Both the position numbers and the translations under genes were made by a program. This document shows, one piece after another, positions 1 through 34,773 of a stretch of DNA of 34,773 nt; positions within the stretch are counted from its first letter, which is position 1; the number at the start of each line of letters is the position of its first letter. Source of the stretch: a virus; the IMG/VR virus record IMGVR_UViG_3300006033_000068, positions 1-34,773 of that record. One strand, written 5' to 3'. The notes beneath the pieces were generated by a model. The model made no database searches. It was not told the DNA's origin and worked only from the letters and a program-made list of their open reading frames with translations.

Positions 1-3000
1 TGGGTAGCGCGCCCGGCAACGCCATCGACCGAATAGCCGTACAGCACGCCCCGGTAATCATAGAGCCTGCCGTCTGTCGCGAAATACTGGGTCCGCTGGC
101 CAACAACGACCGGCGTCAGGCCGCTGGGAACCGACGCGGTCGCCCATGTTCCCTGTCCCGTGATCGCGGCGGCTGTGTTGTAAACCGTGCGGTCCGCGCC
201 GTTGATCCAGGCCGAGCCGTTCCAGGCCCAGATCGCGATCGGGTTTCCGACACCGTCTAGCTGGGTCCAGATGTCGTTGACGCCCGGCGATGAGGGCGTG
301 GCATTTTGCTTGTAGTGTAGAACCTTGTTCGCATAGTCGTCAGGCTTGCCGACGCCGGTGACGCGCGTCGCCCAATCAGCCTGGTTCAGGGTCGCCAGAG
401 CGCCCTGACCGCTGATCGCGGCGGCGGTGTTAAATAGGGTGGTGTCCGCGCCCTTGACCCAAGCCGAACCGGTCCAGGCATAGACGGCGACGGGGGTGCC
501 GCCGCCATCCAGCGCCACCCAGATGTCGTTCACGCCCGGGGAGGACGGCGAGCCTATCGACCGCGTGACCAGGCTCTTGGTTGCATAGTCTTCCGGCTTG
601 CCCGTGCCGGTCACCTGGGTGGCCCAAGCGGCCTGGTTCAGCGTCGCCAGCGCGCCCTGGCCGCTAATCGCGGCGGCGGTGAAAAACAGCGTGGTGTCCG
701 CTCCCTTGACCCAGGCCGAGCCGGTCCAGGCATAGACGGCGACGGGAGTGCCGCCGCCATCCAGCGCCACCCAGATGTCGTTCACGCCCGGGGAGGATGG
801 CGCGCCGAGGGATCGCGTGACAAGGCTCTTGGTCGCATAGTCTTCCGGCTTGCCCGTGCCGGTCACCTGGGTGGCCCAAGCTGCCTGGTTCAGCGTCGCC
901 AGAGCGCCCTGGCCGCTGATCGCGGCGGCGACGTTGAATCCGGTCTGGTCGGCGATGACGTTCCAGGTCCCGGCGCCACGGCGATAGACCCGGCGGTTGC
1001 CGTCGTCGGTATCGACCCACAGATCGCCGTCGGCATAGTCCGATGACGGGGCCGACGCCTGATAGAATGTCTTGATCTTGGTATCCGCCGTCGCTTGGGC
1101 GGCGGTCGCGAACTGGATGGCCTGCACCGCCGCGTTGTCGCTTGCGTCGATCCAGGCCGCGCCATCCCACTGAAACGGCGCATTCCCGGCATCGGTGTCG
1201 AACCACACATCGCCGCGCTCTGGGCTGGCCGGGGCTGAGGTCTGATAATAGACCGTCAGCAGGCCATCGGTCGTGCCGATGGTGTCGAAGGCGAAACTCC
1301 CGGCAACAACGTCATCTAGGGCGGTCCAGTCCGAGACCACGCCGCGCACCGACCGATAGGCGATCGACAGCTCATAGGTGGTCTCGGGCGTAAGCCCGGT
1401 CAGCTCGACCCGAACCTCTTCGTCGAACGTCAGCTCGACCGTCGGCCCCATCGTCCAGTTAGTCGCCCCCGCCGGCCGATACCGAACCAGTAGCGCCGTG
1501 ACGTGCGGGTTCGACATTTCTCCGACGATGACGATCGCCGGAATGCTGACGCCATTGTCGGTCAGGGTCGCCCCCGTGGCGACCCAATCGTCGGTGTCCG
1601 GCGCGACCGGCGTGGTCCCGCCGGCGGTCAGGCCTGGCGTAGGCGGGGCGGTCGAGGTCTGGCCCAGCGCGAACGCGTGCTTGGCGTCGGTTTCGGTGCG
1701 GCACTGGAAAGTCACGGTCGCCGAGGCCGGGTCAAACGACCGCCGCAGGATAATCACCTCCCGCTCTTCGAGCCCGATTTCCGGCACGTCTATCGTGACG
1801 CAGTCGCCCGGCCGATAACCGAGGAACGGCAGACCGACGCGGACCGAAATCGGTTCCAGCTCGCGGCTGTTTTCGACGTCATAGCGCGCCAGTTGGGCGG
1901 CGTGGTTCACCGCCTGCACCAACGGATAGTCAATCTCTCGCGTGCGCCACAGGCCGCCGTCCTCGGTGACATGGGTCGCCACCTCGATCGGCGCGGCCGA
2001 GACGATTTCCCAGCCGTGAGCCTCGCTGCGAAAACGCGGAATGACGCGATTGATCCGCTCGCGCCGCCCCTTGGTCCCGGCCGCCGAGGCCTCACCGCGA
2101 ATGTCGGCCGAGGTGATGGTCGCCAGCGACACGCGCGGCGCATTGATCACGCAACCGACCTGAGCGCCCATCGGCACGCAATAGCCGCCGCCGCACTGAG
2201 CGATGGCCTGCAGAACGCTCCACTTTTCGTCGGTCGAATAGATGGTGCCGCCGATTTCCCAGCCGTTCGCCTCGGCCACGTTCGCCGCATCGACGAACTG
2301 CGAGACGATCAGGCTGGAAATCGGAAAGCCGAAGCCCATGATCCGATGCCCGTTCTGATACCGACCCAAGGCCAGGGTTAGGGCGTGCAGCCACGGGTTC
2401 GTGGAATAGACGTAAGTGCTTTCGTCCAGCGCCCGACAGTCGCCATCGCCGCCGGGATAGGTGTCGTCGAGACGCGGGTCGTACACCTTGACGCCGCGCA
2501 GCACCCACAGGGGCGAGACGTCGGCGGCATAGACCTTGGTGTCGTACTCCATGCCCGTCAGGGCCGCCGCGTAGCCGCCCAGCAGGTGGGCGGAGGTCCA
2601 TTCCGGCGGGTTGCCCGAGTGATCGGCCGGGGTGTCTTTCGTGCCCGTCGCGGTGAACCGCAGATAGGTGTCGCTGGCCGCGCCCAGGCGGCGGACCTGC
2701 CACAGGCGGTTCAGGTAAGCGCCGGCCGCACCTTCGCCGCTGTCGGCCGAGAAGGTCAGGTTCACATTGTTGGCGCTGTACGACTCGATACCGTCGATCG
2801 GTCCCGCACCCGCCAGGATCGAGTAATGCAGACGATACTTGTTGGGCTCCTTGGTCGGCCCGGTCGTGGTGCCGTAGATGATCCGGCCACCGACCGCCGT
2901 TCGGCCCATGGGATAGGGAATGCCGGCCTGCGGATCATAGGTCTGCTGGGTCGGGTTGCCGCCGGTCTGGATCTCGGGCCGCTTGGTCGTCAGCCCGCCA

Positions 3001-3197
3001 ACAGTCACCAGCAACCCGCCGACCGTCTGCAGCGTCGCGGCCGACATGCCGAAAACGCTCAAGGTCGCGCCCGCCGCTGTCCAGGCGGTTCCTACCGAGA
3101 AAGCTCCGGTCGCCAGCAGACCAACCGCACCGATGCCCGTGGCGATCAGGGCGGCTCCGGCAATGACCGCCCCGGCGGTCGCGACAGCCTTACCCAT
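1..3197 (-). CDS. Tail-tip / host-specificity protein, gpJ-like (partial)
   Basis: This reading frame starts at ATG 3197 (M-G-K-A) and stays open to the left edge, so at least 1,065 residues are present and the C-terminus is missing. It is the last tail gene, placed as lambda J is: after a hub-like protein and an NlpC/P60-like protein, overlapping the latter by 8 bases. The first ~60 residues are hydrophobic and Gly/Ala-rich. A central-fibre-like body follows, with a motif reading GIPYPMGRTAVGG near residue 95. A fibronectin-III-like stretch (residues ~505-600) comes next, then an array of ~84-residue repeats with the signature SSPGVNDIWVALDGGGTPVA. By analogy with gpJ it should form the tail tip that binds the host surface. 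The role rests on position and architecture; no receptor can be inferred. Confidence 0.8.
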   Translation of the reverse strand, partial: MGKAVATAGAVIAGAALIATGIGAVGLLATGAFSVGTAWTAAGATLSVFGMSAATLQTVGGLLVTVGGLTTKRPEIQTGGNPTQQTYDPQAGIPYPMGRTAVGGRIIYGTTTGPTKEPNKYRLHYSILAGAGPIDGIESYSANNVNLTFSADSGEGAAGAYLNRLWQVRRLGAASDTYLRFTATGTKDTPADHSGNPPEWTSAHLLGGYAAALTGMEYDTKVYAADVSPLWVLRGVKVYDPRLDDTYPGGDGDCRALDESTYVYSTNPWLHALTLALGRYQNGHRIMGFGFPISSLIVSQFVDAANVAEANGWEIGGTIYSTDEKWSVLQAIAQCGGGYCVPMGAQVGCVINAPRVSLATITSADIRGEASAAGTKGRRERINRVIPRFRSEAHGWEIVSAAPIEVATHVTEDGGLWRTREIDYPLVQAVNHAAQLARYDVENSRELEPISVRVGLPFLGYRPGDCVTIDVPEIGLEEREVIILRRSFDPASATVTFQCRTETDAKHAFALGQTSTAPPTPGLTAGGTTPVAPDTDDWVATGATLTDNGVSIPAIVIVGEMSNPHVTALLVRYRPAGATNWTMGPTVELTFDEEVRVELTGLTPETTYELSIAYRSVRGVVSDWTALDDVVAGSFAFDTIGTTDGLLTVYYQTSAPASPERGDVWFDTDAGNAPFQWDGAAWIDASDNAAVQAIQFATAAQATADTKIKTFYQASAPSSDYADGDLWVDTDDGNRRVYRRGAGTWNVIADQTGFNVAAAISGQGALATLNQAAWATQVTGTGKPEDYATKSLVTRSLGAPSSPGVNDIWVALDGGGTPVAVYAWTGSAWVKGADTTLFFTAAAISGQGALATLNQAAWATQVTGTGKPEDYATKSLVTRSIGSPSSPGVNDIWVALDGGGTPVAVYAWTGSAWVKGADTTLFNTAAAISGQGALATLNQADWATRVTGVGKPDDYANKVLHYKQNATPSSPGVNDIWTQLDGVGNPIAIWAWNGSAWINGADRTVYNTAAAITGQGTWATASVPSGLTPVVVGQRTQYFATDGRLYDYRGVLYGYSVDGVAGRAT
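139..894 (-). repeat. 252-bp tandem repeats in the tail-tip gene
   Basis: Three consecutive units with an exact 252-bp period begin at about 139, 391 and 643, and a fourth, partial unit begins at 895. The anchor sequence GTCGCC recurs at each of these positions. Units 391-642 and 643-894 are nearly identical in DNA. Unit 139-390 has diverged to roughly half identity at protein level. Each unit encodes 84 residues. Such arrays in tail fibres can expand, contract or recombine. Confidence 0.9.
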
Positions 3198-3624
3198 CCA
3201 GCGACCTCCAAACGATCAGGTCCGGCGAAGGCGACGGCTGGATGATGCACGCGACGTCGCTGTCGGCGTGGTAGCCCAGCGCCCGGCCGCCCGGCAGAGC
3301 CACCCACAGCGCCGTCCACCCGTCGACGCCCGGCACACCGATGATGTCCGACGGCAGGGCGCGCGCCAGCGGCACGCGCGGCAGGCCCATGCCGTCCAGC
3401 GCCGATTGCAGGCTGTCGTGGCCCATGCCCTTCAACAGCTTCAGGCCGCCGCGCAGGCTGGAATAGGCCCCAGCCGCCGGCAGCTTCACGGTGTGACCCA
3501 GCTTGCGCAGGGTGAACGCGGCCATGCGAGCGCAGTCGTTGCTGCCGATCCGGTGCGGACGACCGTTGAATCGCTGAACAGCCGCCTTGGCCGCCGCCTG
3601 TCGGCGTAAAAGGGCCGGGATCAT
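3190..3624 (-). CDS. NlpC/P60-like tail protein (DUF6950-type)
   Basis: The start is ATG 3624, which overlaps the previous stop as ATGA; longer in-frame starts lie inside the upstream gene. The 144-residue product has an NDC motif (Cys near residue 31) and a late GYHADSD segment. These are the Cys and His expected of a papain-like NlpC/P60 hydrolase fold. The position, between the hub-like protein and the gpJ-like protein, matches that of cell-wall peptidases in siphovirus tail operons (lambda gpK region). A likely role is local peptidoglycan opening during DNA entry, or tail-tip assembly. Family assignment is from motif memory and order; catalysis is inferred. Confidence 0.65.
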   Translation of the reverse strand: MIPALLRRQAAAKAAVQRFNGRPHRIGSNDCARMAAFTLRKLGHTVKLPAAGAYSSLRGGLKLLKGMGHDSLQSALDGMGLPRVPLARALPSDIIGVPGVDGWTALWVALPGGRALGYHADSDVACIIQPSPSPDLIVWRSLDG

Positions 3625-4277
3625 CGCAGCACTCCCGCGCTCTTGAGTTGGTTGATTGAGGCGTCGGTCGCGCTCGGCGCGGCGCTGACGCTGATCGTCG
3701 GACGCGCGCCCGTCGAACCCCAAGGCAGCGAGGTCGGATCGGCCGAGGTGAAGGCAAAGCCCAACTGGCCGGGATGCACCGACTGATGGAAGGCGTCGTT
3801 CATCCGCGCGCCCTCGTCTTGCTCAAAGCACCGCTCCAGCGCCGACACGACCTCGACCGAGACAGACCGCTTGCCCTTGGCGACACTCAGCGTCGGCACG
3901 TCCAACTCACCGATGAACAGCACATAGGGGTCAGGAATGACCGCGCCCGTAGCCCGGTTCACCGCGCCGACCATCAGAGTGACGATCGAACCTTGAAAAC
4001 TCGGCGAGCACAGATCGACCGCAGCCGCGTCGCTGGCCGGCGCGAACGTAATCGTCATATGCGGAGCCTGGGTGGCGTCGCCGTCGCTGAATTCGCCGAT
4101 GCCAGAGACAGAGCCCCAAACGTCGTCGCGCCCGCGATAGGTCTCGCCGCCGATCACCAGTTCGCCCGCGCCATCCAGCAAGCGCAGGGTGTAAGCGGGC
4201 AGCTCGATTTTCAGAGCGCCGAACACCAGGACGGTGTCAGCACCGAACGCGGCTTCAAGGGCGGGCGTCAGCGACAT
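3621..4277 (-). CDS. Minor tail / baseplate hub-like protein
   Basis: The start is ATG 4277 (MSLTPALEAAF), one base after the upstream stop codon; a longer in-frame start would lie inside the upstream gene. The protein has 218 residues. It opens with a beta-rich segment reading LRLLDGAGELVIGGETYRG, typical of hub proteins that recognise a surface on the tail-tip ring (DUF2163-like). It sits between the distal-tail candidate and the NlpC/P60-like gene, the place of lambda gpL or of GTA hub genes. I recognise the position more firmly than the family. It probably forms part of the tail-tip complex. Confidence 0.55.
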   Translation of the reverse strand: MSLTPALEAAFGADTVLVFGALKIELPAYTLRLLDGAGELVIGGETYRGRDDVWGSVSGIGEFSDGDATQAPHMTITFAPASDAAAVDLCSPSFQGSIVTLMVGAVNRATGAVIPDPYVLFIGELDVPTLSVAKGKRSVSVEVVSALERCFEQDEGARMNDAFHQSVHPGQLGFAFTSADPTSLPWGSTGARPTISVSAAPSATDASINQLKSAGVLR

Positions 4278-4278
4278 G

Positions 4279-4872
4279 CTATTCGCGCTCCGCCAGCGTG
4301 AAACTGATCCCATAGATGGCCGCCAGGCCGACGTTCCAACCGGCCTCGCTGCCCTGCACCGCGCCTTCGATTTCCGGGACCGCCAGCTTGATGACGGCGT
4401 TGTCGGTCGGAGCGCGACGGATCATCGGATCAAGCGACAAGGTCACAGCGCCGCCACCCGACGCCACGGCGGGGGCGGTGATGCAGTGCAGATACCGACG
4501 GCCATTGGTGATGATCGTCAGGAACCAACCCTTCTTGATCACCTTGCCCGCCGGCAGGCCGTCGATCGCCAGAGACGTGCCGAGCTGCCCGCCGCCATTA
4601 ACCCGTGGCGTTCCCTCGTCCCCGACCTCGACACCAGGCTGCGGGAACGCGAGGACGCCGGACGAACGTTTGGCCGCCAGCAGGTCGGCGATCCAGCCGA
4701 TAGCGACGTCCGCCAGCATGTCCGGCAGGGTGACGTCGACCGAGAAGCGCGAACCCAGCCGCTCAATGCGCTGGGTCGGACCGCCCAGCGCGGCCTCGGA
4801 CTCGCCGCCCCAATCGAGCGGGCGCGGGGTCGCTGACGCCGGCTTAGGCGTGGTGGGAAGCGTGACGGACAT
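4279..4872 (-). CDS. Minor tail protein (distal tail candidate)
   Basis: This is a 197-residue protein starting at ATG 4872, seven bases downstream of the previous gene. It has no motif I can name. It is beta-rich, with a segment reading GWFLTIITNGRRYLHCITAP near residue 110 and a hydrophobic, glycine-rich C-terminus. Its order (after tape measure and a small gene, before the hub-like gene) fits a distal tail protein that caps the tube. This call rests on synteny only. Confidence 0.45.
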   Translation of the reverse strand: MSVTLPTTPKPASATPRPLDWGGESEAALGGPTQRIERLGSRFSVDVTLPDMLADVAIGWIADLLAAKRSSGVLAFPQPGVEVGDEGTPRVNGGGQLGTSLAIDGLPAGKVIKKGWFLTIITNGRRYLHCITAPAVASGGGAVTLSLDPMIRRAPTDNAVIKLAVPEIEGAVQGSEAGWNVGLAAIYGISFTLAERE

Positions 4873-4879
4873 GGGTGAG

Positions 4880-5161
4880 TTACTCTTTTCCGCCCTGCAG
4901 AACGGTCAGCGCAGGCCGGCCAGCCTGTTGCGCCTGCGCTTGCTTAATGCTGGCGGCAATTCCAGCCCGCAGCGTTTTATACTGAAGGAGGGCGACGGGG
5001 TCCGAAGCTTCGGCCTCCAGCTTTCCCATTAGGTCAAGAAACGCCTCACCATTGATCACACCAGCGCCGATCAAGTATCCGACCAAGGCGGTGCCGACAG
5101 CGGCTTGAGCTATGAACAGGCCGCCGACAGCGGCCTGTAGCGTGATCGGTTCCGATTTCAT
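4880..5161 (-). CDS. Small tail-operon protein, unknown
   Basis: This 93-residue ORF starts at ATG 5161, 17 bases after the tape-measure stop, and stays in the operon frame set. Residues ~9-35 form one hydrophobic Ala/Gly/Val stretch (AAVGGLFIAQAAVGTALVGY) that could be a membrane helix or a buried helix. The C-terminal half is helical and charged. I do not recognise the family. Its place between the tape measure and tail-tip genes suggests a minor structural or assembly role. Confidence 0.6.
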   Translation of the reverse strand: MKSEPITLQAAVGGLFIAQAAVGTALVGYLIGAGVINGEAFLDLMGKLEAEASDPVALLQYKTLRAGIAASIKQAQAQQAGRPALTVLQGGKE

Positions 5162-5178
5162 GCGGCCCTCTTGAGTGT

Positions 5179-6945
5179 TTAGCTTCGCGCGATCCGATAG
5201 CGGTTGCTTGTTGTCGCGGCTTGCTCGGCCATCGCCGCGCCGCCATGAGCTGCAACAACCGCCTGAGCGGTGCCGAGCTGCTGCAATTCAGCGACGAGTC
5301 CAGCCGCGAGAATCGCGCCTTGCGCATTGACGTGGAAGGTCTGATTGACCCGCCCGCCCAGGTCATTGCCACGCGTGACCGAGACCTGTTCGCCGGGCGT
5401 CAGCCGCAGCGCCCGAATTTGACTATCGGTGCCGCCAAAGCCCCCGACCTGAAAGCCGCCGCCCGTGTCGAAGCCGATAAAGGACTTGAGGGCCGACATG
5501 ATGCCGCCCGACTTCGATAGGCCAGAGCCCTTGCTGAACAGGCTCGCTACACCGCCCGCGATCTTGTCGTCTAGAGACTGAGCAAAAATGCCGGCCAGCC
5601 AGTTGCCGAGCCCCTTAAGTCCACCATAGCGAAGCGCCTCAAGGCCGCCCCGTGTGGCGCTGTAGATTTGATCTGAGAAGGCCTTTTTGCTGGCCTCCAT
5701 GCCGTCGAGAATACCCTCGCTCACCATCGTCGAGATCGGCTCTTGCAGGCTCGCGGGGTTGATGATCGATTTGGTGAATTGCCGCTCAAACTCACGCGCC
5801 TGAAGTTCCGCGCGATGGGACTGCGACTGATAGAACAGCGACTCCCAGCTCTCCCCGTCCTTCTCAGCCCCTGCGGACTTCGATTTTGGCGAATTGGATT
5901 CGCCACCACCTCCGCCGCTGCCTCCGCCCGTATTGGTAGGCGCCAGATCCAAGGCGTTTTCTTGTTGCGCGCGGCGGATAGCTCCCATGGCCGCGTCGTT
6001 TTCGGCGATCTTTCCTTTTAAGAAATTCGCGAATGTTTTCATTCCAGGCAGTGCAGAAAGCTGCTCGGCCTCATGCAATTGACGGAACAGCTTTCCGCGT
6101 TGCTCGCCCAGCGTCTGAAGGGAGCGATTTTCCACCTTGTTAAATCGATCAATCACCCGCCCCAGCCAGTTCACGAGATCGGCGGCGGCGTTCTTCATGG
6201 TGACAAGGGCGGGCGTGAATGATGCCCCGAACGATATGCCCGCCATCTTGGAACGATCATCGGCGATTTCCATCTGACGGCTCATTTCCGCCAGCCGGTC
6301 AACAACACCGCCGTCCAGAACCAAGCCAAGATCCTGGGCCTTACCCATCATTTCCTGAATGCCGACGCTGCCTTGCTTGAGCATCGGCAGCAGCGCCTCA
6401 ATTCCGAACTTCTTCGCAAACTGAAGCTGCTCAGTGACGGTGCCGAGCGCGGCGATTTTATCTGCGATCACCGGCAGCGCATCCTCGACGGACTTGAAGC
6501 TTTTGATCTGCTCCTGGGTAATCCCCAGCGCCTCCATCGCCTTGCGGATCTTGCCGTCACCGACGCGCGTTTGCAGGGCGCCGATGGCTGCGGTCAGGCC
6601 AGACAGCGCATCCACGGCCTTGGTCACTTCGACATCGCTTTCGCCGGCCGCGAAGTTGAAGGCCTGCAAATATTCCGCCGAAACGCCCAGCTTGTAGGAT
6701 TGCGCTGCGATGTCGTCCGCGTACTTCGCCGCCTCCGCCGCCAGCCTCATGCCCACCGCAAACCCGTTGACCGCCAGCGTCGCCAGCGCCGCGCCAGACG
6801 CCAGCGGCGCCAAGCTCGCCGCCGTCGACATCAGCGCCGATTTCAGCCCCCCCGCCTTAACCTTGGCCCTATCCGCCCCGCTCTCGAATTGCGCGGTGTC
6901 CAGGCCCAGCACGGCGCGCAAGGCGCCGATGATCGATGAAGCCAT
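5179..6945 (-). CDS. Tail tape measure protein
   Basis: This 588-residue protein is the longest complete tail gene and directly follows the frameshifted tail chaperone, sharing one base (TGATG). An AGAGGA ribosome site lies upstream. It is rich in Ala, Gly, Leu and Lys with long helical stretches. A hydrophobic segment (residues ~38-65) may be the part inserted into the host membrane on infection, and a Gly/Ser run near residue 345 makes a flexible hinge. By the family rule of about 0.15 nm per residue, this length predicts a tail of roughly 90 nm, on the short side for a siphovirus. It controls tail length and sits inside the tube until DNA ejection. Confidence 0.88.
   Translation of the reverse strand: MASSIIGALRAVLGLDTAQFESGADRAKVKAGGLKSALMSTAASLAPLASGAALATLAVNGFAVGMRLAAEAAKYADDIAAQSYKLGVSAEYLQAFNFAAGESDVEVTKAVDALSGLTAAIGALQTRVGDGKIRKAMEALGITQEQIKSFKSVEDALPVIADKIAALGTVTEQLQFAKKFGIEALLPMLKQGSVGIQEMMGKAQDLGLVLDGGVVDRLAEMSRQMEIADDRSKMAGISFGASFTPALVTMKNAAADLVNWLGRVIDRFNKVENRSLQTLGEQRGKLFRQLHEAEQLSALPGMKTFANFLKGKIAENDAAMGAIRRAQQENALDLAPTNTGGGSGGGGGESNSPKSKSAGAEKDGESWESLFYQSQSHRAELQAREFERQFTKSIINPASLQEPISTMVSEGILDGMEASKKAFSDQIYSATRGGLEALRYGGLKGLGNWLAGIFAQSLDDKIAGGVASLFSKGSGLSKSGGIMSALKSFIGFDTGGGFQVGGFGGTDSQIRALRLTPGEQVSVTRGNDLGGRVNQTFHVNAQGAILAAGLVAELQQLGTAQAVVAAHGGAAMAEQAATTSNRYRIARS
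5889..5903. repeat. 15-bp palindrome copy in the tape-measure gene (one mismatch)
   Basis: GCGAATTGGATTCGC differs from the consensus GCGAACTGGATTCGC in one central base. The arms GCGAA/TTCGC are intact, and it contains GATTC. On the coding strand it encodes GESNSP in the Gly/Ser hinge. Confidence 0.75.
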
Positions 6946-7612
6946 CAGGGTTCCTCTGAAACTTGCCCGGCGTGGCCCAGCGCCCCGGCCAGGCGAGAGC
7001 GCAGCTCTTCCAGGCTTTTCGGGGCCGCCGGTCGGCTCAAGGCCTCGACGGTCAGGCTGGACAGGGGCGGCATCTTGTCCATGCGCCCCAGCACGGCGGT
7101 GTGCCAGGCCAGCCAGGCCCGCTGATCGTGCTGCTGTTCAAGCACGCGGGCGCGGGCGCGAAAGGTTGCGATCAGGCGACGAGGCGTCTGCGTCCAAAAG
7201 GCGTCAGGCGAGAGATCCAGCCCAACCCACCGGTCGAAAAGGCCCCACCAATCCCATTCGTAACGCGGTCGCTCGTCGCCTTCCGAGGGCGGTCGGTGCC
7301 ACCCTCCAATTCCGGGAAGGCAAGCATCAGGGCTTGCCCCATCAACGAGCCAGCCTTCATCAAGCCCAGGTGATCAAGCAGGCGGCCGGCGTCTTCCAGC
7401 GACACCTGCGGGTGATGATCCTGCAGGGCGGCCCAGAACGCGGCGCGCACCGTGGTGAAGGCAGCGTCGCCGCCAGACATCAGCTTGGCCATCTCGTCGG
7501 CGTCCTTGACCTCGGCCTCGATCAGGCAAAGGGCGTTGACCGACACCACCAGCCGCCAGGTCGCGCCGGCCGCCGAAACCCGGACAAACGGCGCGGGAGC
7601 GACCGGGATCAT
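6945..7612 (-). CDS. Tail assembly chaperone, -1 frameshift fusion product
   Basis: Reading the 0-frame from ATG 7612 and slipping by -1 gives an open frame to TGA at 6947-6945, which abuts the tape-measure start. The shifted part reads PSEGDERPRYEWDWWGLFDR, then a helical, Trp-rich tail ending VSEEP. This is the usual design of lambda gpG/gpGT and its relatives: a minority of ribosomes make the longer protein, whose extra domain contacts the tape measure. The -1 frame has no start codon of its own before 7145. The slip must occur upstream of about 7275; the G-rich stretch near 7295-7310 (GGAGGGTGG) is a candidate, but I cannot fix the exact codon pair. Confidence 0.75.
7172..7612 (-). CDS. 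Tail assembly chaperone, short (0-frame) product
   Basis: This 146-residue product begins at ATG 7612, overlapping the tail-tube stop as ATGA, and ends at TGA 7172. The first ~105 residues are a compact helical protein of the type placed between tail tube and tape measure in siphoviruses and GTAs. The last ~45 residues (after FPELEGG) are low-complexity, as expected of sequence read past a frameshift site. The protein coats the tape measure and recruits tail-tube subunits. The C-terminus read in the -1 frame is far more protein-like; see the fused entry. Confidence 0.8.
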   Translation of the reverse strand: MIPVAPAPFVRVSAAGATWRLVVSVNALCLIEAEVKDADEMAKLMSGGDAAFTTVRAAFWAALQDHHPQVSLEDAGRLLDHLGLMKAGSLMGQALMLAFPELEGGTDRPRKATSDRVTNGIGGAFSTGGLGWISRLTPFGRRRLVA

Positions 7613-8037
7613 GGCGCCACCGCCGCCCAGGTCGGCTTGCCCGAAACCTTGATCTTGACGCCGTAGACCATCTTGTCGTCCAGCGGCGTCGAGGGGCCGA
7701 TTTCGGTGATCAGGCCGGCCAGCGAAACGATTTCGGAAAACGGCGCTGGCAGTTCGATTTCATAGTCGTTCGGCGCGTCGGCGTCGAAATCCGTCTTGGC
7801 GCCGGCCGCGTGCAGGCCGCCGACCGGATAGTGCAGCGTCAGCGCAACCTCGCCGCCGTCACGCAGGCCGCTGATAAACTCACGATACTTGTCGGGGCTG
7901 CCGTGGTGGGTGGCGTCCTTGACCTCGCGGGTGACGGTGTTGGCCGTGATGTCGACCAGCTCACCCATGCTGGCGAAGGTCGTGGGCGCGGTGCGGCGAC
8001 GCACCACCACGCCAAAGGCGAGAGCGGCTCCAGTCAT
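7609..8037 (-). CDS. Major tail tube protein
   Basis: This 142-residue protein starts at ATG 8037 with a GGAG ribosome site nine bases upstream. It has the features of a gpV/GTA-type tube subunit: an early segment reading ASMGELVDITANTV, beta-strands throughout, and a motif on asymmetric subunit loops (DATHHGSPDKYREFISGL). It sits between the tail terminator and the tail chaperone, the standard position. It polymerises as hexameric rings around the tape measure to make a non-contractile tail. Confidence 0.82.
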   Translation of the reverse strand: MTGAALAFGVVVRRRTAPTTFASMGELVDITANTVTREVKDATHHGSPDKYREFISGLRDGGEVALTLHYPVGGLHAAGAKTDFDADAPNDYEIELPAPFSEIVSLAGLITEIGPSTPLDDKMVYGVKIKVSGKPTWAAVAP

Positions 8038-8063
8038 AGTTCAGTCTCCAATGTCAGAGGGGT

Positions 8064-8453
8064 TCAGGCCGCGCGCGACCAGATCGTGAAATCCATCGAC
8101 CGGCGGTGCTTGGTGTCGCCGGGATTGTGTTCGAACGCCGTGGTTTCGCGGGCTTCCAGGATGGTCAGGCGCACCGCGCCGACGACACCGGAGAAGCCCG
8201 ACAGCAGAGCCATGACGGCTTCGGCCAGGGCTTTCGCTTCGAGATAGGTGTCTCCATAGGCGTCGATCTGAACGCGCGCACGCGGCAGGCCGTCGTCGCC
8301 TTGGTGGCTGTAACCGCGCTCGCCCGAGATGATGTTCCACACCAGGGCGGAACCCCGAACGCCTTGGGTCAGGACGCCGGGCGTCAGACGATCAACGACC
8401 TTGTCGGTGATCGTCGGGGTCGCGAGCAGCAGATCAACAAGCGCCTGTTCCAC
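8064..8453 (-). CDS. Tail terminator (DUF3168-type)
   Basis: The likely start is GTG 8453 (M-E-Q-A-L-V), one base after the upstream stop; in-frame starts further upstream fall inside the neck-protein gene. The 129-residue product reads LTPGVLTQGV, GDDGLPRARVQIDAYG and then a C-terminal strand DFTIWSRAA. This is the pattern of small DUF3168 or gpU-like proteins: N-terminal helices, then strands on which the ring assembles. It closes the tail tube once the tape measure length is reached and joins it to the head. Its order between the gp10-like neck protein and tail tube supports this. Confidence 0.75.
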   Translation of the reverse strand: MEQALVDLLLATPTITDKVVDRLTPGVLTQGVRGSALVWNIISGERGYSHQGDDGLPRARVQIDAYGDTYLEAKALAEAVMALLSGFSGVVGAVRLTILEARETTAFEHNPGDTKHRRSMDFTIWSRAA

Positions 8454-8454
8454 G

Positions 8455-8931
8455 TCATCGCCCCATCTTGGCCAGACGCTTGAGGGCTCGCCGCTCGGCG
8501 CGCGCCACCGTCTTCTTGATTTCGTCCCACAGCAGTTGACCCAGCGCATCCAGAGCCGCGCGCCAGCCGTGTTCCCAGGCGGTGCGCAGCGACGGGCGCG
8601 GCGGGGTGTCCTCGGTTCCGAATTCCTGCAGGTGAGCCTGCGGCAAGCCACCCGAACCGACATAGACCTCAGCGAACGACTTCCGCTCGCTCTTGCGCGC
8701 CAAGACGGCTTGGCGCCGGGTCAACTTGGTCCCAACGCCGGAGCTGTCGCGCAGCGCGCCGGTCAACACGTGGGGCTGAAGGCGATCGATATAGTCGTCG
8801 GCGATCGGCTGGGCTGCCTTCGTGAGAGCGCGCCGGCCGACGCCGCGCGCCGTGACCTTGCTGCCCAGATCACCGAGGGCGACGTCGAGGTCGCGAAAGC
8901 CTTCCATGTCGATGGTGAGAGTCGGCTTCAC
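8455..8931 (-). CDS. HK97 gp10-like neck / tail completion protein
   Basis: The start is GTG 8931, overlapping the upstream stop as GTGA; longer starts would lie in the preceding gene. The 158-residue product (VKPTLTIDMEGFRDLDVALG at its start) has the family's hallmarks: a central basic helix, then YVGSGGLPQAHLQEFGTEDTP, matching the G-x-H-x-x-E-F-G-T pattern of HK97 gp10 relatives, and a charged C-terminal helix. These proteins act at the head-tail interface. Order within the connector block agrees. Confidence 0.82.
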   Translation of the reverse strand: MKPTLTIDMEGFRDLDVALGDLGSKVTARGVGRRALTKAAQPIADDYIDRLQPHVLTGALRDSSGVGTKLTRRQAVLARKSERKSFAEVYVGSGGLPQAHLQEFGTEDTPPRPSLRTAWEHGWRAALDALGQLLWDEIKKTVARAERRALKRLAKMGR

Positions 8932-9260
8932 GCCTGATGCTCCGCCCGCGCGGCGGCCGAGATCTCCAGCCCCTCGCGGCGTCCGATTTCCTTGGCCCCG
9001 ATAACGTCGAACTCGCGACCCTCGAACCTGACGCGCCAAGTCGGATCGACGTCCCCGCGCCAAAGGATTTGAAAGCGCGCCGTTATGGTCGCGCCGACCT
9101 CGCCGGCCCGAAACCGCTCCCCGTCACTGACCGGCTGATAACTGGACCAGACGGTGTCGCCGTCGGGCCAGGACTCGACGTCCGAATTCAGTTCGCCCTT
9201 GGCCAGCAGGCGGGGACACAAGGTGAGGCGCCGATCGCGCTTTCCGGCGGGCTGCATCAT
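8928..9260 (-). CDS. Head closure protein (head-tail adaptor)
   Basis: This 110-residue ORF opens with two Met codons (9260 and 9257) and overlaps the connector stop as ATGA. It is beta-rich: RDRRLTLCPRL at the N-terminus, a central VWSSYQPVSDGERFRAGEV segment, and RVRFEGREFDVIGAKEIGRR near the C-terminus. That last pattern is the conserved closing strand-turn of gpFII/SPP1 gp16-type stoppers. It seals the portal channel after packaging and binds the tail. The call comes from this pattern plus position. Confidence 0.78.
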   Translation of the reverse strand: MMQPAGKRDRRLTLCPRLLAKGELNSDVESWPDGDTVWSSYQPVSDGERFRAGEVGATITARFQILWRGDVDPTWRVRFEGREFDVIGAKEIGRREGLEISAAARAEHQA

Positions 9261-9829
9261 ACGCGGATCTTCCGCACACCGCTCAGCAGACGGCTGATCG
9301 CCTTCTCGGCCGAAGGCCCGTCGCCTTCACGGTTGGCGTACATCTCACCCACGGCCAGCAGTACGGCATTGACGATCGTTCGCGGCACGGCCTCGGGCTC
9401 ACCATATCCAGCCACGAAAGTGATCGTCGCCGCGCGAGGATGATCGCCGGTCGACGGCCAGGCCTGGCCGGACTTCAGCACGACGGCCGACTTTGGTCCG
9501 TCCAGCACATCGTAAGTCGCGCTCGACAGCGTTTGTGCGACGCCGCTCGCGTCTCGATAGGTGATCGAGGTCACGTCCTGCAGCGGTGGAAGCGGCAGGT
9601 CGATCTGCCGGCAAGACGGGAAGCGCGGCAGATGCAGAGCCCAGGTCTGCGTTACGATCGCCCGACCCAGCCGACCGCTGTAGCCGTCGATTGTCTCGAC
9701 GGCTACAGCGATCAGGTCAGTGATATACCCGTCCTCGTCCGCACCATCGACCCGCAGATGCAGCTTGGCATGGTCTAGCGTGACCAGCGGCACAGGGGCT
9801 TCGGTGCGGACGAGGTCGAGAACCGACAT
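9257..9829 (-). CDS. Head-tail connector (gp6 / phiE125 gp8-like)
   Basis: This 190-residue protein starts at ATG 9829, three bases after the upstream stop. It has the typical opening of gp6-family connectors: LVTLDHAKLHLRVDGADED, then a helix with DGYSGRLGRAIVTQTW. The central strand reads SITYRDASGVAQTLSS, and a late FVAGYGEPEAVPRTIVNAVL helix precedes the end. Such proteins form a ring under the portal and pass DNA to the stopper. I am confident of the family. Confidence 0.85.
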   Translation of the reverse strand: MSVLDLVRTEAPVPLVTLDHAKLHLRVDGADEDGYITDLIAVAVETIDGYSGRLGRAIVTQTWALHLPRFPSCRQIDLPLPPLQDVTSITYRDASGVAQTLSSATYDVLDGPKSAVVLKSGQAWPSTGDHPRAATITFVAGYGEPEAVPRTIVNAVLLAVGEMYANREGDGPSAEKAISRLLSGVRKIRV

Positions 9830-9832
9830 GGG

Positions 9833-10195
9833 TTAGGCCTCCGACCGACGAACGAGTTCGTCTTCGACGACCTTGACGGCCGCAACCTTGTCGGGGATCG
9901 GCGCGCCCGAGATCTTCTTCGCCAGAGCGCGAAGCGTGAACCAGGGCAGGTCGAGCCAGGCTTCCGGGATTTCGACCTCGCGGTCGTCGTCCTTGTCGGC
10001 GGCCAGATCGTCGATATGGCCGATGACAGCGCCTTCCTGGTTGGTCAGAACGCCGTCGTCGCCGAGATAGGCCGCCTTACCGCGTCGAACGAAGTGCAGC
10101 TCGGAAGCGGGCGAGCGATCATCCACGATGTCGCCCTTGGTGAAGACCTCGGGCGGCGTGCCGACCGAGTAGTCTTCCAGAAACAGGATCTTCAT
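9833..10195 (-). CDS. Head-operon protein of unknown function
   Basis: This 120-residue ORF starts at ATG 10195. The N-terminal ~50 residues look like a small beta barrel (KILFLEDYSVGTPPEVFTKG). The middle is strongly acidic (ADKDDDREVEI). The C-terminal ~40 residues form a helical pair (LDLPWFTLRALAKKISGAP) that resembles a SAP-type or HeH fold. I cannot assign a named family. It lies between a capsid-associated gene and the connector, so a head-assembly or accessory capsid role is plausible. Confidence 0.65.
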   Translation of the reverse strand: MKILFLEDYSVGTPPEVFTKGDIVDDRSPASELHFVRRGKAAYLGDDGVLTNQEGAVIGHIDDLAADKDDDREVEIPEAWLDLPWFTLRALAKKISGAPIPDKVAAVKVVEDELVRRSEA

Positions 10196-10238
10196 ATCAG
10201 CTTGTCCCTATTGCTGGGCCAGGTAGCGAAGCCGCCTC

Positions 10239-10691
10239 TTACGAGACGACTTCATCCACGGAGGCGAGGTTGTGGGACTTGCCGTCGTTGCGCCGGAAGT
10301 CGAAGCCCAGCACGATGGCGCTGGCGTCGGCGCCGGCGGTGGCCAGCGTCATCGACAGGCGCGCGAAGCGGAAGCCGTTGTTGAAGTCCAGATCGGCCGC
10401 GGTGACGTTGATCAGGGCTTGCTTGTTGTCGTCGGCCCCGGCCTGGGTCAGGTTGGTGATGGCCAGACCAGCGACGTCCTTGACGCCCGCGCCAGCGGCG
10501 TCGGTAGCCTGCTGGATCTTGGCGCTGAGAACGCCGGTTGCGACGAAATCGCCGGCTTGGATCACGGCCAGGGCCTTTTCGATCTCGGCGGTGTCCCACC
10601 AGGCCGTGGTTTGCGTGCCGGTGCCATAGGCGTCGGGGTCGATCACGCCAATGACGGCGCTACGCTGCGAGGGGTTCAGATTGCTGCCCAT
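10239..10691 (-). CDS. Capsid-associated protein, possible decoration protein
   Basis: This 150-residue ORF starts at ATG 10691 with an AAAGGAG ribosome site eight bases upstream. It directly follows the major capsid gene after a ~96-base gap. It is mildly acidic and rich in Ala, Asp, Thr and Gly, with a beta-strand pattern (FARLSMTLATAGADASAIVL) and no cysteine. Small abundant proteins right after the capsid gene are often decoration or head-fibre proteins. That is positional inference; I do not recognise the family. Confidence 0.6.
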   Translation of the reverse strand: MGSNLNPSQRSAVIGVIDPDAYGTGTQTTAWWDTAEIEKALAVIQAGDFVATGVLSAKIQQATDAAGAGVKDVAGLAITNLTQAGADDNKQALINVTAADLDFNNGFRFARLSMTLATAGADASAIVLGFDFRRNDGKSHNLASVDEVVS

Positions 10692-10728
10692 CGTCGGGCT
10701 CCTTTCAAGAAGAGGGTCAATCGCGCCG

Positions 10729-10751
10729 CCGATCCCGACCAGCGGGACCGG
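10729..10751 (-). other. Hairpin between major capsid gene and next gene
   Basis: CCGGTCCCG and CGGGATCGG (minus-strand sense) form a 9-bp stem with one G-U pair and a 5-base loop. It lies in the 96-base gap after the major capsid stop. No U-tract follows, so it is not a classic terminator. It could protect the capsid mRNA 3' end or lower downstream expression. Confidence 0.35.
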
Positions 10752-10787
10752 CGAACACGGGTGAAGGTCTATTCGGTCCGACGCGGG

Positions 10788-12089
10788 TTAGGCGCGGGCC
10801 GCCAGGCCGACGAAGTGGGACTTGGTGTTGGTGCTGTTAGGCATGGTGGCCGGAGCGCCCAGCACCGGCTGGCCGCCGATACGGAAGATCCAGCGGAAGG
10901 CCCGCAGGTTGTAGTCGAAGAACAGGTGGATGCTGTCGGCGAAGGTGACGCCGTTCTGCTTTTTGAAGGCGCGGTAGCCCTTCGGGTTGACGAACTGCAG
11001 ATCGCCCAGGTCGCCGACGGTGTTGGCGTGCTCGGTGAACAGGACGGGACGACCCAGCAGGGTGCCGCCCGGCGCGACTTGGAAGTTCGGGAACCACACC
11101 GGTTGGCCGGCTTCGTTCTTCAGGGCCATCAGTTGCGGCAGGGTGTCCGAATTGGCCAGCCAGGCCGCCTGCATCGGATTGATCATCCGGGCGTACATCT
11201 TGGCCACGTTCGGCGCGGTGATCGTGTCGGCGGCTTGGGCGGCTTCCTTGGCCACGGTGATCAGCGCGCCCGAGTTCATCCAGCCTTGCAGCTTCTCGAC
11301 GCCGTCGCCGCGCATGTAACCGTCGGCCGCCTTCCAGCGGATCGCGGCGGCGGATTCGGTCGTCAGCAGGGCTTGCAGACGCGGGGCGTCGGCCAGGGTG
11401 TCTTCATCGGCCAGCACGAAGGCGTACAGCTCATTGAGCTTCACCTCCCACGGCTTGAGGCCGGTGCGGCTGGTCAGCATCTGTGTGCCCTCGGTACGCC
11501 ACGCGGCTTGCACGCCGGTGGTGCCCCAAGGGGTAACCTCGGAACCCAGGCCGGTGACGCGGTTCGAACCGGTCGGCAGGGCGGCGATCAGGTCGAACAC
11601 CGGATCGTCGCTAGTGTCGTAGACCAGGCTGACGATCTCATCGCGGAACTCGGCCGGAACCAGGAACGAGCCAACCTCGTCGCCGTTGGTCATGATCGTA
11701 TTGGCCGGGGCAGCCAGGCGCGGGTCCATGGCGAACTGCGAACCGGCCTGCGGATTGGCCAGGCGAACGGCGGCGCCGAACTCGGCCACGCTGCGGAAGC
11801 CACTGGAGTTGTCGCGCGCACGCGGTTCGGCCAGGGGCGCGCCCGGCGGGCGGGCGGCGGGCGGCGCAGCGCCCGTCTGCGGGAACGACGGAACGGCCGA
11901 CAGCCGATCCTGCAGCGAACGCGCGGCGGTGATCTGGGCTTGCAGTTCGGTGAGGCGCGAGGCGTCGGCCGCGTCAGCGGTTTCCTCATCGGCCGTCAGA
12001 TCGCGGCCACCTTCGATGGCGGCTTGCAGACGAGCGGATTGGCGCTGGGCGATTTCCCGCGCCTCGGCCAGCAGTTGGGCCAAGTTCAT
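10788..12089 (-). CDS. Major capsid protein, HK97 fold
   Basis: This 433-residue protein starts at ATG 12089 behind an AAAGGA ribosome site. Residues ~1-65 form the coiled-coil scaffolding (delta) domain, followed by a Pro/Ala linker to ~90 where maturation cleavage is expected. The rest matches the HK97 coat fold: GSFLVPAEFRDEIVSLVYDT near 140, DEDTLADAPRLQALL in the spine region, and a C-terminal strand reading FRWIFRIGGQPVLGAP. It builds the icosahedral shell with the neighbouring protease acting on the delta domain. An 80-base leader with a small GCCGC stem lies upstream. Confidence 0.92.
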   Translation of the reverse strand: MNLAQLLAEAREIAQRQSARLQAAIEGGRDLTADEETADAADASRLTELQAQITAARSLQDRLSAVPSFPQTGAAPPAARPPGAPLAEPRARDNSSGFRSVAEFGAAVRLANPQAGSQFAMDPRLAAPANTIMTNGDEVGSFLVPAEFRDEIVSLVYDTSDDPVFDLIAALPTGSNRVTGLGSEVTPWGTTGVQAAWRTEGTQMLTSRTGLKPWEVKLNELYAFVLADEDTLADAPRLQALLTTESAAAIRWKAADGYMRGDGVEKLQGWMNSGALITVAKEAAQAADTITAPNVAKMYARMINPMQAAWLANSDTLPQLMALKNEAGQPVWFPNFQVAPGGTLLGRPVLFTEHANTVGDLGDLQFVNPKGYRAFKKQNGVTFADSIHLFFDYNLRAFRWIFRIGGQPVLGAPATMPNSTNTKSHFVGLAARA

Positions 12090-12169
12090 GGTCGTTCCTT
12101 TCAGGGTGTGGGCTGGACGCCCAAGGGGATGCCGCGAAAGCGGCTACTCGCGCGGGACGCGCCGAGATC

Positions 12170-13042
12170 TCAGAGGTCAGTGATGATGCGCGAGACTTCC
12201 GCGCGGCGGCGCATCAGGGCCAACCGGGTGCGGCTGGCGCCGTATTTCGCGATGACGTCGCGCAGCGGCATGACGCCGTCGATCATGCCCGACGCAGCCG
12301 CTCGCGCGGCCGAGAAGGTCTGGCCCTCGCCATGCACGCCAGGAACCTGCGACGCGGGCATGCCGCGTCCGCGCGCGATGGCCGCCACGAAGCGGGCATT
12401 GGTTTCCAGAATGTCGGCTTCGATGTCGGCCCGGTCTTCTTCGGTCAGTGGGCCATACGGGTGGCCGGCGATCTTCTTCGGCGACGACGCCAGCAGCGTC
12501 GTTTTCATGCCGATCTTTTCCTCGAACCCCGAGGTGTCGACATGCCCGGTGCGAACGCCGACCGAGCCGACGTCGGCGCTGGTGCTGGCGTAATAGGCCG
12601 AGGCCTGCGAGCCGATCCAGTGCGCTGCCGAGAACGAATAGGGACTGGCCACCGCGATGATCGGCTTGGACTGGCGGTGCTCGAACACCGCGTCGCCCGC
12701 TTCCTCGGTCCCCCAGACCATGCCGCCGGGACTGGAGATCGCCACGATGGTGGCCCCAACCTTGTCGTCGGACGCGGCCGCGCGAACCTGATCGGCGAAC
12801 CGTTCGGTCGAGGTCCCGCCATACGAGCCCTTCGGCGAGACCGGACCGTTCAGCGGGATGATCAGCGTCGCCCCGTCGCGGATCGGATCGACCGGAGCCC
12901 GCGCCTGCTGCGGCGCGGTCAGGGCCGCCAGGCCGCGCAGCGCTTCCGGCAGTAGGGCCTCGAAAGACGAGCTGCGCAGCAGGTCCGTCAGATAGGTTGG
13001 GTGCATCGCCCAAAGCGTGCGGGCGCCAGCGGCTTCGAACAT
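12170..13042 (-). CDS. Prohead protease, S49 (SppA-like) family
   Basis: This 290-residue protein starts at ATG 13042, sharing one base with the portal stop (TAATG). It has the S49 layout: an ISSPGG loop near 103, the nucleophile in YSFSAAHWIG (Ser138), YASTSADVGSVGV just after, and the general-base Lys in KKIAGHPYGPLT (Lys190). Phage S49 peptidases replace the U9/S14 proteases of other HK97-like phages. They remove the capsid delta domain during maturation. Gene order portal-protease-capsid is standard. Confidence 0.9.
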   Translation of the reverse strand: MFEAAGARTLWAMHPTYLTDLLRSSSFEALLPEALRGLAALTAPQQARAPVDPIRDGATLIIPLNGPVSPKGSYGGTSTERFADQVRAAASDDKVGATIVAISSPGGMVWGTEEAGDAVFEHRQSKPIIAVASPYSFSAAHWIGSQASAYYASTSADVGSVGVRTGHVDTSGFEEKIGMKTTLLASSPKKIAGHPYGPLTEEDRADIEADILETNARFVAAIARGRGMPASQVPGVHGEGQTFSAARAAASGMIDGVMPLRDVIAKYGASRTRLALMRRRAEVSRIITDL

Positions 13043-14277
13043 TACGCGTCGCTCCGATCTTGGGGGGCCGTCATGCCGCCCGACATCGTGTCGGCGGCGC
13101 GGTTGCTGTTGAGGGGTTCGCGCGGGTCCTGCGACCAGGCCTCGCCGATTTTCGGGAGGTCGAACCAGTTGACCCGCAGCTCATCGACCGACGCCAGCGA
13201 GGCGGTGCGCGCCAGAACGGCGTTGCGCCATTGCGTGGCGCTGTCGCCCCGCAGCATGGCGTCCATGTTGAAACGGGGCTTCCAGATCTGCCGTTGCGCG
13301 GGCGTCATCAGGTCGCGCCGAATGGCCTTTTCCACGCGACCAGCCAGGGGCCGCATCGTGTATTTGACGAAGCGGGCGGACTGTTGCTCATCGGTCTTGG
13401 TGTCGTCGCCAAGACCGATCATGGCCAAGGGCACGTGCCAGTTGCGGGCGATGTCCTTGAGCGCCCGGTCTTTCAGCTCGGCGTACTGGCTGTCGGTATT
13501 GTTCGACGTGATCGATTGGTATTTCAGGCCAGCTTCCAACAGCGGAACCTTGCCGGCGTTGAGAACGCCCGCGAAGTTGCCGTTGAACTGCGCCTTCAGT
13601 CGGTCGGCGGCTTCATCGCTCAGCTCGTTGTCGGTCGACAGCACGCCCGAGGGCCGCGCGCCATTGCGGAAGAAGTTCTTGCCGAACGCTTCCAGGATGT
13701 TGGCCATATCGATGGCGGTCCGAGCCGCGCGCCAAGGCACGACGGCATAAACGCCGTCGGTCGATAGGCCGGCGCCCGACAGCAGTTCGCCCGCGCGAAA
13801 CGACCGGCCAGAGCCGTCATCGTACCAATAGTCGACGCCAAAGCGCCGTTCGGTGTGTTGCTCAACCAGGCGCACTGGCGACAGCGGCCAGATTTCCAGA
13901 TCATCTGGACCGTTGAACACCGGCTCGGCATAGGCGCGGCCCCGCAGCACCATGTTGAACGCGAACGTTCCCCAGAACTCCGGTGCGGTCATCAGCGGGT
14001 TGGGCGTCTCGCAGATCACCTCGGCGAGCGGGAACTCGTCGCCCTTCGGGGTTCCGTCCACACGCACGAAATCGAGCGACAGGCTGGCGAAGGTTTCAGC
14101 GATCAGACCGACGATCGGAAACACGGCCGACGCCATGACCACGTTTTCAGCCGTCACCGGCGATCCATCGGTCAGATAGGCCCCGCCGAAATAGCGATCA
14201 TCATGGGCGTTACGGTCCACGTCGCCCGGCGCGGGAACGCCGAGGCCCGAGGCCATGCGCGAGACAAGCCCGCCCAT
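13042..14277 (-). CDS. Portal protein, HK97 family
   Basis: This 411-residue protein starts at ATG 14277, in TGATG overlap with the small membrane-protein gene. It carries family segments FAFNMVLRGRAYAEPVFN (~128-145), FRNGARPSGVLSTDNEL (mid), and the late MIGLGDDTKTDEQQSARFVK motif that precedes the stem helices. Length fits the ~400-residue HK97 portals. It forms the dodecameric ring at one capsid vertex through which terminase packs DNA. The last ~30 residues are polar and probably disordered. Confidence 0.92.
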   Translation of the reverse strand: MGGLVSRMASGLGVPAPGDVDRNAHDDRYFGGAYLTDGSPVTAENVVMASAVFPIVGLIAETFASLSLDFVRVDGTPKGDEFPLAEVICETPNPLMTAPEFWGTFAFNMVLRGRAYAEPVFNGPDDLEIWPLSPVRLVEQHTERRFGVDYWYDDGSGRSFRAGELLSGAGLSTDGVYAVVPWRAARTAIDMANILEAFGKNFFRNGARPSGVLSTDNELSDEAADRLKAQFNGNFAGVLNAGKVPLLEAGLKYQSITSNNTDSQYAELKDRALKDIARNWHVPLAMIGLGDDTKTDEQQSARFVKYTMRPLAGRVEKAIRRDLMTPAQRQIWKPRFNMDAMLRGDSATQWRNAVLARTASLASVDELRVNWFDLPKIGEAWSQDPREPLNSNRAADTMSGGMTAPQDRSDA

Positions 14278-14489
14278 CAGGCCTTACCCTTGGCCGACAG
14301 GAACGCGCCGATGATCAGCAGCGCGCCCAGGACGATAAAACCGGCGGGGCGATAGACCAGGCCCGCGCCATAGGCCACGAAGCCCGCGCCCGCGAGGGCC
14401 GCGCCGTCCGTCGTGAGGCTCGGCGCGGCGCGCAGGATCGCGCGGCCGGCCGAGGCGAACTGGATTCGCCAGGGCGTCTTGTCGCTCAT
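14277..14489 (-). CDS. Small membrane protein between terminase and portal
   Basis: This 70-residue ORF starts at ATG 14489 (ATGA overlap with the terminase stop) and ends in TGATG overlap with the portal start. Two hydrophobic helices (residues ~26-44 and ~46-64, with the loop at YRPAG) give a membrane hairpin with a short basic C-terminus. Small membrane ORFs at this spot are common in HK97-like phages and GTAs, with no agreed role. A holin role would be guesswork. The coding sequence includes one copy of the 15-bp palindrome (encoding RIQFA). Confidence 0.75.
   Translation of the reverse strand: MSDKTPWRIQFASAGRAILRAAPSLTTDGAALAGAGFVAYGAGLVYRPAGFIVLGALLIIGAFLSAKGKA
14455..14469. repeat. 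15-bp palindrome copy (exact)
   Basis: GCGAACTGGATTCGC lies in the small membrane-protein gene and encodes RIQFA. The flank CCGAG before it is shared with the copy at 18375, so 20 bases match in all. Confidence 0.8.
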
Positions 14490-16207
14490 ACGAAGATGAT
14501 CCCGCGCTTCTCATAGACCGACTTGACCGGCCCGGTGTCCTTGGCGGCGATGCCCTCCGCCATGCACAGCGCGACGATCCCGTCGATGCGCATGGTGGAT
14601 TTGTCCTTGGACGGCTTGATGTTCCCCGCCGCGTCGGTTTCGATCGCGACGGCCTGGGCGTGGCGGCGGAGCAGCGGATGCCCGCCGTGGTGGAAGCCGT
14701 TCGACAGCACGTACCGCTCGACCGCCTTGGCTGGGGCGCTCATGCTCACGAACCCTTGGCCGTACAGCACGACCGGCAGTCCCTCGCCGTTCAGCTTCAC
14801 GTAGGTTTCCGACGCGTCGAAGCGGTCGATCGCCAAGCCGCCCTGACCGTCCGTGCGCTTCTCGTTGCGGAACGCGACCTTGAAGATCTCGGCGTCCTGC
14901 ATCGCGCGGGCGCGGATCGCTTCGTGGTCGATCACATTGCCCGGCGTGGTCAGCAGCGCGCCTTCCTTAACCAGCCGATCGTAAGGGACCTTGTCGCGCT
15001 TGGTGTGGTCCTTGATCAGGTCCGCCGGCTTCCAAAACCGGGCCAATACCGTGGGCACGTCTAGGCCCGGCTGCACCGGGAACCACCAGACCAGCGCCGA
15101 AAGATCCTGCACCGCCGAAAGGTCCAGCCCGCCGAAACAGCGCAGTCCCCGCAGCTTGTCTTCCAGGCCCTCCCAAGGCGTCGGCCCGACGCAATGGTCC
15201 CAGCCGAAGCGCTGACCGTTGTCGTCGACACCGTCGATCGGCAGCCAGCGCACCGCCTGTTCGGTCCACTGATTGAGCTTGTAGCGCCGGAAATCGTTCT
15301 CTAGGCGCGGGAGCTGCTGGGCCAGGCGGCACGCGTCCGCCATGGCTTCGAGTTTGACCGACACGCCGAGGTTCGGATTGGCCTTCGCCCAGGTCTCGGG
15401 CTTGGTCCAATCGTCGTCGGCGCCGGCGGCGTAGACCACGACGTGCGTGTCGGGCGCTTCGATCTCCCCGGTCAGGATCGCCTGACACTCGTCCCAGACT
15501 TCCTCGCCGTGCGAGCCCTTAACGCCCGCCGTGCTGATCAGCACTTCTAGCGGCTGGCGGCGCGCGGCGGCGCTGTCATGCACGAAGGTGTAGAGGTCGC
15601 CCGAACGCCATTCGTGGATCTCGTCGCCGATCAGGCCCGACATGTTCAGCCCGTGCTTGCCGGCGGGCTTGCCCGACAGCGGGCGGAAACTGGCGTTGAG
15701 CTGCGGGCAATAGATCGCCGGCTTCATGCACTCCAGCGACCGCGACAGGGTCGGGCTATAGGCGACCATCGTGGCCGCCTTGTTGAAGACGATCGAGGCC
15801 TGTTCCTTTTCGGCCGCGATCGAGAACACCTGGCCGCCGGGCTCGGCGTCGCCCAGCAGCATCAGGATCGCGATCCCTGCAGCCAGTTCGGTCTTGCCGT
15901 TCTTCCGCGCCACCCACACGAACACGCGGCGGAACCGCCGCGTCCCGTCCGCCCGCTTCCACCCGAAGGTGGGACGAACGATGTCGTGATCCTGCCAGGC
16001 CTCAAGGACGAAGGGGCGACCGGCCCACTCGCCCTCGGTCAGGCAAAGGTGGTTCGGAAAGAACGCGGCGGCCTTCTCCGCAGCGGTCTCGTCGTACCAG
16101 AAAACGCCGTCGCGCCAGACGCCGTCGGCCGCATCCCACCAGGCGTTGGGGAACAGCCGCAGGGCAGCCGGCCGCGCCGGCTCAGCCCACTTGCGCTTGG
16201 CGGACAT
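14486..16207 (-). CDS. Terminase large subunit
   Basis: This 573-residue protein belongs to the Terminase_1 family used by HK97-like phages. The N-terminal ATPase has an atypical Walker A reading ARKNGKTEL (100-108) and a Walker B reading GLIGDEIHEW (191-200, with the catalytic Glu after Asp). The C-terminal RNase H-like nuclease begins at GGLDLSAVQDL (359-369). Further acidic residues lie at AIDRFDASETY and IDGIVALCMAEG. It drives ATP-dependent DNA packing into the prohead and cuts concatemers. A close HNH neighbour suggests a cos-type mechanism, as in HK97. Confidence 0.95.
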   Translation of the reverse strand: MSAKRKWAEPARPAALRLFPNAWWDAADGVWRDGVFWYDETAAEKAAAFFPNHLCLTEGEWAGRPFVLEAWQDHDIVRPTFGWKRADGTRRFRRVFVWVARKNGKTELAAGIAILMLLGDAEPGGQVFSIAAEKEQASIVFNKAATMVAYSPTLSRSLECMKPAIYCPQLNASFRPLSGKPAGKHGLNMSGLIGDEIHEWRSGDLYTFVHDSAAARRQPLEVLISTAGVKGSHGEEVWDECQAILTGEIEAPDTHVVVYAAGADDDWTKPETWAKANPNLGVSVKLEAMADACRLAQQLPRLENDFRRYKLNQWTEQAVRWLPIDGVDDNGQRFGWDHCVGPTPWEGLEDKLRGLRCFGGLDLSAVQDLSALVWWFPVQPGLDVPTVLARFWKPADLIKDHTKRDKVPYDRLVKEGALLTTPGNVIDHEAIRARAMQDAEIFKVAFRNEKRTDGQGGLAIDRFDASETYVKLNGEGLPVVLYGQGFVSMSAPAKAVERYVLSNGFHHGGHPLLRRHAQAVAIETDAAGNIKPSKDKSTMRIDGIVALCMAEGIAAKDTGPVKSVYEKRGIIFV

Positions 16208-16210
16208 GGA

Positions 16211-16771
16211 TTAGTTCAGAAACCCGACCGGCCCAGCGCTCGGCGCGGGCTTGGCGGCTTGGGTCGGCTTGGCGGCCGGGTCGTCCTCGCGCTTCGGCGC
16301 CGGGAACAGGTCGCCCGAGGCGCCGGTGTTCATGCGCGCAGCCATGATGCGTTGACGCTCGGCCGGGTTCAGACCGAACCGGTCTTCGGCCGCCAGCAGT
16401 TGGCGCTCCAGGCGGTCGGCAATCAGGAAGGCCGGATGCGCGCGCCGGAGCTTGCCGTGGGCGCTTTCCGACTCGTACGTCTCGCCCTCCTTGTCGAGCT
16501 GGGCGACGGCCTTCAGCCAGCGGGCGAAGTTGCGGCAGTAGCGGGCGAACGCGGCGGTGTCGGCCTCGGTCAGCAGCTTGGCCTGCACGAGCACTTCGGC
16601 CCGGTCGTTCCAGATCTTGAGGCCATCGGCCGTCAGCCAGTCGGGAGCCTTCACGCCACCGATGACGACACCCTGGATGGCGGTCGCGGCCAGCACCGGA
16701 TTGCGCTTGCTGCGAACCGGATTCGTCTGGTCGCGAACAGCCTGCGATTTGGGCTTCGGGCCTCGGGCCAT
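16211..16771 (-). CDS. Terminase small subunit (P27 family)
   Basis: The start is ATG 16771 (MARGPKPKSQAV), chosen because a GGAGG site lies nine bases upstream and the family usually begins this way; earlier in-frame starts overlap the HNH gene. The 186-residue product has a basic N-terminal part, the helical P27 core with DWLTADGLKIWNDRAEVLVQ (~44-63), and a Pro/Ala/Lys-rich C-tail. It binds the packaging site and hands DNA to the large subunit, which follows four bases later. A variant palindrome copy (16712-16726) lies in the coding region. Confidence 0.88.
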   Translation of the reverse strand: MARGPKPKSQAVRDQTNPVRSKRNPVLAATAIQGVVIGGVKAPDWLTADGLKIWNDRAEVLVQAKLLTEADTAAFARYCRNFARWLKAVAQLDKEGETYESESAHGKLRRAHPAFLIADRLERQLLAAEDRFGLNPAERQRIMAARMNTGASGDLFPAPKREDDPAAKPTQAAKPAPSAGPVGFLN

Positions 16772-16895
16772 ATGGCGGGCCTCCAAAAAAAGTTTCCCGA
16801 AACTCTCGAAAAGATACGCGTGCTTACCCCGCCGGTCCTTCGGCTTAAGGTTGGTAGCTTTAGACCCCCCCCCACCCATTGGGTCGGTCGAGGGG

Positions 16896-17303
16896 TCAAG
16901 CGCGATCGGTTTTCGAACGTTCGATTTCGCCGAGGGTCCGAAGGCCAAGGCGGCTGGCCAGGTCGTCGAGGGCCATGCGGCCCATGCGCTCAAGCCGTTG
17001 CTTGAACCCGTTGTGGCAGTCGTCGCACGAGCTGACCCAGAGTTCCTTCACCCAGAACAGCCAGCGGTCGCCCTTGTGCGGGTAGAGGTGGTCGACGAGC
17101 GTGGCCGCGACCACTTCGCCGGCCAGGTCGCAGTAGCGACACAGCGGGTCGTGGTTGAGGTGGCCCTTCGCGGCCTTGTCCCACTTGCTGTCATAGCCTC
17201 GCGCCCGCGCCGATCCCCGTCGCTGGTCAGCCTCGCGGTTCTGTTCGCTGCGGGCTTGGCGTTGAGGGGACCGAAAGGTCGGAGGCATCACCGGCAAGGT
17301 CAC
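16896..17303 (-). CDS. HNH endonuclease of the packaging module
   Basis: The start used is GTG 17303; ATG 17288 (MPPTFRSPQRQ) is as good and looks like the family's usual beginning. The product has the full HNH set: Cys55-x2-Cys58, Asp71-His72 in LVDHLYPH, and Cys93-x2-Cys96-His97 in SSCDDCHNG. HNH proteins next to terminase, such as HK97 gp74, support DNA cleavage at cos and morphogenesis. It is the first gene of the late operon after a 267-base leader. Confidence 0.88.
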   Translation of the reverse strand: MTLPVMPPTFRSPQRQARSEQNREADQRRGSARARGYDSKWDKAAKGHLNHDPLCRYCDLAGEVVAATLVDHLYPHKGDRWLFWVKELWVSSCDDCHNGFKQRLERMGRMALDDLASRLGLRTLGEIERSKTDRA

Positions 17304-17380
17304 GCCTCCGACAAGTCGCTTGGGGGCTCAGGGGTTCAGCGGACCGGAACACGTTGAGGCCCGCTATCCCTAGACACGAG

Positions 17381-17415
17381 AACGCCCGCCACGGCGCGGG
17401 GCCATGACGGGCGTT
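17381..17415 (-). other. Strong hairpin in the late leader
   Basis: Perfect 8-bp arms AACGCCCG and CGGGCGTT enclose a 19-base GC-rich loop. Outer CGAG/CTCG can add four pairs beyond a bulge. It lies 78 bases before the HNH start. No run of U follows in the late direction, so intrinsic termination is unlikely without help. A pause site for the adjacent NusG-like factor is one possibility. Confidence 0.45.
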
Positions 17416-17497
17416 CAGCTCGCTTCGGTTATCGTGTGGTGATCGCTGGAGAGCGGGCAGGTCTTCAGGTTACCGCCGCTCGGGGGGTTGGATCAGC

Positions 17498-17518
17498 CCG
17501 CCACGCTGTGGCGGTTTT
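17498..17518 (+). terminator. Possible plus-strand terminator hairpin
   Basis: CCGCCAC-GCT-GTGGCGG is a perfect 7-bp stem with a 3-base loop, followed by TTTT on the plus strand. That gives intrinsic termination for rightward transcripts only, facing the early operon from the late side. No plus-strand gene ends here, so it may stop antisense transcripts, or the stem may work as an RNA structure on the minus strand. Confidence 0.4.
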
Positions 17519-17570
17519 ACCTGGCGCATTTGCCCGAGCTGGTCGTCCAGTGGCGAACATGCGGTTGATT

Positions 17571-18182
17571 CTACTTTTCCGCAAGGCCTCCCGTTCCATC
17601 GATCGGCTTGAGGGCGCTGTAAGGCAGCGACACCGGCAGTTCGGTCATGTTCTCCAGCCCGACCATAACCCGCCGATCCTTGGGCGACGCGCTCAGGATC
17701 GCGGCCACGAAGCCAGCCCACTTGCCCTTGGTGATCCCGACCCGGTTCCCCTTGGCCGGCAGGAAGCGCTGGCGTTCTCGCCGCGTCTCGTCGAAGTCGC
17801 CGAGGTCGGACCGCAGCATCAGGTCGCCGATCACCTCTTCGGGCCAAGCCAAGGGCCGCTGAATGCCATCGGCGTCGAGCGCCCGCACAAACTGGTGGAA
17901 GCCGTCGGCCTCATGCACCCGGTGGAAATCCTCGGTCGTCACCCGGATGAACAGATAGCCGGGAAACAGGGGGCGCTCGCCCGGCTTGGACGACGTGCGC
18001 AGCTTCCGCCAGAACACCCACTTTGGATAGAACACCTCGAATTTCATGGCCCGCAACGCCGTCTCCAGCGTGGCTTCCTGGCGCGTCGCCGAGCGCACCC
18101 CGTACCAAGCCCTCGCCGGAGCCACCTCCGCCACAGCCTTGGCCGCCTTCGCATCCTGCATCCGCATCGCCATCTCCATCAC
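17571..18182 (-). CDS. NusG/RfaH-like transcription elongation factor
   Basis: The start is GTG 18182 (GTGA overlap) or ATG 18179. The 203-residue product has an NGN-like domain at ~25-102 (AWYGVRSATRQEATLETALR, then PLFPGYLFIRV at 71-81, the conserved NusG strand). A KOW-like domain follows at ~143-194 (AKGNRVGITKGKWAGFVAAI). NusG family proteins bind the RNA polymerase clamp and change pausing and termination. Specialised paralogues such as RfaH, ActX and LoaP act on particular operons. This one is the last early gene, immediately upstream of the late leader, where lambda has Q. A role as late antiterminator is inference from place and family. Confidence 0.85.
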   Translation of the reverse strand: MMEMAMRMQDAKAAKAVAEVAPARAWYGVRSATRQEATLETALRAMKFEVFYPKWVFWRKLRTSSKPGERPLFPGYLFIRVTTEDFHRVHEADGFHQFVRALDADGIQRPLAWPEEVIGDLMLRSDLGDFDETRRERQRFLPAKGNRVGITKGKWAGFVAAILSASPKDRRVMVGLENMTELPVSLPYSALKPIDGTGGLAEK

Positions 18183-19174
18183 CCGACTTTCCCGACTTTC
18201 ACGCCCAAATCCGCCAACACACCGGCGGGCCTCGCCTCGCTCAACTTCGCGGCCCGCCGCTCGATACGCGGGTCGATCACCCGCTTGCCCTCATCCCAGG
18301 CGCAAGGGTCCAGCCACGACGTAACCCAGGCCTCGCCCATGGCCCCGAACAGGGCGTTTCGAACCTCGACCGAGGCGAACTGGATTCGCGTCGTGACGAC
18401 CGGAGCCCGTTGGTCAGCCCTTGGGAGGTGCGTCTTCCACCGGCCATCGGCGAGGAAGGTGTGAGGGGCTTTCGGCTTCTGCCCCGACTGGCCGTGCGCC
18501 TTGGGCTTGCCGGCATAGGCCAGCGCACCGGCCCGCACCTCGGCCAGCGGTGCTCCGGCAGAGACCTCGGCCGCGACAGCTTCGGCGACCTTGCGCTCGC
18601 TGCTGTGTTCGCGGCCCGCCTCCGGCCAAGCCGCCCAGATCTCCGCAACGACCTCGTCGATCGCGCCCGCACGCTGAGAGAGTTCGTCAGAACTCTCTAG
18701 GGTTAAAGAGTCCTGGTTCAAGAATGCCCCTACACGTGGGAGGGGAGGCCCCTGTACGTGGGAGTGGTCCCCCCCACTCCCACGTGAGGGGGGGGGACCA
18801 CTCCCACGTGAGGGGGGGTGCGACAGTTTTCCGGTCTTCCCACCGGACGACTTTCCGCGCTTGTGACCGCCCACCATGTCGAGATCGTCGGCCAGGTCGG
18901 CGCGCTCGCAATAGGTCAGGATGATGCGGTTGGATGACTTTCCGCCATCCTTGCGGACGCGTTCTTCGCGCCGCAGGAACCCGGCTTCCTCGGCCTCCTT
19001 GATCGACTTTCGGGCTTGGCTGACCGAACACCGCATCTTCTCGGCGATCGTCTCAACGGCCGGGAAACACGACCCGTCGGGACCCGCCCACTGGCCGAGC
19101 ACGTACAGCAGCAGCGTCACGTAAGCGTTCTTGGTGTCGAGAGTTTCGACAGCGGTAAGGGCTTGGAAGCTCAT
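18179..19174 (-). CDS. Winged-helix replication protein (lambda O / DnaD-like role)
   Basis: The start is ATG 19174, in ATGA overlap with the upstream gene; a start at 19252 would lie inside that gene. The 331-residue product has a winged-helix domain at ~13-87 (TKNAYVTLLLYVLGQWAGPD, SCFPAVETIAEKMRCSVSQA, then a wing). A basic, Gly/Pro-rich linker with 8-residue repeats (~105-155) joins it to a helical C-terminal domain. This is the layout of phage initiators such as lambda O: DNA-binding N-domain, linker, then a helicase-loading C-domain. The linker DNA contains the iteron-like cluster. No separate loader or helicase gene lies in this window. Confidence 0.7.
   Translation of the reverse strand: MSFQALTAVETLDTKNAYVTLLLYVLGQWAGPDGSCFPAVETIAEKMRCSVSQARKSIKEAEEAGFLRREERVRKDGGKSSNRIILTYCERADLADDLDMVGGHKRGKSSGGKTGKLSHPPSRGSGPPPSRGSGGDHSHVQGPPLPRVGAFLNQDSLTLESSDELSQRAGAIDEVVAEIWAAWPEAGREHSSERKVAEAVAAEVSAGAPLAEVRAGALAYAGKPKAHGQSGQKPKAPHTFLADGRWKTHLPRADQRAPVVTTRIQFASVEVRNALFGAMGEAWVTSWLDPCAWDEGKRVIDPRIERRAAKLSEARPAGVLADLGVKVGKVG
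18375..18389. repeat. 15-bp palindrome copy (exact)
   Basis: GCGAACTGGATTCGC lies in the 3' third of the replication gene and encodes RIQFA, as does the copy at 14455. The arms and the GATTC site are intact. Confidence 0.8.
18733..18818. repeat. CACGTG-centred repeat cluster, candidate replication origin
   Basis: Four copies of CACGTGGGAG or its complement lie at 18733, 18755 (first base T), 18777 and 18801. Copies two and three form a 12-bp inverted repeat (18756-18767 with 18774-18785). Copies three and four are direct repeats with a 24-bp period, separated by a G9 run. The cluster lies in the linker-coding part of the replication gene, as the lambda origin lies within O. Origin function is inferred. 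Confidence 0.5.
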
Positions 19175-19524
19175 CGCCGCCACCCCATCGGCAGGCGCGT
19201 CACCGGAACCGGCTCGAAATAGCCGCCACCGTTCGATGGCAACACCGCGCACATCAGCAGCGTCCGCGCCCTGTCGCGCAGCCCCGGCGCGAAGACGAGC
19301 ACGTCATGAAACGTCGCGCCTAGCAGCTCTTCAGGAAAGTGATTGAGGGCCTTCACGGTTCGCACCGCGTAAAGGCCCAGCGAGGATCGACGGTGCATGC
19401 GCAACGGCAAGTGCCATCGCGCATCTTCGATGCGACCGAACACGCACAGGGTCGGCGGCAGAACAAGGGTCACAGGGTCACGAGCGCACTCGGCGCGCCA
19501 AAGCCGGCATTCCACGAAACTCAC
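19171..19524 (-). CDS. Early protein, unknown function
   Basis: This 117-residue ORF starts at GTG 19524 (GTGA overlap with the primase stop) and ends in ATGA overlap with the replication gene. It has three cysteines and a basic, aromatic composition (LWRAECARDPVTLVLPPTLC near the start). I see no named motif. Because it is coupled on both sides between primase and initiator, a replication accessory role is possible, but the sequence itself does not show one. Confidence 0.6.
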   Translation of the reverse strand: MSFVECRLWRAECARDPVTLVLPPTLCVFGRIEDARWHLPLRMHRRSSLGLYAVRTVKALNHFPEELLGATFHDVLVFAPGLRDRARTLLMCAVLPSNGGGYFEPVPVTRLPMGWRR

Positions 19525-21098
19525 GCCACACCCCCAGCCATCGGCTCTTCTCGGATCTGCCGTTGCAGACCGTCTCGCTCGCCCTTCAGGGCCGCAAATT
19601 CCGCCATCTGGGCGGACGTGCTCAGTTGCTCGCGCAGCTCGTCCATGCGGGCCTGCACCTGGCCGAGGCGGTCGTGCAGGTCGAACAGACGGGCGGCGTG
19701 GCCGTCGATTTCCTCGGGTGGCAGCGCCATGAGCCGCGACACCACGTCGTCGGCAGAGGTGCGCAGGGCCTCGGCAGCGGCCAGGGCCTCGGCGGTCGCG
19801 CCGCCCCTGCGGGCTGATCGGTCCCGACCCGCGAACAGGTCGCGCCGCCAGCCGTAGAAGGTGTCGCGATAGAGGCGCGCCAGATCCTTGTGACCCATGG
19901 CCGCGACATGCTTGAGCAGGCGCGCCATCAGCAGCGCCATGGCCTCGGGCGTGTCCAACGGCGCGGCGTCACGCTCACGCTCGAACAGCGCCCGCGAGAA
20001 CGGAGTCGTCACGGCCAGACTCGCGCGCAAGGCTTCGGCGCCCAGGTCGCGATAGACGTCATCAGGGTCCTTGCCGCCCTTGACGATCGAGAACCGCAGC
20101 GACTTGCCCGGCTCGACCAACGGCAAGGCCGTTTCCATCGCTCGCCCCGCCGCCGCGCGGCCGGCGCGGTCGCCGTCGAAACACAGGGTCGGCTCGCCGT
20201 GCAGCCGCCACAGCAGACCGATCTGATCAGGCGTCAGAGCCGTCCCCATACTGGCCACGGCCGCCACGCCCGCGCGCTGGCAGGCGATCACGTCGAGATA
20301 GCCTTCAACGACCACAAGCGCGCCGCCGTCGGCGAGAAGCTGGCGCGCGCCGTGCAGGCCGTACAGGACGCGGCTCTTGTGAAAGACGGCCGTCTCTGGC
20401 CCGTTCAGATACTTGGCCTTGCGCGCCGGGTTCAGCGCCCGGCCGCCGAACGACACCACCCGCCCGCGTGCATCGCAGATCGGGAACATGATGCGGTCGC
20501 GGAAGCGGTCAAAGGGCGACCCGCCATCGTCCGGCGACACCAGCAGGCCCGCCGCGATCAGATCGCCAGGCGTGGCACCGCGCGCGATCAGCGCCGACTT
20601 GAGCCCCGAGCGGTCGTCAGGCGCATAGCCGAGCCGGAACCGCGACCAGACCTCTTTCGGCACGCCGCGCTGTTCCAGATAGGCCCGAGCCGCCGTCGCT
20701 TCGTTGCCCGCATGCAGACGGACGGCGAACCACTCGGCCGCCAGTTCCAGCCAGTCGCCCAGACCCTTGCGGGCTTGCGCCTGGGCAGCAGCGCGCGGAT
20801 CAGCCTTCGGAACCTCAAGTCCCGCCAGTGCGGCGAGGTGCTCGACCGCCTCGACGAACGTCATGCGCTCGCCCTTGGTCAGCCATTCGATGACGTCGCC
20901 GTGCTCGCCGCTCGCGAAGCAATGGTAAAAGCCCTTGTCGTCGTTGACGCAGAACGACGGCGTCTTTTCCTTGGTGAAGGGCGACAGGCCCACCATCTCG
21001 CGCCCTTGGCGACGCAGCGTGACGCGCTTGCCCACTACGTCGGACACCCGCACCCGGTCTTTCAGCTCGCCCAGGAAATGTTCGGAGAACCGGCTCAT
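19521..21098 (-). CDS. DnaG-type primase
   Basis: This 525-residue protein starts at ATG 21098, overlapping the methyltransferase stop (ATGA). The N-terminal CHC2 region reads GLSPFTKEKTPSFCV and GFYHCFASGEHGD (37-68): only one of the four usual zinc ligands is in place (Cys60), a loss I also recall from alphaproteobacterial DnaG. The polymerase core follows, with KARKYLNGPET-like residues at ~226-236 and TOPRIM at EGYLD (265-269) and FDGDRAG (307-313). The C-terminal part is shorter than in host DnaG (~620-650 residues), so helicase docking may differ. It makes RNA primers for phage replication. Confidence 0.92.
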   Translation of the reverse strand: MSRFSEHFLGELKDRVRVSDVVGKRVTLRRQGREMVGLSPFTKEKTPSFCVNDDKGFYHCFASGEHGDVIEWLTKGERMTFVEAVEHLAALAGLEVPKADPRAAAQAQARKGLGDWLELAAEWFAVRLHAGNEATAARAYLEQRGVPKEVWSRFRLGYAPDDRSGLKSALIARGATPGDLIAAGLLVSPDDGGSPFDRFRDRIMFPICDARGRVVSFGGRALNPARKAKYLNGPETAVFHKSRVLYGLHGARQLLADGGALVVVEGYLDVIACQRAGVAAVASMGTALTPDQIGLLWRLHGEPTLCFDGDRAGRAAAGRAMETALPLVEPGKSLRFSIVKGGKDPDDVYRDLGAEALRASLAVTTPFSRALFERERDAAPLDTPEAMALLMARLLKHVAAMGHKDLARLYRDTFYGWRRDLFAGRDRSARRGGATAEALAAAEALRTSADDVVSRLMALPPEEIDGHAARLFDLHDRLGQVQARMDELREQLSTSAQMAEFAALKGERDGLQRQIREEPMAGGVA

Positions 21099-22195
21099 GC
21101 GGCGAGCCGCCCGCGCTCCAGCGCCACGCGCCGGTGAATGTCGGCCACGTACTTGGCCTCGCGTTCGATCAGGATCGCGCCCATGCCCTCACGCATCGCC
21201 GCCGAGGCCGTTGAGCCGCTGCCGGCGAACGGATCGAGCACGACGCCGCCCGGTGGCGTGACCAGACGGCAGAGCCATTGCATCAGGGCGACCGGCTTGA
21301 CAGTCGGGTGCTTGGACCCCGCGCGATCGGCCTTGCTGGCCTTGGCGCAGTAGAAGAACCGGGCCGCCGACCCGCTGTCGCCGCGCGGCGCATAGGCCAA
21401 GGGCGGCCCCATGTCGCCGAGAATCCCCTTTGACGGCCGCGCCCGCCCGGTCGCATTGAGCTGCCCGCGCTGCCCGCCGGCAACGGGAAATGCCGCGACT
21501 ACATCTTCAGATCCATCGTGCGCGACGTTCGCCGGCCAGCGGCCAAGATCGTTCGCCACCAAGGCGGACGTCGCCTCGGAATCGGTTTTCCAGATCCCGC
21601 CGCGCGGCGTTTCCCATTTAGCGACCGCGTCACCATCGAGCGTAGGAACGCGGCAGCTATCAATGTTCAATGCGCCCGTTCCCCATTTCCGCGCATTGGC
21701 GACCAACGACCCGTCCAGCGGCTTGCGCGCCAGGACGAAAGGCTCGCACGCGGGCTTGAGCGCCGACCCATGCTTCTCGCCGCTACGGTCGTGATTGTGG
21801 CTCTTGGGAAAGCCGGTCCCGTACAGCCAAGAGATCATGTCGCGGATCTCGAAACCGGCGTCTTCCACCGCGCAGGCTAGGCGGTGATAGGTCCGCGTGG
21901 CGCTGGCCGCGACGAGGTGGCCGCCGGGCTTCAGAACCCGCCAAACCTCGCGCCAGAACGCCGGGTCGAAAGCGACCTCGCCGGTATCCCAGCGCTCGCC
22001 CATGAAGCCCGACGAAGCGCGCGCATAGACGCCCGACGCGCCGGCCATCGCCGGAGCCGAACCGTCCTTGCCGAACCGCTTACCGATCGAGACCAGGGCG
22101 TAAGGCGGATCGCACACGACGCTGTCGACTGAATTATCAGCCAGGGTCCGCAGCACGTCGCGGCTGTCGCCATGCAGGACAATGACGTTCGTCAT
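21095..22195 (-). CDS. DNA methyltransferase, beta-type motif order
   Basis: This 366-residue SAM-dependent enzyme has the catalytic DPPY motif at 29-32 and the SAM-binding DPFAGSG at 321-327. That order (IV before I) and the DPPY form mark an N6-adenine or N4-cytosine methylase of the beta class. The middle reads VWRVLKPGGHLVAASA and a long variable target-recognition part. There is no restriction partner nearby. It may protect phage DNA or mark promoters. It shares ATGA overlaps with the GcrA-like gene upstream and the primase downstream. The target sequence cannot be read from the protein. Confidence 0.9.
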   Translation of the reverse strand: MTNVIVLHGDSRDVLRTLADNSVDSVVCDPPYALVSIGKRFGKDGSAPAMAGASGVYARASSGFMGERWDTGEVAFDPAFWREVWRVLKPGGHLVAASATRTYHRLACAVEDAGFEIRDMISWLYGTGFPKSHNHDRSGEKHGSALKPACEPFVLARKPLDGSLVANARKWGTGALNIDSCRVPTLDGDAVAKWETPRGGIWKTDSEATSALVANDLGRWPANVAHDGSEDVVAAFPVAGGQRGQLNATGRARPSKGILGDMGPPLAYAPRGDSGSAARFFYCAKASKADRAGSKHPTVKPVALMQWLCRLVTPPGGVVLDPFAGSGSTASAAMREGMGAILIEREAKYVADIHRRVALERGRLAA

Positions 22196-22608
22196 GCGCA
22201 GCGCCTCGCCGCCGCGTCAGCCGAAGCCGGGCCGCCATGACGACCACCGTTGAACTCGACCTGACCAGCGGGCGCGGTGTAACCCATGGCCCGTTCCCAG
22301 CCCGACAGGCCCGCCGCGATCCCCGCCGGCAGGACGCGCACGCGCCCCGCCGCGATGGCCGCCGCGATCAGCTCGCCGTCCGACCCGCCGCTGATCACCG
22401 CCCGAGTCCTGCGCGGGCGCTTGGCCACGGCGTGTCGCGCATCGCGACGCTCGGCCCCCAAGCCCAGGCGGCTGGCCTTACGCACGAGGGTGCGCACCGA
22501 GCAGCCCAAAGCCGTCGCGGCGGACTCAGCCGAAACGTCCGGCGATGCGTAAAGCGTCCGCAACCGCAGAACGCGCGCGTCGCTCCATTCGAAAGCCGCC
22601 ACCTTCAT
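22192..22608 (-). CDS. GcrA-like helix-turn-helix protein
   Basis: This 138-residue ORF starts at ATG 22608. The first 50 residues read FEWSDARVLRLRTLY, SAESAATALG and RKASRLGLG. These line up with the start of GcrA (W-T/S-D-x-R-V, L-x-x-L-W/Y, A-x-x-L-G, K-x-x-R-L-G-L). GcrA is the alphaproteobacterial cell-cycle activator that binds near methylated GANTC and the sigma-70 subunit. The basic stretch after the HTH matches, but the C-terminal CKWP-type sigma-binding motif of GcrA is absent. It is coupled by ATGA to a DNA methyltransferase gene. Family is likely; target and role are inference. Confidence 0.6.
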   Translation of the reverse strand: MKVAAFEWSDARVLRLRTLYASPDVSAESAATALGCSVRTLVRKASRLGLGAERRDARHAVAKRPRRTRAVISGGSDGELIAAAIAAGRVRVLPAGIAAGLSGWERAMGYTAPAGQVEFNGGRHGGPASADAAARRCA

Positions 22609-22988
22609 GCGACACCGCGCTTGGCCAGGCGGCCTTCCAGCCGCCGCACTTCCATGCGCAGCGCCTCAGCCTGCTCAGCCAGACCCATGGCCTTGGCTTC
22701 GATTTCGGTGGCCCGCGCGATCAGCCCAGGGATCAGCTTGCGGTCGGCCCCGTCGTCCTCGCAGGCGTCGGGACCGAAGACGCGCTCGCGCTCGACCGCC
22801 ACCCAGGCGCGCGGCACGTTGAGCCGCTTGGACAAGGCCTCGTCGCTGCCGTCACCGGCGTAACAGTTCTTTTCGGTCAGATAGCAGTCGCCCAGCGCAT
22901 CCAGGATCGCACGGATATCGTCGCGGGTCGGCTGGCGTGGCGCGTCGGCCACGACGGCCAGGACGGGCGACTTGACGGGTTTGGACAT
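22605..22988 (-). CDS. Possible internal-start product of the zinc-ribbon gene
   Basis: ATG 22988 (MSKPVKSPVL) lies in frame within the longer gene, preceded by GAAAGGGG at a spacing of seven bases. That is a better ribosome site than the one for the long ORF. It would give a 127-residue protein without the zinc ribbon. Whether one or both forms are made cannot be settled from sequence. Confidence 0.45.
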   Translation of the reverse strand: MSKPVKSPVLAVVADAPRQPTRDDIRAILDALGDCYLTEKNCYAGDGSDEALSKRLNVPRAWVAVERERVFGPDACEDDGADRKLIPGLIARATEIEAKAMGLAEQAEALRMEVRRLEGRLAKRGVA

Positions 22989-23342
22989 GACAGCCCCTTT
23001 CGGCGTCTCGGGTTTTGGTGAGGCAGCCGCGCGCGGCACGCCCGCGATGCGGCAGAAGGCGGCCCGGCGTTGAGCGGGCGACAGCGCGACCGGCGCTCTG
23101 GGCTTGCTGGTCAACCCGCCAACGCAATGCGGGCACTCGTCGCCGGTTCGGCGCGGCGCGATGCGCCAGCCCTTCTGGCGAAACTTGTCTGCGAAAAAGC
23201 CGACCGACCGGTCCTTGACCGACGCCGAGGCGATGACGGCAGTCCGGTCGCACTTCGAGCACGCGGCGACCACCACATGGTCATAGGCATGGGCCGTCTC
23301 GTTCCACACCCGCTTGGTCTTGAATGGTTCCCCCCGCGCCAC
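22605..23342 (-). CDS. Zinc-ribbon and coiled-coil protein, unknown
   Basis: This 245-residue ORF starts at ATG 23342, three bases after the previous stop. Cys28-x2-Cys31 and Cys70-x2-Cys73 make one zinc ribbon. A Pro/Ala-rich link follows (~85-120), then a C-terminal unit with DDIRAILDALGDCYLTEKNC (~141-160) and a coiled coil (~205-240, RMEVRRLEGRLAKRG). An internal in-frame ATG at 22988 has its own strong ribosome site, so two products are possible. The C-terminal unit is a type I have seen in alphaproteobacterial phages without a function. Confidence 0.7.
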   Translation of the reverse strand: MARGEPFKTKRVWNETAHAYDHVVVAACSKCDRTAVIASASVKDRSVGFFADKFRQKGWRIAPRRTGDECPHCVGGLTSKPRAPVALSPAQRRAAFCRIAGVPRAAASPKPETPKGAVMSKPVKSPVLAVVADAPRQPTRDDIRAILDALGDCYLTEKNCYAGDGSDEALSKRLNVPRAWVAVERERVFGPDACEDDGADRKLIPGLIARATEIEAKAMGLAEQAEALRMEVRRLEGRLAKRGVA

Positions 23343-23345
23343 GGC

Positions 23346-23714
23346 TCAGTCTCCCGCGCCGAGCCGCGTGAGCTGCACCTGCGTCAGCCGGCTTTGTTCG
23401 GCGTGCCAAAGGCCATCCAGCGCCAGGCAAGATCCGGCCACGCCGGCCGCGATGGCCACGCGCCGCGCCGGAATCGCCACGTCGATCAGCGACTGCACCT
23501 GCAGACGGAAAGCCTGGGCCATATGGTCGGAAGACCGTCCGTCGACCGGGAACGCGGTTTCGCGAAGCTCAAACAGCGCCCGCTTGAACTCAGGCGTGAA
23601 GTCTGGCTCATCCCCGCCGCTGGCCTCAATCGCCACGCAGTAGCGCAGACAGGCGGCCAGAACCTCGCGCCACCGCGTCCAGCATTCGGCGGTCGTCAGC
23701 TTCGCCCGGCTCAT
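23346..23714 (-). CDS. Early protein, unknown function
   Basis: This 122-residue ORF starts at ATG 23714 (ATGA overlap with the gene before it). It is mostly helical, with a central PDFTPEFKRALFELRETAFP segment and a hydrophobic AAGVAGSCLAL stretch near residue 95. Three cysteines are present, two of them near the N-terminus. I recognise no family. Tight coupling supports it as a real early gene. Confidence 0.6.
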   Translation of the reverse strand: MSRAKLTTAECWTRWREVLAACLRYCVAIEASGGDEPDFTPEFKRALFELRETAFPVDGRSSDHMAQAFRLQVQSLIDVAIPARRVAIAAGVAGSCLALDGLWHAEQSRLTQVQLTRLGAGD

Positions 23715-23911
23715 CGCCGCACCGGCTGTTCGACCAGCTCCCTCGGCGGCTTGACCTTCAGGCGCAAGGCCTCGGCCCGCTCGACCCGATCGGGCGCCGG
23801 GTCGCCCATCAGCAGGGCGGTCAGCACACGGCGCGGCTCCCGGCGATCATGGTCGTTGCGCCTAAAGACGATTTCGTGATTGCCGGCGCCCGACATGACG
23901 ACCTGTGTCAT
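23711..23911 (-). CDS. Small basic early protein
   Basis: This 66-residue ORF is joined by ATGA overlaps at both ends (to the CII-like gene and the 122-residue gene). It is rich in Arg, Asp, Glu and Pro (FRRNDHDRREPRRVLTAL). No motif is recognisable. The double overlap is the main evidence that it is translated. Confidence 0.55.
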   Translation of the reverse strand: MTQVVMSGAGNHEIVFRRNDHDRREPRRVLTALLMGDPAPDRVERAEALRLKVKPPRELVEQPVRR

Positions 23912-24390
23912 GTCAGCGTCTCCCCGGTCTTGGCGACGCGCTCAAGCATCGCGCGCACGGTCATCAGGGTGCGCAGGGCGTCGTCCAGCTCGGGAAGGGC
24001 CGCCTCGGCGTCGGGCCGGTCAATGGCCCCGTCGGCGGCGCGCTTGATGATCTCGGAAACGGCCTGACCGTGCTCGCTCAGATAGGCGGCGAGCGCGCCG
24101 TGTAGAGCGCTGGGCGAGGTCGCTGGGATCGGCGGCATGAACACCCCGCCCGCCTCGGCCGCCATGTCCTCGGCGATCGACAGTGCGCCAGCGCGCGCCA
24201 GAGCGCGGGCCTGCGCCCAGCTCAGCGACGTCGCCTTGCCTGCGGGGCGGTGCGGATTGGCGGCGTCATAAACCCAGCCCGGCGATTGTTCGATCACGTC
24301 GCCGACCTTGTCGGCCCCGCCCAGATCATCGATCGCCCGCGTCAAGGCGGCGTGCAGCGTCCCACGCTTGCGCGCGCTATACCGCTTCAT
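23908..24390 (-). CDS. Phage regulator, CII / CP76-like
   Basis: The start is ATG 24390 (MKRYSARKRGTL), set by a GGGGAGG ribosome site six bases upstream; the longer in-frame start would overlap other genes. The 160-residue product opens with a basic arm, then AALTRAIDDLGGADKVGDVI and a second helix with SPGWVYDAANPHRPAGK. This resembles the HTH of phage CII (CP76) regulators. The second half is helical, with DALRTLMTVRAMLERV at its end. It stands second or third after Cro, as lambda cII does, and could activate lysogeny promoters. The family call is moderate. Confidence 0.6.
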   Translation of the reverse strand: MKRYSARKRGTLHAALTRAIDDLGGADKVGDVIEQSPGWVYDAANPHRPAGKATSLSWAQARALARAGALSIAEDMAAEAGGVFMPPIPATSPSALHGALAAYLSEHGQAVSEIIKRAADGAIDRPDAEAALPELDDALRTLMTVRAMLERVAKTGETLT

Positions 24391-24586
24391 CCAAGACCTC
24401 CCCGAATTGAGTTTGATTGTTCGGGGCGACGGCGCGACCGGCGCGCGACACAGTGCCAGCATGGCCGGCCAACGCCCCTCGCCCGAAAACCTCACGCGCC
24501 CGCCGATGGTGCTCGGGCTCGCGCGGGACCGCGTCGGGCTCACGGGGCGGGAGGGTTACGGCGGACATTCTCACGGCGGCGCTCAC
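24377..24586 (-). CDS. Small ORF between Cro-like and CII-like genes
   Basis: A 69-residue frame starts at GTG 24586 (GTGA overlap with the Cro-like stop) and ends 14 bases inside the CII-like gene. It is Arg/Pro/Ala-rich, with no recognisable domain. The overlap supports translational coupling. The composition is weak evidence either way, and it could be only a leader peptide that carries ribosomes to the next start. Confidence 0.4.
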   Translation of the reverse strand: MSAAVRMSAVTLPPREPDAVPREPEHHRRAREVFGRGALAGHAGTVSRAGRAVAPNNQTQFGEVLDEAV

Positions 24587-24807
24587 TTAGAACGCTCCAC
24601 CAACCGCACGACGACCGCGACCTCTTCGTCATTGGCGTGCTTGAGCACCCCAAGTCGCAAGCCTGTTTCCTTGGCGATCTTGGCAGCCAGCGGCAGCGAG
24701 GGCTCTCGCGCGCCATGGGCAATTTGGTAGGCGTATGGCGTGCTGACTCCAATCTCACGGAGCCGCTGCGCAATTGCTTTCGGGCATGGTTCGCTGACGG
24801 GGGTCAT
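24583..24807 (-). CDS. Cro-like HTH regulator
   Basis: This 74-residue protein starts at ATG 24807, with an operator nine bases upstream and no clear ribosome site. It is an all-helical HTH of Cro size: PKAIAQRLREIGVSTPYAYQ, then the recognition region IAHGAREPSLPLAAKIAKET. As the first gene of the leftward early operon and divergent from the repressor, it fits Cro, which represses the repressor gene and commits the phage to lysis. Confidence 0.75.
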   Translation of the reverse strand: MTPVSEPCPKAIAQRLREIGVSTPYAYQIAHGAREPSLPLAAKIAKETGLRLGVLKHANDEEVAVVVRLVERSK

Positions 24808-24816
24808 GCCGGGAAC

Positions 24817-24831
24817 ATTGCAAACTGCAAT
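24817..24831. promoter_or_regulatory. Operator O1 (perfect inverted repeat)
   Basis: ATTGCA-AAC-TGCAAT is a perfect 6+6 inverted repeat with a 3-base spacer. It ends nine bases before the Cro-like start codon, so a bound repressor would block the early leftward transcript. Confidence 0.75.
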
Positions 24832-24851
24832 GCCTATGGCAAGCCCAACCT

Positions 24852-24866
24852 ATTGCAGTCCGCATA
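24852..24866. promoter_or_regulatory. Operator O2 (one conserved half-site)
   Basis: ATTGCA-GTC-CGCATA keeps the left half of the operator and three of six bases of the right. It lies 35 bases from O1 and 34 from O3, near the middle of the gap. It is the weakest of the three. Confidence 0.5.
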
Positions 24867-24885
24867 GCGACAACCTGACCCCGCC

Positions 24886-24900
24886 CGCGCAAACTGCAAT
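24886..24900. promoter_or_regulatory. Operator O3 next to the repressor start codon
   Basis: CGCGCA-AAC-TGCAAT shares the spacer and right half of O1. It ends one base before the repressor ATG (24902). That fits autoregulation, and the closeness suggests that the repressor mRNA is leaderless or nearly so. Confidence 0.65.
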
Positions 24901-24901
24901 C

Positions 24902-25231
24902 ATGCGGGATGACGAGAAAGATTATCAGACAGCGAACAACCTGCGAGCCTGGCGGGAGCACCGCGAGCTGTCCCAGACAGAGTTAGCTAAGCGCATCGAT
25001 ACGACACAAGCGGTCATCAGCCTGCTGGAAAAGGGCGATCGCCAACTGTCGACGAAGTGGCTTTATCGCCTCGCACCCGCGCTCGGTATCAGCCCAGGCT
25101 TCCTTGTCGATTACGATCCTCGCACCCTCGACACGTCGACCCTTGAACTGATCGAGACGGCCTCTGCAATTTCGAAGGAAGACCGTCCGACTGCGATAAA
25201 GGTCCTGAAGGGCTTCTTGAAATCGGCCTGA
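24902..25231 (+). CDS. CI-like repressor, short form
   Basis: The start is ATG 24902 (MRDDEKDYQ); the longer frame upstream would run through the operators. The 109-residue product has an XRE-type HTH at ~12-67: NLRAWREHRELSQTELAKRI, TTQAVISLLEKGDRQ. The rest is a short helical tail. It lacks an S24 auto-cleavage domain, so it is not LexA-like; induction would need another route, such as an antirepressor or protease. It should bind the ATTGCA operators and hold the lysogenic state. The lipoprotein gene follows on the same strand. Confidence 0.8.
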   Translation: MRDDEKDYQTANNLRAWREHRELSQTELAKRIDTTQAVISLLEKGDRQLSTKWLYRLAPALGISPGFLVDYDPRTLDTSTLELIETASAISKEDRPTAIKVLKGFLKSA

Positions 25232-25258
25232 TTTAGCCCTGCTCACAGCCGCTTCCCT

Positions 25259-25273
25259 ACGCCCGTAGGGCGT
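25259..25273 (+). other. Small hairpin after the repressor gene
   Basis: ACGCCC-GTA-GGGCGT is a perfect 6-bp stem 27 bases after the repressor stop and before the lipoprotein gene. No U-tract follows. It could partly terminate or set relative levels of the two lysogenic genes. Confidence 0.35.
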
Positions 25274-25303
25274 GCGAGCCTTTACCCATTTGATGGAGGG
25301 CAC

Positions 25304-25726
25304 ATGCGCAAATTTCCCATCCCTTACAGGCAGAATATCCTGGCCGCTGCCGGCCTCGCCACGTGTGTTGCGGTCGCCCTCACAGGGTGCGACAGCGGAT
25401 CCACATCCACAGGTTCGACTTATGAAACGGCCGCACAAGGCCCAACCTGCAACGCATCCTGGTCACGCGAGACCTATGAAACGGCGCGTTCCACACCGTT
25501 GGTCCGCGACGCGGCCGTGCGCGCTGACGGGCTCCACATTGTGGTCAGCCGTGGAGCGTGGGCAATTCTGAAGCTCGACGAGCGGGATCGCCTAGTCTCA
25601 GCTTTCGACTGCGCAATCGCCGGCCCCAACTACCTCAAGGCGATCATTGTGGAAGACAGTAGCGGCAGCGTCCTCAAGGCCTACGGCCCCCTGGATCTTC
25701 ACGCCGCGCGCAAGCTTCAGCCTTAA
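25304..25726 (+). CDS. Prophage lipoprotein, possible superinfection exclusion factor
   Basis: The start is ATG 25304, behind a GGAGG site five bases away. The 140-residue product begins with a basic head (MRKFPIPYRQ), a hydrophobic core (ILAAAGLATCVAVA), and a lipobox LTGC with the acylated Cys at residue 29. Asp is at +2, which in E. coli keeps lipoproteins in the inner membrane. The mature part (~110 residues) starts with a Ser/Thr-rich linker and has two further cysteines. Lying just after the repressor, it should be expressed in the lysogen, like lambda rex. Membrane-anchored phage lipoproteins often block DNA entry of related phages. That function is inference. Confidence 0.75.
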   Translation: MRKFPIPYRQNILAAAGLATCVAVALTGCDSGSTSTGSTYETAAQGPTCNASWSRETYETARSTPLVRDAAVRADGLHIVVSRGAWAILKLDERDRLVSAFDCAIAGPNYLKAIIVEDSSGSVLKAYGPLDLHAARKLQP

Positions 25727-25741
25727 GCAATCCCATGGGCC

Positions 25742-25756
25742 GCGAATCCAGTTCGC
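25742..25756. repeat. 15-bp palindrome copy (intergenic, exact)
   Basis: GCGAATCCAGTTCGC is the exact complement of the copies at 14455 and 18375. It lies between the lipoprotein stop and the second operator pair, and is the only intergenic copy. It contains a GAATC (GANTC) site. Confidence 0.8.
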
Positions 25757-25775
25757 AATGATCGCGTCCAGAGAC

Positions 25776-25825
25776 ATTGCAATTTGCATTATTTTTCTTG
25801 ACGCGGAACTAATGCGAATTGCAAT
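25776..25825 (+). promoter_or_regulatory. Second operator pair with rightward promoter (OL/PL-like)
   Basis: Two operator-like sites, ATTGCA-ATT-TGCATT (25776-25790) and AATGCG-AAT-TGCAAT (25811-25825), match the immunity-region operator with two mismatches each at most. A TTGACG element (25798-25803) lies between them. The matching -10 would fall at about 25820-25826, within the second operator. A bound repressor would thus cover the -10 and shut off the rightward early operon. Confidence 0.6.
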
Positions 25826-25855
25826 GTCCGCTCCGCCACCCAAGCGGAGCCAGCC

Positions 25856-25975
25856 GTGCGCCCTCAAATTCATCCTCATGGCGAACTGAATTCGCCGCCC
25901 CAGCCTGAAAACGGCTGGCTGCTGGTGTTCATCGCCGCGCTCATCGTGATCGCGGCCATAGGCGGGCTGCAATGA
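25856..25975 (+). CDS. 39-residue single-pass membrane protein
   Basis: The frame opens at GTG 25856, about 30 bases from the second operator, and ends in TGATG overlap with the next frame. After a Pro/His-rich start and NGW, it has one strong hydrophobic helix, LLVFIAALIVIAAIGGL. It would be the first gene of the rightward operon. It is too short for a family match. The membrane helix and the coupled stop support it. A copy of the palindrome (one mismatch) lies in its coding sequence. Confidence 0.5.
   Translation: MRPQIHPHGELNSPPQPENGWLLVFIAALIVIAAIGGLQ
25881..25895. repeat. 15-bp palindrome copy (one mismatch)
   Basis: GCGAACTGAATTCGC differs from the consensus by one base (G to A), which removes the GANTC site and makes a GAATTC. 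It lies in the small membrane-protein gene, encoding GELNSP, 125 bases after the intergenic copy. Confidence 0.75.
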
Positions 25976-26469
25976 TGGCCGCGCCCAACTTCGCTACGCG
26001 CCCCGACCCTGGGCGCGACATCCTCGGCTTTCACCGCTGGCGCCGCCAGGAAAAGCGTCGCCTAGAAGCGCTTGGGCAGAAGCCGACCTTTGATGACTTC
26101 TTCCCAGCGCGCCAAGGCCTCGGCGGTTTTCCCGCCGCCGTCCGTGCCGATGCGCAGGACATAATCGCTGATCGCCCGCGCCTCCGCTTGAGCGACGCGA
26201 GCTTCCCAAAGCATGATTTCGTCGCTGGGCGGCTCGTCACCGGCCGCTACCTCACGCGCCAGCCGCGCGCGAACGCCGATAATTTCCAAGGCCATCCCCA
26301 GCAGGTAGTCGACCACCTCGCAGCCGCTATCCAGGCTCTCGACGTGTCGCTCAAGCCTGTCGAGGCGTTCGTTGTCGGTTTCGGCCGTCATACCAATTTC
26401 CCCATTGCCCGTTTCAGCGCCGCAATTTCATCGCAGCGCGCCGCCGAAAGCAACGGAGCGACGCTCTGA
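25975..26469 (+). CDS. Plus-strand ORF competing with an antisense gene
   Basis: A 164-residue frame starts at ATG 25975 and is joined by TGATG overlaps to the small membrane gene before it and the 128-residue gene after it, as in a real operon. Against it, GC at third positions (about 72%) is slightly below first positions (about 77%) through 26062-26391, where the minus strand has a more protein-like frame. The first 29 codons look coding. I cannot decide, and list both. Confidence 0.3.
   Translation: MAAPNFATRPDPGRDILGFHRWRRQEKRRLEALGQKPTFDDFFPARQGLGGFPAAVRADAQDIIADRPRLRLSDASFPKHDFVAGRLVTGRYLTRQPRANADNFQGHPQQVVDHLAAAIQALDVSLKPVEAFVVGFGRHTNFPIARFSAAISSQRAAESNGATL
26062..26391 (-). CDS. Acidic helical protein on the opposite strand
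   Basis: A 109-residue frame starts at ATG 26391. The product is acidic and helical, typical of a soluble coiled-coil protein: TDNERLDRLERHVESLD, then DYLLGMALEIIGVRARLARE, WEARVAQAEARAISDYVL, ending LLPKRF. GC3 (about 77%) exceeds GC1 (about 72%) in this frame. Just upstream is CDEIAALKRAMGKLV, in another frame that overlaps by ATGA, perhaps the end of a further small gene. Against it, the strand is opposite to the surrounding operon. Function unknown. Confidence 0.5.
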   Translation of the reverse strand: MTAETDNERLDRLERHVESLDSGCEVVDYLLGMALEIIGVRARLAREVAAGDEPPSDEIMLWEARVAQAEARAISDYVLRIGTDGGGKTAEALARWEEVIKGRLLPKRF

Positions 26470-26855
26470 TGGCCGCCCAGCCCCGCCTTTTCCCGACTCA
26501 GCCCGAGCCACCCCGCGACCGTCGGCCGCTCATGCCGCCGCACGCCACGGCCGAGGACATGGCCCGCAAGCGCGAGGTCAGCCTGTACCTGCTGCCGCCC
26601 TCGTCGCGGGGCCAGGGCTGGGCCTGTCGGCCGGAGAGCACCCCCGGATCGGCGCTGGAATCCTTCCTGCGCCACCTTGACCGGCCCGCCGTCGATCTGC
26701 AGCCCGTTCAGGGCGCCGATCCCGACGATATCGAGCTTCGCCTGACCGCCGACGCTGCGCGGGGCGGACCGCTGCACATCCTGGCCATCGTCACCGGCGT
26801 AACCTTGGACGAAGCGCGCAAGGCGCTGGCCGGCCTGGCAAGGCGCGGCCTGTGA
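26469..26855 (+). CDS. Small protein of the rightward operon
   Basis: This 128-residue frame starts at ATG 26469 (TGATG overlap) and ends in GTGA overlap with the next small gene. The N-terminal third is Pro/Arg-rich. The C-terminal part is compact and helical (AARGGPLHILAIVTGVTLDE, ARKALAGLARRGL), like a winged-helix or a small helical bundle. No family is recognised. Coupling on both sides supports translation. Confidence 0.5.
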   Translation: MAAQPRLFPTQPEPPRDRRPLMPPHATAEDMARKREVSLYLLPPSSRGQGWACRPESTPGSALESFLRHLDRPAVDLQPVQGADPDDIELRLTADAARGGPLHILAIVTGVTLDEARKALAGLARRGL

Positions 26856-26983
26856 GCCCGCGCCGCGCCAATCGGCCCCGCCCACGCCTCCTCACCGAGA
26901 CCGCGATCGAAGGCCTTCAGGCCATCGCGATCACCATTTTCCTCGGCCTCGCCCTCATGGGCCTGGCGCTTCTTGACCTCTGA
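26852..26983 (+). CDS. 43-residue single-pass membrane protein
   Basis: The frame starts at GTG 26852, overlapping the previous stop (GTGA), and ends at TGA 26983, 15 bases before the next gene. A very basic N-terminus (SPRRANRPRPRLL) is followed by one hydrophobic helix (AIAITIFLGLALMGLALL). By the positive-inside rule the N-terminus should face the cytoplasm. It is too small for a family call. Confidence 0.5.
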   Translation: MSPRRANRPRPRLLTETAIEGLQAIAITIFLGLALMGLALLDL

Positions 26984-26998
26984 AAGGACCACCGGCCC

Positions 26999-27346
26999 AT
27001 GTCTGTTCTGTTCACCGACGTTCTTCGTACCACCCAAAACGGCAAGATCGTCGACGCCCTGACCGAAGCCTTGCAGGAGTGCAACGCGGCGGCCATCGCA
27101 TCCCGCAAGCCCGCCGAGCTGACCTTCAAGGTCAAGGTCATTCCCGACGCCACCGGCGGTCGCCAGACCGGTCTGGAATTCGACATTTCCACCAAGACCC
27201 CGCGCGCCAAGCTGCCCAAGGGCATCTTCTGGATGTCCGACACCTACGACCTGCTGCGCGCAGATCCCGACCAACGGGAAATGTTCACCGACGCCGGTGA
27301 CGGCCGCGCCTACACGCCGCCCCGCGCGGTCGACGGCAGCCGCTAG
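26999..27346 (+). CDS. Phage protein of unknown function, upstream of DUF2303
   Basis: This 115-residue protein starts at ATG 26999 behind an AAAGGA ribosome site. Key parts are LRTTQNGKIVDALTEALQEC (~9-28), a beta segment AELTFKVKVIPDATGG, and a Pro-rich end (YTPPRAVDGSR). I recall proteins like this next to DUF2303 genes in other phages, with no assigned role. It is probably part of the same recombination or DNA-handling block. Confidence 0.7.
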   Translation: MSVLFTDVLRTTQNGKIVDALTEALQECNAAAIASRKPAELTFKVKVIPDATGGRQTGLEFDISTKTPRAKLPKGIFWMSDTYDLLRADPDQREMFTDAGDGRAYTPPRAVDGSR

Positions 27347-27400
27347 GCCACGCCTCCGCACCCTTTCCCCTTAAGCCCCTCACCACCCGAGAGACCGACA

Positions 27401-28240
27401 ATGAAACAACTGAACACCAGCACCGAAGCCGGCCAGATCGCCGCCCTGGCCCTCGCCGCCGGCAAGGTCCCGCAACTGATTTCCGGCCCCGACGGACGCA
27501 TGTTCGCCGCCGTGCCCTCCGGCGTCGAACTGCGCGACGTCACCACGCCGAACGCGACCAAGTCGATCAAGCCCGACATCATCCGCCAGAGCGTCACCCT
27601 GCAGACCGCCGAGTCGCTGATCGACTATGTGCAGCGCTTCAAGACGGACAACACGGTGCTGTTCGCTGACATCGACACCGACACGATCGTCGCAGCGATC
27701 GACTATCACGGCCAAACCGAAGCCGACCTCGTCGCGCACAAGGCGGTGCTGAAACTGCCGCGCTCGCTGGAATGGCAGCTTTGGGACCAGATCGACGGCG
27801 AACTGCTGTCGCAACTGGAGTTCGCGCGGTTCATCGAAGAGAACATGGCGCATTTCGTGCGACCGGAACCCGGCAACCTGCTGGAGCTGGTCAACAACAT
27901 TCAGGCGATCGAGAAGGTCGACTTCCGCGCCAAGGTCCGCACCAATAGCGAGAACGTCGATTTCGACATCGCGACCTCGACCGAGGCGTTCGCCAACGTC
28001 CAAGGCGAAAAGCTGACGCTGCCTTCCGCGTTCACCATCAGCATTCCGATCTATTTCGGCGAGGAAGATCGGCACCTTGAAGCCCGTCTGCGCTGGAAGA
28101 AGTCGCAGAGCGAGGGCCTGACGCTTGGCATCATGCTGCTGCGTAAGGAACAGGAACGCCAAGCCGAGTTCAAGGCCGTGGTCGAGCGCATCACGGCGGG
28201 CGTCAACCTGACCAGCATTTACGGCCGCATCGGCTCCTAA
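27401..28240 (+). CDS. DUF2303 / YfdQ-family protein
   Basis: This 279-residue protein starts at ATG 27401 after GAGAG. It has the family pattern: an N-terminal Ala-rich helix; SVTLQTAESLIDYVQRFKT, then TVLFADIDTDTIVAAIDYH (~83-103); HKAVLKLPRSLEWQLWDQID; and a C-terminal SIPIYFGEEDRHLEARLRW. YfdQ/DUF2303 proteins occur in prophages near recombination genes and have no proven activity. It is followed by a strong hairpin block before the ParB-like gene, so it may end a transcript or have a level step after it. Confidence 0.85.
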   Translation: MKQLNTSTEAGQIAALALAAGKVPQLISGPDGRMFAAVPSGVELRDVTTPNATKSIKPDIIRQSVTLQTAESLIDYVQRFKTDNTVLFADIDTDTIVAAIDYHGQTEADLVAHKAVLKLPRSLEWQLWDQIDGELLSQLEFARFIEENMAHFVRPEPGNLLELVNNIQAIEKVDFRAKVRTNSENVDFDIATSTEAFANVQGEKLTLPSAFTISIPIYFGEEDRHLEARLRWKKSQSEGLTLGIMLLRKEQERQAEFKAVVERITAGVNLTSIYGRIGS

Positions 28241-28245
28241 GACAC

Positions 28246-28272
28246 CCGGCCGCCGCCCCCGTGGGCGGCCGG
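28246..28272 (+). other. Hairpin just after the DUF2303 gene
   Basis: CCGGCCGCC and GGCGGCCGG form a perfect 9-bp stem around a 9-base loop, six bases after the stop codon. No U-tract follows. It may work with the second hairpin, 5 bases on. Confidence 0.55.
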
Positions 28273-28277
28273 TGACT

Positions 28278-28320
28278 GGCTCCCCGAGCGTCCCGCTATC
28301 CGCGCTCGGGGAGCCTCTTT
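28278..28320 (+). terminator. Intrinsic terminator between DUF2303 and ParB-like genes
   Basis: GGCTCCCCGAGCG (28278-28290) and CGCTCGGGGAGCC (28303-28315) give a perfect 13-bp stem with a 12-base loop, followed by TCTTTCCC. The stem is very stable and the tail is pyrimidine-rich, so it probably acts as a partial terminator. The ParB-like gene starts 29 bases later; read-through or an own promoter is needed. Confidence 0.7.
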
Positions 28321-28348
28321 CCCTCCCAAAATCAAGGACCCCTCGGCA

Positions 28349-30052
28349 ATGCACGCCCAGACTCCGCCTGTAGAGACGCAGCCCGTCGTCACCCTCGAAC
28401 TGCTCCAGCGCATCGCGCCTTCCGAAAAGCTGCTGCGCGCCATACAAGCCGGCGGCTGGACCAACCTCGCCCAACTGGCCGAACAAGCCGACCGACCGCG
28501 CGGCAACTTGGCCCGCGATCTTGGTCGCCTGGAAGAGGCGGGCCTCGTCGATCATGCCGCCGGCAAGGACAAGCCCGCCCTGACCGCCGAGGCGGTCGCC
28601 GGTCTGGCCGCCGCCGACCGCGCGACGAATCCAGTTCGCGGCGAAGGCCGGATCTGGATCCACGGCGACCTGACGCCCAACCCGGATCAGCCGCGCAAGG
28701 TGTTCAAGGATGAGGATATCGCCGAACTGGCGGCGTCCATCCTGTCGGGCGAGCAGCTCCAGAACCTTCTGGCTCGCCCCAACCCGCGCCAGCCCGGCCC
28801 GGAACTGCAGATCGTTGGCGGCGAGCGGCGCTGGCGCGCCATGGGTCTGCTGATCGCGCGGGGGGATTGGCCTGCTGACCATCCGATTGAGGTCAAGGTC
28901 CGCGACCTGACCGACGCCCAGGTCGACAGCCTGGCGCTCGTCGAGAACATGCAACGCGCCAACCTGACGCTGATGGAAGAGGCCCGCGCCTTCGTTCGCC
29001 TCAGCAAGGTTCACGGCTGGACCACGGCCGAAATCGCCAAGGCGATCGATAAGGACGCCCGCGTGGTTCAACTGCGCATCAACCTGCTGGAGCTGAACGG
29101 CGGCCTGACCGAGGAAGAACAGGCCCAGCTCGACGCAGGCGAGATCACCTATACCAAGGCCCTGGACCTGCTGCGCAACCGGCCCAAGCCGCTGGAGCTG
29201 CGGCCCCTGCAGGCCCTGATCCTCGCCGAGGTCCTCGACGCCGCCGCTGGCGACTCCGCACCCGCTTACTTCCGCAAGGCCGAGTGCGCACCCGACGCCG
29301 CCACGTCGAGCCACACCGCCGACTATCTTTCGACGGCTGGCTTCCTGGTCTTCGAAGGCCCCGACCATTTCACCGGGGGCTTTACGGCTCGCTTCGCCGA
29401 TTTCCAGATCTTCGATCGCTTCGTTGATCAATACCCTGGCCTGGCCTCAACCGACCGTTCGTCCACGCTGTTGAGCATCCGCGCGACCGCGCTGGACGCC
29501 GACGAGGCGGAGCGCCTGGACAGCGAGGGCAGCTATGACACGCCTTGGCTCAACGGCCCCTTCGAGCTGACCGAGGAAGGCAAGGCCATCGTCGAACAGC
29601 GCCGCCAGGAACAGGCGGAGAATGCCGTTAAGGTCGCCGAGAGCGACGCCCAGCGCGCCCTGCGCATGCGCCGCCTCTCGGAAGCCGACGCCCGCTCGAC
29701 CGACATGCTCGCCGCCATGGCCAAGCCCCGCGTCGGTGCCGCGATCGACGGGTTCAGTGACGTGCTGGACGCCGCCGAAGCGCCGCTGCCGTGGTCGGTC
29801 GGCCAGGTCGATGGCTGGACAAGGATCATCGACGCCACCGGCAAGCCCGTCGAGTTCCCCACCTATGCCGGGTCTCCGGCTGTGTCGATCCGCCTCAAGC
29901 TGGTCATGGCCGCCGTCAACGCCGCCGCCGGCCATGCGCCCGTGATGGTCGAGACCACGGCCGAGCCGGAAGGCGACGCCGAGGACGACGACGAAGAAAC
30001 AGCCGAGGAGGGCGACGACGCCCCCCCCCTGACGACCTCGAAACCCGCATAG
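28349..30052 (+). CDS. ParB-like protein with N-terminal winged helix; ParA absent
   Basis: This 567-residue protein starts at ATG 28349. An N-terminal winged-helix-like unit (~15-80, LLRAIQAGGWTNLAQLAEQA) precedes a ParB core. The core has NPDQPRK (111-117), then the CTP-binding GERRWRA (158-164), and VENMQRANLTLMEEARAF (198-215). An HTH-like unit with HGWTTAEIAKAIDKDARVVQ follows. The long C-terminal part is unknown and ends in an acidic tail (EGDAEDDDEETAEEGDD). ParB family proteins bind a palindrome and load as CTP-gated clamps. There is no ParA next to it. Its own gene contains a copy of the 15-bp palindrome. The tail reading depends on a C9 run; a longer product to 30117 is likely too. 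Confidence 0.8.
   Translation: MHAQTPPVETQPVVTLELLQRIAPSEKLLRAIQAGGWTNLAQLAEQADRPRGNLARDLGRLEEAGLVDHAAGKDKPALTAEAVAGLAAADRATNPVRGEGRIWIHGDLTPNPDQPRKVFKDEDIAELAASILSGEQLQNLLARPNPRQPGPELQIVGGERRWRAMGLLIARGDWPADHPIEVKVRDLTDAQVDSLALVENMQRANLTLMEEARAFVRLSKVHGWTTAEIAKAIDKDARVVQLRINLLELNGGLTEEEQAQLDAGEITYTKALDLLRNRPKPLELRPLQALILAEVLDAAAGDSAPAYFRKAECAPDAATSSHTADYLSTAGFLVFEGPDHFTGGFTARFADFQIFDRFVDQYPGLASTDRSSTLLSIRATALDADEAERLDSEGSYDTPWLNGPFELTEEGKAIVEQRRQEQAENAVKVAESDAQRALRMRRLSEADARSTDMLAAMAKPRVGAAIDGFSDVLDAAEAPLPWSVGQVDGWTRIIDATGKPVEFPTYAGSPAVSIRLKLVMAAVNAAAGHAPVMVETTAEPEGDAEDDDEETAEEGDDAPPLTTSKPA
28625..28639. repeat. 15-bp palindrome copy in the ParB-like gene (one mismatch)
   Basis: ACGAATCCAGTTCGC has one arm base changed. 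It lies between the winged-helix and ParB parts (residues ~92-97, ATNPVR). It holds GAATC and is about 2.7 kb from the two copies near the second promoter. Confidence 0.75.
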
Positions 30053-30117
30053 CCGCCGCCGTCCAGACGTCCGGCCTGCCCGAGCACGTCGTCCGCAGAT
30101 CCTTCGAGAAAACCTGA
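30021..30117 (+). other. C9 run and hidden C-terminus of the ParB-like gene
   Basis: Nine cytosines (30021-30029) lie near the end of the gene. In the 0-frame the protein ends PPLTTSKPA at 30052. With a -1 slip, or one added C, it continues as PDDLETRIAAAVQTSGL, then PEHVVRRSFEKT, to TGA 30115-30117 (589 residues in all), in TGATG overlap with the next frame. That tail is far more protein-like. Confidence 0.6.
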
Positions 30118-30260
30118 TGCTCTTTCACACACCCCACCCGGAACGCATGCGCCAGTCGGTCGCCGATCGGCCGATCGCAGCCAGCCCGTTTCAGCCGTCC
30201 GCACCGTGCTTCTACGGCGCGGCCTTCCTCGACCTTCTTTTCCAGCCACCGGAGCCCGTC

Positions 30261-30587
30261 ATGCCCGAACACGCCCGCTTCGCCCTGATCGAGCGACCCG
30301 CCGAACCGGCCTGCAAGCCCAAGGTCTACAGCGCGGCCGATGACCTCGCCCGCGCCATCCACACCCGCCGCGCCGGCCGTCCGATCTATCTGCTGAACGC
30401 CGCGCTCAAGATGGCCGACGAGACGACCGCCCGTCGCGGCGTTTCCATCTGGGCGATCAACGTCGGCGACGACCAGCCCGGTGACTATCTCGGATGGGCC
30501 TTCATCGGCGGCCTTCAGCGCCGCGAACTGTCGGAACTGCTGGAGCGGGTCGAACCCAGCGCGCCGCAGCACGCCGAGGCGGCCTGA
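30261..30587 (+). CDS. Small phage protein, unknown
   Basis: The start ATG 30261 (MPEHARFAL) has GGAG six bases upstream; ATG 30117 in the same frame is an alternative that fits the TGATG overlap and would add 48 residues. The 108-residue form has KVYSAADDLARAIHTRRAGR, then PIYLLNAALKMADETTARRG and a closing acidic helix. It resembles small DNA-handling proteins but I cannot name the family. It precedes the exoribonuclease-like gene by two bases. Confidence 0.65.
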   Translation: MPEHARFALIERPAEPACKPKVYSAADDLARAIHTRRAGRPIYLLNAALKMADETTARRGVSIWAINVGDDQPGDYLGWAFIGGLQRRELSELLERVEPSAPQHAEAA

Positions 30588-30589
30588 TC

Positions 30590-31309
30590 ATGGTCGCAGA
30601 AGTCCACACCCTGGCGGCCGTCCGCGCTCTGCTGGACGGCTCCTATCGGGGCGAGCTGCGGCTACAGGCCGAACTCGCCCTTGCCCCGTTCCCGTGCCTG
30701 ATGGCCGACATTGAGACCTTGTCGCTCCACAGCGGCGAGGCCTTCATGCTCAGCGTCGGCCTGATCCCGTTCCGCCTGACGCCGAACAGGCCGCTGCTGG
30801 GTTCGCCGACCCTGCTGGTCTTCGACGTCATGGAACAACTTCTGTCGCCCAGGCGGATCGACGAGGGCACACGCAAGTTCTGGCGAGACCAGCCGGCCAA
30901 GGCCCAAGCCCATTTCCGCGACCCGGCCTATGTCGGCTTCGGCGGCGTGCGCCCACAAGCCTGCACACTGGCCGGGCTCGCCCCCGCAGTGGCTCAAGCC
31001 ATGACCGCGTGCGACCCCAAGGCCGAGGTCTATTCGCAAGGGATCGCCTTCGATCTGTCGAACCTCGCGGCTGCCATGAGCGATCAGGGCCACAAGGCCC
31101 CATGGCAGTATTGGGCCGCCACTGACGCCCGAACCCTACGTCGCAAGCTCCCTAAGCGGCGCACGTCGCCCAAGCTGGACGTACCCGGCGCCCCGCACGA
31201 CCCGGTGTTCGACTGCGTCAAACAGATCTGGGGCCTTTGGGAGGTCGCCACCGACGAAATGCTCGGCCTGGAGACCCTGCCGAACATTTACGCGAACAGG
31301 GCGGGCTGA
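30590..31309 (+). CDS. 3'-5' exoribonuclease-like protein (Rv2179c type, DEDDh)
   Basis: The start is ATG 30590, two bases after the previous stop; the longer frame upstream overlaps it. The 239-residue product has the RNase H-fold exonuclease set: Asp40 and Glu42 in MADIETLSLHSGEAF, Asp155 in GIAFDLSNLAAAM, YWAATDARTL with Asp179, and His203-x4-Asp208 in APHDPVFD. That gives a DEDDh pattern, as in Rv2179c-like enzymes, which are common in phages. It probably trims RNA or single-strand DNA using two metal ions. Substrate is not shown. Confidence 0.82.
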   Translation: MVAEVHTLAAVRALLDGSYRGELRLQAELALAPFPCLMADIETLSLHSGEAFMLSVGLIPFRLTPNRPLLGSPTLLVFDVMEQLLSPRRIDEGTRKFWRDQPAKAQAHFRDPAYVGFGGVRPQACTLAGLAPAVAQAMTACDPKAEVYSQGIAFDLSNLAAAMSDQGHKAPWQYWAATDARTLRRKLPKRRTSPKLDVPGAPHDPVFDCVKQIWGLWEVATDEMLGLETLPNIYANRAG

Positions 31310-31312
31310 CCG

Positions 31313-31573
31313 ATGGCCAGCCGCCGCAATACTGGCGTCGTCTCAGGCCGTCCGTACATGGGCGGAGGCCATTTCACCACGGGATGCTGGCGCGCCGATC
31401 GCCCCACGGGAACGGTCGCAGTCCCCGAAGGCCCGACCGAGCCGCGCCCCACTCTCGACGCCGAGCTGACCGTGAGCGCCACGGACACCCGCCGCCGCGA
31501 CCTTCGCACCGCCGCCAACCTCGCCGCCCGCGAGGACGCCCTGAAACCCCGCCGCTGGAGTCCGCAGTCATGA
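31313..31573 (+). CDS. Small basic protein, unknown
   Basis: This 86-residue ORF starts at ATG 31313, three bases after the exonuclease stop, and overlaps the next gene as ATGA. It starts with SRRNTGVVSGRPYMGGGHF and has a single Cys. The C-terminal half is basic and helical (RRRDLRTAANLAAREDAL). No family is recognised. It is probably a DNA- or RNA-associated accessory protein, but that is a guess from charge. Confidence 0.55.
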   Translation: MASRRNTGVVSGRPYMGGGHFTTGCWRADRPTGTVAVPEGPTEPRPTLDAELTVSATDTRRRDLRTAANLAAREDALKPRRWSPQS

Positions 31574-32007
31574 CTGACGTTCAGATCGCCTTTGGCTTTG
31601 GCCTGCTGGCCGGCATGTTCCTGATCGCGCTGGCGCTGTTCGTGTCCGAGGTGCGCAACGCTCCGGTCGTCGAGACCATGAGCCCGCACACCTATCAGGC
31701 CATCGTCGAGATCACCGCCGAACGGTCGCGTCAGGTGGTCGAGGAAGGTTTCACGGCTGACCGGGACGATCAGTACACGCGGGGGGAACTGTCGCGCGCG
31801 GCGCTGTCATATGCCGATTTCGCGGCGTCGCTGATCTCCAGCCGGTTCGACACGAATTTCAGCACCCCGCCCGCCGCTTGGCCATGGGCCATCAAGTGGT
31901 GGAAGGTCGACAGCCCCCGCCGCTGCCTGATCAAGGCCGCCGCCCTGATCGTCGCGGAAGTCGAGCGTCTCGACCGCGCCTCCGAGCGCCAAGGCGGTGC
32001 AACATGA
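31570..32007 (+). CDS. Membrane-anchored phage protein with conserved WPW domain
   Basis: The start ATG 31570 overlaps the preceding stop (ATGA). The 145-residue product has one N-terminal membrane helix (FGFGLLAGMFLIALALFV, ~8-25). A widespread but unnamed phage domain follows: AIVEITAERSRQVVEEGFTA, DDQYTRGELSRAALSYADFA, WPWAIKWWKVDSPRRCLIKA and VAEVERLDRA. The domain usually occurs without a membrane helix, so the anchor is unusual. The function is unknown. Confidence 0.7.
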   Translation: MTDVQIAFGFGLLAGMFLIALALFVSEVRNAPVVETMSPHTYQAIVEITAERSRQVVEEGFTADRDDQYTRGELSRAALSYADFAASLISSRFDTNFSTPPAAWPWAIKWWKVDSPRRCLIKAAALIVAEVERLDRASERQGGAT

Positions 32008-32507
32008 CTACGCCCCAACCCACCGTTATCGGCGTCGACCTATCCAGCAAACCAGACACGACCAGCGTATCTCTACACCTGGCCGGCAGGACCTACCCAG
32101 CCGTGGCGCTGTCGATCCAGCAGCCTTGGGCTTGGCTGATCGTCAACGGCTTCAAGAATATCGAGAACCGGAGTTGGCGGACCAAGCGACGCGGCCCGGT
32201 GTTCATTCACACGGGCCGCAAGATCGACCGCGCGGCTCACGACCTAGTCAGAGTGGGCATTCACCCCGTGACGGGCGAACGGTCTCTTGAGGGAAACAAC
32301 TATCCAGCCACCTGGAACGAGGCCGTTCCCACCGGCGGGATCGTCGGCTTCGCGGTGATTTCCGACTGTGTAGACCATCACGCCTCGCCTTGGTTCGTCG
32401 GCGACTTCGGCTTCGTCCTGACACACGCCACCCCGATCGAGTTCATGCCGTGCAAGGGCGCGCTCGGGTTCTTTAGGCCGCAGTTCGGCAGCGCCCCGAA
32501 TGTCTGA
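32004..32507 (+). CDS. ASCH / PUA-like domain protein
   Basis: The start ATG 32004 overlaps the previous stop (ATGA). The 167-residue product has the ASCH signature: ALSIQQPWAWLIVNGFKNIE, NRSWRTKRRGPVFIHTGRK (~45-72), then GGIVGFAVISDCV and KGALGFFRPQF at the end. ASCH domains bind RNA or modified nucleotides, and some hydrolyse N4-acetylcytidine. In phages they are common, without a settled role. The first ~30 residues (VIGVDLSSKPDTTSVSL) look like an added strand. They could be a bit of an RNase H-like fold. Confidence 0.85.
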   Translation: MTTPQPTVIGVDLSSKPDTTSVSLHLAGRTYPAVALSIQQPWAWLIVNGFKNIENRSWRTKRRGPVFIHTGRKIDRAAHDLVRVGIHPVTGERSLEGNNYPATWNEAVPTGGIVGFAVISDCVDHHASPWFVGDFGFVLTHATPIEFMPCKGALGFFRPQFGSAPNV

Positions 32508-32946
32508 TCTTAAGCCTTGCCCGTTCTGCGGCTCCAGCGATGTCGGGCGCGTTCAGCGCGATCCTGTCCCGCTCCGCTGGCTTGGCGTAGCCTGCAACAG
32601 CTGTGGAGCGCAAAGCCGGCTTTCCGCCCATCAGGATCGCGCCGACGCTGCCTGGAACCGCCGCGCGCTCGTACCGGCTAAACGCTACAGCGAGACCACG
32701 CCTCCAAGCTCGTTTGAGAAAAACGAGCTGGCTCAACATTTCTTCTTTCTCGACACGCTCAGGTGCGATCTGCCGCCATCGCAGCGCGATCTCTCAGAGG
32801 CATTGCGCCGAGCCAGGGGCCTGACCGAACTTGCGGCACAAGATGTAGCGGTGATGTGGACGGCCTCACGCTCTGCAAGTGATCCAGAAGCCCGCGCGGA
32901 GCTGGCCCTTTTGACAGCCGGAGCGGCCAATGCCGATCCGGCCTGA
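32500..32946 (+). CDS. Lar-like restriction alleviation protein, extended
   Basis: This 148-residue protein starts at ATG 32500 (8-base overlap with the ASCH gene). The N-terminal ~58 residues match Lar: CPFCGS (7-12), CNSCGA (32-37) and AAWNRRAL (50-57), with four Cys for one zinc. Lar from Rac modifies type I restriction in E. coli, protecting unmodified DNA. The C-terminal ~85 residues are an extra helical part (FFFLDTLRCDLPPSQRDLSE, ALRRARGLTELAAQDVAVMW) that Lar does not have. Name by similarity; the activity is inference. Confidence 0.75.
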   Translation: MSDLKPCPFCGSSDVGRVQRDPVPLRWLGVACNSCGAQSRLSAHQDRADAAWNRRALVPAKRYSETTPPSSFEKNELAQHFFFLDTLRCDLPPSQRDLSEALRRARGLTELAAQDVAVMWTASRSASDPEARAELALLTAGAANADPA

Positions 32947-33283
32947 GAACCGCGCCCGCTATCCGGCCGATTGGAAGGCCATCAGCGTCGAGGTGAAACT
33001 CCGCGCGGGGCTGCGCTGCGAGGGCTCGCCAGCCTATCCCGACTGCCGGGCATGGGACCGCGAAGAACATCCCGTCACGGGTAGCCACGTCATCCTGACC
33101 GTGGCCCACCTAGACCACCAACCGGAGAACGTCGGCACGCCTGGCGACCGACCCAACCTCAAGGCTTGGTGCCAGCGCTGCCACCTTACCTATGACGCCC
33201 AGCACCATGCGGCCACCGCACGCGAGACGCGGCGCCGCCGCGCTGCGACTGCAGACCTGTTCGAGGCACTGCCCGATGTCTAG
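32930..33283 (+). CDS. HNH-type zinc protein, second copy in the phage
   Basis: This 117-residue protein starts at ATG 32930 (17-base overlap). The ligands are Cys30 and Cys39, VAHLDHQPEN (His60, His63), and CQRCHLTYD (Cys81, Cys84, His85), with further His92-93. The start MPIRPENRARYPADWKAIS is highly typical of a phage HNH family. It may be a nicking or structure-specific nuclease in early DNA metabolism, unlike the packaging-type HNH at 16896. The C-terminal helix is Arg-rich. Confidence 0.8.
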   Translation: MPIRPENRARYPADWKAISVEVKLRAGLRCEGSPAYPDCRAWDREEHPVTGSHVILTVAHLDHQPENVGTPGDRPNLKAWCQRCHLTYDAQHHAATARETRRRRAATADLFEALPDV

Positions 33284-33506
33284 AGGCCCCGCCGTCCGTC
33301 AGGCTGACATTGACCGTGTCCTGAAATCGCTCGCGAACAACGGCCTGGCCGCCGCGTCGATCACCGTCCGCGCGGGCGGGGAAGTGGTCATTACGCCCGG
33401 CCCCTTGACGCCCGCCGCCACGCCGGGCGAGCCTCCCGCGCCGGTCGATGAACTGGACGCCTTCAGAGCGAGAAAGAATGCCCGTCGTGCGGCTCAAAGG
33501 TCTTAA
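33276..33506 (+). CDS. Small protein before the integrase (excisionase position)
   Basis: The start ATG 33276 overlaps the HNH stop by 8 bases. The 76-residue product has an N-terminal helix (AVRQADIDRVLKSLANNGLA), a strand (ASITVRAGGEVVITPG), a Pro linker and a basic tail (ARKNARRAAQRS). It overlaps the integrase start by 29 bases. The place fits an excisionase, but the sequence lacks a clear winged-helix. I recall similar ORFs in front of other alphaproteobacterial phage integrases. Confidence 0.6.
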   Translation: MSRGPAVRQADIDRVLKSLANNGLAAASITVRAGGEVVITPGPLTPAATPGEPPAPVDELDAFRARKNARRAAQRS

Positions 33507-34626
33507 CCAGGTCAAGAAGCGCCTGAAGGACGGGACGGTCCGCGTCCATTGGTATGCGTGGAAGGGCGGCCCGAAGCTCGACGGCCAGCCCGGCACGCCC
33601 GAGTTCATGGATAGCTATAACCGAGCTGTCGCCACGCGCCGCAACCCGCAGAACGACACGCTCGCCGGCCTCGTGATCCGCTACAAGGCCTCGCCTGAAT
33701 TCGAACGCCTCGCGCCCAGCACCAAGGCCGAGTGGCGACGCTATCTCGATATGATCTCGGCCGACGTCGGCGCCGACGACATCGGCGCCCTGACACTCAA
33801 GATGCTCGACGATCGCCGCTGCCGCGCCGACATCATGGATTGGCGCAACCAGTGGGCATCGACGCCGCGCAAGGCCGACTTCGCCATGCAGGTGCTCTCG
33901 CGCACGCTGTCGTGGTCAGTGTCGAACGGGCTTCTGGCGATCAACGTCGCCGCCGGGGTCGAACAGCTTTATCAGAGCAACCGGGCCGACCAGATCTGGA
34001 CGCCCGAGGATCTCGCCGCCTGGACAAAGGCCGCGCCATCGCCCGAGGTTGACGTCATCGTGCGCCTGGCCTGCGTGACCGGCATGCGCCGCGAAGACCT
34101 CGTGAAGCTGTCATGGTCGCACGTCGGCGCGTTCGCCATCGTCATGAGCACCGGCAAGAGCCGGGGTCGCCTCACCGTGACCGTGCCACTGCTGCCCGAC
34201 ACCAAGGCGCTACTGCATGAGATCAAGACCCAGCAGGCCCGCCGCCACGCCGAATTGATCGAGATCGCCAAGCGCAAGAAACGACCGCCGCCGCCGGCCT
34301 GCCTCACCGTGCTGTCGAACACGCGGGGCAAGCCCTGGACAGCCAGCGGCTTGGAAGGCCAAGTCATCAAGACCAAGGCCGCAGCCGGGGTCGACAAGCA
34401 CCTGCACGACGCGCGCGGCACGTTCGCCACGCGGCTGCGGATGGGCGGGCTCACCGCCTCCGAAATCGCTGACATTGTGGGCTGGGAAGAGAAGCGGGTT
34501 GAACGTCTTCTGGCGACCTATGTCGACCGCGACAGCATCGTCAAAGCGCTCGCCGAGCGGATAAACCGGAACGAAGCGGGAGCGCCGGCTCCCAACTTTT
34601 TCCCAACTCTCTCAAACGACGACTGA
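33478..34626 (+). CDS. int: Tyrosine-type integrase
   Basis: The likely start is ATG 33478 (MPVVRLKGLNQV). The 382-residue product has an N-terminal arm and core-binding part (~55-160), then the catalytic domain with the residues Arg204 (TGMRRED), Lys227 (TGKSRG), His310-x-x-Arg313 (HDAR), Trp336 (VGWEE; His in many relatives) and the nucleophile Tyr348 (ATYVDRD). It ends 27 bases before the tRNA-Gly 3' end, on the opposite strand, which is the normal arrangement for a phage that integrates into the tRNA. It carries out integration and, with an excisionase, excision. Confidence 0.93.
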   Translation: MPVVRLKGLNQVKKRLKDGTVRVHWYAWKGGPKLDGQPGTPEFMDSYNRAVATRRNPQNDTLAGLVIRYKASPEFERLAPSTKAEWRRYLDMISADVGADDIGALTLKMLDDRRCRADIMDWRNQWASTPRKADFAMQVLSRTLSWSVSNGLLAINVAAGVEQLYQSNRADQIWTPEDLAAWTKAAPSPEVDVIVRLACVTGMRREDLVKLSWSHVGAFAIVMSTGKSRGRLTVTVPLLPDTKALLHEIKTQQARRHAELIEIAKRKKRPPPPACLTVLSNTRGKPWTASGLEGQVIKTKAAAGVDKHLHDARGTFATRLRMGGLTASEIADIVGWEEKRVERLLATYVDRDSIVKALAERINRNEAGAPAPNFFPTLSNDD

Positions 34627-34653
34627 GACAGCCGTCTGAAAGCCAGCAAACGC

Positions 34654-34695
34654 TGGAGCGGGCGATGGGAATCGAACCCACGACATTCTGCTTGG
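34654..34695. other. Likely attachment site in the tRNA 3' half
   Basis: The integrase ends 27 bases away and points at the tRNA 3' end. Tyrosine integrases of this kind usually recombine within the T arm or anticodon arm and restore the gene with an identical core. The exact core and its partner cannot be read here, because the other junction lies outside the window. Bases after 34728 should be host DNA. Confidence 0.6.
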
Positions 34696-34728
34696 GAAGC
34701 AGACGCTCTACCTCTGAGCTACGCCCGC
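34654..34728 (-). tRNA. tRNA-Gly (anticodon CCC)
   Basis: The 75 bases on the minus strand fold as a full cloverleaf. Acceptor arms GCGGGCG and CGCCCGC pair over seven bases, the D stem is GCTC/GAGC, the anticodon stem TCTGC/GCAGA closes the loop TTCCCAA (anticodon CCC), and the T arm GTGGG/CCCAT carries TTCGATT, with one G-U pair. A discriminator T and an encoded CCA follow. The CCA end faces the integrase. Confidence 0.95.
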
Positions 34729-34773
34729 GAGGCGTCTGGGTCGTCTAGCGGGTCTGGGCGGGGTTCTCAAGGG

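Follow-up and report, generated by a model that had tools for sequence, protein, structure and literature searches.

The window analysed here, a virus record of 34,773 bp taken at its full length, encodes a tailed temperate phage. Portal, protease, major head, tape-measure, primase and replication initiator genes were recognised in it, together with the following features.

14486-16207, terminase
22192-22608, minus strand, GcrA-like protein, with a score below the Pfam cut-off
24817-24831, ATTGCAAACTGCAAT, putative CI/Cro operator
24902-25231, plus strand, CI-like HTH_3 repressor gene, with a neighbouring palindrome ATTGCA-N3-TGCAAT unlike the 15-bp sites listed below
28349-30052, plus strand, orphan ParB-like protein of 567 amino acids, proposed binder of the 15-bp sites
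33448-34626, integrase

A half-match related to the candidate CI/Cro operator was also seen at 25776.

A 15-bp palindrome is scattered through this genome. Searching the window for RCGAAYYSRRTTCGY with at most one mismatch returned exactly eight sites and no others, while 100 dinucleotide shuffles gave 0.32 on average and never more than 2.

5889-5903, GCGAATTGGATTCGC, within the tape-measure gene
9182-9196, CCGAATTCAGTTCGC, codon 24 of gene 8928-9260; in close relatives the site lies immediately 5' of the same gene
14455-14469, GCGAACTGGATTCGC, terminase/portal junction; relatives have a site there too, with other cores
16712-16726, GCGAACCGGATTCGT, within gene 16211-16993 at codon 92; relative L184 has a site at this codon, with core CC-S-GG
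18375-18389, GCGAACTGGATTCGC, within the replication-initiation gene at codon 291; five relatives have a site at this codon, with other cores
25742-25756, GCGAATCCAGTTCGC, between genes and upstream of the rightward early ones
25881-25895, GCGAACTGAATTCGC, leader of the rightward early genes, without GANTC
28625-28639, ACGAATCCAGTTCGC, within the parB-like gene itself at about codon 95; four relatives have a site at this codon, its core being CG-S-CG or close to it

These sites span 22.7 kb of one mobile replicon, a spread of many palindromes like that of the O_B operators of KorB, and the palindrome occurs once per about 4,000 letters. Related patterns were likewise over-represented, with 5 copies of GCGAA-N5-TTCGC observed and 0.15 expected, and 8 copies of CGAAYYSRRTTCG observed and 0.06 expected. 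As a control for having searched, 60 shuffles were examined; among palindromes with 5-bp arms and two or more A/T in each arm, none was present 5 times. The window also shows a marked spacer preference: CGAA-N5-TTCG occurs 10 times and other spacers 0-3 times. Positions 7722 and 15601 are weak additional matches to CGAA-N5-TTCG, which may be due to chance.

The first-pass annotation had listed seven copies, and all seven are real: those at 14455, 18375 and 25742 are exact, those at 5889, 25881 and 28625 carry one mismatch, and the weaker one at 16712 carries two. The list was incomplete, as it missed the site at 9182-9196. A GANTC is indeed found within all listed sites but one (6/7). We also observed, as it had stated, that the sites fall in differing reading frames. 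Because the frame varies from site to site, protein constraint does not explain them.

Further information was obtained from the ParB-like protein. It contains an N-terminal winged helix similar to MarR/SlyA, followed by a ParB_N CTPase domain, a ParB helix-turn-helix (HTH) and a long helix with a C-terminal region. Pfam matches are PF02195 (E 2e-14), PF17762 and PF12840, and sequence matches in the PDB include ParB, Noc, KorB and SlyA; the ParB-type HTH located C-terminal to ParB_N is identified by PF17762 and by the matches to ParB, Noc and KorB. The CTPase boxes are intact (GERRWRA and ENMQR), and GERRxRA and ENxQR are also found in relatives with small variations. An AlphaFold2 model (pLDDT 85.5) gave Foldseek matches to ParB, Noc and KorB. 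No ParA-family ATPase (PF13614) was detected in any of 25 related records, in a search that covered these relatives and control genomes, all of the latter being positive. The ParA-binding motif LG[K/R]GL is absent from the window protein and from 26 relatives, parS (TGTTTCACGTGAAACA) has no match in the window at up to three mismatches, and RK2 O_B (TTTAGCSGCTAAA) has none at up to two. Judged by these comparisons, the protein is a member of the ParB family and is unlikely to serve partition, and the sites differ from both parS and O_B.

Phage records encoding a relative of this ParB mostly contain CGAAC-N3-GTTCG in 3-11 copies and hardly any such palindrome with a different spacer, while terminase relatives without that ParB contain essentially none. 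Median site density was 1.83 per 10 kb in 30 records with a ParB relative versus 0.20 in 20 terminase relatives that either lack such a ParB or have merely a divergent one (Mann-Whitney p = 1e-7, indicative only, since the records are related). In an unbiased scan for gapped palindromes, CGAAC-N3-GTTCG or its GAAC core came out on top at the majority of the closer ParB loci. Records G008 and G009, with a terminase only 37% identical, have both a ParB relative and the sites. Among the window genes tested, parB is the sole one present in 25/25 motif-bearing records (the runner-up reached 17/25), a set that had been chosen for ParB. Four ParB-selected records (G388, G389, G398 and G401) have 0-4 matches, and some ParB relatives may thus use other sites. 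Some motif-bearing records show no ParB; all of them are fragments of 5-19 kb.

What lies between the arms is specific to the phage: in the main set, the core is CC-S-GG in 15 phages, CG-S-CG in nine and YT-G-RA in the window. One further record has the core CCGCG. Outside the window YT-G-RA was found only in one near-identical contig, so this class rests on a single phage. ParBs of the CC and CG classes have non-overlapping residues at only 4 of 176 columns, three of which cluster just after the HTH. One of these three is position 201, with R/K/S in the CC class versus H/E/D/A/T in the CG class, and T (Thr269) in the window protein; its equivalence to G201 of Caulobacter ParB comes from alignment with the PDB sequence matches. 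It has been described that this position (ParB G201, Noc R186) sets the preference of ParB versus Noc near the dyad (Jalal 2020, PMC7383237).

From the class-separating residues we predicted the core for prophages in bacterial genomes, recording each prediction in advance of fetching the flanks. All six new prophages with at least two sites were predicted correctly: L412, L413 and L414 as CC, and L417, L418 and L420 as CG, L417 being called from position 201 alone, as its second residue is of the other type. Among the remaining ones, L411 and L415 have one site each, which is of the predicted type in L411 and off-class in L415, and L419 has no site; no class had been predicted for L416. A five-residue ParB insertion, considered as sole marker of CC-S-GG, was perfect in the first 25 records and failed in two independently found prophages, and it was replaced by the class-separating residues. 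Class has changed only a few times along the ParB tree: well-supported branches give one independent pair, and all branches give four. A Fisher's p of 3e-7 therefore overstates independence among phages sharing ancestry. Across the phages compared, the core tracks residues of the ParB DNA-binding domain, position 201 among them.

Site positions are conserved among relatives. The site at codon 291 of the replication-initiator gene (repO) is shared by the window, G011, L184, G012, G409 and G410 with three different cores, that near parB codon 95 by the window, G012, G409, G410 and G387, and that at the terminase/portal junction by eight phages. At all three places the homologous sites each carry the core of their own phage, a concerted turnover; since the sites are dispersed, a single recombination event bringing in a foreign parB could not have altered them all. 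The median gap between sites in 26 records is 4.1 kb, and the spacing is more even than chance would give (mean CV 0.48 vs 0.81, with 0 of 4,000 pooled simulations as low), a regularity that is inflated by the relatedness of the records. The contigs that hold related arrays are as long as 3-4 Mb, so that these arrays belong to integrated prophages.

Comparison thus supports the view that the sites are genuine and borne by phages, that they occur and vary together with ParB, and that they are conserved in position and evenly spaced. The suggestion of the first-pass annotation that the ParB-like protein might bind them gains strong support from the co-occurrence, from the co-variation of core and DNA-binding domain and from the prediction test. 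We think that the palindromes are probably loading sites of the phage's own orphan ParB CTPase clamp (28349-30052), similar to KorB or Noc, and give this reading a probability of about 0.83. Binding is well backed by these comparisons; its physical occurrence, CTP switching, sliding and the downstream effect are what we infer.

Other readings were considered. The extrachromosomal prophage of N15 is partitioned by SopB through a centromere that is dispersed over the phage genome. A ParB-family protein and many scattered palindromes would also be expected if the array described here were such a centromere. However, PF13614 was missing from all the related records searched, no ParB carries the ParA-binding motif, the window encodes an integrase and related arrays are found in integrated prophages. 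We consider this role improbable.

The sites could instead be operators or stoperators, bound by an immunity repressor of the CI/Cro type or by another HTH protein so that the prophage is kept silent from many points. The rightward early genes have their promoter region between the sites at 25742 and 25881, and the scatter resembles that of Cluster A stoperators (PMC6550527). Yet stoperators are asymmetric and oriented (PMC4351075), and the present sites are palindromic. CI/Cro operators were rejected as the identity of the 15-bp sites, as the CI/Cro region has a separate palindrome (ATTGCANNNTGCAAT) that does not resemble them; for the same reason the CI-like repressor is not likely to be their reader. 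CI-like homologues were detected in 10/25 motif-bearing records and Cro homologues in 0/25, and it is the ParB residues with which the cores co-vary. The odds are therefore heavily against a repressor.

Equally doubtful is that the N-terminal winged helix of the same ParB-like protein, which resembles DNA-binding regulators of the MarR/SlyA type, reads the sites in place of the ParB HTH. The L255/G409 and L256/G410 proteins are strongly unlike in this domain, but they have ParB_N, the ParB HTH and the core CG-S-CG in common. As L255 and L256 share a core despite their unlike winged helices, the ParB HTH is the likely reader, and the class-separating columns lie after that HTH.

Iterated palindromes are present in other bacteria, and the first-pass annotation had considered a repeat of the host lineage with no link to phage functions. 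We counted GCGAA-N5-TTCGC in 61 genomes of a related host genus, in which a 71%-identical terminase occurs, and found about as many copies as of a reversed control pattern, with no general enrichment; genome-wide density in hosts is low and the sites are phage-borne. A few genomes are exceptional, two of which (G133 and G158) were inspected, and their excess sites sit mostly in prophage-like regions with ParB. In G133, 10 of the 11 sites on contig C5 lie at 111-149 kb, mostly with core CC-S-GG, and eight sites on contig C25 lie at 8.7-43.8 kb, all with CG-S-CG; each array is beside its own ParB-like gene, so that two prophage-like regions of one genome have two different cores. In G158 a cluster at C13:206-238 kb adjoins its ParB. 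Viral and genome collections scanned for the exact 15-mer gave single matches at about the chance rate, because the core is phage-specific. We consider a host-lineage repeat extremely unlikely.

We give virtually no credence either to the proposal that these are CcrM-methylated GANTC sites read by the GcrA-like protein: GANTC occurs in 6/10 CGAA-N5-TTCG sites of the window, but it is missing from nearly every relative's sites, homologous ones included, a GcrA-like homologue was found in only 1/25 motif-bearing records, and GANTC is incidental to the core of this phage.

The array resembles several known systems. KorB of plasmid RK2 (PMC11790492) is also a ParB-fold CTPase with an HTH, its structures are among the Foldseek matches, and its operators are likewise odd-length palindromes dispersed over a mobile replicon. 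By acting as a sliding clamp, KorB exerts long-range control and reaches promoters up to 1.5 kb away (PMC11790492). The phage system differs in that the O_B sequence is absent from the window, the proteins have an N-terminal winged helix, the sites are evenly spaced through structural genes, and no KorA partner was identified. Noc of Bacillus (PMC8429893, PMC7383237) is a ParB paralogue that also lacks a ParA, has many sites, in its case over a chromosome, and owes its specificity near the dyad to residue 201. Noc is chromosomal and is further characterised by a 16-bp NBS, membrane binding and control of division. With ParABS the phage protein shares ParB_N with CTP boxes and the ParB HTH, but no ParA was detected in the related records, the phage has no ParA-binding motif or parS match, and its sites are genome-wide and not clustered near an origin.

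Cluster O mycobacteriophages (PMC4351075), of which Catdawg and Firecracker were compared, combine a ParB-like protein with over 30 dyad-symmetric sites, each centred on 3 bp, which are spread across the phage genome within and between genes; in Catdawg, 25 repeats lie in the 27 kb around its ParB-like gene. Their arms (TGTTCGG-N3-CCGAACA) are unrelated to those described here, the sites are much denser and it is not obvious that the phages are temperate. No connection between the 17-bp repeats and the ParB-like protein was drawn by the authors (PMC4351075). Orphan prophage proteins of the ParB-CTPase fold without a ParA-binding motif are described in a 2025 survey (PMC12704722), and the window protein is one of this kind; the survey's passages on nucleotide binding and domain fusions mention no DNA sites for such phage proteins. 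In the open-access literature searched we found no link between such phage arrays and their ParB, and no DNA target for a protein of this kind.

According to the clamp reading, each half-site RCGAAYY would be read by a ParB dimer through its central HTH domain, while the segment just after the HTH, including Thr269 (equivalent to ParB G201 and Noc R186), would read the base pairs adjacent to the dyad. Its homology to ParB, Noc and KorB leads us to expect that it would then bind CTP, close as a clamp and slide off the site. With sites about 4 kb apart, the whole phage genome would come within clamp reach. Plasmid partition is unlikely, as no ParA was found in the relatives. More likely roles are control of genes at long range from dispersed operators, as by KorB, or marking of the whole genome, as by Noc. 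Transcription control of the KorB kind in particular is a possibility to which we would give somewhat less than even odds.

Orphan ParB-like proteins are common on phages, and the target is legible here from sequence for dozens of them, including the base pairs that each ParB should prefer. Matched protein/site pairs could provide orthogonal tools of the ParB-parS type, and a concrete hypothesis is now available for the unexplained palindromes of Cluster O mycobacteriophages. The array also suggests that selection maintains protein-binding sites within genes at regular intervals. More tentatively, we propose that widespread temperate phages of alphaproteobacteria may carry a phage-specific ParB clamp with an array of in-gene sites about 4 kb apart, and that mutually distinct pairs can share one cell. 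The whole genome would thereby be marked or coated, organising phage DNA or identifying it as self, for long-range regulation, control of replication or packaging, or protection, and not for partition.

A few sites in the records G400 (L351-L352) and G397 (L348-L350) lie only 15-42 bp apart, as against kilobases elsewhere, showing that small clusters of sites are present in some phages. A clear array of CGAAC-N3-GTTCG, the form that the 15-bp palindrome takes in most records with ParB relatives, is absent from the records of four fairly close ParB relatives, L261 (G388), L262 (G389), L273 (G398) and L276 (G401). In its place, L261 has GTTTCAC-N5-GTGAAAC-like repeats, which are reminiscent of parS half-sites.

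Two further elements of the window are probable operators of the phage CI-like repressor:
24817-24831, palindrome ATTGCAAACTGCAAT, around the CI/Cro-like genes
about 25776, half-match ATTGCAATTTGCAT, related to ATTGCAAACTGCAAT, ahead of the rightward early genes and between the 15-bp sites at 25742 and 25881

Other gapped palindromes (GTAAC-N7-GTTAC, ACGCT-N2-AGCGT, TGATT-N4-AATCA and ACCGA-N2-TCGGT) are over-represented at more distant phage ParB-relative loci (L295, L316, L319, L329). These may represent either the sites used by further classes of ParB or operators for repressors.

Two ParB-like proteins of other phages were also considered:
L243 (G008), 3675-6122, ParB-like protein carrying a ROS/MucR domain at its C-terminal end (PF05443, E 1.5e-34)
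L459 (phage Catdawg, a Cluster O mycobacteriophage), 10179-11687, ParB-like protein with a ParB_N domain

By its predicted domains, the L243 protein is a phage-borne ParB-MucR fusion. The PF05443 scan covered G008; G009 and G390 encode ParB-like proteins assigned to the same kind by a short motif match. TGTTCGG-N3-CCGAACA occurs 25 times in the 27 kb surrounding the Catdawg gene, whose product may bind these repeats.
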